NCBI GenBank assembly: GCA_009192285.1
Contig: CM018604.1
Coordinates: forward strand, 1,302,001 to 1,366,000
Length of the DNA: 64,000 nucleotides
Reading direction: 5' to 3'
From: Morchella semilibera
Lineage: Eukaryota > Ascomycota > Pezizomycetes > Pezizales > Morchellaceae
A program made the position numbers and the translations under genes. The notes under the pieces are model-generated. The model worked only from the letters and a program-made list of their open reading frames with translations. It ran no database searches and was not told where the DNA came from. Positions 1 through 64,000 of this stretch are shown here, piece by piece (within the stretch, counting starts at the first letter, position 1; every line of letters starts with the position of its first letter).

Positions 1-1008
1 CTCAAATAACGGTTTAGACATACTGTGAGTCAGGAAAATAGATTTGTTTATATCTAGCGAGGAATGCCGGTCCGTGGCGTTCGATCAGGTGGGGACAAGC
101 TAGATTCTTGCTTTTCTACGAAAACCGCCCGAACGGGCCAATCCACGAATGGTAAATCATCTAAACCTGAAAGGTTGTCACTAAATCACTTGCTACTCAA
201 TGCACTTCGCTTGCTCATGATAGCTCTTTCCGGTAGTTCTACCATCCTCGATCCTTTGATTCATCATGATCAGTCACTCAATGCTCCTAAATTGAATAAA
301 AAAAGACCTTACATACATGCGGAGTTAGGAACCTGGCTGAGCGGCTATTGTCATTGGCATCTAACAAAGAAATGGTATGTTGTCGTGAAATGGAGTGTAG
401 CTAAGACCAATCTCATATCCCCTTTTCTGTCTCTAGCTGATTTGCTATTTTCCGTAGGGCTAGTAGGGCTACCACAGCAACATGCGCTGCTATCGAGTTC
501 CGGTATCTCGGGGTAGGGGCGATCGCCTTCCAGGGGGACCTATCAAAACAATGCCACGTTTAGGTCGCTCGAAAAAAAGGAGGGATTAAACCTAGACACT
601 GCCAAGTGGTGTGCCGAATGATTTAGTACTAGATTTGCGACCATGCACATCAGCCTCAGATAACCGGGGGTTTCTTTAATGCAATGCTTGCCTTGGGTTT
701 CCCACGAACCATAAAGCTGGCGGGAAATCAATGCTATGTAGGTAGAGAGTACTGGGTACATAGATCTCCTAGAAATCTTAAGTTCAAAAGTATTGAGTCA
801 ATTAGGTGACTTGATCCGTGTCTTTGATCGTTGGTTGACCCGGATAACCTATTACGATTTGATCTGATCACATTAGTTGGGTAGTTGCTTTTTTTATCCC
901 TTCGGGTGCTGTTGATATCAAATTCTGCGGGTTAGTTTATGAGACATGGGATCTCTATGGTTATATAAAGCGGGAGATTCCCACCATTAAATCAACTTTC
1001 CCCAGCCT
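1..1008. other. intergenic, upstream of the ABC transporter
   Basis: I see no convincing gene here. A 150-codon open frame at 64-516 (+) resembles nothing I know and has no domain signature. A TATA-like tract (ttatataaag, about 961-970) lies roughly 45 bases before the ABC transporter start and may belong to its promoter. Confidence 0.5.
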
Positions 1009-3901
1009 ATGGCTAATTCAAATATGTCAACAGGAGCAGCAAACTCAACCTGCTTCTCCGGAGGAGTCGGGTTCGTGCTCACCCAATCCAACGATTGCAG
1101 CCTCGGATTCTATTGTAAGTGCACTGCCTCTTGAGGGCTCCTCAGTGTGTATATAAAGCATTTTGTCTGGCTGACCGTTTGAGTGGAACTTAGGCCCTAA
1201 TAATACCGCAACACATCCCCCAGAATACTGCCCTCCGACCCCAGAATGTCAGATAGTACGAATAGGGGGTGCGGTCTGTGGGCCGCAAGGCCTCTATGAG
1301 CCTATAGTATGCCCCGGGGGTAGCTACTGTCCCAAGGGTGGGAAGGAAATGATTAAGTGTCCCTCTGGACACTGGTGCCCAGTGGGGTCATATGAGCCTC
1401 GGAAATGCAACGTTGGAACAATATGTCGAGAAGGGACTTCGAATAAAACACCTATTATGGGCCTTGGCATTTCGATAGCCATCGACATAATCTTGATTGT
1501 AGCATTTTTGGGTGTTGGTACCTGGAGGAAAGTAATGGGTAGAATAACGGGGAGAAAGAGGGCGGCAAAACAAAGCAGTGGTAATAAGCTCTCGATGCAG
1601 CCAGCAAAACCAGACATGAAAGACAAAAATTTTCTGAAGAATGAGACTTTGGTGGGGAAGACTGCCATTAGTGAAGTTGTCCCGGATAGTGCGCTATCGG
1701 AGTCGGATATTGAGATAATTCAAGCCGTTGATGACTCCGAGCAGGTAATGGAAGAACCTAACGAGGAGCTGAAGAAGCTCGTTGAATCTTTTAGGAGATG
1801 TATAGATGGAGAGAATTTTGGCCTTTCATTTGAATTTCAGGAGTTGGGATTGACCCTCCAGAGTGGACAGCAGTTGTTGGCGGGTATGAATGGAAGGATT
1901 GAGAGAGGATCGATGTGGGGTATTATGGGCCCTTCTGGAGCTGGGAAAAGTATTTATTGATTCTCTCATCGTCTTGCGTAGAAGGAAGGGTGCTGATCGT
2001 TTGTTTTCTTTTTAGCTACCTTCATGAACGTTCTGATGGGAAAGATTGATAAGACCTCTGGGTCTCTTTTCGTTAATGGTGTGAAAAAGGACATGAAAGT
2101 GTAAGCTGAACATACATTATGCTATTGCATCCATGCATCCTTGCAATATTGACCGCATATTAAATTTAGATACAAGCGAATCATCGGTTACGTCCCACAA
2201 GACGATGTCGTGCTTGCAGAATTGACTGTCCGCCAAAACATTCTACACAGTGCTAGAGTCCGACTCCCATCTGACTGGTCTGAGGCAATGATACAGGATC
2301 ACGTGGACCTTGTTATTTCTTGCCTCTCACTCACACACGTGCAGCACTCCGTCGTTGGTGATACGATTCGTCCCCAAATCTCTGGTGGACAGAGAAAAAG
2401 AGTGAATATTGGTATAGAACTGGCCGCAGCACCAATGGCATTATTCTGTGATGAGCCAACATCGGGACTCGATTCCACTGCTGCGTTGCAAGTTGTAAAG
2501 CTTCTTCAGGCAATCAGTAAGCTTGGAGTTACCGTGGTGACTGTGATCCACCAACCGAGAACAGAGATTTTTGAGTGTTTGGATAATATCCTCCTGATTT
2601 CTGATGGAAGACCGGTATGGCAGGGTGGAAGAGTAGATATGATCACATATTTCAAATCCCATGGGTTCAATTTCAAGCCTACCTTCAACCCCGCAGACAT
2701 CATGATGGATGCCATTTCCGGCCAAGGCCACCGCCACCGAACGCTCCCGAGAGAGAATGAAGTTCAATATCTCATTTCAGAATGGCAGATTTATAAAACC
2801 TCCAAACCTCCATTATCCGCCAACACACCCGAAGAATCGGATGCTCTCGTAAAAACCATCGAAAAGAGAGGCGCGTACTGGTATAAACAGGTCTGGTATT
2901 GTTTTGTTAGGTCAATGGTGCAACAACGCCGACAAATTTCTGCGTTCACGCTTGAAATATTCGTTGGTGGTGTTTCTGGCGCGGCTATGGGCCTAGCTAA
3001 CATGAAATTCAAAGGGAATCTGTTTCATGGAATATATAGGGAACCTAATGAGCTTCTAAGCTCAGCATTGCAATACACTAAAGTCCCACAAACCGGTATG
3101 ATTACTTGTATGGCAATCGGAATAGCAGGGTGCCCCGGCGGGGTGAAGGTGTTTGGTGAAGAAAGTATCATTTACCTCCCCTTGGTGCTTTAACATGGCC
3201 TCTAGGCTAACTCTTGACTTTTAGAACGGATTTATTGGAGAGAGACTGCATCGGGCCATAGTCGTTCTGCGTATTATATTGGAAAGGTGCTATCAACCTT
3301 TTTTCGAATAGCATTCTCAGCACTCCATTTTGTGTCCATGTGTAATCTTCTAGGAGCACGGTCTATGGAGTTTGGGCACGATTATCTTTGTTCTTTGATG
3401 TACTTTTATTGTAAGTTTATTCCGCACACCCCTAAAGGCTAACTTCATATTGATTGGGACTAATACGAGTAGGTATGTACGGGCTTGCATCCTGCACGTC
3501 TATGATCACAAGGCGTGAAAATGGACCGCTCGTATCCGTTATTGCTAGCCTGGTCGCCGGAGTTTTATCTGGGTGAGAGTAGCTAACTGCCCCTTCTTAA
3601 CTTTGGAGCCAAATTTTCTAACTCATCTTTCAGCTACGGGCCTGCCCTTGCGGATGTAATCAGGTGGCGTCTAGAATGGCTTTGGAGATTATCTCCAGCA
3701 ACCTGGTTCGTTGAATCAAATTTTACAGAAAATGTGTCTTTGTTTTCATACTTGTATGACGTGGAGCATGCAGCAAGGACTACAGGATATACATTAAATA
3801 ATTATGCCTTAGATGTTGCAATGATGTTTGTTATTGGGACGGTCTATAGGGTCATTGCATACATGGGATTGGTTTTTCTGAAGAGGGATAACCAGCGGTG
3901 A
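1009..3901 (+). CDS. ABCG (white-brown complex) half-transporter with Cys-rich N-terminus
   Basis: Probable ATP-driven membrane exporter of the eukaryotic ABCG/WBC family; substrate unknown. Seven exons: 1009-1114, 1194-1949, 2016-2100, 2170-3164, 3225-3410, 3473-3572, 3634-3901. They sum to 2,496 nt, an exact frame giving 831 residues. The N-terminal ~120 residues hold repeated Cys motifs (CPGGSYCPKGG, CPSGHWCPVGSYEPRKC). A hydrophobic segment (about residues 150-170) and the nucleotide-binding domain follow. Walker A GPSGAGKT (~281-288) is split by intron 2. The Q-loop (GYVPQDD), signature ISGGQRKR (~386) and Walker B ALFCDEPTSGLDS follow, then an ABC2-type membrane domain. This layout matches plant and fungal ABCG24/28-like proteins. 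The start is the first ATG in a long acceptable frame; a further 5' exon cannot be excluded. No frame breaks are seen. Confidence 0.9.
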
Positions 3902-4259
3902 GACGGGGTATAGTTTTGGTGGGTTTATCCTCTTTAATAATTCGCACGTATTGTACTAGAGCGTATCAACAGAGGAGAGGGTAGAATAGCTTATCACGTA
4001 ATTGGATTAAATGTATGAGATTGTGTGTCAAGCCTTTAAATTTAATTTATGTACGCCATTCAACGAATATAACACAAGGGTTAATTTTCTACAGACTTAC
4101 TCACCTTAAAGTTTTTTAGCGAAGAATAGGCCGTCGATTCGACTGAATTAACAAAGATTTTGGAAAGGTTGATAAAATATAGAACACGCAGTTAATTTGC
4201 CATTGCCACGCAATGCCGCCATCAATGGCGCGAATTATATTGTATTGTACCTAAATGCA

Positions 4260-4285
4260 TTTTCTTTTTCTTTTTCTTTTTCTTT
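4260..4285. repeat. TTTTTC microsatellite
   Basis: Four tandem copies of a TTTTTC unit followed by a short A-run, in intergenic DNA downstream of the ABC transporter. Confidence 0.9.
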
Positions 4286-6227
4286 AAAAAAAGGAAAAGG
4301 TCTTGCCACAACACTTATATCCTCCTAATGCCCTTAAAACGCAAATTAAAAGCCATACAATGGAATAAAATAATTTGGAGAATGTATTGGTCACCCGAGA
4401 TATTCATACCTCGATAAAATAGTTAGTGACAAGTAGCTTTGACTCCCATGTTCATTTTGACGAAGTGTAGCGATGATAGAGTTACAGTTTCGAGGCTTAT
4501 CAAAATCCTTCTTATAGGTCCTTTCAGTGATTATCCTCAATTTATACTTTGTCTGTTGCTAGAGAAAATCGGTAATGGATCCACAAGCGGCTATTCTCCA
4601 CAGGCACAAGAACGGACCCTAAATATAAATGGAGGGAGTACTCATGATGTAATTGACCATTCGACAGATGCTGGAGCATCGTGTGCCTCTTCTTAAGGGT
4701 TCGCCAGGCACCGAGGCCCCCAAACATCGGAGCCATGTTAGGTCTTGGTACTTCACTAGCCACTGGGGCTTTGCTAAATATTGAAGCGTCGTCAGACCCT
4801 GAAGTTTCCTGGGACCCCGAAGTTTCGTCAGACCATGAGACTCTGTTGAAGCATGAATCATCAAACCCTGGGTCTTCGTCAGTTTTGCTATGGCGACTCC
4901 TATCAAGCTGTATGCCATTTCTTCATTGGATGTTTGTCGGCTAGGTCGGGCCCGAGGGGTTCCTCGGCCTCGACGCTCTTCTATGTAGGAAAGTGCTCAA
5001 TTGGTAGCTATGCCGGCCTCTTCTCCGCCTGTTACTGGCTTCTAGGTAGGAACGTGCTCGCTCGATAGCTTTGTCGGAGGCTATTTCACTGTAATCTGAT
5101 CCGTTGAGTTCTAGCTCAAGCACTGCCAGGATAGCGTATCGGGGAGCGATTGGGCTGGAAGGTGCTCGAGTATCTACTGGGTTGGAAGCTGCCGAGGTGG
5201 AAGATGCTGCACTTGATGGTGCTGAATGTCTGCTGAGCTAGGAGCAGCTCTATCTTCCGTTACTCTGGGGCCTCAATGAGTCCCAGTGATATATCGAAGG
5301 CTAATTCGCTAGGTTCTCGGGTGTCTGCTGGACCGGGGGGCTTCTCGGGTGTCCGCTGCTCGGTCAGAGGTGTCTCGAGCGGTTCTCAGCGGTTGCGGGG
5401 TAAGTGGCTGCTAAGTTCATAGTTGCAATACTGGCGTTGACATTCACTCCATCTGGAATATTTAGGGGCCTCGAGCGACTATTGGAGCAGAAACCTGAAT
5501 AGCTTCTGAGGCATTTGGAGTTTCTTCTTAGCTAAAGACCCCACCTCTTTTTCGATGAGCGCTCATTGCAGTCGCCAGGGCTGTGATCGTTCGCCTCGTT
5601 TATGTCCCACCCCGATGGAGAAAGGGCCTTTATATTCAATGTTAGTATGTTGCATCTCATGACGATAGTTGTTACATGCAATACATCCACTCCGATCAAG
5701 ACTACATGTACTGCTGCGGCGCTTGCTGGACATGGTGGCTGCTGTGTGCTCTGGCTGTTGGCAAGCTAGGGAACTGAAGACCGGTAGATGCCCCAGAATG
5801 TAAAACACTCTATTGACACACGCACCAGTAGCGTACATGTAGTTACATGTACATGTGGTAACCTTTCTGATTTTATAATTGTGTTTAGACCCCACGACCC
5901 TTCGATTGCTGAACATACAATTAGAGTTATGGCAGCAGAGGTCGTTATTGTTATTGCTTCATTATGCAGTCCGATGACTAGAGTACAGCACATGTATGGC
6001 AGCAGGGGGGTCTGTCTACATACTGAAAAAACTCGTTGCGAGATCACAGCAGGGGTATAGGCCAACCAGAGTCCACCTTTAGACGTCAATCTGCAACAGT
6101 TTTTTTCAGATTTTGTGGTAATTGTATTGAGTGTAAAAAAAAAAAAAAATAGGAAAACACATCACAGTGGCATAAACTTATTCTCGCGGCAAGTACATAT
6201 ATGTCTCATATGTGCATATACTCTCTT

Positions 6228-6242
6228 GGGGGGGGGGGGGGG
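6228..6242. repeat. G15 homopolymer
   Basis: Fifteen consecutive G residues, one of about ten G or C runs of 11-16 bases scattered through the window. Confidence 0.9.
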
Positions 6243-7934
6243 CTGGTGTTTTTCGGATCGTTCATTATCTTCCTCCTCCTTGTGGATTTTATCTATCTTG
6301 AATTATTTAGTACTATGTCATTAACTTAGATCACTCGCGAGAGCCCAACTCCCATCTGCATGCATAATAAATTCGATCTGAGTTTCTGCATCGATGTTGT
6401 GGCCAGGGTATGTAGGTACTCTAAATGGAAGTTGTAGTTTGCCTAGCGGTTTAGTGCCCCTGCTGCGCAGTAGAGCAATGGACCATTTTTAGGTACATGT
6501 TGGGAACAGCCCCGCTCTAAGAAGAGCTCCCACCCTCTAATGGTCTGATCAATTCACATTGGCCCTTCTGTCCGTTTGGCACATGGAGAAACTTTATTCC
6601 AATATGTAAGGTTTTCTTGGGGCGTCACTCGCATCTTAAGCGAGCGAAAAAAAAAAGAAAAAAATTGCACTTTGGTAAGAACTACTGTCTCGGCCAAGAC
6701 CGCAAACGTCATGAGAAGTGCAACTCTGGTTGAAAGTTTTAAGTTTGAACCGTCCAGTAAACGGGTTTTACTGACTGTCACTTGTCTGTAGGTTCGTGGG
6801 ATCCGGAGGCACAATTGCCTAAGGCACAATTTCTTGAGGCACGTTTCCTTATTTGCACCAAGGTTTACTTACTAGCAGTCAAAATCGATCATGGTTAGCA
6901 AAGACTCTGTTCCAAGTGATGCACGACGTTGTAATCAGGCACAGAAGAATACATATACATGTATGTATATACAGACATTGAAACTTCACGGAACTTTCCT
7001 CACCTACCCCTTGAGGCTCTGGCGTTTCAGCGATGTTTCTATTTCGAGACAAAATCCTCTCCACCGCACTCATGCGGCGTCACTCGTCTGCGCCTGCGAC
7101 TAGACCAAATACAGCCTACAAAAAAAAACCGATTAGGAATGTGAATTCTCGTTTAAGTTGTTCCTTGTCATAGGGCGTGTTATCGCCTGTATAATCTCAG
7201 CCTAAACAGGTAGCCAAGAATTATAATATATACTCATTCCCCACATATATTTTTAGAACTCTTTTTAACAACCACTCTGCATTAGGTCGTAGTAGCACCT
7301 AGAATCCCATTGATTCGAATGGTGAACTTTATGATATATGGATATATGGGTATATGGGTATGGTATTCTCCGCTCTTAGCTGCCGTATTGTCCAAGTCCA
7401 GCTAGCACAGTGTGCTGCAGCCATAAGCACGCAACTGCCCGCTTATCGGCTTATGGAGCGAAGGTAATATAACCGAAGAAAACTGCAGAGGGATCTCATC
7501 ATAAGCGCCGCAACTAGATACAGAATTCATATATTATCGTGATGAACTCTGAACTATCATTTCTTTAATGCCTGTCCTACCCCACACCACCCCGGTGTAA
7601 GCAGTCTCCACCCGTCTTACTTGATCCACACCTAGACACATCGCATAACGAGGCTGAGGAGGCATAGAAACCAAAATCGTCAATGTTTCCTCCCAGTTAT
7701 GGAGGACTTACATATCTTCTCTCGTAATGAGATGATAAACGCAAAAAAATAATGGTAGATAAAAGGCATCAGCTGCAACCTCTCTTCGAAGTCTGGAGTC
7801 AGACAGTCTGAGTGATTTGGAGATTTATAATTCTTCTTAGACTTATAACTGCAGACCTATATCCTCCCCGACGAAAGGTCAATATCACGCCTAACCAGTG
7901 TTTTAAGAAACCTTTATTCTCTTCGTCAGCAAAA

Positions 7935-9429
7935 ATGGGTATGCCTATTCAAGCAATGACAGATGCGTTTCTGTCAAATCCAAACTCCTGGCAATTCTTC
8001 GTCGATTCAGGTTTTGTTCATCCCAAGACTCTGAACCCGAACTATGTCCCTCCTGATCGGGCTTCCTTAATGACTACTCTGTCAATTTTCAACATCGTTC
8101 TCACGTTTTTCATTGTCGTTCCTCGACTCTACTCACGCATCTTCATTGTCCGGAGTTTCAATCTTGATGACTGGCTAATCATCCCCGCATTTGTATGCCA
8201 CCCCCATCAGTAATTATAAGTAAACTCAGACCACTAACATGGGAGAGATAGTTCTCACACATCGCCAGCACACTGGTCATAATGTACGCTGTCCGCTATG
8301 CCGGTCTTGGAAAACACATCTACGACTGCACACCCGCCGAGATCCTCGAGTGGTACATTGTGCAATACGTTGTCGGCATCACCATGCTCACTGGCATCTT
8401 CCTCACTCGCTACAGCATTCTATGCTTCATCAAGTCACTCATTGGACCCTCGGACACAAAGACACGGAAGGTTATCATCGGCATCCAGATCCTCAACTGC
8501 CTCGTGTGGTTCGCTACCATGCTGCCCGCAGTGTTTATGTGTGCGCCGGAATTCAGGACGTGGAATCTGCCGGTATTGATCCTGAGCCAGTGTATCAGTA
8601 CCAAATTGGCAGTGGATCTCCAAACGTCAGCATTGGCTATGGGTTTCGTGGGCGTGAGCGTGGATATCGCCTGTTTGGTAGTGCCAATGAGGGTGGTTTG
8701 GAATCTGCGCCTACCAAAGCGTCAGAGAATCATTGTCAGCGGGCTATTTTCCATCGGTAGCTTGTAAGTCAACTAATTCACACCCCCTCTGTAGTATAAT
8801 GTAGGAACATACTAACAAATTGCGAAAATAGGGCCTGTATCGCATCACTCTGCAAAGCCGTCTATATCACCAAGCAACTGACCAATGACAACCCCTACGA
8901 CTTCAACTGGACCTTCGTCCCGGTCTTTGTCTCCGCCGAACTCGAGCAAACCTTTGCCCTCGTCAGTGCCTGCGGCCCCGGCCTTAAACCGCTCATCTCC
9001 CGCGCCTTCCCGGTGATCCGCGACGCCCTCTCCGGCAGCGCGTCCTGGTTGAGGAGTAGTAGGAAGGGCAGCGATTGCGATAGCAACAACTCAAAAGTAC
9101 CGCCGTCGTCGGCTTCCTACTCAAGCGAGGGAAAGAAGAGCGCGGACAGCGAAACGGGCATGATTAGACACTCAGTGACGCAGGGACTGTGGAGGGGCGA
9201 TCTGGAGAGCGGGTATGGGGTTGCGGGGGTACCGAGCGTGTGGCAAGGGGAGACAGAGCAGCTGTGGGTGGCACCAGAGGAAGAGCAGGCGTCGATCCCG
9301 AAGATTTGGGTAGGGGAGGCGTCTGCGGGGAGAGAGGTAACCAATGTGGTACCGCCGGTGTGGTTGGGGGAGATGAATTATACGAACGGGGAGGAGTATC
9401 GTGAGTGGACGGGCGGAAGGGCAATTTAG
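7935..9429 (+). CDS. fungal rhodopsin-domain (PTH11-like) seven-TM protein
   Basis: Integral membrane protein of the large fungal rhodopsin-domain family, which includes PTH11-like receptors; ligand and partner unknown. Exons 7935-8192, 8252-8763, 8832-9429 sum to 1,368 nt, giving 455 residues. The family pattern is clear: an N-terminal helix followed by SRIFIVRSFNLDDWLII, then FSHIASTLVIMYAVRYAGLGKH, and several later hydrophobic helices including one ending GLFSIGSLACIASLCK. The last ~140 residues are a soluble, Ser/Gly-rich cytoplasmic tail with repeated W-L/V-G-E patches (PSVWQGE, PKIWVGE, PPVWLGE). The start at 7935 gives a short leader before the first helix. An upstream in-frame codon at 7812 would add 41 residues that do not resemble the family. 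Confidence 0.87.
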
Positions 9430-11284
9430 TTCTCTTCTTCCTTTTCAGCATCCTTCCTTTTTGTTATGAATTTCCTTTATTTTGTTTCCTTTGTGTGATG
9501 TTTGGGGTTTTTGTTTGGGACTAATCGGTGTTTGGTATTTGGAATTTGGAGTTTTGTGTTTGGAGTATATACATGTAAATAGTAGTGCTACTGGTGTGTG
9601 TCTCAATGACCTTTGCAGATCGATCGTGACTGTATATAAGATGTACTTGTATGTCTGTTAGATAGGGCCTCGCTGAACAAGGCTTCGGCCATGAAAAAAG
9701 AAATATGAATAGAGTATATGAAGTATCGTCACTTGTTCTTATGCTGTCTTGTTGAAGATTGCCCGTGGGAGGTGGGACTTTGGTCGACGGCCACAGTCTG
9801 AAACACCTGAAAACGAGTCAATGATATTGAGTGCAACGCCATGCAAACCTAACCCTAAGTTGCCAACCAGCTCACACAGCGAGCCAGTCACCATCAACGC
9901 AACACTTGTGTCGTGATGGTGAGTAGTGACCGTGAGAAGAGATTAGGGAGGGGATAGAGAAATATGAAATTAAAAGAGAAGCAGAAAACCTGGGACACGG
10001 TTCTTTAGAGTAGGAGTTTGTCTGTGCGGACGGTTTTACCGGGTCGACACCAATGTAAGGTTCTTGTGGTCTGGGTCGGCCTTGGGACTGATTTTGAGTC
10101 GCCCTGTTTATGCTCTTAGCGGCAAGAATTAACCTATGCTATAGGTTACTGTAGGAGTGGACCGCATGCAGCCGTGCCCCACAGAACTGTGATACAGATA
10201 TCTGGTAATTACATCATATATTCACCAATCCATTGGTTTGCTCGTACCGTTGAGATTAACTGCACGTACGTGTTTTTTTTTGCTTTTTTTTAAAAAAAAT
10301 TAAGGTTTACGAGTGGGGAACTGCCGCACGGTGACCCGCAAACCAATGGCTGTGTGGTGTGATAGATATACGTACTAGGATAGATACATCTACATGCATA
10401 CTGCTACCAAACCTTCAGTGCCGTGCTGAGAATGCTTGAGCTGTGGAATTCATGTTTGTATTTGCGCATAATTATGGGATAAGGTATCAACCAGAGATAA
10501 ATATTTGGTTTCATTAGAGTAATTTTGTCCGAGTGATTGACTATGATGCACTTTCTAAGCAGATCGCATCAATGTACTACGAATTATAGATGACCACCAG
10601 CTACGGGTAAAGAACCAGGGGATGTAAGGGGCGAGGCTTTGTGTGTATGCCTTGCGTTAAAGAATTCGAGATGCCATTTCAGCCCAGGATAGAGAAAAAA
10701 TGGCCGAGTGATATGACATGGATTAAGCGATAACCAGTTAATTCAAATGTTGCGCCGAGAGCACTATAAGTAATACACATTGTAATTACATGTATGGGGC
10801 TACTAGACTTGCAAGATTGATATATGTATTTGGACCCCAAACCTCCCGGTAAGCAAAGCGTGGCGTGGTGATCGGTGGTGCGGGATTGATAGAGTTTGTG
10901 GTAGAGCGATTGACACTCTGCTCGTTATCACAGTTCATCGTTACACAAAGAGGAGACATGCCGTACACAGAGTGTTTATATGATGTGAATATCCGCTTTC
11001 ACCACTGTGCCCTAGCTACTCTCGTACGTAAAGTAGGGCAAAAATGCCATGCCCCAATCAGTAGACTTTGAATTGAGCCCGAGAGGAAAGCAGTCTCAGG
11101 GCCCTGCTGTACTGACATCAGTGCATAGGGTAAAGGATTGACTACAACTGCCCTTCCCCCCACACCCCCCTCCACCCCACACACGCACAAACATAAGCAC
11201 TAAGGCTCAAGAATCTACCCGTGATATTCCAGCCTCAAGCTCTCAACTCCAAACTCCTAATAATATTTCGAAAATTCGCCTAGT
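9430..11284. other. intergenic region, no recognised gene
   Basis: Contains the likely 3' UTR of the rhodopsin-domain gene (T-rich, 9430-9700), TACATGTA at 9570 and 10787, and two CGAGTGAY-family motifs at 10530-10547 and 10705-10722. Paired T- and A-runs occur near 10270-10300. No coding sequence with recognisable features. Confidence 0.5.
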
Positions 11285-13685
11285 ATGGATGGGTTTGAAA
11301 ATCTTGACCGTACTCAGAATATAGGGCCGATGATTGCAAATGCTGATCCCCCAAACCCACCAGGGAATTCGGGGGGGGAGCTTTGGCACACGATCATACC
11401 AGAGAGCTCGGTGATGGGGCTTCATTCAAGGCACCCTTCAAGGGGCCATGGCCCCATTGTCAACACTCCAAGCTCTCCGCTAAAATTTCCCAAGAGATTT
11501 TTCAATTTCCTCCTCATTGTCCCGACGGCCATCATCACTTGGCTCAACAACTTTCGGTTGATGATAGTCAGAGCTTCAATGCCCGCTATTCCGGTAATAA
11601 GACCTCCGATAACAGCCTTCGGTATGATAAGTGCAGCCTCGCCAGGTTGCTACCAACCGAACCGCTACCACGCTCAGGAATTTCGATTTAGAGCTACTCT
11701 AGTTCTAATTTCCGGTTTAATTCTGGTTGGACTTGATGCATCCCTCTTCGGTATGTTATATATCTGCTTCTATTGTCGATCTGTATATGCTCCTATGTAG
11801 TTACTGACCCATTGATAAATGTATAGCCAATGCAATCCCTAGCGTCACTGTTGAGTTTGGGTCCTATGAGGATCTAGGATGGTACGCTTCGGCGTACTTG
11901 CTGCCAATGGTTGTCCTTCAGCCGTTCTTTAGAACCATTTTTCGACTTTTCCTGAAACAGAGGATGTACCAACTATGCGTCATTATTTTTGAAGGTAGTA
12001 TTCTGTCCACATATCAAAACGCATTCCTAGTATGAAGCGTCCAATACTAACAGGGTTTTCTCATAGTTGGCCTGGTCGTTTCTTTTTTGTCGAAAAATTC
12101 GAGAACCCTCATAATTGGCCGCTCAATCACTGGCATTGGGGCGGCAGGTATCCTCCAAGGGACACATGCAATTCTGATGCTCTACTACCGACCTGAAGTT
12201 AGGGGCCGTAAAATCTCCTTAATTTTCAGTGTGATCGGGATCCCAGTAGTGTTTGGTCCGGTTATCAGCGGTGTCTCAACTGAGTTAAACTCTTGGAGAG
12301 TTTGTTTCGCATTGTAAGTCTAACTGGTCCTTATTAAACATCTTGCAGCACTGATACGCTGAAGGACCCCTGTTCTGGCGTTTTTCATAATCGTCTACCT
12401 AGTGTCGTTTGGTTTTACGCGGTACTCGAATGACTATGACCCAAATATGCCGTATGCCCAACGGTGGAAGGAGCTTAGATCGGACCTCTTTGGAGTGATC
12501 TTCCTGATTCTACCCCTGACTCTTGCCGTCACCGAGTTGCAATGGATTGGTACCATAAACAATTGGTCGGACAAAGAATCGATAATACTTGTGCTAGGCT
12601 TTTTGGGCTCCATAACGGTTTTTTGGGTTCTCCAGTTCTGGTCCGAAAATGCCACATTACCGCTCAGAGTTGCCGGGACGAGAGCTGTCATGGCAGGATC
12701 AATCTGCTTCTTTGTGCTTCAAATGGTTTTAGTAACAGTAAGTGTTATATTTAATCCTGTAGGGAGTGTGTATGAAAATCCATACAAGGCTAACTTAATG
12801 GAACTGACAGCACACCTACCTCATTCCAATTTACTTGCAGAGTATCGTAAGTTTCGGACCTATGTTCAGCGGACTATTCAACATGGTATACTATATGGCA
12901 GCTGTATTCGGATTTATTGTCTCCACCTTTTTAGTAAACCAGTATAGATTTGTTGTATGTCTTCATTTCTCTCTGGCCCAATCACCCTTACTAATAGATG
13001 ACAGCGTTTGGTATGTGTTTTGGGAACAACAATTATGGCATGTGGTTGTTGGATGCTTTCTACCCTGGATTTTATGTCCAGAATGGACCAGATTGTGGGA
13101 TATCAAATCTTGGCGGGCTTTGGAGTTGGGATGGTATTAGAATTACCGTTTGTATCAAACCCAGCGGTGTTCAGGTAAATTCCCATAGCCTTGTATATAT
13201 AGTCGTGATGCTGACGATCTTTCTAGACATGCGGATGTCTATAAGGCCAATATTTGTATTGTCCACCTTGGTATGATTGGCGGGTATGTCTTTTTTATCC
13301 CCTCTTCCTGTCATTTCCACTGACACACCACAGGGTTATGGCAATTCCCATTGTGCAAGCGATCATAAGTAATTCCCTTCTTGAGCGCCTGCCAGAGCTT
13401 ACTGAGGAGCTTGATCCGCGCTATATTCTGTCACTCGGCATCAGTGACTACGACACAATCCCGGGGCTATCTAAAATGATGAAGATCCTTGTGCTTAGGG
13501 CCATGTCAGATTCCATAAGAGACGCTTTTAGATTCGCCACTTTCGCGGCGTGTACTGCAATCCTTTCGAGTTTCTGGTTTGGTGGAAGACACGAAGTCGC
13601 GATACCACTGGCACCACCTATACCTCTAGTACCACTTGTCCCAGGGCCTCCAAGGCCCCAGGGCGCTGGGGCTAGTGTGGTTTGA
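11285..13685 (+). CDS. MFS transporter, DHA2/drug:H+ antiporter-like, possibly decaying
   Basis: Related to fungal multidrug or toxin-efflux MFS proteins. Proposed exons: 11285-11750, 11827-11994, 12067-12313, 12365-12737, 12841-12954, 13005-13174, 13227-13283, 13334-13685. Recognisable blocks are LDASLFGANAIPSVTVEF then LGWYASAYLL (TM1-2 region), GRSITGIGAAGILQG (TM4), FGPVISGV with SWRVCFAL (motif C region), FSGLFNMVYYMAAVFGF, GYQILAGFGVGMVLELP, and a C-terminal helix. Oddities: the first ~130 residues carry an extra hydrophobic stretch unlike the family. The loop and helix usually reading YYLPIYFQ between exons 4 and 5 are absent. LDASLFG replaces the usual LDxTIVA. Frame is kept across my junctions, but several are less certain than in the other genes, so gene decay or a missed exon is possible. 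Confidence 0.65.
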
Positions 13686-16600
13686 TTCTTTTTCTATAAA
13701 GCGTCGCTGGTGGTCTAGCATTTTTAGTAGGAACAGAAACCTTACTGGCAAGCCCACCACTTTCTGCTATGATAAAATCCATAATGACTTCAACAAATGT
13801 GTATTCATGTGCATAGTTTTCATGCGTCTGATTACCAGGCGTTTTTCTCCGTTTTTTCCCTTTCTTCTCCTTTTCTTTTCGTATCTTTGGCAAGCATTGT
13901 TATAAAAGTTTGCCAAGAGTTGTTGTCTCTAGACTGGATAGTTAGTAGATGCTTGTCGGAATAAAATAAAATGGCAGCATTGGAAAAAAAAAAAACTCGT
14001 TCTCTACTTCTGAGTTAATGCGGATAACGTGATAATACGGTATTGTAGAGAGATAGTCTTGGGGAATCCGTTGCGTGTGGCCTGTGGATCACTATAGTGC
14101 TTCAATATTGAGACATTAATAGACTAGAATTGACTTCGCTATAGATTCACTACAGTCATTAGTTGAAGAGAAGCTACATGGCCCAGCTCTTCTGATTAGT
14201 TTATGATCGGCTCGGCCAGTTATTTAAGGGTGATTGTTGCAGAGTGATATGACATGACGCAAATATTGAAGTCTGTCTTTTGGGCAAGTCTTCACGACTA
14301 GAGACATCAAGATGTGAAGCTAGAAGATAAACACTTAGATAAACAGTTTGAAGACTCACTGAATACGTTTTCGGCACTGACTCGGCGGAATCTCTATAGA
14401 AACACCTCGTTTATAGTATTAGCTCACAACACTTGACTATCCGGCAATAAAACGGAGAATCTATTGCCACAGTATCAGTTCCAGGTATCCAATTGTCCAT
14501 TTCATAGATGAGGGGGCGACAGGTGCAAACTTTTAGACCCAAACAGTTGTTTTCAGGCCAGAGCACAGTATCTACAAAAGTGACAGAGACCGAATGGGTT
14601 TCCTGACTGGTTTAGAATCAGTTTGGTTCTTAACAGAGTGGAAGAGCTTACATTGTTGCGGTGAGGGAACAGGAATCTTTGACATTCTAATTGGAAGTGG
14701 TAATAAACCGCGGTTACAAAGCCCTATGGTTCTCGTTCACCGGAGGGTAGTGAACATTAGAAAAAATCTTTATTAGAATAAGAGCGGTTTTTATGGTAGG
14801 ATTGAGGTGCAGTGTATCTTTGTGTGGTCAGGGCACAAGTGTGTTGTAAACCCTAATACATAACTCCGCAGTCACTCTTGGCACTTTGAAATACCCCCCC
14901 TAAGATTCTATGGCCCCAGTGATCCTGGTGATGTCACACCCCTAGAATTGACATTTTGATGCTCGAGACATGTGATATGTACTGACGGCTAGAATCCTTG
15001 GTCTCTCTAGCACTATCGAAGAAGTCTACTTCTTTGAAGCTAGTACTTGTAGCGGTAAAGCGATTTTATCACCACTGGAGAAAGACTTTACGCAAGGAAA
15101 GCATAGGCGGGTATTGGGGTCGAACTAACCGTGGAAAGTGTCCCTCTAGATATGATCTTATTTGATAACAGAGCCAAGCTCCGATAGGTTGGTCCTCGAA
15201 ATTGGTCAAGCAGCTATAAAGAGTTGGGCCACCAAAATATCTCAGATTTGGGCTACATTATGGATCACCTTGGGCTAGGTTTCCATGGACTGTCGGCAGG
15301 ACCGCGAAAAGGCTGGTTTCCACCTCAAGATAAGGAGGCATGTGCTTCAATTATAGAGGCCACTTATGGGAGAAATGTGGCAACACCATACTCCTAGAAC
15401 CCTTTAATTCTGGAAACGCACACAAAACATAAATCTGCTCACAGTAGAGGCTAGGCGAATGTCATTTTTGGATGAATAAGAGGCATAGACCTAATCACTC
15501 TGCAGAACCCACGTACATATATGTACGTGTAGCTACAAGTACATACATGTACTTACTATTTGCCTTGCCAGGTGACATGCAGACTCATGGATTCTCACTC
15601 GGCCGATAAGGCACTCATGTAATCAACCAACCACACCAGACAGACCGAATAAGAAATTAGTTGCATATCATGGCGTTAAAATGGGTCATGTTTATGGAGG
15701 GCCACTGATTGTTTCAAACCGCAAAAGATTGGCTGGTCCACTTAAGTCCTAAAGGCCGATCATGCTGCAGCGCCGAATGGTGATCGCTCTGCGTCACCTG
15801 GTTGCCTTCGAAATTTCAGCAAGTAAAAGAAGACCAAGACCCCTCCCACTAAATAAGCAGCTGGACTATAAAAACCCAGGCAACACCACCGCCTTCCCAG
15901 AAGCCTGTCAAAACCTCTCGAACTTTTGTTAATACCATAGATTGCGCTGGACAACCCCGATTGGACCCATCATGCGGTGTTTGTGCTTTCATATTGTACT
16001 GGTGAATCTCGCCAATGCCCGAGCTGTAGTGGATTCTGGGAAGCCCACGTTGAGTACTTGTTGCATAGCATGTGGTATCGGCCACAATGTGCGACCTAAC
16101 ACGAATTATAGAGAGCTATTAAACTGACCTGTGCCAGCTCACGATAAAGAGATAAGAATACAGAGGGGATCTCAGGGCTTGGCAATTCTTCTAGTAAGTG
16201 CTTTAAGGGTCTCAATTCATTAGCCGGGTATTGCCTTCCTCTCCGCATCAATATCCTCTTCGCCCGTGGTGATGGTACACAAAAAGCAAAGTGGGCCGCC
16301 TAAACGCTTGTCGAATCTGCAGGTGTACACAAAGGGTGTGTCTTAGGCACCAAATCGGATGCGTCACCAACTAAGTGTGGAAAGATTTTTCTTGTTGAAA
16401 AGAAACATAAAAGTTCGTAAATTTTCCCCTTTACTCCTTCCCTATCGCTGCTATCCTTCAAAAAATGAAAAGAAGAAAGAAACTCGTAAAATGCATCATG
16501 CAAATGCATATAAAAATACAACCCCACGAAAACTAAAACAGACGGTCATTAAACTGATAATCATATACAGCCCAGCAGCATCACAAAAGAAAACCCCAAG

Positions 16601-16707
16601 ATTTGGCCGGCAACTGTCCCGAAGGTATCTAACATTAAAAAGGAAAAAAAGAAAAACAGGTAATAGTGTAGTAATGATAAAAGATAAGAAAATCATACTC
16701 CCAGCAC
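13686..16707. other. intergenic region, no recognised gene
   Basis: About 3 kb with only short non-descript frames. A CGAGTGAY-family motif lies at 14241-14258 (+), an 18-nt perfect palindrome at 15511-15528 (ACGTACATATATGTACGT) and TACATGTA at 15544. The last 200 bases probably contain the 3' UTR of the - strand disordered-protein gene. Confidence 0.5.
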
Positions 16708-19700
16708 TTAACCCAAAAGCCTCTTCCACCACTTGTTCTTAGATGAGCCTTCATTCTCAGTCAACGCGCCATTGAACCTCTCACTTTCTGCTCTCCTCTT
16801 AGCCCTCTGCTCTCTCTTCAAAGCTCTGTCCTCAGGATTCTTGATAGGTTTCTCCTTGGCGCCAGACATCTTCGCGTCTTTGCCTTTCACCACATTCATC
16901 TCTTTCAGCTCCTTAGCACGCTTCTCCTCTTTCCTTTGGAGCTTCCTGAGACGTTTCGTCTCGTCATCTTCAACAGTTTCGTGCAAACTCCTCCTAGCTT
17001 CCTTCCGCTTTCTTCGGCGTTCTCTGATAGCTTCCTCTTGCGCAAGGTCCTGCGATGTACTCGAAGAGAAATTGACACCATTAATTTCTTCTGTGGGGAC
17101 TCGCTCGGGGGTGACGGAACCACTGATTGCTTCGCCGTTCGTCCAGATGCCCGCCTTCTGAGCCTTTTTGATGTTGTGACGCTCAATTCTTCTTCGTCTG
17201 CGGGCCTCTTCTTCATAGGCACTTTGGTAATGGTCGCTGCGCTCGCCTTCAGGCGGGTAAGGGTCTGTAGAGTTTGGAATGCCTTTCATGGCCGCTGCAA
17301 GCTGTGTTGCATGGTTGATGGAATGCCTATGGGGTTTGCTGTGGCTACCAGCACCACTACTAGTAGCACCCGAGCTATGTTCCTTGGCTGCCCTCTTAGC
17401 CCTACGGGCTTCCCTTCGGGCTTCCTTATCTTCACGGGTCTCTTCTACTACTCCAGCTGCAGGTTCGATATGGGTGTGTCTCTTTGATGACTTGCGCCTC
17501 TCGAGCTTTGGTTTCTCTTCCCGAGCCAAACGTTCTGCTTCCTTTGCTAAGGCAAGCTTTTCGGCGGCCAACTTAGCTTCCCTTTCCTCAGCTTCTTTCC
17601 TTGCTCGCTTTTCTCGCCTCTCAGCACGCCGCTGTTCCCTCTCTGCCAGTTCCCTTTCTTCTGCTTCCTTTGCCAATCTTACCTTTTCCGCTTCCTCCTC
17701 AGCTAGTTTCTTCTGACGGCGGCGTTCTCTGCGGGCCGCTTTCTCAGCCTCATCATTATGAGAACTCGTGGTATTCCTCCGCTCCATTGAGGGCGCTGAG
17801 CTGGAATAAGTTCCTCTTCTCTCTATTGTAGGTGCCCCTGAAAGTACGTAAGTCCCCCTCTTTTCCATCAAAAGTGGCTTTGGTGTTGGTGTTGTTGCGA
17901 CTGAATCGTCGAGCTTGCGACTCCGGCGTTTTTTCTTTTTTCTTCGACGCAACAACTCCTTCCGTTAGATCCTTGTGCTTTTGACTATGGCGCCGTTCCT
18001 TAGACCGTACTTTTTCTTCAGACCACTCGATTGCCAAACGGGTTGATGGATATTCCTCCTCTAGAGCTTCTTCAAAGTGTGCTTCAGGTTCACTGGGCTC
18101 AGGTGTTCGTGCAGAACTTTCCTGCTCGAATTCTGGCTCGCCTGCGGACTCTGATTCGAGCTCAGGAACAGGCTCGAATACTGATGGTGTAGGTGGCTCA
18201 GATATTGGTGATTGGGTAGGCGCCCCGAAGATCCAACCTTTTTGGGTATTTCTACTTGATCTTACTGGTAGCCTGCTCGCTGGTTCTGGGGCTGACGCTG
18301 GTTCCGGCTTAGCAATTGGCTCTTGTACAGGCTCAATTTCGGGCTTTTGCGCAGGCTGGATAGCAACTGGCTCGGGATCAGTATCAGATTCGGGGGACTC
18401 AAAGAACCAGCCCTTCTTCTTTTGTTTTCGTTCCTTCCTTTGGGTTTTAGCAGGTTCAAGTTCGGGCGCTGCCTCGACGATCGGCTCTGGTTCTTCAACC
18501 ACTGTTTTTAGCTCAACTACGGGCGCTTCAGCCACTGGCTTTGGCTCAGGTTCCACAACCGGCTCTGGCTCTGGCTCTGGCTCTGGCTCGTCTACCGTTT
18601 CGAAAAATAGACCCCAGGTCTTCTTCTTTTGCCTTGTCTCTCGCTTGTTAGGCTGCGCAGGTTCGGGCTCAGGAGCTGGCTCTGGCTCCTCGACAATCGG
18701 ATTGGCTTGCAGTTCGACAGTTGGATCAGACCCTGAAGCAGAAAGGTTAGAAAATCCATCTTCCTTTTCAATTAGGCTCGCTTGGAGCTTCTTACTCTTT
18801 TTCCTGTCCCTCTTTGAAGGAGACTTGAGAGAGACTGGTGCGAAAAGGGGTGGTGCCTCTTTCCAGACTGGTGACGGTGCTTGCGTAGCGATAGGGGTAT
18901 CGGGGACAAGATAGGATTCTATTGGAAGCATTGTTGGAGGGGGAGATGACAGCGGTATATCGGCATCTGCAGGGAATATTTATTAGCCAATGAAGGGTGC
19001 AGCCACAAAAGATGGAACACGTCACAACACAGTGCAGCACACCAGCGGGTGGTAAGACGAACCAGCGGTATACACGTGACCATCCTTATCGATTTCTTCC
19101 ATGCTATTATATTCACCTTCGTCTGGTGGTGGCATTTCGGGCACAACGTCGGCCTGCCATTTTTCCACAGGTGAAAGACCTCTCGCGTTCCTCTTCTTCT
19201 TCTCTGCCTCCTTGTTCATCTTCCACAATTCACGGAGCCCAACTGTCTTTACTGAATTGTTTCCATTGGCGTCCACCTCTGAAGAAAGTCTTCTTTCCTT
19301 GGGCTTCTTTATAGAAGCAGATGTGTCAACTTCACCATCTATGGCTAATTGACTCTTTACTGTAGAGTCACTGACTTGCGGGGAAGGGAGATGGGGAGGA
19401 GGAAGAGGAAGGGAGCAATCGGGGGCCATGCTAACCTCTGGTTCTGGGCCTCTCTTCTTTGGCTTCGGTGGTGCGAGTAGGCTCCAGACTGAAACGTCTT
19501 TTACATCTTTCTTAGTTTTTCTAGCTTCAGGGCTGGGAGTAGGAGCCACTTCGGGCTCCATAATGGCGGGAAATTCAGGCCCAGGCTCAGCTTCGACTAC
19601 TTCTGCAACAGCTTCAATGAACTCCGCCTCTGGCGCTTCGAGCTCGGGCTCTGCGTCCATCACCTGAACTACTTCCTCCACCGCGGGAATCTCTTCAACC

Positions 19701-22700
19701 GGCGGCTCCGGGAGTGTTTCTGGCCCTGATTCTGGTTCTTCAGAGCCAGCGAAGAACCAGCCCTTCTTTTTCTTGTGTTTCTTTTCACTCTTTGCTGGCT
19801 TCACAGACTCTGGGACAGGCTCAGGCTCAGGCTCAACAACAGGTTCGGGTTCGGGTTCGAGTTGTTCAACAATTGGTTCAGGAGTTGGTTCGGGCACGGG
19901 GGTTGGGATTCGTTCAATGACTGGTGGAGGAGGCGCGGGAGCTGTAGCTACTTCGGCCTTTCCATTCTTCTTGCCCTTCTTCCCGGTGCCCCAAACACTA
20001 GGTGTCGCATATTCGAACTGCTTGAGTTCAGCGTACCTGGGGCCTTCTGGTACTGGAGCATATGCTGGTTCCTTGGGAATTGGTACGTACGGAGTCTCTT
20101 CGGGAGTGGGAACATATCCAATATTGGATTTACCGGCATACCTCACCTCCGGCGTGTCGGCGTATTTACGCTGTTTCACTTTCTCATAGCCAGGGCCGTA
20201 GTAGGGCACGTCCTCGTCTTCGGGTGCCGCAATTGACTCATTTGCTGGAGATTCGGCTATTGGCTCGGGCTTAGGCACTTCGGGCTCAGTAGGTACCTCA
20301 GCTGGCACTGCAGCTGATTTAGGTTTGGACTTGGATGACTTCTCGGCCGGATCCCTTTTAGTGGTGGATGCGCGCTTCTCATAGACGCCAGCAAGCGAAG
20401 CAACTTTTCCTGTCTTTTTTTTCTCAACCTCCTCTGGAGCTGCCGTGTCGGCTTTTGTGGGCTTCTTTTCTACCTTCCTCCCCTTCTTCACCCTCTTGGG
20501 GTAACCGAAGTCTTCTTCGACGGGCGCTTGTGGCATGGTAACTGGCTCTGTGGCTGGCTTCTGAATCTCATCCTTGACAGGCACAGGCTCAGGTTCGACC
20601 GCTACCACTGGCTCTGGCTCTGGCAGTGGTTCCGGCTCGGCCTTGCTCTTATGTGTGATGGTTTCGCCCAGTTCTTTCTTCGTCGGGGGGAAGAGATCCT
20701 TCGGTGTTTCGTCGACAGGTGTTGTTTTCTTCGACCCGATTGTAGAACTGTTTGGAGAAGTGGAGTCAACGCTGCCCTGAGAGGCGGCACCCCACTTTGT
20801 GAGGCCAAGACCAAATTTTCCCCAACCCAAACCGATCCCACCGAATCCGGATAATTTGGGCGCGCTGTTTGTTGGACTGACATTATCCTCGTTGTCATCA
20901 ATGTCATCAACATCTATTTTTGGTGAGACAACCTCGTCGCTTTCCACCGGCAGTTCTGGTGCAGGTGTTGCCTCTTCTCCCGGTGGAGGTGCGGGCGCGG
21001 GCGCGGGGGCGGGGGCGGGCACTGGTGCTTCGATAACCTCTGCAGCAGCAGCAGCTTCTGCCTCGACTTCCCTCTACGATAGCGACGATACGTGGTTAGC
21101 GTTTACTCGATGATTAGACGAATATTCAATGAATACCTTTGATTTCCTAGCCGGCAATCCCTTAGAGAGCCTAGCGAGTCTCTCCTCTTCTCTCCTCCTC
21201 TTCCTTTCAAGCCTCTCTCTCTTTTCTCTCTCCTTTGGTGTCTCCTGGGCCTCTTGGACGACTTCCACAGCTTCGGCAAAACCACCAGGTACTGTCTCTT
21301 CCTGGGGTGGTGTCGGCGGTGGTGGTGCAGGTGTCACTCCTGTAACAGGTGGTGTGGGTACGGGAGGAGGTGGTGGAGGTGCCGGTGCCGGTGCCGGTGG
21401 AACTTTCTACATTTCCAAAGTTTCGGTAAGCGTTTATCAAGATAAAGTTGGTGTCAATGATCGGGGACAAACCTTTGGCTTGATTTCCTTCTTCCTTCTA
21501 CCAAGGAAGCCCCACCCACCGCCGGTATTTTCTTCCTCCTCGTCGTCATTACCCCATGCATTTGTACTGTTTGCAATCTCATCGGCAATTCGCTTTTCTT
21601 CCTCTAGTCTCAGCCTCTCCTTCCTCTCTTCGAGTCGAAGTCGCTCTTTTTCCTCCTCCTCCAAGCGCAATCTTTCCTCCTCCTCTGCAGCAGCAGCAGC
21701 GGATGCAGCGGCGACGGCGGCTTCTTCTTCCTCTTTCCTCTTCTTTTCCTCCTCCTTTTTCCTCTTCTTCTCTTCCTCCTCCTCTTTCCTTAGCTTCTCA
21801 CGCTCTTCATCTTCCCCCCTCCGGTCCTCCTCCTTCCTTCTTTTCTTATCGTCCTCATCATCGCCAGCACCACCTATTCCTCCCGATTCATTAACCTTCC
21901 CTCCAGCTGTCGTCGCTTTAGCAGTCGTTTTCTTATCTGCGCCCTTCTTCGCAGACGAGCCTTTCGCCGCCCCCTTCTTTTTGGGACCCCTCACTCGCAC
22001 GCCATATAATCCCCCACCGAACAATGATGCTGACAACCCCTTGGGATCCGGATTCAGCGATTTGGGTCTTAGGGTGTGGCTAGTCGCTACCTCTTCCTCC
22101 ACATTCTGGCTGTAAGCAGGCGGTGGGAACTCGTCAAGAGGCGTGTATAACGGTAGAGGTGTGATATATTCATCTTCATCCGGGGCCTGAGGATTCTATG
22201 TCAGTATGGGACAACAAATTCGTCTACGAGACTACTTATAACATCGAGGGATATATATGGAATCCCCAAAGGGTAAGATAAGATAAGGCAAGGGCTAAAT
22301 AAAACGCAGTTTAATCACAAAACACAGGATACTATATCCAGTCTACCACAGACAGAGAAAAAGCATCGCTGCTTAAGAACCGGGGAGGCCCTGTGCGGTG
22401 CAATAAAGTCTACGATTACATATAACGCTAGGCACCCGCTTGCCATATCAGGGGAAATATAAAATAACGTGGACATGCCTTCAGTGATAGTAGTATGAAC
22501 GACTTCTCGTCACTATCGCGTTGTTTTGCGTTGTTTTGTTTACTCGGCGGTGGCGCGAACTAGTATCATTTGTAAACAAAACCATAACCATAGAGGTCTA
22601 TAATAAATAAACAGATGATAAAACACATACAGTCGATCGTAATATTAATGATGACTCGCTCTCTTCCATAGCTGTGTATGAAGGCGGGGGCAGCTCGTAG

Positions 22701-22756
22701 TAGTATCCTGTTGCAAACATAGCATGCTGGTCCATCGTGGCCATCATGGTAGTCAT
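16708..22756 (-). CDS. large disordered protein with PPxY motifs, charged helix and repeated KKxGWFF/EP modules
   Basis: Unrecognised 1,778-residue protein. Exons (- strand): 22756-22631, 22195-21473, 21406-21137, 21073-19063, 18966-18011, 17958-16708; total 5,337 nt, exact frame. The 52-nt last intron joins two overlapping frames. Order: ELPPPSYTA (~21-29) and FPPPAYSQ (~65-72), both PPxY motifs of the kind bound by WW domains; a basic Lys/Ala stretch; a Glu/Lys/Arg-rich helix (~130-260) ending WGFLGRRKKEIK; a poly-Pro linker; a second charged helix; then ~1,000 residues of Glu-Pro repeats. Basic-aromatic patches (KKKKGWFFAGSEE, KKTWGLFFETVDE, KKKGWFFESPESD, TQKGWIFGAP) punctuate the repeats. 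Another charged helix and the terminus NKWWKRLLG follow. ATG at 22735 is an alternative start. The repeated patches suggest multivalent binding. Large disordered septal-pore proteins or Woronin-body tethers (Leashin type) are one possible parallel, but I can show no homology. Confidence 0.75.
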
Positions 22757-25700
22757 GATTCTGGTGGGTTTTGGTGTTTTTGATAGACACCCGCAAAGGA
22801 AGAAGAATAGTACCAGCAGTGGTGGTATAGTAGAATAGTAAGTAAGTAGTAGTGATTCAAATTAAATAAATAAGCCTTGTAAGTATAACACAAAATTAAA
22901 TAAGATCAAAGCTCTCTCTTGTGTCTTAGAGTCCGAACGCAAGGGGCCGTGGGCGCATTCGAGATCACAAGTCGGCATTCGTTCACACACACGGGTGAGA
23001 TGAATGGAGAGAGGCGAGAGGGACGAGGAAGTAGGACCAGGATGGGTTTAAAGGAGGAAGAGGAGGAGGAGGAGGAGGGAGGGCAGGGAAGGGATCGAAG
23101 GGGAAGGCTTCGTTACAATTCTCTACTCGGACCTAGAGTAGATATTTCCAAACTACTCACTTTCACCTACCTTACTTGGGGGACGAGGCGACAAAGATGT
23201 TTTCCAAGGGTGTGCACTGCCCATGCCTGCCTGCCTGCCTGCCCAGGGGCACATGTGGTCACAAAACAGGTCCCCAGTTAAAAGGGATCTCTTGTACCCT
23301 ACTTACTTACTAGCATTTTAGCTCTTCGTATTCTATGTTAATTTCATTTACATGCCCCCCCCCCATAATATCACACCTCCCAAACAATCCCGAGAAACCC
23401 CAGGTAGGTTGAAGCAGGGAAGGCCCCAAGGGGAAAAATAGAAAGAAAAAAAAAAAAACGTTGAAGTTTGGATGTGGCGCGGGGGGGGATGGGGCCGCTA
23501 CAAGCATCTCTAGATTTGATTGTTGGGGGTGGACGTTTCGGTGTGGTTATCAAAACAACAAAAAAAAAAAAGTACCGCCAACTTTTTCGCAAAGAGGGTC
23601 TTCAAGCTGCGAGCATCCGTCGCAGGTACCAGATGAAGACATTGTGGTCCTAATTGGGGAGGTCGCGAGTTTCCCAATTAAATAGTTCAATTGTAAACTC
23701 TTCCCCTGCTCGTTTATTACGTGCAGCTGCTAGTGCTTTGCTTGACATGAGAGTATCTCTTTCCAGAGCTGGAGATAGGACCATCTCCAAAGTCAAAGAT
23801 GTAAGGGGATATGGAGGAGGAGTCTCATGGTGGTGGATCCATAGGACCAGATCATGCGTTACATTGCATCTCCCTACCCAATTTCCCACTCTATGTGAAA
23901 TATGACGGTAAAACGAACAGGGCCCCCCCCTTCCTTCTTTTCTTCCAGCTTTCGTTTCCAGCCAATTGGAGTGATCGACCTCGGAGCTTTTGGCGAAATC
24001 CAGCTTCGCGAATCGATAGAGGTGTTTCCATGCGAACAGCCGGTCTCTTGTATCTACCATTGCAAATTCAATCCCGTGGTCGGTCTGTTGATGAAAATAT
24101 CAATTCTATTAATTTTTCCTTTCCTCAGCCGAGGCGCAAAAGGAATAATAAAAAAAAAACCCAGCAGGATATTTAAATTCGATTATTATTATTTCATTAC
24201 TTACTTCTTGAGCGCGCCAGGAAAGATATTGTATTTATCCCCCGCATTCTTCGGAGGCGATAAGCCGAGGGGCCCATCCCTTACATATTCCCGAGTAACT
24301 CTCACACAAAAATGTGCTGGGACATAAAGTACCTCCATCGTTGGTACTCTGCGTACGTCATGCCGTGTACCTGTAGCACGTGCATGGCATGAAAGGGCTT
24401 GCAGAGAATGAGTTCATGTCTGGGGTCGCTCGAAGACGCGAGTTTATCTTCACACCATTCCTTCTGGCGATTTGAATACTTTCCACACCCACACGCCATA
24501 TCAACGCCGCGATAAAAAATATAAAATAAAATAAAAAATGATTTAAAAGCTAGTTCCGCCCTAGGTAATCAGCTTTCAATTACGGCCATAGCTGCGTCAC
24601 GCGAGTCAATTTCGCAGCCTAGCTCGACAGCCTTCCTAGTCAACGCATGAAGACTTTTTGAAATATCTGGAGATGCGAAAAATAGATACAAAGAGGGGTA
24701 GCGATATATCGACAATACGATACGATAGAGTGTTAAAACAATCAGATCGCGGAGATCCTATTAGCACCAGAATCTGGGGATCGTGGTGGTGTGCCCCTCC
24801 CGCGGGGAAGAGGGGAGGGGGGTGTCTCGGATTCTCTCCTCCATCTGATCTTGTGATTTGCTTTTGTTTGATGTTTCTTTCCCCTCATCTTGGGGGGTAT
24901 TTGATCTCCAGCTATCCATTCTTGAAAATCCAACTGTGGTATTTGTAGGAAGGCCCTGCATTGATGAGGGGAAAGGTGGAGTGCGAGTGGGGTGTCACAC
25001 ACCGTGAAGTGGAAACATTTCGTCAAGTGATACTGTTTTGGATGATGCTTCCGAGTTCTCAGATCCAAGTAGATGTATGTATACGTCAGAAGCGACCGGT
25101 GGAGGGGTTTCTGAGTAATATAGAATGAAGACTACAAAGTCTTCAAGAACCGCCGTGTCCGCCATGCTGTCTGCGGAGATGGGAGCCGTGGAGCATATTG
25201 CGCTTCAGACCGATAAAAGCTCACTGAGTCCGTTCATAAAACCCCGTCACCTTCGTATTCTATAGCCAGGGTCTTTTTCAGTACCATGAGAGGGGTAAAG
25301 TATGAAGTGTAGATGTTTGCTAATGCCGCACCTTATCCCTCGAGCTCTCCTTTTTCAACCTTTTGTCTTTCACTCAGGGTAGTTAAATATTGCTTGAGCC
25401 AGGCACTCCATCGGAGCCGAAAGACTTCACTGTGAACATATGAAAACCATTTAGTCAGGCTATTAATTAACCAGTAATTACTTGCTTAATCCGGGGAGCA
25501 TATATATTAAAGCGCATCCAGGACCCTGCCTTGTGCTACGGTACCTGACTCGTGGTGGTGAGGTCGTGACGGGGCTAGGCTGGAAAGCAATTTCGGTTGA
25601 CCCTTTCCAGTGCAATATATCCCTTCAGGCGTTTGCAAATAAAGAGGAAGGGGGAAAAAAAAATCTCTTCACTGGTACGTGCATACAACACTGGTATATG

Positions 25701-28700
25701 GTCCCGTCCAGCCGCCGTCTTCTTCTTCTTGTCCAAATATCCGAGTATCGGGTCTATTCGGCACCTTAGAATTGTTCGGCAGTGCGAGCTTGATTCAAAG
25801 CCCCTCCCGGTGCTTTTTCTGCTTTTTCTTGCGGCTGAGTTTGGAATCCCTCCCTAGTAAAAAGTGTTTGTATTATTAGGAGACTGCCTGAAATGGCTAG
25901 TTTAGCCTCTTGCCTATTATCCTGGAGAGATTTGTAACTATTCCAGATAACCCTAACCCACTATTTGACCATTCTGCTAATCTCCCCGGCCGAATGCCAA
26001 TCGATAAGAGTTTCCTAATTGATGCATCTCTCATGATAGATCATAAACCAGATAACGAGCTGTGCGTATCAGGATTGCCATAGAAGCTCTCGACCCCTCT
26101 GCTTCAGGAGAAACAACCCGAACGCTTGAAACCAAACCACGGACTCCTCGCCTGAGCGCGTGAGACCCGTGCGAGTCGTCAAAAAAGCAGGTTGACGTCG
26201 AAGATTTATGTAATGGCAGCAGCACAAGGCCAGATCCTGAAGCGCAAAGCCAGATCCGGGGACATTTTATGAGTGTAGGTTATGTACCCTTGAGGTTCAA
26301 ACGAAGAATGACATGACAGCCCCCACTGACTAGTGCCAGTGTGCTGAAAGTGCAGAAGTAGCTGAAGGGTGTTTGTTTTCCGAGGAAAGGCGCGGTGGGG
26401 GGGGGGGGGCATGGAAACAACCCATCCAGCGGGAGTGTGTGTGTGTCCATAGATGAAATGGATGAAGCTGAATGTTGGGAGGTGCGCTGGGGCGGCGAGA
26501 TACCGTTTTCATACTTACCCAACAATACTGGACACATACACAAGAGCACACAGTGGTGTTTGCCCGCAACATGGCCCCTTAGACTACGCTCTCCTCCAAC
26601 AAGCGAAAATACATATCCTTAGGCTTTGTAACACCCAAGAATGAGCTCTTGGCTCCATGGCTGGGCCCTGCTGGATGAAGGCGTTCCTCTTCGGGCCCTA
26701 GATGGCTGGCGAAAGATTTGAACCATTAACCTCTTCCCAAAGAGGTTCTAAAGCGTCGGAGTATCTTTACCAGGCGCAGTTAGTTCTTGGTATTAATGTC
26801 CCGCATGAGCATATTCGTGAGGAGTGGCCCAGGGCATGGGCTCGGCTCGTCCCCTTTTAATAGGCTCAGACTTTCAAAGTTTGGGATTTCTTATGAGTGA
26901 TATTCCGTGATTGAAACGTACGGTACCGGTCAATGAGGTTGAGACGTCAGGTGTCGGAGGAGCTGGGGATTGTCCCATTCTGTCAGGGATTTGATACCCG
27001 GATCGATCGGTCAGAAAAATTTTGTCTTGCCCAAATTTGGTTGTCAGAATGAATAGTCTATAGGCTCTACTAGTGAAATGCAAGAAAAAGATCTCTCTAG
27101 GATAGCACAATGTAAGATTGTGAGAAATAATCAGAACTGGAAGTCATGAGAATTTTGTCCAACATAAGATTAGTCAGAATCTGCTTGTACCAAATCCAGC
27201 GGCTGCCAGAAATGGCGGACTGCCCCAGCCTCATTGACCGGTATATATATACCTGGGGTGAAATTAAGTATTGTCCCAGGCCAACCGCGCTGGCAACCAT
27301 GCTATATATTTAATTTCACCGCAAGTACAGTATCTAGTTTATTCACATAACAAAGTTATTATTAATTTAGGAACACGGGACAAAGAATCTAGAAGTTTAC
27401 GTACTGTGAGAGGCCCCCGCCGAGACTCCCGCCAAAAACAGGTCCAGATAAGCCAATTCTTTACTGAATATATGTGGAGTATCACCTCAGATTCAAGATT
27501 CTGATGTAGGGAACTATGCATATGTTTTCAATTTCTGAGCCTCACGTCCCCGGAGATGATGGCGTGGGTTAAGGCTAGTGTTGCATATATGCAAAACGGC
27601 TGTAGGATTTAGTTTCCAATACCACCCCAGAGAACACCAGTAGAGTACATCATAGAGGGAATCCTAACCTATTTTACACCTACCCACGACTGAGCTGCAG
27701 TTCCAATTTTCAGGAGCGATGGCAACTAAGATTAACCTCAGAAAGGGGCACAGCTTAGAAACCCGTGATGCTACATACCAGCATCTAATGACAAACTATC
27801 CCCACACAGATAAGGTGAGCGAGGAACTACGACAAGCAAGGAACATCCCCCGGCCCCAACACAGTGCATTAATGCCCTGCACCACTAGGTGATTGGGTCT
27901 TGATTATATATCTCTGGGTTATTCTCCACTTATATCGATATTATCCGTGGGCCAACAACCAAGGGCCCCGGCGACTCCATCCCCCTGCCAGTCCCAAGAC
28001 TCCATGCGAATGGATATATGTTTCCGGGACCACCGGTATGTGGAGTAATTGTTTTATTCCAGATGATGTGTTGAGCCTCCTGTTCCTCCTTCGTCGCTCT
28101 AGTGGCCAGCACAGGAGTTTTGGCGGGCTAGGGGTAGTATACCCCATAGCCCTTGGATGTATAGATAACCATCCTCCTCCACCAGCAACAATCAGACGCT
28201 TCAAGAATTCAATCCTAAGAAGCCAATCTAGGGGTCAATAGACTGGAAGAACAACAAACTCTGCGAAACAACGCCCCGCAGCAGTGGCACCCACCTACGG
28301 CTCCCGGAAACCCCTGAGCTAACCAAGGCCACGGCAACCGAAAACGGTAACATGAACCGGTCATTGAACCCTAACGCCCGGCCGCCCGTCATTCCTAGCG
28401 AAAGGAACTACAAATATCTCTTCGATATCGCAAACGTGTGGTGCTTTAATCACAGGGTATCACTCGCTCGAACCATCATAGCTAGCGGAAGAACCCTACA
28501 CCGGTACAGAAACCAACCATGCAGATGGCCTACAGCAACCGGGTTTTGGGGTGCCCGTATTAGAGCTCTAGGCCACAGAACTGTAGAGGAGTGGAATTGA
28601 AATCCCCTGTCTTCTTTCTCGTCTGGTTGTGATAAGGCGGTGTTGAAGTTGCGTTCCGGTCCAAACATGTACAACGAATTAAGATTCCCGTAACCAACAA

Positions 28701-29275
28701 TAACTTACAATATGTAGTCCAGCACCCGGTAGCCTGAGAACCAAATTATCCTGGCCCATGAATAACTTGGCCAGACCGTCAACCACCGCCCTCTTTTCAA
28801 GAAGGCTACAGCTAGTGTAGTGAGAATACGGGATGAATTACTTATATCTCTACACATGCTACCCAAGGCCCAAAATGCACTGCTCCTGACTGACAAGAGG
28901 AACTGCCAACTAGTATTGTACTGCTTCTGCTACCTACCCAAGTTTCCAGTTTTGGCCTTGGGAATGGCACAGGAGAAACCCTATAGCTACATGTAGGCCC
29001 CCACCTGAGGAGAGAATACATAGTAGGATAGCAGTTGGGCAGGTTGGGTTCTTCCTCGCGTTCCAGCCCGGATGGAGGGGTGGAGTCATGTACCGTCACT
29101 CGCACGAGTGATGCGCCGTGATCTGCCGACGAGCAGGTTAAAGAGGGTCTTTTATACTTGATACGTGCGGGCAGGGAGGTCGGTCATGTCATGTGAGTCA
29201 TGTCTGCATTACTACCTGCCTAGCTAGCTATATTACTATATACAAAAAAAGAAAAAGGAGACAAAACAAAATAAA
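22757..29275. other. long intergenic region, no recognised gene
   Basis: About 6.5 kb. The first ~500 bases are probably the promoter and 5' UTR of the - strand disordered-protein gene. The rest carries G- and A-runs (including G13 at 26397-26409), TACATGTA at 28988, and motif-family copies at 26894-26911 (+) and 28449-28466 (-). A 57-codon ATG frame at 27719-27892 (+) was considered and not called. The end of this region is the 3' flank of TAF6 with the inverted motif pair at 29085-29122. Confidence 0.5.
29085..29122. repeat. head-to-head pair of the CGAGTGAY motif
   Basis: Two exact matches to CGAGTGAYNNNNYRTGAY start two bases apart and point away from each other: 29085-29102 on - (CGAGTGACGGTACATGAC) and 29105-29122 on + (CGAGTGATGCGCCGTGAT). 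The pair lies about 150 bases past the TAF6 stop codon. Confidence 0.75.
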
Positions 29276-30661
29276 CTACAGACCCACCACCACCGGGTCC
29301 ACAATAGCCCTAACCAGCGCGGGCCTCTCCAGCTTCCAGACCTCGTCGGCGACGAGCTCGCCCACCCTCTCCCTCAGCTTCTCCCTGGCCTCCTCGCCCA
29401 CATCCCCCTTGACCCCCGCGCCGCCGGCGTCGCCCTCCTCCAGCAGGCGCAGCACGCCCACGACCGCGCCCACGACCCGCTCCGCCTCGCTGCTGCCCGC
29501 GTCGCCCTTGACCACGCCCTCCACGAACAGCTTCACGTTCGGCAGGACGAGCACCCGCACGGCCTCGCGCCCGCCGATCGCCGCAAGCCCCGTGATGGCC
29601 CCGTAGTGCGTTCCGTACGGCTTCGCCGGGTCAAGAAAGTGCTTCAGACATGTCCGCGTCAGGCGCGGCTTGAGGGTGTGGCTGCTCTCGCCGAAGCGCC
29701 TGCACACCGCCTTTAGCAGGCTCGCGGCGAGGTCCCGCAGCTCGTAGGCGGCGGCTTCGGAGCTGCTGCCGCCGCCGAGACGCTTGCCGATCAGGCAGGT
29801 GAGGATTGGAGGGATGAGCGCGGCCACGTACGGCTCGACGAAGAGGGTCTCGTTCTCGAGCAGCGCGTGCGTCAGCTGCATCATCATGCCGAGCACGAAG
29901 AGGTTCTTGAGCCCGTGCGTCACCTTCTCGCTGATGTACTGCACAAAGTACGGCAGCAGCTGGTGTAGCCCTGGGTCGTTGCGCAGCGAGGCGAGCGCGG
30001 CGGCACGCAGCGCGTCGTTTCCGTCGTCGGTGATTGCGCTGCAGACGCGGTCAAAGTAGAGCTGCAGCTCCTTGCTCAGGATGTGTTTGACCAGTGGCTT
30101 GACGGCGACGTCGCTGCCGTTTCCTCCTCCTCCTCCTCCACCTCCGGATGAGGAGGCGGAGGTGATGTTGGCGGCGGCGTTGGCGGCGGCGGCAGCACCC
30201 TTTGGTGTTGTCTCGGCCATGCGGGCGCTCTCGGCTTGGGTCGGGTTCATTGGGATTGCGGGCTGCACGCCCTCGATGGCGAGCCAGTGCGCGGTGAAGG
30301 TGACCTCGCGGGGGACCTTGGGCAGCGGCGCGTTGATGAGCTTTTCAAAGTCGACCTCGTCGTCCTCGACGTAGTAGATTGGCTGGGCCTGGCCGAGGGA
30401 GGCTTCGCCGAACTTGAGGGGCCGGGTGGACTCGTAGCCGTAGAGGGGCTCGACGTCGAGCACGCGCAGCGCGTTGGAGATGTCGGTGGTCGTCAGGGTC
30501 GTGCGCTTGGAGTGCCGCATGAACTTGAGTGCTTCCTGGAGGACTTGGTGCAGGCGGTATTCGACGTCCATGGCGAGGTTCTTTGCGACGTCGTCCGAGA
30601 GCGTGGGGATGCCGACGGACTCGGAGACGTCTTTGACGGTGTCGGCATTCCAGAGCGCCAT
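29276..30661 (-). CDS. TAF6: TAF6, TFIID/SAGA histone-fold subunit
   Basis: Subunit of the general transcription factor TFIID, shared with SAGA-type coactivators in many fungi; nuclear. A single exon of 461 residues, close to the length of yeast-type TAF6. The N-terminal histone fold opens MALWNADTVKDVSESVGIP and includes SDDVAKNLAMDVEYRL and LTTTDISNALRVL, the part that pairs with TAF9. It is followed by the conserved EPLYGYES block and a Pro-rich link with FTAHWLAIEGVQPAIP. A poly-Gly/Ala spacer at about 165-180 leads to the C-terminal HEAT-type TAF6C domain (LYFDRVCSAI, DPGLHQLLPYFVQYI, YGTHYGAITGLAAIG). The sequence is strongly GC-rich, unlike the transporter genes to the left. The start is the conserved N-terminus. 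It diverges from the neighbouring kinetochore-like gene. Confidence 0.96.
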   Translation of the reverse strand: MALWNADTVKDVSESVGIPTLSDDVAKNLAMDVEYRLHQVLQEALKFMRHSKRTTLTTTDISNALRVLDVEPLYGYESTRPLKFGEASLGQAQPIYYVEDDEVDFEKLINAPLPKVPREVTFTAHWLAIEGVQPAIPMNPTQAESARMAETTPKGAAAAANAAANITSASSSGGGGGGGGNGSDVAVKPLVKHILSKELQLYFDRVCSAITDDGNDALRAAALASLRNDPGLHQLLPYFVQYISEKVTHGLKNLFVLGMMMQLTHALLENETLFVEPYVAALIPPILTCLIGKRLGGGSSSEAAAYELRDLAASLLKAVCRRFGESSHTLKPRLTRTCLKHFLDPAKPYGTHYGAITGLAAIGGREAVRVLVLPNVKLFVEGVVKGDAGSSEAERVVGAVVGVLRLLEEGDAGGAGVKGDVGEEAREKLRERVGELVADEVWKLERPALVRAIVDPVVVGL

Positions 30662-31324
30662 GCTGTATAATATATTCGTGAGATGGTGGAGGGGTGAGGT
30701 CCTGTTTGTGGTGGTTTGAAGAGTCGTGATGTCGTGATGTCGCGATGTTGAAGGTCAATGATATTTTCTCTCTCCGGGAGTGCGTTTCTGGTGTTGAGTT
30801 TCCGCGTTGTTGCCCCGGGTGTGCTGAGTTGTTCACGGGCGGTATTCAGCGTACTGCATGCAGTCAATAACAAACAAACAACAATATTAATTCCGATTCG
30901 ATATCGATTGCAGCATTGATTCAGTCGGAGTGTTAATTCGGTCTTTAATTGACCTCTTCTTCCGTATATAAATAGACTGTCCAGAAACAATACAGGAATA
31001 ACAATATACAGACAGCAGACAGACAGCAGACGGACACCCGGGCCCGGTACGTACAAATTAATTACTCAAGTCTCTCTCTCTCGCTCTCTCTCCGACTCAA
31101 CCAACGCGCCCGCCGGGTAACCGCGTCACGTGCGCCGCATAAACAAACACACACAAATCAACGGGTGCGCGACAACCAAAGAAAGAAAGACGCAGATACG
31201 CAGACACCGGGACAAGCTATATACCGGGCCACAGATACCGCACACCCGCACCCGCAGCCCGTATATCCGCACCACCGGGAGACAGACACCCCGCACACGG
31301 AGACAGACACCCGCACAGCCAAAA
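30662..31324. promoter_or_regulatory. shared divergent promoter between TAF6 and the CENP-P-like gene
   Basis: Only 663 bases separate the two divergent start codons, so both promoters must lie here. Visible elements are a TATA-like tatataaatag at about 30965-30975 (+), a CT-repeat at 31070-31092, the GC palindrome cccgggcccgg near 31036, and a CA-rich 5' leader just before the + strand start. Confidence 0.6.
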
Positions 31325-32927
31325 ATGACCTCCGTCGAGCCCTCCCCCCCAAAGCGGATCAAACTCTCCGGCGGCCAGCCGCCATCAAAGATCCCGCTCC
31401 TCCTACGCCCGCAGTCCCAGTCCTCCTCCACTTCTTCTTCTTCCTCTACCACTACAACCACCACCACCATCACAACAACAAACGGAAAGCCCGCTCCGGT
31501 CCTCGCCGCATCCTCCTCCCTCCGCTTCCGCCGCATCTCCAGTCCCCGCCTCTCGCAGTCCCCCGTCCGAAAGCCCGCCGCACCAGCAACACCAAACTTC
31601 TTCCACAACACCGACGTCGGCAGCGGCAGCAGCGTCACACGCATGGGCAGCACCACCGGATCCCCGCAAGACCAGCCAACAACGCCCACGCCAACGCCAA
31701 CGCCCCGCCCGCCCCGCCCAGCACTCGCCGAGAAGCCCAGTGGGAACGGGAACGAGAAACGGCCCCTCGAGGAGGAGCAGCAGCAGCAGGAGGAGGCGCT
31801 GAAGGAACCGTCACCCCAACCACCACCACCACCGCCGCCATCCCCACCACCCCCGAGAGATAAGGACGAGGAGGCCCTGCGCCGCCTGTTGGCAGACCGC
31901 GTGGCGACCCTAAAGGCAGAGATCGAGGCACTCAAGGACGAGCGTGAGAGGGAGGAGGCCCGGATCGAGCGCGAGACCTCGGCCGCGCGAAAGGCTGCTG
32001 CTGCTGCTGCTGCTACTACTCCGGAGGGAGAGGGGGGGCTGCAGGCACTGCTGAGGCGGCTGTTGGCCGCGAACGACGCTTCCCACACCGTCCTGCCGGA
32101 GCTGCCGAAGCTCGGCGGAGGAGAGGGGGAGGAGGAGGGGGAAGTGGTACCGAGCGTTCGTCCGCGAGACTCGGGTGACGTGGGGGCCTTCCACTGCCTC
32201 ACGTTCACACGCACCTCGTGCGGTATATACACCCCCGCCCCCAACACCACCACCACCACCACCACCACCACCGAAGACAACGAAGCGCCGCTGCAAAAGT
32301 ACACAGCATCCGGATACGCCTCGGCGCGCCTCCTGGCGTTCACAGTCTCCTTCCTCGTCGACCCCCGCAGCGCCAGCGTACGCTCCCTGTCGGCCACAGT
32401 GTCGGCGTGGGCGCGCGCCGAGCTCGGTGCGCCTCTGGCAGCCGCAGAGGATGCAGGCGACGTCGCAGGCGCGCTGTATGCCCTCAGTAGCTACGCGGTC
32501 ATGGCGCGGCGCAGGGCGGCCGTGTGGGCGAGGTGCGAGAGGAGCTTCCCGGAGCTGCTGCGGAGGGGGAAGGGCACGGCCGCTGCCGCCGGTGGGAGGA
32601 GGGATCTCGTCAGGTGGTTGGGCAGGAGTGTGCTTGTGTTTTGTCGCAAGGGGGGCGGCGCGGAGTTGGTTGTTGGGTGGGTCGTTGGCGTGGACTGTGT
32701 CGGTGAGGCCGAGAGCGTCTTGACCGCCGACGTGAGGTTTCCGGGGGGGTGTAAGTCTTCTTGTCCTCGTGTGTGTGGGGGGGGTGTGTGTGTGCTAATG
32801 TGATGCAGGGAAAGACGCGGACGACCGCGGGAGCTTGAGGAAGGTCGGGGAGGTGTTTACGGCGCTCGTGAAGGAGCGCGGCGTATTCGAGGCCGTGAGG
32901 TGCGTGGTGGGATTGGTATTCCAGTGA
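31325..32927 (+). CDS. probable CENP-P-type inner kinetochore protein
   Basis: Likely CENP-P/Ctf19-class member of the constitutive centromere-associated network. Exons 31325-32750 and 32809-32927 give 514 residues in exact frame. The first ~175 residues are low-complexity (Ser, Thr, Pro) with a basic PPKRIKL-type nuclear signal. A coiled coil follows at ~179-230 (EEALRRLLADRVATLKAEIE), interrupted by poly-Ala. The C-terminal half fits the CENP-P fold as I know it: CGIYTPAPN, a YTASGYASARLLAFTVSF strand block, the helix ALYALSSYAVMARRRAAVW ending near SFPELL, then AELVVGWVVGVDCVGEAE and a last helix with GEVFTALVKERGVFEAV. These correspond in order to blocks of animal CENP-P. The match is by pattern rather than alignment. 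Poly-Thr from a CAC repeat (32246-32271) interrupts the domain. Confidence 0.62.
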
Positions 32928-33489
32928 GATGCGGTCTCACTGGATTCTGGTTATTAATTGGTGGTGGGGTATTATTAACCCCCCCCCCCCTCTCTCTCTC
33001 TTTTTTTCTTTTTTCTTCCTCTTGGTCCCCTAGCTATAGGTAGTATAAAGTAATTACTAGCTTTTGTGACCAGTTCTTTTTTTTCTTCTTTTTTGTTTGT
33101 GTGTGGTTTTTATATTTATATAGGTGTTTCTCTATAGCTAGCTAAGCAGAGCGGAGAGGGGGGGGTGTTTGATTGGCGTTTATCTTTTCTTGATTTTTTT
33201 TATCTCTTCTCTTGTGTGCTAGGAGGAGGAGGAGGTCCTTTCTGCCGCCTCTTGTCCCTTTCTTGTGTCGTCTTGTAGCTGTGGGGGGGAGGGGGGGGGG
33301 CTGGATAGAGTTACTTATTGGTACGGGCGTAATGTGGACATGCATACATAGCTTAGCTGCACGGGGGCTGGTGGTGGTAGATGGTATTATTTACATACAT
33401 AGAGACTTACCGAGGGGGTGGGGGTGGGGGTAAAGAAGTAGTATCATCAATGGTTCCTGGCCGTGTTTTCTTTACTCAGGGCGGCCGAG

Positions 33490-33530
33490 CGAGTGATGCT
33501 GTGTGATGGAGGTTCATGGGGCGTCACTCG
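33490..33530. repeat. tail-to-tail pair of the CGAGTGAY motif
   Basis: CGAGTGATGCTGTGTGAT on + (33490-33507) faces CGAGTGACGCCCCATGAA on - (33513-33530), with five bases between them. Confidence 0.75.
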
Positions 33531-33551
33531 CTGGGTTAGGGTTTTTGTGGT

Positions 33552-33571
33552 TGTGTGTGTGTGTGTGTGTG
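33552..33571. repeat. (GT)n microsatellite
   Basis: About nine tandem GT units downstream of the CENP-P-like gene. Confidence 0.85.
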
Positions 33572-33717
33572 AGGGACTGAGGCGCTGGCGGTGTACTTCT
33601 ATCCGTCTCGCTAGGTACAGCTGTGGACGTCTTGCCGCGGTGTGCCCCTAGCCCGTAGTGTTTCTACTGTTTGGGCAGTCCCCGCACCTATGCTACATTC
33701 CTCCCCCCCCTACTTGG

Positions 33718-33831
33718 AGTACCGCAAAAGTCCGTTCGATAAGACCGGTCTGTTCTTACGGGTTCATGGCATAAGCCACAGGAAAATGGCTGCGAACCTG
33801 CTGGTCTTACCCAACGGACCTTTGCGGTACT
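33718..33831. mobile_element. 114-bp foldback (MITE-like) element
   Basis: The ends form an imperfect inverted repeat of about 32 bases. The left arm begins AGTACCGCAAAAGTCCGTT. The reverse complement of the right arm begins AGTACCGCAAAGGTCCGTT and stays similar through AAGACC. No coding capacity. I could not define a clear target-site duplication, so the mobile origin is inferred from the structure alone. Confidence 0.5.
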
Positions 33832-33949
33832 TACATATATGTATGTACATACTTACAAGTTTTGATGCGTTGCCAAGGAGATCCTTCCACAAACGGGGGG
33901 GGGGGGGGGGCTCATAAACTACAACGGCACAGACAACAGCATCGTGGCG

Positions 33950-34004
33950 TGGCCTAGTGGTAATACACTGGGCTTCGTCATATGACCACGACAGGTTCAA
34001 ATCC
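33950..34004 (+). other. tRNA-like A box/B box element (SINE head or tRNA pseudogene)
   Basis: A canonical Pol III A box (TGGCCTAGTGG, 33950-33960) and a perfect B box (GGTTCAAATCC, 33994-34004) are spaced as in a tRNA gene. The seven bases before the A box do not pair with the bases after the T arm, so no acceptor stem forms. A functional tRNA is unlikely. A T8 run at about 34091-34098 could end a Pol III transcript. Confidence 0.45.
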
Positions 34005-35129
34005 TGGTGGGAGCAGTGGTGAGAATGCCCAATATGGTAGCGACGCTCTTGAGGGATGAGTACTCATACACGTAAGTCTTTTGTTGCCGGTTTTTTTTAT
34101 CATTTGGCAGCGAGTTGTGTATACATGTAGTATTAGTAGTAGTATCTGGATACATGTAGTCTGCCCTGTAACATACATGTAACCTCCACCAACTATCGTT
34201 TATCTACAGATTCATCGGAACAACAGTCTCCGATAGGAACTACTAAGGAAGCAAAACAATACTATTGTTTTTTTTTCTCTATATTTTTTTTTAAAAAAAA
34301 ATAATTAGATATTGTTTCGATTCTTTAAATGTGAAAACAGGGGGTTCTCGGTATTTTTTTTTTCCCTCCATATGAGTATCATTGGTTGCTTTGGTTGTCA
34401 CAGATGATGGCGCTCATACAAATTCAACCAATGAGCAAGGGGGGGGGGGGGGTTCTCGGTATTTATGGTGCTGTGCCAACTGAAGGACCCCCCCGCTTTT
34501 CGTTCGTTGGTTATAGATTACCCCGCCTGGCTACTTGTACTTATAATTAGCTAGGTCTGGGTTGGTACATAGAGGCCCCCCATCAGTGCTGTAGGGGAGA
34601 CGAGTGGTGGGGTTTCCAGCTGCGTAGGTGTCTGGGCGATCGGGGGCTAAGATTGCTGTTGGCTGGGGGTGGGCGTAGGACGGTGCAGACAATAAATACA
34701 TGTAGTGGCACGATCAATGGGCGTGGCTGGAGCTAGGGGGAGGGGTAGTGGGCTAAAGACTACGGTGGAAATACATCCACGCACGGATTGGGCGTGCAGT
34801 CACTACTTGTACGTACGTACCCGGGAGAGCGCGCGCTAACAGACTACTTCTTCGGGTTTCGATTGCGAGCTTGACTCGGTGGCAATGCTGTAACTGATGC
34901 TTCTACCCCACGCGGATGGGGAGTATTGAGGATTATCTCCCGCTTATTTTAAAAGGGCGTACGTCCACGAAAACTAGGCTATACAACGAGCTACGGTACA
35001 CACACCTGACTGTCTTGACGTGGGTATGTAAGGCATCTCCCATATACCCAGAGTGTTAAGTTAACGGTCCTATGCAATACCCACTTAGATCAGGGGCCAG
35101 ATGATAAAACGTGAAAACCCGTGGGTTTC

Positions 35130-35177
35130 CGAGTGATATCTTATGATACCATAACCAAGGTCATGGGATATCACTCG
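35130..35177. repeat. tail-to-tail pair of the CGAGTGAY motif
   Basis: Both arms match the consensus exactly: CGAGTGATATCTTATGAT (+, 35130-35147) and CGAGTGATATCCCATGAC (-, 35160-35177). They are separated by 12 bases and form a 48-bp imperfect palindrome. Confidence 0.8.
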
Positions 35178-36590
35178 CTTCAATATTGCGTTAGCATTTG
35201 GGACATTACGCTGGATACCATAAGCTGTATCGGAAAAGATTAGCATAATAGGGGAAAACACGGGGCCCCGGGGGGGGGGGGGTAGTGGGATTGAACGAAA
35301 TGGGTTGAAAGCGATATTGAATGCGTTTCCTAGACCGTATTGGGTTATTATAAGTTGCGCGGGTTTAAATAGGTGCGGGCAACATGTACGCATAAAACCT
35401 GTAGCCCAGGTGTACTGGCGTCAAGGGTGCAAGTTGCGCAGAGAAGTACTAGGTGGATATATATACGGTATTGTAGGGTATACCATGGGGAAGTGGGAAG
35501 ACATAGCGTGTGCTACTACGCCTGACTACCCCTGGAAGTATAGTATGAGATCGATGGGAAAGGAAAGAAGAGGCCCGAGGTCGGGGTAATCTTCGTGAAC
35601 TACTAGCTACTATTGAAGTAGGAGTAGGCACAAGTTCCCCCAGGGGCCTTATTCTGTCCCTGTTGAGGGGATTCTGGGAGGGCTAGTGGAAAGGCTATCA
35701 GTCAGTGTGAGTGTCCCAAGGCCTTCCGACAGGGAAGACAATCCTTAACCACATATGATGCTTATCCGCTTCTGGATGAGAGCTGGTCCCACTCGATGAA
35801 GAGGATCGGGTCAGGCCGTACCAAAGTACGCTGTATGGCGCTCCCTCTAAGAAGCTGCTCTGCCCCGCTCCCTACATGTACCAGAAAGCGGGATGGATCT
35901 CATACTGTTACACTGCCGCATTTGGGTGAATACCATATTCTTGCAGTATTAGTGTAAGAGATGGTATTGGCGGCATAGAAGGGGTGTTAGTGGGGTATTA
36001 GCGGGGTATTTGAGATGGTGGACTGGTATTTCTATGGTATTTCTTTAATTTTGGGACGTACATGTAAGATTTGAGTGTACATCTAGAAAGAAGTTCACAG
36101 AGTTTAATGCATCATGAAGCATGATAGAATTTATCATCACCACAATTCATTTCATCAATAGTTCAATCAATTCTGATTTTCTTCCATCGGGTGATAAAGA
36201 TTTAGGGAATACTTTTTAAAAATAATTTTCTTCTTTCTCTACGGGACATATCATGTGTACATTCAATCTTCTATCTGCCAGTATCATGTTTCGTATGGCA
36301 AATTTACTTGTAGCTGCTCACAAGAATGTTGATGTTGATGGTGTTGACCTGAGTTAACCATAACCTATCAGCCAGTTACACTCTAGGATTCCTATGGTAG
36401 TGCTGCAGTAGTTCTACGGCATTTTTACAACTACCCTAATCCCAATGAATAATGCTGCATTAGAAACTATGCCGTATTATCTCCGTATTGCTAACAAATG
36501 CGGCATTGTTGCATGGACTGCGGTAGCACCACGGTACCGAATACACCCCAATTTCTGGTACTGTAGTTACCCGTCCACTGCTCCAGCTGC

Positions 36591-36640
36591 GATGTCGGCG
36601 AAGGTGGTTCTTGGCGATGTCGGCGAAAGTGGCTCTTGGC
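36591..36640. repeat. two-copy 25-bp tandem repeat
   Basis: Two adjacent 25-bp units, each starting GATGTCGGCGAA and ending TCTTGGC, with two differences between them. Confidence 0.85.
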
Positions 36641-36754
36641 ATTCAATCCACCAGCTATATCTAGGACCATCAACCTCCCTCTGTTTTTTGTTTCCTCACA
36701 TCACACACACCCCTCTACTCTTGCCTATGCGTAGGAGTACAGGGGTGTAGCTCT

Positions 36755-37187
36755 AGGCCTCTCCTAGACCCTCAGAGGGTCTGGGAGGGGCCTTAAGTGC
36801 GTTGGGTCTCCCCAACCACCGCTTCTTTGGCTCCCTCCTCCATCGAGGAGGGGGCCCTTGACATAGGCCTCTCCTGGTCCGTGGGCTTTCTGCCTATGGG
36901 ACTAGGAGGGGCCTATTTTGCGTTAGGTTCTCTCGTCCCTGTCCCTGTCCCTGTCCCCGCCCCTGTCCCATTCTGGCTTCCTTCATTTGAAGGAAGTGCG
37001 ATTTTGGCCCCTCCTGGTTCCCTAGTAGGGTGCCAGGAGGGGCCTTTTTTGCGTTTGGTTGGCTCGTCCCCGTCCCCGTCCCTGTCCCCGTCCCTGTCCC
37101 TGTCCCATTCTGGCTTCCTTCACTTGAAGGAAGTGCAATTTTGGCCTCTCCTGGTTCCCTAGTAGGGTGCCAGGAGGGGCCTTTTTT
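36755..37187 (+). repeat. tandem array of GC-rich hairpin units with GTCCCY tracts
   Basis: At least five inverted repeats: 36755-36793 (18-19 bp stem), 36829-36856 (12 bp, loop CATC), 36863-36916 (18 bp), 37006-37044 (12 bp perfect) and 37143-37181 (12 bp). Most read GGCCYCTCCTGG...CCAGGAGGGGCC. Between them lie GTCCCC/GTCCCT hexamer tracts and a second palindrome, CTTCCTTCAYTTGAAGGAAG. The last two long units repeat with a ~137-bp period, and each ends in T6. All non-Watson-Crick pairs seen in the stems are G-T on this strand, so they would remain paired in a + strand RNA but not in its complement. More degenerate copies continue to about 37500. Confidence 0.75.
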
Positions 37188-37907
37188 GCGTTTGGTTGGC
37201 TCGTCCCCGTCCCCGTCCCTGTCCCTGTCCCTGTCCCTGTCCTCGCTCTAGCTCTCTCATGATTGTAGAGGGGGCATAGAATCGGCCTCTCATGGCTCGT
37301 CTGTTCCTGCCCTTGCTTTTGCTTCCCCTGCAAAAGAGGAAGTAAGGGTCTCTCTCGGTTCTTGGGTTCTGTCCGAGGAATTAAGAGAGACCTAATAATT
37401 CCTGTTTTATATTTATGTCAGATATAAAACGATTGAGAACTTCTCTCCTTGGTTCTTAAGCTCCGGCTCTAGAAACAGGAGGGGCCGTTTTCATATTGGG
37501 TCTATTGGCTCTTTCTCCCTTTTCTTTTTAACCTCTGGCTCCTCCGTGAAGAGATAAAGTAGGGTCCCTTGAAATTCTTGTGTGCTTTGCCTGAAGGATT
37601 GAAAGGTATCTTCGCAGATCTTTCCGTTTGGGGGCCACCAAGAGTGGGGGTAATGGTGGTTTGAAACTCTGCCCTGGCAAAAAAAAAAAAAAAAAGCACC
37701 GTTCTGAGAAATCCAAATCTTTGGTAAATCGACCACGGAACCGGCAATACCACTCTTAGCCCTTGAGACTGGGTGGACGTCTGGTACGTAGCATTTCGTC
37801 TGTGATAATGTAATGTAGATAAAAGGTCAATGCAGTGTAAGACGTGCGAAGAATGATCGCTTAGTTACATGTAGCTACTTACAATATGATGCCCATATAT
37901 GTGCATG

Positions 37908-37987
37908 TACTACGGGTGTAGGGGTAAGTCTGGCGGCAGTAAAAACTGTTACAACCACGGCCAGACTTACCCATACACCCGTAGTAC
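37908..37987. mobile_element. 80-bp foldback element
   Basis: Inverted arms of about 28 bases with one mismatch, each starting GTACTACGGGTGTA, surround a ~24-bp centre. No coding capacity. This may be a small MITE-like element or a strong hairpin. It shares no sequence with the foldback at 33718-33831. Confidence 0.55.
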
Positions 37988-38205
37988 TACGTGTATACTC
38001 GCAGAACTATAGGACATGACGTTATTGTGACGACAACACATGTTTCCCTGGGCCCTCGGACATATCTAATCCGTCACGCAGTCACGTTGCAACAAATACA
38101 GGTTCGAGAATCGATGTTCCTCCATGGTTGTCACATTTTCCCTTTTTTATTCTGACCTACCAAACTACAAGAAGAGATTTCTTGAACCATATCACCCTAA
38201 TGTTA

Positions 38206-38234
38206 GTCTGTCTGACAGTCTGACAGTCTGACAT
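38206..38234. repeat. three-copy TCTGACAG tandem repeat
   Basis: Short 8-bp tandem repeat in intergenic DNA. Confidence 0.85.
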
Positions 38235-38676
38235 CCTGTCTACTATTTAGGGAACCTAGGCTTGTACCTAGACTCCGAATAGCCGTTGGTACTTGATCTA
38301 GACCGACAGAACAGAACGCCACCAGCGTAGGGGGCTTGGGTTCCCGTGCCATACATTACACGTAATCCTTACATTTAAGGGATTATAAGCAGATATGTAT
38401 TCTTAACCCCCCCCCCCCTTTTTTTTCTCCCCCCCTTTCATCATCTATACAATTAAACACTGCCTCCTACCAAATATCGATCCCAAAGCAATAAACGGTC
38501 AGCAATTTTCGAATTTGACTGAAACTTGGTTGACTGGCTGGCTATAGTACAAGAGGGATGCCCTATATCCCTATATAACACAGTCACATACTAGTAAGTA
38601 GCTGTGTGTGTAGCTGAGAAGCAGTCATAGGCACAGTGGTTGACCCCGATCCTAGGCAAGCAATGCGTTCAATATA

Positions 38677-38729
38677 CGAGTGATTCGCTATGAAGTGGCA
38701 AAACAATTGCACTCACAGATTATCACTCG
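38677..38729. repeat. tail-to-tail pair of the CGAGTGAY motif
   Basis: CGAGTGATTCGCTATGAA (+, 38677-38694) and CGAGTGATAATCTGTGAG (-, 38712-38729), 17 bases apart. Both deviate from the consensus only at the final base. Confidence 0.7.
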
Positions 38730-38788
38730 ATCGGGAGAGGTGGTGTCCCAATTAATGTTGTTGGTTGGACAGAATAAGTTCACATACA

Positions 38789-38809
38789 CCGCCGCCGCCG
38801 CCGCCGCCG
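38789..38809. repeat. (GCC)7 microsatellite
   Basis: Seven tandem CCG/GCC units outside any recognised gene. Confidence 0.85.
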
Positions 38810-41528
38810 TAAGGGATTACACAAATAGCCAGGCAGAAATTATCCCAGAAGATGTGCACCTGTCTACACCATGTCCAGATGTGATCCGCGTGGCGCTCGG
38901 TCCTTCATATACCCGTGCCACTTTCGCGCCGGGGTCTTCCTTGACCTCAGCTCCCACCAACTTGTCTCCCGGAACATTGACTCTATTATCATGGTTTTAA
39001 GATCTGCGATAGTGATCGTGTGCAACATCAACAAGGAAAACAACCAACAAGGATTCGCCATGGGTATGGTACCTCTCTAATCCAGGCCACGATGACATCT
39101 ACCACGTAAGTTCATGCAGCCTTTTCTTTATCACAAATCTAAGGCTATTATATAGGGTAATGGCTGAGGTATATAGTAATATAGGCATATCTTCTCACTG
39201 CAGCCGGTGTAGGTGGTAATCAAGAGGCATAAGATCTATAGGTCATTTATTTAAGCGCCGAAATAGCTAGGATAAACGCTCTGGTAAGGCTCACTGTACC
39301 ACAAACTTAGCTTAAAACCTGGGCGTAGCTGATTTATCGATAAGATGATGGAAAAATGAAAACACACTCATATGAGGGGCGATGAAGACATACATCGGCC
39401 CGGGAATACTTTCTCTGCTCATGCAGCACTGACTGAGGCCCAACTGGAGACTTCTGACCCTCTTTAACTTTAGGTATCAATAATTTGACCCCATCCAAGG
39501 GCTCGAGTTTACGCCGGAAGGGAGACTTCTGACGACGGGTTGTCGGGAAAACTATACCTGCTACAGTAAGGTCCTCCGGGTGGCTGGGAATCAATAGCAC
39601 TTTACAGATCCACACAAGTCTCGCAGGGGTTCCTACCGACTAGACGGATATTATCGCCAAATACCACTCTCTGCCGATAAAGGTGCCGTTATTTATGCGG
39701 TGGTCGGATCGCATAGGAATGCGTTCTTGGTTATTGCATATTGCATATCTCAGGCATAGGGGGGAAATACCGGGCCATTGGACATGTTTTGGATACCTGC
39801 CAGCTTCTAGAATGCAAAATTTATTTCCCCTGATAGGGTGCAAGCGCAACCTCTGCTCGTTAAGTGGATAATGTGCGTGGTGTTGATTCTCCAGTGCCTG
39901 TTTCTATGAAACTCTGATTCTCATCAGTTGTCCATGTTTTAGAGGTGGGGGGGGCAGTGGTACCGATGTGTGATGTGCAATGTCTGAGGTTTCTCCCGCG
40001 CGTTCGCGTAGGCTAGGTGGGGAGTTCATCTGAAGAATGATGTTGAGGTTTTTGTCTCACATGTAGGTGCTAGGATGCTTTGGACTCTTTTAGTGATTAC
40101 AATCCCCCCCACTTGATTTCTTCAGTGGGGATTTAACCCCGTTCCAGGAATCTCCCGATAATAGGGCGCTCTAGGTGATCTATCAATCAATAAGGAATTT
40201 TGCATCATAGTAGTTTTTTATTTGCAAGCCATGTTCTCTGCCCTTGGCCCAATTAATGCTATGGACTCTAACTCTGCTAGGTAAACTATATATACTGATA
40301 TACGCCAACTGCAAGGCGCTGCATAAACATCTGAATAGCGGCCGATCAGCCCGGACTTTGAGACCTCCACAGCCAATTGAGTTGTTTCTCCCTTGGCCAC
40401 GGTCCTCTCCAGAGCACCAGCCAGCAGGTCCACCTAGCTAACAGTCTTCATTGTCGCTTCCCCCGTTTCACCAAGCCCCTCGAGACCTCGGTCTCAGTAA
40501 CCTTTCAAAGACGTGCATATACCCGCCAAACTAAAATTACAAAATAAAAAATAAAAAAGAGCTACCCATCTACCACGATTGCGTATACGTTTATTCTCCG
40601 GATGTGGCTTTTGCACTGAGACTGAAAGGTATTTGGAATAGTGGGGTCGGAGACGCTCAGACTCACAAACTATACCTCGCGCTTTGCACTGCAGTACTGG
40701 GATCTTCGAGCTCGATCAATAGACTCTACATGCATTCCCGCTTCGCGGAACGGGGGTTCAGCGGGCAGACATGGTCTTTGGATAGTGACTTGTACCCGGT
40801 GCCCACCGAGTCGGGAGGAAGGGGAGGGGGGTCAGATTCATACTTTGAAAGCATGGCCAATTAAGGTCCCTAGCTAGCTAGCTAAGTATGTAACTGATCC
40901 AGCGCGCGATGCCACGAAACGGTTACCGGCGAGCCTTCAGTACGTACAGAAGTGGTGAGTAATCGTGTGCGCCACAGCAAGCCGTCCACAGCATATATGT
41001 ACTGAACCACATGGAGGTAAGACAGTAAGGGGTATGTCGAGGACTAGGGCTGAAACCAAAGACGATTACCTGCTGAACTGGCGATGGCGGAGGACAATGC
41101 TTTTGCATCGGTCTGGACGATGAGGGTGAGTGATATGGTGTGATCCGGTAGAGAGGTCCGAAAATGCCTTGCTTATGGATGATTATGAGAGCTATTTGGT
41201 CATGGCATTTGACGAGCTTCATGTAGATGGTGATAGTCTAAATCTTAGTTTTTTACAGGAGAAAGCTTTACCGTTCAAAACATTTTCTCTTCAAATTCCG
41301 AAGCTGAGATATAACAATACGTACATGTACATACATGGCCCTCATGGACCGACTACATATATATAAACGCGGCAGACGTACATACATTTACCAATAAAAG
41401 AAAAACATTCAAAAACTTTCCAAGACAAGAGAAATAAATGGATAAAACCCCCATGAATCAAGAAGCCCCCCCCCCCCCCAGACAAAAAAAATAGAATATT
41501 TAAATGTGATAATCTCAAAGAATCAGGA

Positions 41529-43073
41529 TCAAAAATGGACAAGGTTGCAGAGCACCTTGGTTACTCTAGTGCCGCGAGCTCTCCACTTACGGTTATCCTG
41601 CTCGACATACTCTTCCTTAATGAATTCGAGGAACTTTAAAACGTCCTCAATGGTAGTCATCGCACCAAGCGAAACCCTCACTGCACCAGTCGGCTTCCCG
41701 TCCATGACGTCGTAGCCGTCACCACACACATGTCCGTTCTTGAAATTCCTTTCCATCTCTTCCCCCGAGAGCCCGCAGAAGTGGGACACCCCACCAGGGT
41801 TGCAATGGCCACCGGTGCGGATGTGTATCTTCTTGCGTGCAGCAGCAGATTCAACACCCGAGTAGCCAATCCATTTACCGTTAGCTGAACGGAGGTTGAA
41901 TGTGATAACAGGCCCTTGGGTATGGGCGTTGGAATACTCGCTTTCGCAGTAGAGATCAACAACCCTGATGCCGGTCTTTGGGTGCACTAGGGCCGACATC
42001 CTTGCAGCAAGGAAAGCTGCGAGTGATGTCGTGTGAAGTGAGATCTGCGCGAACCCGCCAAACATCTTGGAATGGCATGTCATGGCATACCCCAACGCAA
42101 TTATGGCATGGAAGGCACATGTACCGTCCTCAAGGAAGTCATGTGGGTGCCCGTTGGTTTTTTTGACCACCCAGTCCTTGTTGACAATAAGGGAGTCCAC
42201 GGTTCCACCACCGAAATAGCGGCGGGATAGGAGGACCTTTGCGGACTCCCGACGGACGATGAGGGCACCAAGGTTTGGGAAGCCAAACATCTTATAGAAG
42301 CTCAAGGACATAAAGTCGGGTGCCTCCGAGGGGTTGCTCAAGTCGATTGGCTTGGTCATTGCAAGGGCTGCTGCGTCAAATAGCGAGTAATAGTTTACAT
42401 GTCGACTGCGGAGCAAATTGGACCATTGATTCTGCGGGAGACGGTGGCCGGAGAAATTGGATTGGCCTGGCCAGGCAAAAAGGCCAATCTTACTTCCCTC
42501 TCCGGTGAAGGGGGTCTTTTCTGACAATAGCCAAGATTCGGTCTCGTTTTCGGAGTCGAAGCAGTGGGAGGATTCTGCCAATTCTCGGACCCCCACGAGG
42601 GATGTGTGGACGTCTCTGTGATATCTATACTCAAATCCACCAGGGTGCCCGGCAAATGAGTCTGCTACTAGCTTGATTGCAGCAGTGGCATTGGCACAGA
42701 ATACAACGTCGTACTCGGCCGGGTCGGCATTGAAGAGCTTCAGGACCTGGAGACGGACAGCTTCTACTCGCTCTGAAGACAATGCTGAAGACGGGTTGTG
42801 GGAGTGTGGGTTTCCATAAAGGTTGTTCAGGAGATCTTTTGTGAAAGACTTTACGAGTGAACTACTATACAACGTTGTTCCACTGTGGTCAAGGTAAATG
42901 GCATCTGGAAGAACTGTTAGGACTAATTCTATCTTGAAATATCAGATATTGGCGCAAGGTTTCCCCACTCACTCACCTCTAAGCTGTGGGTATTCGTCCC
43001 TTCTTATCTTCTCCACCTGTGAGTTATATCCTTGATCTATCAAGTCTCTTTTTCTGAAGAATGGGGGCTGCAT
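41529..43073 (-). CDS. PLP-dependent class V aminotransferase, MOCOS N-terminal-like
   Basis: NifS-fold, pyridoxal-phosphate enzyme most like the sulfurase (N-terminal) domain of molybdenum cofactor sulfurase. Exons 43073-42977 and 42904-41529 sum to 1,473 nt, giving 490 residues. Landmarks: YLDHSGTT near residue 36, GNPHSHNPSS, VVFCANATAAIKLVADSF, the PLP-binding Asp in SLFDAAALA (~D209), and the presumed Schiff-base lysine K237 in SLSFYKMFGFP. GGGTVDS, HIRTGGHCNPGG with the sulfurase-type cysteine, and RVSLGAMTT follow. The protein ends about 40 residues later, so the MOSC domain of full-length MOCOS (hxB type) is absent. It could persulfurate another acceptor or act as a different Cys-handling enzyme. 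The intron donor gtgagt and acceptor ttccag rebuild the conserved N-terminus. Confidence 0.88.
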
Positions 43074-46000
43074 TCTCTGTTGTAAAGCTAGACTCTTGAG
43101 GAGGGTTTGGTAGTGAAAAGTGTACTTAAATGGTTTCCAAGATTCCTTTGAAAGATGGATAATTTCGAAACTTTCCGGGAGTTGGTGGGGCGGGACAAGT
43201 GTAATTGTTATGCGTCTTGGATATACTTTATTGGTGTTTAAGTCCGGTACATGCTATTGATTATAGCGGAGAGGCCACATTATATAAATTTTTATAACCT
43301 CCCAAAAAATGTTTACAAACAGCACCATACCGCCGCACCGCTCATTGAATGAGATGGTAATCATTGCCCGTGGTTGGACACAGTGTGACCTATTTTCGGT
43401 CAGGTAATCGCAACTCACAAGATTTACCTGGATATGAATGCATGGGGGAGCTACACTGCGGCACCTGAACTTCCAGTACGACACACCGGACTTTAATCAT
43501 TTCGTCACTGCAGAATTGCCCTTTTCATATTTGATCAACCTTAACGATCCGTTAACAGACACATCATGAGTATCCATCGATGTCAGCGGTGAAGAATTGT
43601 AGGAGAGCTAGGACCAGATTGAGGTTTACCCTCCGGAACCCTTTACCTTAGTGGTGCTGTCCTTCAATGGGTTAGATAATAATTCTACCAGATATCTGGA
43701 ACAAACGTACAGTCATTGGTAAATCAGGCAAATTCTTGATGGTCACCCGCATCTCCGAACTCTCGGTTAATTGTACTATGATTAGTCTGACTGGTTTCTT
43801 TTTCTCGCAGAAGATGTGTGGTGTTTTATTACGGAAGCCCTAATATTGAGTGAACGTCATCTTGTGTGGAGAGACAAGGAAGCTAAGCCATAGAGTGTGA
43901 TTCCTGGGGGCAAAAGGTGAGATTCCCAGTAAAGTCACAATCATGTCACACATGATTGCGGCGGTGGTAGTGGGCTATTCACGCACTTTGTGAAACATAT
44001 CGGGTTGAATATTCTAGAGAATGTTTTGTCAAGTGAGCATTCTAGGTTATTTAACTAATGCGAGAAATGCTCCGCTCCAGCGATCGAGATGAACTCGAGA
44101 TTCTAAGCTTCGTGGTATCTGCAGTCCCGTCGACGTCACAGAAGCTTAATAATACATGTACCTAGTATTGCGATATAGTTCAGGTTTCGTTCAATTAATA
44201 TATGTCTTAAGACTCTTATCGTTCAAAGGTCTTTAGTTATATCCATCCTATCCCATGAATTAGTACCCCTCTAAAGATAATTGTTTCTTGCAGTTGAGGC
44301 GATCGCGGATCGTGCCATTTTAATAGTACCATTAAAACCTAATAGCAGCGGAGACTGTAGGCATATACTAGTAGGAGGAGATACATATCTATAGCCCACT
44401 GTTATGTGGTATGTAGAATAGAGTTTTGGGTGCATATCCTCTGGTGCATCTTCCCGTCAACCCGCTAGATAATGTGATGACCAGTAAGTATGCCTGGGCA
44501 CCGACATCAGACGCTTCGGTCAATGGATAGGTAGCGCGGCAGTTGTTCGCTTATCGTCAGCGTCTATTATTGGTTTCTTGGTTAAAGACACACAGAGATT
44601 CTCGATATGGTCAAGCATCCAGCTCTCATAACCTTTGAACCAACTGGAGCTGAGAGGAGCTTCTCCGGACCTAGATCCCTGGTACAGAAAGATCCCAAGC
44701 TTCGGATGAACAAGTCGTGCACTCGGCAGCTGAACCGTGGGATTTTGGGATACCCATGTGCGTTTTATCAAAAAGTGAGTACTGGATCCAGTCAGTGGTG
44801 ATCAATCGCGCTTCGGGAGTCGGAACGTCTAGGTGCCCAGATCCACCATCTCACGTAGCACGCGGCGGTGAGACTACTTTGATATTTATCAAGTGAAACA
44901 TAGTTCGGTCAGGCGGATTTTTCAAATATTATGTATTGATTATCCATCAATTTTTTTTTTTTTTTTTTTTTTTTTGGTTTATTGAGGTGTCGGTACGATT
45001 CCTATTCTGGCCAGACCAACTACAGGATGCTCACCGCTTGAAGAAAGTAAATTTGTCCAAAAAAAAGGGAATACCGATGAGTAGCTAAGTCTTTTTTGGG
45101 ACGATGATGTGCCTTATTTCGCCCCAAAGGCTGGCTATATTCGCAAGAATATATTCCGAGATGTTTCATTTACCTGAATAGTTTTTGTAATGAATCAATT
45201 ATTTTCCAAGTTCAGCCATGTGCATCCCGAACTTCAAGACTTTGCAAAAATACTTTCAAGTGAAAACCCCGGAAATCGATCCTTGGTGGTGATGTTGTAT
45301 TATTTCAATAGCCGGGGTGGTAGTTGATCCTTTCCACGTTATTACAATGCAATAGCCCGTAGCTAAGATGTAGGTCTGGCCTGTTTAACTTGAAATTAGT
45401 AGCAACCAACCAGCTGTTCGAAACATTTGACACCGGTAGTCAAGAAATCAGCTCACGCTCCACGATACCTAATATCTATTATCCGGGACTCAAAGCTGCT
45501 ATACCCCCAAGATCCAGAAAACTGGAGTGGAGGGCAGCCTTGGGGTTCTGATTGCGGTGATTCGTGTTCTCAGCTATAGTTTAACACTTTAGTATCAAAA
45601 GGTAGATTGATTATAGCCTACTATTCCAGCAATATGCATTCACATCGGTACCTGCATCACCCTAATCAATCGACAGCCCTAGATCGTGATATATATTTTC
45701 TCAACAGAGGGAATATTTAGAGATCTCTGGACAGCTTAACGAGTGGCTGCAGGGTGTACCTACAGGCGGGATTGCCTACGGTTCAGGGCTTTTTTGACAG
45801 GGGTTAAATCGCCGTTCCTCCAACTCGAGTTAGGCATGGAATGCGGACCAGTGCAGACTTGCCCACATTCGAGCGGTGGGTGTGGGGAGCGAACAGGTGA
45901 CCAGTCAAGATTTGGGCTACGCAGGGACCACACAGGTGTCAAACATCTCGCTTGATGCAGAGAGTTGCATCTAGGTAGAAGATTGACCAGCTCCTGAAGT

Positions 46001-46494
46001 CAAAGGATTTCGCCTGATACAAAAAATGCGAGATTGAGTGGTCCGGGCAATGGTACCGACACAGCAATGATGTTTTTGTTCCTGGCCAAAAGTTTTGGGA
46101 AACACAGGGTTAGGTACGCGCCCCTTTATCGATACGGGAGAGCCAGGCCTTGGCCTTCGTATTTGGGCTAGGCTTATTTCTAAATTGTGTGTGCGATAAA
46201 AGTAAATAGGAGATACCGCAAACGATACCTTGATAAGTAAGTACTGGCTCTTTCTGATTCAGTGAGTCCACCTTCTACCCTAAGAGCATCTCTGAGGGAT
46301 TTGTCCATCACTCTCCTGAGAGTGGGCGAAGGATTGGGTTGCTGGCAACGGAGATTAGGCGGTGTGTGTGTGAGTAGTGAATGAGTGAGTGAGTGAGTGA
46401 GTGGTGGTCTGTCAGTATGGGAGGTGCTGGATTTCTCCTATCCGCAGCACACTGCACAAGCAGCTGCATTGATCTTTTTTTTTTTCCACGTCCC
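43074..46494. other. intergenic region, no recognised gene
   Basis: 3.4 kb between divergent genes. Contains TACATGTA at 44153, a T25 run (44951-44975) and a GAGT tandem repeat (about 46383-46402) in the beta-tubulin upstream region. Short opposing frames at 44,520-44,800 show no family resemblance. Confidence 0.5.
46383..46402. repeat. (GAGT)5 microsatellite
   Basis: Five GAGT units about 260 bases upstream of the beta-tubulin start. Confidence 0.85.
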
Positions 46495-46660
46495 GTCCAC
46501 CACCACCACACCTCCTTCCTTCATCCATCACCACCAACACCACCCTCCTCTCCTCTTCATCCTCTACATCCTCCAGTCCTTCATCCTTCCACAATATCAA
46601 CGAAGCTCCAGGACTCCTTGTATTCAGTTTCTATCTCCATAATAATCAACCCTTATCAAA
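46495..46660 (+). promoter_or_regulatory. pyrimidine-rich leader of beta-tubulin
   Basis: About 165 bases, almost entirely C and T with CAC/TCC repeats, directly precede the beta-tubulin ATG. CT-rich leaders are typical of strongly expressed filamentous-fungal genes. The start context TATCAAAATG fits a good fungal initiation site. Confidence 0.55.
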
Positions 46661-48507
46661 ATGCGTGAAATCGTACGGTTCCCTTCCCCTGTTTGATATC
46701 GCGTGCTTTAGTTCCTTAACTTGTTGCTAATATAAAGCTCTGAATACAGGTTCATCTCCAAACTGGTCAATGTGTAAGACTCTGATCCTGATCAATGATT
46801 CTCTTAAACTGCTCTTTCCGTATTCCTAACGTCTTATCTACAGGGTAACCAAATTGGTAGTGCCTTTTGGTGCGCATAACCTTTCCTTGCTTTCCCTCGG
46901 AAAAAATGATGGATTACAGACAACTGACGTTTGTCGTTAATATAGGCAAACCATCGGTGGTGAGCACGGTCTTGACGGGTCAGGAGTGTAAGTTGTCAAG
47001 TCCAGTCTAGGATGCTATCAACAGAATCTAATTTTTTCTTCAGATACAATGGAACAAGCGATCTTCAGCTTGAGCGTATGAGTGTTTACTTCAACGAGGT
47101 AGGAAACAGTGCCCCTTACTTTTTTTTCTCTTTTAGGGTTTAGCTCATGCAAATCAGGCTTCCGGAAATAAATATGTTCCTCGTGCTGTTCTCGTCGATC
47201 TTGAGCCCGGTACCATGGATGCTGTCCGTGCCGGCCCTTTCGGTCAATTGTTCCGCCCCGATAACTTTGTATATGGTCAATCCGGTGCCGGTAACAACTG
47301 GGCCAAGGGACATTACACCGAGGGTGCCGAGCTTGTCGACCAGGTTTTGGATGTTGTCCGTCGCGAGGCCGAAGGGTGTGATTGCCTCCAGGGGTTCCAA
47401 ATCACCCACTCTCTCGGTGGTGGAACTGGTGCTGGTATGGGAACCTTGCTCATCAGCAAGATTCGTGAGGAGTTCCCTGATAGGATGATGGCTACCTTCT
47501 CTGTTGTCCCTTCTCCTAAGGTCTCTGACACCGTCGTTGAGCCATACAACGCTACTTTGTCTGTCCATCAGTTGGTTGAAAACTCCGACGAAACCTTCTG
47601 TATCGACAACGAAGCACTCTACGATATTTGCATGCGCACTCTCAAGCTTGCTGCCCCTTCGTATGGTGATCTTAACCACCTTGTGTCTGCTGTCATGTCT
47701 GGTGTCACCACCTGTCTCCGTTTTCCGGGTCAGCTCAACTCTGACCTCCGAAAATTGGCCGTAAACATGGTTCCTTTCCCGCGTCTTCATTTCTTCATGG
47801 TTGGATTTGCACCTCTCACTTCGCGTGGTGCCCATTCTTTCCGTGCCACCACTGTCCCTGAGCTTGCCCAGCAAATGTTTGATCCTAGGAACATGATGGC
47901 TGCTCCCGATTTCCGCAACGGTCGTTTCCTTACATGCGCCACTTTCTTGTAAGTTTATCCCTTTTCAGCATTTGGAAACGTGCACTAATAGTCAAATAGC
48001 CGCGGTAAGGTTTCCATGAAGGAGGTTGAGGACCAGATGCGCAACATCCAGACCAAGAGCTCGAGCTACTTCGTTGAATGGATCCCGAACAACGTTCAGA
48101 CCGCTCTCTGCTCAATTCCTCCCAGGGGATTGAAGATGAGCTCCACCTTTATCGGAAACTCCACCAGTATCCAGGAGATGTTCAAACGTATTGGCGATCA
48201 ATTCATTGTCATGTTCAGGAGAAAGGCTTTCTTGCATTGGTACACTGGGGAGGGAATGGATGAGATGGAATTCAGTAAGTTCCGATTCTCCTCGGGTAAT
48301 AGAGCTCGAACTAACCATGTTTCCACCTATAGCTGAGGCGGAGTCCAACATGAACGATTTGGTTGCTGAGTACCAGCAGTACCAAGATGCCACCGTTTCT
48401 GTAAGTTTCTTGATAGTACTCTATCCACTATCCCGCGCTAACATATCGGTAAATAGGATGGCGAGGACGAGGCTTACGAGGAGGAGCTCCCAGCTGAGGA
48501 GGCTTAA
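46661..48507 (+). CDS. tub2: beta-tubulin
   Basis: Microtubule subunit that pairs with alpha-tubulin. Nine exons: 46661-46672, 46750-46773, 46844-46869, 46946-46987, 47044-47098, 47158-47948, 48000-48274, 48333-48400, 48457-48507. They sum to 1,344 nt, giving 447 residues, the usual fungal length. The first four exons code for only 4-14 residues each, starting MREI. The GTP-binding motif GGGTGAGMG and the acidic C-terminus ([16 protein letters not shown]) are intact. Residues tied to benzimidazole sensitivity are in the sensitive state: H6, Y50, F167, E198 and F200 (DETF). The autoregulatory-type N-terminus MREI is present. Expression is probably high, given the CT-rich leader. Confidence 0.98.
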
Positions 48508-49449
48508 ATCTTTACTTTACTTGAATACGATTACGAGTATTTTAGTTGGGTGCAGACGAAAGTGGAGAGTGTGCCAATTTTTTTTCTTCGTTTTGTTGGA
48601 ATTTGAATCTATACCCGTCACTTTTTAATAGAGCGAATATGACGAATACGGATGGTTTAAAAGGTGATCGAAAAAAGGGTGTAATGCTCCATAGTCTTGA
48701 CTAATTTCAAACGTGTGCATTGCTTTATCAAACTGGCCATGGTTCGTGGTGACCATCTATCCTGAGGCAAATGCGAACATGTGACCCTTGTTATGTTCAA
48801 TCGATCGAGTGACAGGTCATGACAAAAACAAAACATCTATCACTCACAACCTAGGAAAGGAACCTCAAACTTATATAGCCTATTTTGACTTCTAAGCTGT
48901 GGCGAGCTTTGATTGACTCTTCGAATTGACAATGGGTTGTAGCTGACACAGCCCCCCTAGCATAGTCAAATCAAATCACTGCGCCTCCCGCGTCCTGGTG
49001 ATGCTGTTTGTGCCTATAATTTGGCTCCTCCGAAGAACTATACCTCGAATACTCCATATCAACACAAGAAGATTCTTGACATTTAGCATATGTGCTATTT
49101 CTAATGTACTAGATCACGCCAAAACGTAACTACATGTAGCCGATACGATACGCCTGTGGAACATTTTCTTCCTTCCGTGCAGTCGCTGTTGCGTGTGATA
49201 TCTTTCGTGGTTTATGAAGACAAGGCTCAAAAACATTGCTCGTATAGAAGGTAAAGTACAATTACCCGACCCCGCCAACAAGAAACCCTCTACCATGTCT
49301 GCCTTGATAAAAGCGTCGCGATCTTCTGCACCCAAAAGCTGAAAGCTAAACACCTATCAATACGCCAATAACACATATAACAACCTACTCTCCACCTGAG
49401 AACCTCCTTCCTCAATACATAACCCACCCCCAAACAGAAAGCAGTGATC
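48508..49449. other. intergenic region
   Basis: Holds the beta-tubulin 3' flank, an exact CGAGTGAY motif at 48806-48823 (+) with a weaker opposing copy near 48838, and TACATGTA at 49131. No gene seen. Confidence 0.5.
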
Positions 49450-50851
49450 ATGTCTTCTCCACCAAGTAAAACCCCCGAGCCCCAATCCCGGGAGCCTATT
49501 ACTGCCGGTTCGGACGCCGAAATTCTAATCACCAACCGCGAGAAGCTCGAAATCTGCAAAAAAAAGTTAAGTTTACGTATGTATCCAATACCATGCCCCG
49601 CATCAAAAAATACCTCACGTGTTAAACCCATCTGTGTTCTTGCATTAGCTGCTGTGTACGTTTCAACGGGCTTGAAGGCAATATTCCGAGGCCCTGGCGG
49701 CGCAGAATCATGGCACCGTGAAGTATATACTAGTATCTCGCGGCGGAATGCGAGGAACGGGCCAGAGAGTCCAGCACAGCGGCGCTGGAGATGGCCGAGC
49801 ACGGGCGATGTGGTGGGCGAGTATTGTAAGAAGGAGGGCGTTCGGGTACAGGCAGTGGAGCTGGCGCATGGGGCAAGGCTGCATTTATTGGGTGTAGGGG
49901 CTAGCGATGGAAAGGTTATCCTGTGGTATCATGGTGAGTTGGTGAGGGTTTATAAACTCTAAAAGTGACGCGAATAGAGTTGACGGTAGTAAGTGAGATG
50001 ATAGGCGGTGGCTATGTAGGACATCTGAAGACGGGCCATTTAATCTTCTTGATGGAATGCGTAAAGAAGCTGGAGAGCAGTAGAAAAAAGGCCTTGCTTG
50101 CGGTTTTGGAATATGGTAGGTTAATATATAGTATTTTGGAGGGCTAGAAATGGGTATTGACAATAATGCTTAGGGCTTGCTCCAGAAGTCAGATACCCAG
50201 TTCAATATATCCAGGGCGCGGAAGCCGTAAGGTATCTTCTCAATGATTCAAGATATAAACCCTCAGATGTAGGTCTCCCCCAACCCCTTCATCAATAGCA
50301 GCAACACTTAACACTCTGGTTATCAGATAATCATTGGGGGCGACTCGTCAGGCGGAAACCTAGCTCTCGGCGTCATTTCCCATATCCTCCATCCTCTTGA
50401 CGGGATCCAGGAACTTTCAATTGACCCCAAGCTCTTTGGCGGGATACTTCTTATCTCACCATGGGTAACATTTGCCAATACAGCCCCATCATTCAAGGAG
50501 AATGCCGGGAGGGACTACCTTCACGCCGAAGACGCCTCTGAATGGGCCCCTAGCGAGTTCTGTGATGAGGCTGACTACAACTCCTATAATCTACCCTTGT
50601 CCGCGGACGCAGATTGGTGGACAGGATTCCCAGGAGTGAAGACTCTGCTCGTATACGGCGACTGGGAGTTATCGCGGGATGATATTGAGGCGACTGGTGT
50701 GAATATGAAACAGGGAGGAGTACAAGGTTTGGAGGTGATAAAATGTGAGAAGGAGGTACATGCCGCGTGTATCTTTGATGCTCAGTTTGGATTTAAGCCT
50801 CAGGCTATGGCGAAGACTGTGCTCGGGTGGTTCGCAACGGTGTTTGAATAA
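49450..50851 (+). CDS. alpha/beta hydrolase fold-3 esterase/lipase-like protein
   Basis: Serine hydrolase of the HSL/fold-3 type; substrate unknown. Exons 49450-49576, 49649-49933, 50005-50115, 50174-50268, 50327-50851 sum to 1,143 nt, giving 380 residues. The oxyanion-hole motif HGGGY (~137-141) is rebuilt exactly across an intron. LAPEVRYPVQ, the nucleophile motif GDSSGG (Ser ~213), the acid region VYGDWELSRDD (~315-325) and the catalytic-type His (~351, EVHAA) follow in family order. No clear signal peptide is present, so it is probably cytosolic or membrane-associated. The N-terminal ~45 residues are variable. The first intron (72 nt) is a multiple of three and could be read through, so that junction is less sure. 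Confidence 0.85.
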
Positions 50852-53800
50852 GCGGTCGTGTGACCAGGAGGTGAGCAGGTCATACATCATCACTCGGTGC
50901 TTTCGAACGAGGCATAACTAAGTCAAAAATCGACCTACGTTCCAAGGAGTTTCCCCCGAATCGGGCAATCATAAAAACTAATACAAAGCCTCTAATAAAT
51001 GTGTTTTTCAGCAATATATACTGAGTTGTTCGAAACCTAATTGTTTAGTTGTTTTCTAAGTACTTGAGTAACGCTACAATGGTAAGTAATCTCTCAAGAT
51101 TATGAATAGCCAATGATATTTGGACTCTATATCTGTTTTGTAGCGGGTACACACAGCCTTGCATCGCCGCGTGGACGAAAAACCCCTGGGTGGGGCAGGT
51201 GGCTGTGGACTAAGCGTCTCTATGGTAGCAGTGCACGAGAGTTGATTGGGATGAATGGAAATTATTGAACCATGCAATATTGGAGAAAGCTTGATCTTGT
51301 ACTCTGCTGCCTCACAACCCGATTTCGAGTGATTTCTATGTATTGGTTAAACCGTAAATGTAACCCAACTCCCGTTTTTTCAAATATCCTTAAGGTCTGT
51401 ATAACCGTGAATTGAACACATTTGCCCTAGGATTGCAACGACCCTGTGGAAAGCCGTCTACTAATCGCACCACTGGTCAAATAAAGGTATCATCATAAGA
51501 TATGATAATGTTAATGCCAGCAAACTCATCTCTTAATCAACCTCAACTAAATGTGAACATTCTATTAGCTATGAACCAAGTGAAATAACCACCTATATGC
51601 GATCAGTGTATGATATTATGTGGATATGTGGATATGTGGAACCAATAACCAACCAATCAATTAACGGCCTAATGCATAAATCGTCAGAAAAATACTAAGC
51701 CTACATATCCTCCAACGTACCACCCCGGCATATTATCGATAACAAATATTCTAAACATTTTCCCTTAGTATATACGCAGCTCATAACTGTAGAAAGCATT
51801 CAGCCGGCTGCTTCGCTGTTCCGCTGCCATCTCAAAACTTTAATAAATTAGGGCTGATACTGTAGACTTTAGGTTGCACATTCGGAGAAAATATTCCAAA
51901 TAGGAATTATGTCCCTAATTATCATATTCGTTTACAAAGAGTCACAGCCATTTATGCTACGGCTAAAGTCCACTTTGGGGGGGGAGTGAGATGGCGATGT
52001 GGATTACATATATTGCCTGTCGATTGACCCGATTTTGACGTGTCTATATTTGGTGTTTGTGCCACTATAAACTATAAGCGCGACTGTTCTTTAATCCCTA
52101 ACAAAGGTTAACCAAGTGTACAAAAGGTTTCAAACAACGTTTAGTATGTGGTAGGACTGAGGCCAATACACAAGTTCTATTGGTTCCTGGTGGGGGCTAG
52201 GATCTGATCTTCCTCCGTGTCCTATACCTCGGCCCTAGGACTAGCGAGTGATAGTCTATGATAAAGGTAGATACGTGTAGACTCGCGATCACAAGTGGTG
52301 AAATTTCTGTCTCCTCTGCTCGAGATCAAACCACATACAGGTCAATTGCGGATGTCTGAGAGGAAATAGTTCCTTTCAGTCACACTCTAAGAATTAGCTT
52401 GCGGTTACTCAAGTTCCACATGCGTTGAACACATTACTCACTTGAAACGGGACTTCCGTCGTATTTATTCTCTTCAGATTGATGAATACCATGAATTTGC
52501 TTGAATCAACCCTACGGAATGACGTAAATCGGGTTACATAGGCCGCACAATTCTCAGACCTATCTGTCGACTCGATCCCTGGAATAAGCTAGATCATTAT
52601 AGATCTATATATACTATAGCACCACCAAGTTAATTTGGATGAGAAGCTGCCGATATGAAAAGAAAAAAGAAAAAGAAAAAACTCGGGACCGGATTTAAGA
52701 GAAGTGTGCTTACCGTAAGTCAAAGAGGCCGCCCTCTCCACAAACTATACAAAGCACATCCCCCCTCCCATGTGTAACCACGAGCTACACACACGTTCCG
52801 ACCCGAGAACTACTTGTTGGCATGAGAGGCCAGATTACGGATCTGGTCTATACATGGTTTTGTGGCGCACTGCATGTGCATGAGTACATGTTGATGCACA
52901 GGTCTTTATGCATCTTTATGCCGGTTATCCACGAAGATCTTTTGTTGGTTCTCCTTCGAATCCTTATTTTGACCCAACAGCATCTGACCTTGTGCTGGGG
53001 TGGAAGATACAGGTCCTCTGATGTCGTGACTGTGACTTTGATGGGGGGTCACGGTGCGTTATCGTCGTGTGGGACGGTGCTGAGGTCTCAGAAGGCTTAT
53101 TTGATACAACCAGCTGTAGCTCTAACCCTCTCTACACTTGGCTAGGCGCGAACCAGTGAGATTTCATATACATACTGCACGGATCGAAAAATTTGGAACT
53201 GCTACTTTCACGACGACCTACCTTGATTGAGCTATCACTTGCTATTCGCTCGACGCCCATCTTACCTGACGATTTGTTTCCTGTCTGCTGATGCGCAATC
53301 ACAATACTCCCGGGAGCCCGTGCAACTGCTTAGACTTCTGGTCATGTTATGGCCGGAGGAATACAACACCGATTTTCACCGCCGGGTATACCCCCACCCC
53401 AAGCAGCGAGGGAGGAACCGCCCACTAGAAGCTACTTCCCTCTGTATAGCGACCAAAAGGGATCTCCCGCCCCCCTAGAAGCTGTAAGATGGATTCCACC
53501 AACTACACCCCTGGGTAGCACGATAGATGATAATCGTGAGTATAGCTACTGCAAAAGGTTGCTTGAGGGTGGCTTTCAATCGAGAGTTTAGTGGTGAGTT
53601 GAGAGCCATCAGATTAAGAGTTGCAGAGAAGTATCTAAGGGTATAGTTACAATCCTACAAGGATTAAGCGTATTTGGTTATACATGTAGTTGCATAAAGT
53701 GTCACCCAGGTATGTGGCCCAACTTGTTCCTTATTTCCTAGACCTCTACACTACACAACCCAAAACAGCAACTAACCTCAGTATTTCCAGGCTTTAAAAG

Positions 53801-54596
53801 GCAATGACCATCAATATTGAACTAAACTCCCGCACCGCAACAACGAGAGTTTATGGCTCATCATACTTCCGCCTAGAACCGCTATCCCTCCCTCAACCAA
53901 TGTAGAGCTTACATCAGGGCTCTTCTTTAACCGAGCCTGAAGGCGATGCAGCACCATGGCGAAAAAGGGATTGCTAGCTGCAAGCAGCAAACGACAAACA
54001 TAATCGCGGGTCTCCGCCATGAACATCTCTAAGGTTAGATCGTCTCACTACGATAGATATTACTATAATTAGGGTGTAAGGACTCTATCGGGGGAAGTAC
54101 GGCCTGAAGAGTGCGGAAACGCTATCCAGGGAAACCCGGCGATATTGCCCGTGAGATTATCTGGTTGGTGAGCTTGGTCTAGCATAAAGCGCTACCATAT
54201 GTATATACATACATGTAGCTAGTGTTTATGGAGAAAGGAAGAACACCTTGTGCTGGAGCGCGCTGTTATCAATGGTTTTTTCCTCAGTATTGAGGCCCAC
54301 TGTTCTCAAAAAACACACCGAGTGATACCGCATGATCATAATAACACCACCCCACAACCACACGACCTAACTTTCCAACCCCCAAACCCATCACTTTCAA
54401 ACGGCCCCCACGACCAAGACAAGACCCCTGTAACCAAACTCACCCAACCCCTAACCCACTCGCCCCGCCGCGCCGGGTAACGTCATACTGCAAACTTCCC
54501 ACCCACGGTCCGGTACGTACGTACCTACGGTCAAGTGTACCTAAACAAACACAACCTCCCCATCCAAACATCTACAGCCCCGTAGAGCCTTACACA
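50852..54596. other. intergenic region, no recognised gene
   Basis: 3.7 kb. Motif-family copies lie at 50879-50896 (-, just past the hydrolase stop), 51326-51343 (+, one base short), 52245-52262 (+) and 54319-54336 (+, ~260 bases before SAM50). TACATGTA is at 53681 and 54210. A Pro-rich frame at 53349-53591 looks faintly protein-like but has no family match. Confidence 0.5.
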
Positions 54597-56372
54597 ATGG
54601 CGTCCCCCAGCACCCCCGAGGATGACGATGTACGCCAGCGTCCCTCCTCCCCAATTACTCAACCCAATTGGCACTGCTAAGAGAGTAGTATATAGGTTTC
54701 GCACGTCTTAAAAATTCAAGCACCGCTAGCCGTGAGGACGCCGTCAGGGAGAGGGTGAAGGCGCAGTATGAAAGGGCACAGAGGACTCTGGCTGGACTGG
54801 TAGGGCTTATTTTTCTTTCTTTCTTTCTTCTATTCCAAATTGGAATTTGGGGAGAGTGGGATTGATGCATGCGAGACTAATAGGTGGTGTGCTTGTCTAG
54901 ATAGACGAGAACTCGACACTGCCCGTCTCCATCTCGGAGATCAGAATCGAGGGTGCAAAGAACACCAGAAATGGCTTCCTGGCGAGCGTTGTGAGGCCGG
55001 CACTGAGCAGTGAGAGCGGGAAGAGCTACACGCTTTCTACGGCGCTCGAGGAGCTGCATGCACGGACCAACACCCTGCACCGCTTCGGTATGTCCATCCA
55101 CCTCACATCACCTACTATCTACAACTACCAGCATTAGAACCTACGGGGGAGGCAATTGGGCAATGCTAACACAGCCCCACCCCCCGAAAAGGAATTTTCC
55201 ACCCCACAATCAGCATATACCTCGACAAGAAGCCCACCAGTACCCCCACCCACACGGACCTCAGCGTCCTCCTCACCGTTGCCGAGAAGTCCCGTCTGCT
55301 CCTCAAAACCGGCACTGACATCGGCAACGCCGAAGGCACTGGTTACGTCCATGCTACCTATCGTAATGTCTTTGGCGGCGCCGAATCCCTTACCGGTTCC
55401 GCCTCCATAGGCACCCGCACCCGCTCGGCCTATGACCTCAACTTCTCAACCCCCGTTCTCGCAAACCCCGGTATCATCGCAGAACTCGGTGGCTATGCGA
55501 GCACGCGCTCGCACCACCACTATGCGAGCCACGAAGAGGCGCTCAAGGGCGGCCGCGCTGCCATAAAATGGGGCGAGCACGAGTTTGGCTACGCTGGTGT
55601 GTGGCGCCAACTCACAGAGCTCGGAAAGGACGCTAGTCCTAGCGTCCGCGGCGATGCAGGCGACACTGTAAAGAGTGCGCTGAGCTACTCGTTCCTGAGA
55701 GACCGCAGGGATAATGCGATGCTCCCCGGTAGCGGGTACCTGTGTAAGGCGACCACAGAACTAGCGGGGGTCGGTGGGCTCGCCGGCGATGTAGCGTTCG
55801 GGAAGATAGAGCTTGAGTCGCAGGGCGCGATGACGGAGCCCCGGACCGGAATCTCGTTTACGGCGGGACTAAGGAGCGGACTGCTATACCCACTGCCGGC
55901 GACGGCTTCGGGCGAGGAGAAGACACCTGTTAAGCCATCAAGGATCAACGATCGCTTCCAGATCGGTGGCCCAACGGGCGTGCGAGGGTTCAAGGAGTGC
56001 GGACTAGGGCCCAGGGATGGTGAGGACTCTGTCGGTGGAGATGCCTACATTGCCGGTGGTGCATCTGTTCTGTTCCCGCTGCCGAAGCTGGGGCGCGAGA
56101 AGCCGCTGAGGCTGCAGGCATTCGTCAATGGTGGCAGACTCGTCGGGCTACAGGGACTCGACAGGGAGAATGGCGGCGACGTCAATGAGAGTGTTAAACA
56201 GGCTGCCAGAAGCCTGACGAGCGAGCTGCCGAGTATCGCGGTAGGATTTGGTCTCGTGTATGCGCACCCTATTGCGAGGCTCGAGCTAAACTTTTGCCTG
56301 CCGATTGTGAAGAGGCCTAATGACAGGGCGAGAAAGGGGATACAGTTTGGAGTAGGGATGAACTTTTTGTAG
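54597..56372 (+). CDS. SAM50: SAM50/Tob55, mitochondrial outer-membrane beta-barrel assembly protein
   Basis: Core Omp85-family channel of the SAM complex, which inserts beta-barrels such as porin and Tom40 into the mitochondrial outer membrane. Exons 54597-54629, 54689-54799, 54901-55087, 55192-56372 sum to 1,512 nt, giving 503 residues. An N-terminal POTRA domain (VSISEIRIEGAKNTR to HPTISIYLDKK) precedes the 16-strand barrel (GYVHATYRNVFGGAESLTG to KGIQFGVGMNFL). The diagnostic loop-6 motif appears as GGPTGVRGF (VRGF ~374-377). The C-terminal Phe-Leu ending is typical of the barrel closure strand. The first intron boundary is chosen to keep frame (TATATAGG after gagagtag) and is the least certain junction. 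GC-rich coding, like TAF6 and UBC6. Confidence 0.93.
54811..54829. repeat. (TTTC)n microsatellite in SAM50 intron
   Basis: Pyrimidine tetramer repeat within the second SAM50 intron. Confidence 0.8.
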
Positions 56373-57087
56373 GTATTGTAGCTCCGTATGCTGTATGTGT
56401 GTGCTGTGTGTTCTTGTGCAAAATAGGGTTTCTTCTATTGTAGATTTTTATTCTTCTTCTTCTTCTTCTTCTTCTTCTCTTGTGTGTTAGCTAGTAGTTA
56501 GTCTGTAGGTCATAAAAAAACAATCGTGAATATAAAATTATATATAGAGCTACATTCATATAGTAGCCAGCTCAAATTCAAATTCAAGTTCAAACATCGG
56601 AATTGCGTGTTTCCGTGTACGTCGCGGGTATTTTTAGTCCTTCAGGGAAAGGAAAGGAAGGATCGCCAAGCCACACGCCACTTTGTGGGTCAAAGCTTCT
56701 CCCAGTTTTCTGTACGTTTGTTAGCTTCTTCTTCCTCTTCTTCTACGACTGCTGCCAGTGCTCAGCCTCCCACATCGCGCCTCTCTTCACTTCACCTCCA
56801 TTTCTATTTCTGTTCTGCTCTGCTCTTTCTCTATCACCATCAAGGTAGAAATAACGGGGGGGGAGTCTTTTCACTCACAGACAAGGACTGATCTATATAT
56901 CACTCACACACACACTCTGTGACTCTCACTTCTTGAAGCTCGATCAACCACCCCCCATCTCTCTCTCTCTGTCTACCCACGACACACGGGCCAGTTACAG
57001 TCAGAAGAAGAAGGCGGACAGAAGGCAGCAGCAGATAGCATCGCCCTCTCCTTCTAACTCCCCCCCCCGCTCCCGTCGTCGTTGATC
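56373..57087. other. SAM50 3' flank and UBC6 promoter
   Basis: 715 bases between two + strand genes. Holds the TTC repeat, short AAATTC repeats near 56573-56590 and CT-rich leader sequence before UBC6. No gene seen. Confidence 0.5.
56451..56477. repeat. (TTC)9 microsatellite
   Basis: Tandem TTC about 80 bases past the SAM50 stop, probably in its 3' UTR. Confidence 0.85.
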
Positions 57088-58083
57088 ATGGCTACCCGCG
57101 CAGCCAACAACCGCGTAAGGCCCCCCCCCCCACACACACACACATAATCACCTACTAACCAGCTTCCCTCTTAGCTTGCCCGCGAATATCTCGCGATCCA
57201 AAAGAACCCACCACCCTACATCCAAGCTCACCCTAGCGAGTCTAATATCCTCGAGTAAGCCTCTTCCCTCCCTCTCTTCCCCCCCCCCCCCCTTACCCAC
57301 CACTAACCCGCTACCCCTCCTAAATCTAGATGGCATTTCATCATCACGGGCCCTGAAGACACCCCCTACGAGAATGGCCAATACTGGGGTACCCTCGTCT
57401 TCCCCCCCGACTACCCCTTCAAGCCCCCTGCCATCCGCATGATGACGCCCTCAGGACGCTTCCAAACCAGTACCCGCCTATGTCTCTCAATCTCCGACTT
57501 CCACCCAAAGTCCTTCAACCCAGCTTGGGAGGTCTCCACAATCCTCATAGGCCTCCTCTCCTTCATGACTAGCGAAGAGATGACTACAGGCTCCATCAGC
57601 AGCTCCGCCGCGGACCGCCGCCTCCTCGCCGCCCGCACCCGCTGGTGGAACAGTACCGGTGGCGGTTCAGGCGTCCTAGATTCAAATCTGGGTATGGTCG
57701 TGCCGAATACGGTGGCGCCGGGACCGACGGGGCGTGGGGTGGGGTGGGGTGACCTTGGGAAAAGGTTCAGGACAGAGTGGCCTGATGTTGATAAGGAGAA
57801 CTGGGAGTGGATGGAGACCCAGAGGGTCAATATGCATACGGGCATGGCGATGCCGGCATTGGGGTCGCAGGCGGCCGCGGAAACACCGACACCGACTGGG
57901 AGTGTGGTGGCTGCGCCGGGTGCGAGAAAGAGGGCGGCAGGGGGTGCGAGTGGGAGTGCGGCAACGGCAGCGGCGGGAGAGGCCGTCGTTAGGGTGGGAG
58001 AGACGTGGATGAGGAGGCATAAGGTGCTCGTAGGGGCGATAGTCCTACTTGTCTATGTGCTTCTGGCGAGGGTGCTAGAGTAG
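57088..58083 (+). CDS. UBC6: UBC6-type tail-anchored ubiquitin-conjugating enzyme (E2 J2)
   Basis: ER-membrane E2 that works with Doa10-type ligases in ER-associated degradation. Exons 57088-57114, 57175-57254, 57330-58083 sum to 861 nt, giving 286 residues. The UBC fold covers residues ~8-160: LAREYLAIQKNPPPYIQAHP, WHFIITGPEDTPYENGQYWG, FPPDYPFKPPAIRM, and the active-site Cys87 in RLCLSISDFHPKSFNPAWEV, the same number as in yeast Ubc6. A Gly/Ala/Thr-rich linker leads to one C-terminal membrane helix (VGAIVLLVYVLLARVL) with almost nothing after it, the tail-anchor layout. Both introns contain long C-runs (C11 at 57121, C14 at 57279). Confidence 0.96.
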
Positions 58084-59555
58084 GTGGCCTCTTCTTGTCT
58101 TTTTCTTTCGCTCCTTCTGTGTCGGTTCCTTTTTTTCCCTTTCTTTTTCGCTTTTCTTTTGTGCAAGGAGAGTAATGATCTAGGGCCTAACTCTTTATTT
58201 ACTCCTTCGCTCCCTATATCTGTAGCTAACCAATTACTGCGTCTACATCAACTTCTACTACTTACTGGCTAGCCAGCCAGCCAGCTTGTACTTCTTTCTT
58301 TGTGTTTTCCAGTTATTGAACCCTCTTTTCTCGATTCTAGATATGGTAGTTAGTATTTCTTCTCGCGGTTTTGTCTCCTTAGTGCTGGTGGGTGGTCGTG
58401 GTGTCTGGGCTAATAAATTGGAAATCTCTCTCTCTCCTGAACTATTTGCCCCTCTTTTATTGCCGTGTTAGCAGTGCGATATGGTATGCCAGGGCAGAGC
58501 TGGTTTAAATTTTAGCAATATGAGTGTTTCTTACTAGCATATATGCAGTTCTGCTGGATGCTGTGAGCCGTTAGTGTTTTGTGTGGTAGAGGATGTGCGA
58601 GTGATGTTCTGTGATTGATTATTTAACCGGAGATTGATACTTCATACATTACATGTATGTATTTAACCGAGCGGTTAATTGAATCCGAGAGTAATGGGGA
58701 GCGAGTGGCCTTGGGGGTCTTGGGGATGAGTGAGTCCCTGTGATTCAGTAGGACTCTGAGCTTATGCGCTGGTCACTACACTACGCGCACGTAAAGTACA
58801 TAGTACTACTACGTACGACTGTATCGTAACGCTCTACTGTCAAAACTCACGGCCTTTCGGGGCCAAATGCACTAGGCTCGACTAGGCCACAGGTGGAAGG
58901 GCCCCACCTTAGCCACGACTTTTATTCTACTACATGTAAGTACATGTATGTATACATAAGGTATAGACATGTATAATCACATGTACTTATATTTGAGCTA
59001 GCTAGGAGATTAGGGGTGGTAACCAAAGGGATATTGAAGATGGGTTATATTGAGCTTTCGTAAAGTAGGATGTTCTGCAACAAATTCACCGTGGCTGATA
59101 TTAATATAATTATATAAGGGTGCACGCCCTATCGCGCCTGGTAAGGCAGACCGCCCAAATAATGGCATAGCTGTGTAGAGGGACTCACTCGGACCCACAA
59201 TGTCTGGAGGTCGTGTATGTGATACGCGGACCTGGTTTTACTACATTGTACTAGTGGATGGGATGTTGCACTGGCAGTAGTACTACATCGTGGAGCTGTC
59301 TTGTGGTCTTACCGGATATCAAGTGCCGCAGGAATTGGGAACATTTATAATGAAATATACTCCTCCCCCACTCAACTTGGCAGAATATGCACCATGTTCA
59401 AAGCACCAAAATCCGGCCTACAATTTGTAGTCCACTCCATCTCACTAACTTAAAACCTTAATAATCCACATAACCGAGAATATTCCCAACACCGCTCACC
59501 TCAGCGCGCCTACTTAATCAACAAGTCAATCAGTCATTCCAAAAACCGCTCAGGA
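58084..59555. other. intergenic region between convergent genes
   Basis: Probable UBC6 3' UTR, then motif copies at 58598-58615 (+, exact) and 58727-58744 (+, variant TGAGTGAG). TACATGTA is at 58650, 58931 and 58941. No gene seen. Confidence 0.5.
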
Positions 59556-61949
59556 TCAATAACAGACCTCAACAACACTATTCAACCCTTGGGAGCCCCC
59601 CTTTTTACTCTTCCGCAGTTCATCCGCCTTCAATGTCATATAATTGGCAAATAATCTGGCGCTTTCATTTTTCATACAGGCACTTGCTATTCCGAATCTA
59701 TTACCCAAAACCTCCATGTCATCTGGTGACCTGCATCTGCTCAGCCCAACATAGGCTTGTCCAGGGGCGAATGCTCCGGAAACCTGTACGGAGGCAAAGT
59801 CCAATGTGCTTCCCTGACTTTTGTGAATCGTCGTCGCCCACGCCAGCCCAAGGGGTATCTGTAATCGACTTAAACGTAAGATGTTTTTCTTATTCGGGCT
59901 AAACCATTGCGAGATACGCTCGTCCCAAAGGACCGGTAGGATTGGGCGAGATATACCGGCTCCACGGAAATGAACGATGGGTACGCGAACGGTCCCGTCG
60001 GGACCTACTTTATTCGCTGCGAAATAATTACGAAACGATTGTAGCAATAGACCATCCTTTCCTGCAAGAAGTCTATCGCTAGTGTAATGAGAGAAACCGG
60101 TTACAATACCACGAGAACCGTTGAAAAGTCCTCCCTTAATGTCGATATTTGAGAGGAGCATTACCTGCGCGCCGTATCTGAGGGTGAGATGGCTCGTCAC
60201 CGGGAGATTACTAAAGAAGGCTTATTTGCGGAAATGAGTGAGTAGCCCAGATCAAAATAGCATACTAAAGGGCCTTTACGTTCCACCGCCAACTCCGATT
60301 CTGATAAGCTCCGAATGAAACGTTTATTTGGGGTGCTCAGCTCCCCTTTATCAAGTGCGTGAAAGTCGTATATTTCTGAGCGCAATTTGTTGAATTCCTC
60401 CAGGTTCTCTCTTGTGACATCCTTACGGTAGCAGTATAGCTTGGTTGGTTTAATACCACTTGCGGTCGGTTTTAAAGGCCTGTCTAAAGATACTAAGCGG
60501 TCTAGAATCTCATGCGTCATATCCCCGGTCTTGAACTTCGAAAGCAGATCAATCCATGCTTGATCACTCTGCCGGTGTACTTTCGTCAAGTATGCAAAGC
60601 TAAAATCAATCTGTGACCATGTTTGTGTCTGAAAGCAATACTTAACTGTATCGTTCCAGAGGTGTCCACATTTAACCCTCCCTTCCCCCCGCATACAGAC
60701 CGTCCAACTATTTGGGTCCACCTTCATTCCATGAATGAGATCAAGTTGTGATATTTCGTCCGTAATACGGTTGTGACCCTCAGGAAGATACTTCCGGACT
60801 GCCCTTGGAATAACAGGTTCGCCTAAAAGCTTAGTGATATTACCAATATTACATAGAGCCCATGCGTATATTACCACACTTATAGCAAGTTTTGCTAGTT
60901 TCAACGTCAACCGGCGGGAGCTGGAAAAAGTCACCACATACAACGAGCTTTATATCACCTGTTCCCATACTGATTATGAGTTCTATTCCCCCCTTGTGAC
61001 CCCAGCGGAATACAGACCGAATGGTGGGACCTTGTTCAAAGCCGCATTGAGGTCATCAATAGTAAAATTGCGAGGCAAATCCAAAATATGAGCGTAGCGC
61101 CAAATCCTTGCGATTTTATCCAATTTTTCGAATAGATCAGGTGATAACTAGCAGCTGAATCAATATCCCTCAGTTCTGGCGGTTTTTGGAAAAGATCACC
61201 TACCATGGAAATTTCATCTATAATCAACACTTGTGTCCTACGCCAGGCGGTCCCAAGCACCCTCTCCCCCCAGTTCAAATCTTGCATTAATGATTCATTA
61301 GATGATGACTGCACGATCTTCCGTATTGACAACCATGCCTGAGTTAGATATGCTTTAAGACCCTTGTCGCCTTTTCCTACACGGCTCCATGAATGTATTG
61401 TCCGTCCGCCTATGAGAATAGCTGCAGCGCCTGTGGGAGCAGTGACAGCATACTTGATTTTCTTTCCCCGGAGATGGTATTTTATATGTTTGAGGAGTAG
61501 AGATTTTCCAGATCCGGCTGGGCCAGTAAAGAAAGTATGTTTGCCTTCCAATACCAGGTCTAGTATGTATTTTTGATCCCCGGAGAGCTCTTGTTCAGGT
61601 AACTCAGGGCAATCTTCAACGTCTGTATCAGGTTCATAAGGTTCGACATCCTTCGCCCAGCCCCCTTCTAGCTCCGTACAGTCCTCCCCGAAGCGTTCCC
61701 GCAATTTTGCATTTTCCTTGTCGATCTCGCACTCTTTCATCCACCTAGTAGCTTCTTCCTTGCACCCAAAGGTTCTGTGAATGGCACCGGGATAGCCTTC
61801 GACATACCTCTTAGAGTATTCTCTAAAGTTTCATTTTCCATGTCAGCTAAATTACTTTCAGTTGCTGATCTTGATTTGGTTTACATATCACAGAAAATCC
61901 CCGATAGTCGACCATTGAAAATTGCGCGGTACATATCTCTAGCGGACAT
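59556..61949 (-). CDS. PIF1-family DNA helicase with N-terminal RNase H1-N/viroplasmin-type domain
   Basis: Superfamily 1B helicase. Six exons (- strand): 61949-61885, 61822-61204, 61147-61018, 60958-60875, 60822-60280, 60220-59556; total 2,106 nt, giving 701 residues. Introns of 52-62 nt restore every core motif. The N-terminal ~45 residues (YRAIFNGRLSGIFCD, then YVEGYPGAIHRTF, then EEATRWM) match the hybrid-binding RNase H1 N-terminal/viroplasmin domain pattern. Next come an acidic linker, Walker A GPAGSGKS (~122-129), TAPTGAAA, Walker B IIDEISM (~223-228), SPDLFEKLDKIAR, GDFFQLPP (~280-287), a CxxC pair (CYKCG) with a later C-x8-C before GHLW that may bind zinc, LTKVHRQ, GAQVMLL, and HKSQGST with YVGLSRC. 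It first looks like a broken gene because each exon is in a new frame. No stop remains once spliced. The length suits a nuclear or mitochondrial PIF1-like gene or a captured transposon helicase; no Rep domain is present. Confidence 0.85.
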
Positions 61950-62780
61950 TCCTGAATAGGTTTGACTTGAAGAAATCGGGAGCTGTCTGTGTGTTTTTAT
62001 AGGATAATTGAGACGGAGTGTCATAAAGTGCTCGCTGATACTGCCAGCAACGATCAGGCTAGGCGTTATTTGGGGTTGGTGTACTCGGGCGCGGGGGTAC
62101 AGGCGGTGTTTTTGCGGTAGTTTCCAAGTGCCCCTTGAGCTTGCTGATGTCTGTACGGAATATCTTTTGTAAGCCATCCGATCGATAGTATCGATAGACG
62201 AACTTGAGGCAGAGCATCTCAGCCCCAACTGCAAGAGCTTAGGTTTGGGGGTTTTCCCGTCTTGCATACAGCCCCCGCGCTCGGCTATGCATATGCAGAG
62301 CCGAAATAAGCGTTCCATCAATTTTATTGACTTTCAACCCATGGTTGTCGCTAAATCACCAAAATTATTGACACCAAGCGCTGCTATGGAGTGATTAAGT
62401 CCAACCTACCCGTGTTACAGAATTAAGGTTGATATTTTGGTATTCAGAGCATTAATGGCCATTCAAATTTCTACTCTAGATCTATCTTGGCCCTAGGCGG
62501 TTTCAATGCAAGTACTAAAAGCTACATGAGCAGTATGCCAAGGCGCTATATGAAAATCATCTTTTGTCTATAAGGATTGGTCTTGTGGCTTACCAGGACG
62601 GCAATTAGTTGTCTCAACTGTGTTGTTATTCAGAATTGATTCTTCATTATTCATAAGAAAAGGTGACCACACGTGTTTGTACGAAGGTGAGATATCTTCA
62701 AGAGTTTTTTTCTTTCGAGCATAGTCTTATTATGCGCTCCTATGCAATCAACCCCAAGAGCACCGAAGAAAATCCTGCAG
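61950..62780. other. intergenic region
   Basis: The helicase frame stays open upstream to 62321, but that extension shows no conserved sequence, so it is left out. No other gene seen. Confidence 0.5.
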
Positions 62781-63761
62781 CTACTGCGATGACTTCATCA
62801 TCTTGATGAATTCTGTTACAATCCCATCCGGAATGTCACCCATTCCCTCCAACACCTTCAAATCACCTTTCATGTTTTCATCGTTGGTAGTTCCGTTCAT
62901 TATCGATACTCCTCCACCATTCTCCCATCCTCTACCAAGAGACAAAACAAGCGCATACAACGCCTGCTCTTTGGTCCAACCTCTCTCTTCAGCGAATCCG
63001 CCGACCAACCTCGACCTCAAAAAGCCTGGATTTGCGGTCAAAGTCCAGAAACCCTGATAGACAAGCCCGTGATCCTTACAAAACCCTATGACCTGAGCAT
63101 CATATGCTGTCGCTTCGTGGAACCGATTCTGTACAATTGACGGCTTAACTTCAATGGCTGGACTGTTGTAGAGTGCTGAGAGAATAGGGAAGCCGCAATT
63201 AGAAATCCCCAGATGACGCACCTTGTGCGGGACAAACCGCTCAAGGCTCTTCCAGGCTGTGATTGTGTCTTCCAACGTCTGCAGTGGTGAGTGTAGCAAA
63301 ACCGAATCTATATAATCCACGCCAAGATTTCTCAAAGAAGTCTCAACCGATTGCCTGATCTGTGTGCTGATAGGGGCTGTAGCATTGTAAGGAATATTGT
63401 CTGGGTCTTGCCCACTGGGGGGGGTGTATTTGGTCTGTATAAAAAGCCTAGAACGATCGGCTGTAGGTTTTGCCTGGAGATGATTGAAGAGACCCTGGCC
63501 TACCAGCTGCTCCTGATAATGCTTCGGCTGGCAAGCAGTATCAACGCCAGTAAATCCATGAGCGAGAGCTGCTTGAACAAGGGGTGTAGTTTTGTCCCCC
63601 TTCCAAGCAGTTCCGTAGAGGAAGAGGGGATGATTTCGTCCACTGGGGAGTGTTAAGACAGGACTTGGGTCTGCCTCTGTTGTGATGTCAGGCATCTTGA
63701 AGGAGGCGAATGAACGAGTTAGTGATAATTTAGTGAGATATCTCGATTGACGTGCAAGCAT
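62781..63761 (-). CDS. aldo/keto reductase
   Basis: NADPH-dependent carbonyl reductase of the AKR (TIM barrel) superfamily; substrate unknown. A single exon of 326 residues. Presumed catalytic set: Asp74 and Tyr82 in GVDTACQPKHYQE, Lys111 in FIQTKYTPP, His157 in VLLHSPL. The wider D-to-Y spacing (DTACQPKHY) is typical of a fungal/plant subgroup. HLGISNCG, VKPSIVQNRFH, and a cofactor-binding end (LSLGRGWENGGGVSIMNG with TNDENMKGDL) are present. The first ~22 residues (MLARQSRYLTKLSLTRSFAS) are basic and hydroxylated, like a mitochondrial presequence. The internal Met23 (KMPDITTE) would give a cytosolic form. Confidence 0.93.
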   Translation of the reverse strand: MLARQSRYLTKLSLTRSFASFKMPDITTEADPSPVLTLPSGRNHPLFLYGTAWKGDKTTPLVQAALAHGFTGVDTACQPKHYQEQLVGQGLFNHLQAKPTADRSRLFIQTKYTPPSGQDPDNIPYNATAPISTQIRQSVETSLRNLGVDYIDSVLLHSPLQTLEDTITAWKSLERFVPHKVRHLGISNCGFPILSALYNSPAIEVKPSIVQNRFHEATAYDAQVIGFCKDHGLVYQGFWTLTANPGFLRSRLVGGFAEERGWTKEQALYALVLSLGRGWENGGGVSIMNGTTNDENMKGDLKVLEGMGDIPDGIVTEFIKMMKSSQ

Positions 63762-64000
63762 AAATGGTTCTACGCCCGGGGCTCAGTACTCGGGAAAGGA
63801 GTCGTATCATCTTGTTGGGAATATTTCTTTGATTTTCTACTTCAGGTTTAATTTGCCTTTCTGACATCCATGACGTAAAGGGGCAAGTACATGCATGAAG
63901 ATACATATGCTTAACCGCGGTACCGCCAATTGTAACCCTGGCCCTAGGGGATCTCCGAAAATAACAAAAAAAGAATTCCCAAGACAATCTGTCCTTTACC
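63762..64000. other. upstream flank of the aldo/keto reductase
   Basis: Promoter-side sequence; nothing else recognised before the window ends. Confidence 0.5.

What the first reader, a model, noticed from the sequence alone, without database searches (positions are those of the whole stretch)
10530..58744. Dispersed 18-nt motif CGAGTGAYNNNNYRTGAY, about 20 copies, all between genes
Exact matches to this consensus: 10530+, 28449-, 29085-, 29105+, 33490+, 35130+, 35160-, 48806+, 50879-, 52245+, 54319+, 58598+. One- or two-base variants: 7069-, 10705+, 14241+, 26894+, 33513-, 38677+, 38712-, 41127+, 51326+, 58727+. The fixed positions carry about 24 bits, so chance would give well under one copy in 64 kb. 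None lies in a called exon. The sequence is two RTGAY half-sites exactly 10 bp apart, one helical turn, preceded by CGA, with the middle free to vary. That looks like the site of a DNA-binding protein or a constrained recognition sequence rather than a decayed transposon, whose copies would share more flanking bases. I do not know a described fungal element with this form.
Basis: seen in the sequence. Interest (0 to 1): 0.86.

Follow-up and report, generated by a model that had tools for sequence, protein, structure and literature searches.

The report
Morel genome's thousands-fold 18-base intergenic motif
The morel genome carries thousands of copies of one short, precisely spaced DNA word between its genes, which looks like the docking site of an unidentified protein that binds chromosomes genome-wide.

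Summary
The assembly matches Morchella crassipes in total length, scaffold number and length of its first contig. The exact consensus occurs 4,617 times in 56.76 Mb (reversed-pattern control 1; about 7 expected from composition) and 9,677 times with up to one mismatch (control 120). Spacing is rigid: 39 copies with N3 and 18 with N5, against 4,617 with N4. Flanks carry almost no information, single mismatches avoid the core (5 of 35 against 71% expected), and no target-site duplication of 3 bp or longer was seen. Copies avoid coding DNA (1 of 57), lean weakly towards gene 3' sides, and the CGAGTGA half occurs in tandem and inverted pairs more often than estimated. So it is most likely a selected binding site, not a decayed repeat: the site of an abundant two-module DNA-binding protein acting as a general chromatin, boundary or regulatory factor. 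The protein and its function are inferred. Six literature searches aimed at the motif listed no description of it. Conservation in other morels or truffles could not be tested here.

The parts
10530..10547 (+). exact copy
28449..28466 (-). exact copy
29085..29122 (.). divergent pair of exact copies (29085- and 29105+), about 0.2 kb from the 3' end of the TAF6 gene
33490..33530 (.). convergent pair: exact 33490+ and one-mismatch 33513-, outer span 41 bp
35130..35177 (.). convergent pair of exact copies 35130+ and 35160-, outer span 48 bp
38677..38729 (.). convergent pair of one-mismatch copies 38677+ and 38712-, outer span 53 bp
48806..48823 (+). exact copy, about 0.5 kb past the likely end of the tubulin gene
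50879..50896 (-). exact copy
52245..52262 (+). exact copy
54319..54336 (+). exact copy, about 0.6 kb upstream of the first called coding segment of the Omp85/Sam50-type gene
58598..58615 (+). exact copy, about 0.5 kb past the end of the ubiquitin-conjugating-enzyme gene
7069..7086 (-). one-mismatch copy
14241..14258 (+). one-mismatch copy
26894..26911 (+). one-mismatch copy
41127..41144 (+). one-mismatch copy, about 0.4 kb past the 3' end of the aminotransferase gene
42020..42037 (+). one-mismatch copy inside the aminotransferase ORF, antisense: the only one called coding among the 57 copies with 0-1 mismatch in 264 kb
10705..10722 (+). two-mismatch match; weak evidence alone
58727..58744 (+). 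two-mismatch match; weak evidence alone

Best explanation
The motif is the recognition site of one abundant sequence-specific nuclear protein (or a small family of paralogues). It reads two RTGAY half-sites on the same face of the helix one turn apart, plus a fixed 5' CGAG. The four bases between face away from the protein and are nearly free. With roughly 0.8 near-consensus sites per gene, outside coding DNA and not concentrated next to start codons, it most likely acts as a general regulatory or architectural factor: it keeps a local stretch nucleosome-free, or insulates or delimits transcription units, in the way budding-yeast Abf1/Reb1/Rap1-type factors or animal CTCF do. Shown: abundance, rigid spacing, sharp boundaries, mismatch avoidance in the core, coding avoidance, clustering of the CGAGTGA half. 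Inferred: that a protein binds it, that it is one factor, and the chromatin or boundary role.
For: 4,617 exact copies, reversed control 1, about 7 expected. 9,677 with up to one mismatch, control 120, against 11,565 predicted genes. N3 39 (control 8) and N5 18 (control 1) against N4 4,617. Flanks at most 0.16 bits per position, core positions 2-7 and 15-16 near-invariant. Mismatches in the core 5 of 35 against 71% expected, p = 4e-12. Coding: 0 of 26 exact and 1 of 31 one-mismatch copies where 24% of bases are called coding, p = 3e-6 for 1 of 57. Pairs of the 7-mer CGAGTGA (not of the whole motif): tandem 356, convergent 92, divergent 99, against roughly 69, 34 and 36 estimated from the local density of the 7-mer; reversed-pattern controls 25, 2 and 1. 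Tandem pairs peak at the abutting 18-bp offset (16 of 100 listed) and convergent pairs at outer spans of 25 (8 of 50 listed; here one whole motif is followed at once by the inverted 7-mer) and 43 (9 of 50). A search of 4-mer dyads in 246 kb of non-coding DNA, with A/T runs and low-complexity dyads left out of the listing, shows the motif's dyads among the strongest beside TACATGTA- and GTAC-type words. Two motif-bearing regions of one repeat element keep the motif, with changes only at degenerate positions 8 and 14.
Against: No binding, chromatin or expression data. No second species could be searched, so conservation between species is untested. The binding protein is not identified. Gene-context evidence is weak: 16 of 48 clusters lie within 1 kb of a gene 3' end against 9.9 expected given non-genic position (p = 0.03), and 6 within 1 kb of a 5' end against 9.4 (p = 0.15), on crude gene calls. 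In the repeat element the ungapped block that holds the motif is 28 bp at 86% identity, so the motif is not clearly better kept there than the few bases beside it. Seven of the 20 sampled 10-kb stretches of contig 1 hold no copy with 0-1 mismatch, and repeats were shown in only some of them.
Confidence: 0.62

Rival explanations
1. An ordinary promoter or enhancer site of one transcription factor with a very large regulon.
For: Short degenerate bipartite site, clustering of its 7-mer half, non-coding location; the motif is kept ahead of two diverged gene-like regions of a repeat element.
Against: Not seen to concentrate upstream of genes: 6 of 48 clusters within 1 kb of a 5' end against 9.4 expected (p = 0.15), with a mild excess at 3' ends. 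About 24 bits of specification and about 0.8 near-sites per gene are unusual for a specific regulon.
Confidence: 0.22
2. Remnants or termini of a mobile element (miniature transposon, solo terminal repeat, excision footprint).
For: Inverted pairs of CGAGTGA exist (92 convergent, 99 divergent); one multicopy element carries the motif at two places; 2-bp flank matches 7 against 3.3 by shuffling.
Against: Flanks unrelated; no target-site duplication of 3 bp or longer (1.3 expected by chance) and no inverted flank complementarity in the copies with complete flanks out of 65; 49 distinct N4 among 65 copies; mismatches do not fall at random; no copy with 0-1 mismatch in the three stretches with retrotransposon ORFs, L014, L020, L021.
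Confidence: 0.05
3. The site of a transposase-derived (CENP-B/pogo-type) DNA-binding protein, whose two helix-turn-helix units read a bipartite site of about 17-18 bp.
For: The architecture (two half-sites, free centre, about 17-18 bp) resembles the CENP-B box as recalled; the genome has 44 matches to the Tc5-type HTH family PF03221, 17 of them in open frames above 350 codons.
Against: The letters differ from the CENP-B box (recalled TTCG..A..CGGG). No link between any of the 44 matches and the motif was found. Dispersed intergenic sites rather than a centromeric array.
Confidence: 0.12
4. An RNA-level signal (terminator, processing or export element).
For: Mild excess near gene 3' ends.
Against: No clear orientation bias relative to called genes: within 1 kb of 3' ends 11 same-strand and 8 opposite, within 1 kb of 5' ends 4 and 2. 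No Rfam match in the window. Tandem and inverted pairs of the 7-mer both occur.
Confidence: 0.04
5. A site for replication, recombination or meiotic pairing machinery rather than transcription.
For: Genome-wide, without clear orientation, intergenic.
Against: No positive evidence; a recombination-hotspot site would be expected to erode by biased conversion, whereas these are strongly kept (inference).
Confidence: 0.1

Closest known systems
Abf1 sites of Saccharomyces cerevisiae (general regulatory factor; CGTNNNNNRNGAB, SELEX form TATCGTATTGCATGAT, PMC12305957 passages)
   Same: Bipartite site with a free centre of about 5 bases and a 3' half that reads RTGAY; as recalled, genome-wide intergenic use and chromatin organisation.
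   Different: The 5' half is CGAGTGAY, not CGT; at the place of Abf1's CGT this motif has GAY. Total 18 bp instead of about 13. As recalled, Abf1 is confined to Saccharomycetaceae.
CENP-B box / pogo-transposase-type sites (recalled)
   Same: About 17 bp, two half-sites, free centre.
   Different: Different letters; not satellite-bound.
CTCF or PRDM9 sites of animals (recalled)
   Same: Long, sharply bounded, thousands of dispersed copies; CTCF-like orientation pairs.
   Different: Zinc-finger motifs of other letters; no such factor is known to me in ascomycetes; loop or boundary function untested here.
Miniature inverted-repeat elements
   Same: Some copies form short inverted pairs.
   Different: No shared interior, no target-site duplication of 3 bp or longer; only 8 of 65 copies have the next copy within 100 bp (1.4 expected).

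Membership tests
Sequence-specific DNA-binding-protein site (any) | Fixed core at a fixed spacing, sharp boundaries, selection against core changes | tested here: met
Sequence-specific DNA-binding-protein site (any) | Direct binding by a protein | not testable with these tools
   no experimental data on hand
General regulatory factor site (Abf1/Reb1/Rap1 type) | Dispersed genome-wide, numerous relative to genes, non-coding | tested here: met
General regulatory factor site (Abf1/Reb1/Rap1 type) | Promoter-proximal placement | tested here: inconclusive
   no sign of it: 6 of 48 clusters within 1 kb of a 5' end against 9.4 expected, p = 0.15, on crude gene calls
General regulatory factor site (Abf1/Reb1/Rap1 type) | Nucleosome-depleted footprint | not testable with these tools
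   no MNase or ATAC data
Abf1 site proper | CGT five bases before RTGAY | tested here: not met
   those positions are GAY in the consensus (Abf1 consensus)
CENP-B box | TTCG....A..CGGG letters (recalled) | tested here: not met
   consensus letters differ
Transposon or MITE remnant | Copies share sequence beyond the motif | tested here: not met
   flank information at most 0.16 bits per position in 56 copies; the repeat element is an exception of at most about 80 copies
Transposon or MITE remnant | Target-site duplication | tested here: not met
   no flanking duplication of 3 bp or longer; 2-bp matches 7 against 3.3
Structured RNA family | Rfam match | tested here: not met
   0 matches at gathering score in the window

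The most novel reading that the evidence does not exclude
Morels carry a genome-wide chromosome-organising code: an 18-bp rigid bipartite site, nearly one per gene and placed between genes rather than at promoters, read by an undescribed protein that marks transcription-unit boundaries. It would be a fungal functional counterpart of CTCF, with paired sites (abutting tandem, or inverted at set spacings) as its cooperative form.
Probability: 0.25. Interest if true: 0.9.

Novelty: new variant of a known kind. Interest (0 to 1): 0.72.

Why it matters
If a single factor occupies some 4,600 to 9,700 sites, it is probably among the main organisers of the morel genome, and its motif is strong enough to find the protein by a simple pull-down. 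It would give a handle on gene regulation in an edible-fungus genus, and would test whether filamentous fungi have a CTCF-like or Abf1-like system of their own. The rigid spacing gives ready-made negative controls (N3 and N5 versions).

Tried and rejected
Mobile element: rejected on flanks, target-site duplications, N4 diversity and mismatch spectrum.

Covariation of positions 8 and 18: looked strong in the first 100 copies (15 of 22 C8 copies have C18, against 16 of 78 T8 copies), but genome-wide it is small (418/489 against 1,367/2,343, the last by subtraction; odds ratio 1.5, p = 4e-7). I do not read it as two distinct binding forms; local base composition may explain it.

Comparison between contigs C9 and C10 as alleles: the 9,881 bases compared are identical, so no polymorphism test was possible there. 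A repeat copy elsewhere on them matches a query at 86% (C9:768247) and 99% (C10:768321), so they are not identical throughout; this was not followed up.

CENP-B-type candidate proteins: 44 family matches, no link to the motif. A tandem cluster of CGAGTGA lies about 2 kb from one of them (C1:4006093 and C1:4004060), but my own rough estimate from 44 matches and 356 tandem pairs is that about one such neighbour is expected by chance.

Hairpin/RNA reading: no clear orientation bias relative to genes.

Literature: six searches aimed at the motif or its kind gave no description of it in their listings; three more were for the species and for Abf1-type factors. One search returned 3,706 papers holding the 7-mer, of which only the 20 listed were seen.

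Not possible: a search of other morels or truffles (the genome tool states that this genome has no relatives here) and homologous-protein search.
Full report
What was checked. In the window 28 matches occur with up to two mismatches against a shuffle mean of 3.66; the two-mismatch class is near noise and I lean on the 21 copies with 0 or 1 mismatch. One of these, 42020+, is inside an aminotransferase ORF on the other strand, so 'none in an exon' is almost but not quite right.

Where it is. The assembly has 56,756,124 bases in 23 contigs, and its contig C1 has 7,341,407. Table 1 of PMC7014384 gives 56,756,124 bases, 23 scaffolds and a longest scaffold of 7,341,407 for Morchella crassipes (abstract and passages read). 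That paper predicts 11,565 genes. The window is C2:1302001-1366000.

How many. Exact consensus: 2,280 + 2,337 = 4,617, reversed-pattern control 0 + 1; 6.7 expected from base composition. With one mismatch allowed: 4,787 + 4,890 = 9,677, control 53 + 67. Some contigs are at least partly copies of each other (C9/C10 identical over the 9,881 bases compared; C12/C13 and C21/C22 share matches at near-equal coordinates), so true counts are somewhat lower.

Spacing. With three free bases instead of four the count is 39 (control 8), with five it is 18 (control 1); both lists include pairs on the near-copy contigs. Of 75 CGAGTGA words in 264 kb, 48 have RTGA exactly 13 bases after the C; every other offset from 7 to 29 has 0 to 3.

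Anatomy. In 56 copies with 0-1 mismatch and complete flanks, information is about 1.6-2.1 bits at positions 2-7 and 15-17, 1.24 at position 1, 0.9-1.0 at positions 8, 13 and 14, 0.25 at position 18, and at most 0.16 at any of the 30 bases on either side. The four free bases show weak preferences (A first in 57 of 100 listed copies; 0.1-0.3 bits at positions 9, 11 and 12).

Constraint, not decay. In 304 kb (which includes 10 kb of C9 chosen because it holds a pair), 65 copies were found, 30 exact. The single mismatches of the other 35 fall at position 18 (17), position 1 (9), position 8 (3), position 17 (2), and once each at positions 2, 4, 6 and 13. Only 5 of 35 are in the nine core positions where uniform decay predicts 71% (p = 4e-12). 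No flanking duplication of 3 bp or longer was seen (1.3 expected by shuffling), 2-bp matches were 7 against 3.3, there is no inverted flank complementarity, and 49 distinct N4 occur among 65 copies. These results speak against a transposon remnant.

Inside a repeat element. One multicopy element, found because two pairs of listed copies had the same letters, carries the motif twice; a search with its first motif region gives 41 matches, some partial. Its two motif-bearing regions keep the motif with changes only at degenerate positions 8 and 14. The ungapped block around it is 28 bp at 86% identity, so this shows that the motif was kept, not that it was kept better than the bases beside it. 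At two per element this accounts for at most about 80 of the 4,617 copies.

Setting. Coding DNA: 0 of 26 exact and 1 of 31 one-mismatch copies, where a self-trained HMM% of bases coding (p = 3e-6 for 1 of 57); of the 22 two-mismatch matches 5 were in called coding DNA, as expected of noise. The HMM was crude: in that version it called the tubulin exon on the wrong strand, and it was retrained on Pfam-confirmed exons for the context analysis. The three sampled stretches in which ORFs with reverse-transcriptase, integrase, RNase H or gag domains were found (L014, L020, L021) have no copy with 0-1 mismatch. But 7 of the 20 stretches of contig 1 have none (also L018, L022, L024, L025), L018 holds a WD40 ORF, and L024 and L025 were not searched with Pfam, so depletion in repeats is suggested, not shown. 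L022 and L023 share many diverged repeats and hold none and one. The gene-context test left out L014 and L020-L023 as repeat-rich, L029, and stretches without a called gene; it used the window and 13 of the 20 stretches (194 kb, 48 clusters): 16 clusters lie within 1 kb of a gene 3' end against 9.9 expected given non-genic position (p = 0.03), and 6 within 1 kb of a 5' end against 9.4 (p = 0.15). This is a lean, not proof.

Pairs. These counts are of the 7-mer CGAGTGA, not of the whole motif. Tandem pairs (start offsets 18-47) 356, convergent 92, divergent 99; reversed controls 25, 2, 1. From the local density of the 7-mer about 69, 34 and 36 would be expected. Tandem pairs peak at 18 bp, exactly abutting (16 of the 100 listed), and convergent pairs at outer spans 25 (8 of 50 listed) and 43 (9 of 50); at span 25 one motif is followed directly by the inverted 7-mer. 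By eye, the N4 of most listed tandem neighbours differ, which argues against simple local duplication, though C1:5477752 is a 23-bp minisatellite. For whole motifs with 0-1 mismatch, 8 of 65 copies have the next copy within 100 bp against 1.4 expected. This window holds 3 of the 92 convergent pairs within 5.2 kb (33490-38729), where 0.10 are expected in 64 kb (p = 2e-4).

Unbiased view. A search of 4-mer dyads in 246 kb of non-coding DNA (low-complexity and A/T-run dyads left out of the listing) brings up TACATGTA- and GTAC-type words and the dyads of this motif.

Mechanism. Two RTGAY half-sites in direct repeat 10 bp apart put both on one face of the helix; the centre would be free because it faces away (inference). 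The rigid spacing (N3 and N5 each under 1% of N4) fits a protein with two rigidly joined modules, or a tightly packed dimer. Abundance of the order of the gene number, no clear orientation bias relative to called genes (within 1 kb of 3' ends 11 same and 8 opposite, of 5' ends 4 and 2) and the lack of a visible promoter focus favour a general chromatin or boundary factor over a specific regulon. The protein is unknown. Zinc-finger, Myb-like and CENP-B-type modules would all fit (inference from recalled families); the genome has 44 matches to the Tc5-type HTH, none of which I could tie to the motif.

Comparison. Abf1 of budding yeast (CGTNNNNNRNGAB; passages of PMC12305957) is the nearest in form that I know: a free centre and a 3' half RTGAY. 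It differs in the 5' half and length, so the motif is not an Abf1 site. Six literature searches aimed at the motif or its kind listed nothing describing it; only listings were seen, except for passages of PMC13208314, abstract and passages of PMC7014384 and passages of PMC12305957.

Limits. One species only; the sequence used for statistics was 304 kb at most, beside whole-genome counts (the word and dyad scan used the window, the 20 stretches and L033-L035); the 8 targeted 3-kb loci L001-L008, the C10 stretch L030 and the element L031-L032 were left out of those statistics. Whole-genome listings show only the first 100 places, mostly from the first contigs. Gene calls are approximate; no experimental data. 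My estimate that it is a selected protein-binding site of some kind is about 0.9; that the factor is general or architectural rather than an ordinary regulon, about 0.6-0.65.

Noticed in passing
window 33490-38729: Three of the genome's 92 convergent CGAGTGA pairs sit within 5.2 kb of one another in one large gap between convergent genes (expected 0.10 in the window).
   Followed up: partly
contigs C9/C10, C12/C13, C21/C22 of the assembly: These contigs appear to be near-copies of one another (C9 and C10: 2,071,371 and 2,071,177 bases, identical over 9,881 bases compared), yet a repeat copy differs between C9 and C10 (86% and 99% to one query); alleles, assembly redundancy or real duplication.
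   Followed up: partly
non-coding DNA of the window and loci: TACATGTA-type words are strongly over-represented (TACATGT 289 times over both strands of 246 kb, 211 expected, and dyads such as TGTA-N2-TACA 84 against 14).
   Followed up: no
C12:821129- and C12:821166+: Two of only 18 N5-spaced copies in the genome form a divergent pair with starts 37 bp apart (also on C13), which may mean that an alternative spacing works when both partners share it.
   Followed up: no
L031, L032 (C1:2154801-2158800, C1:2855501-2859300): A multicopy repeat element with two diverged gene-like regions, each preceded by the motif.
   Followed up: partly
C1:5477752-5477827: A 23-bp minisatellite built on the motif.
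   Followed up: no
window 59556-61830: PIF1-like helicase ORFs on the minus strand, possibly a mobile-element helicase.
   Followed up: no
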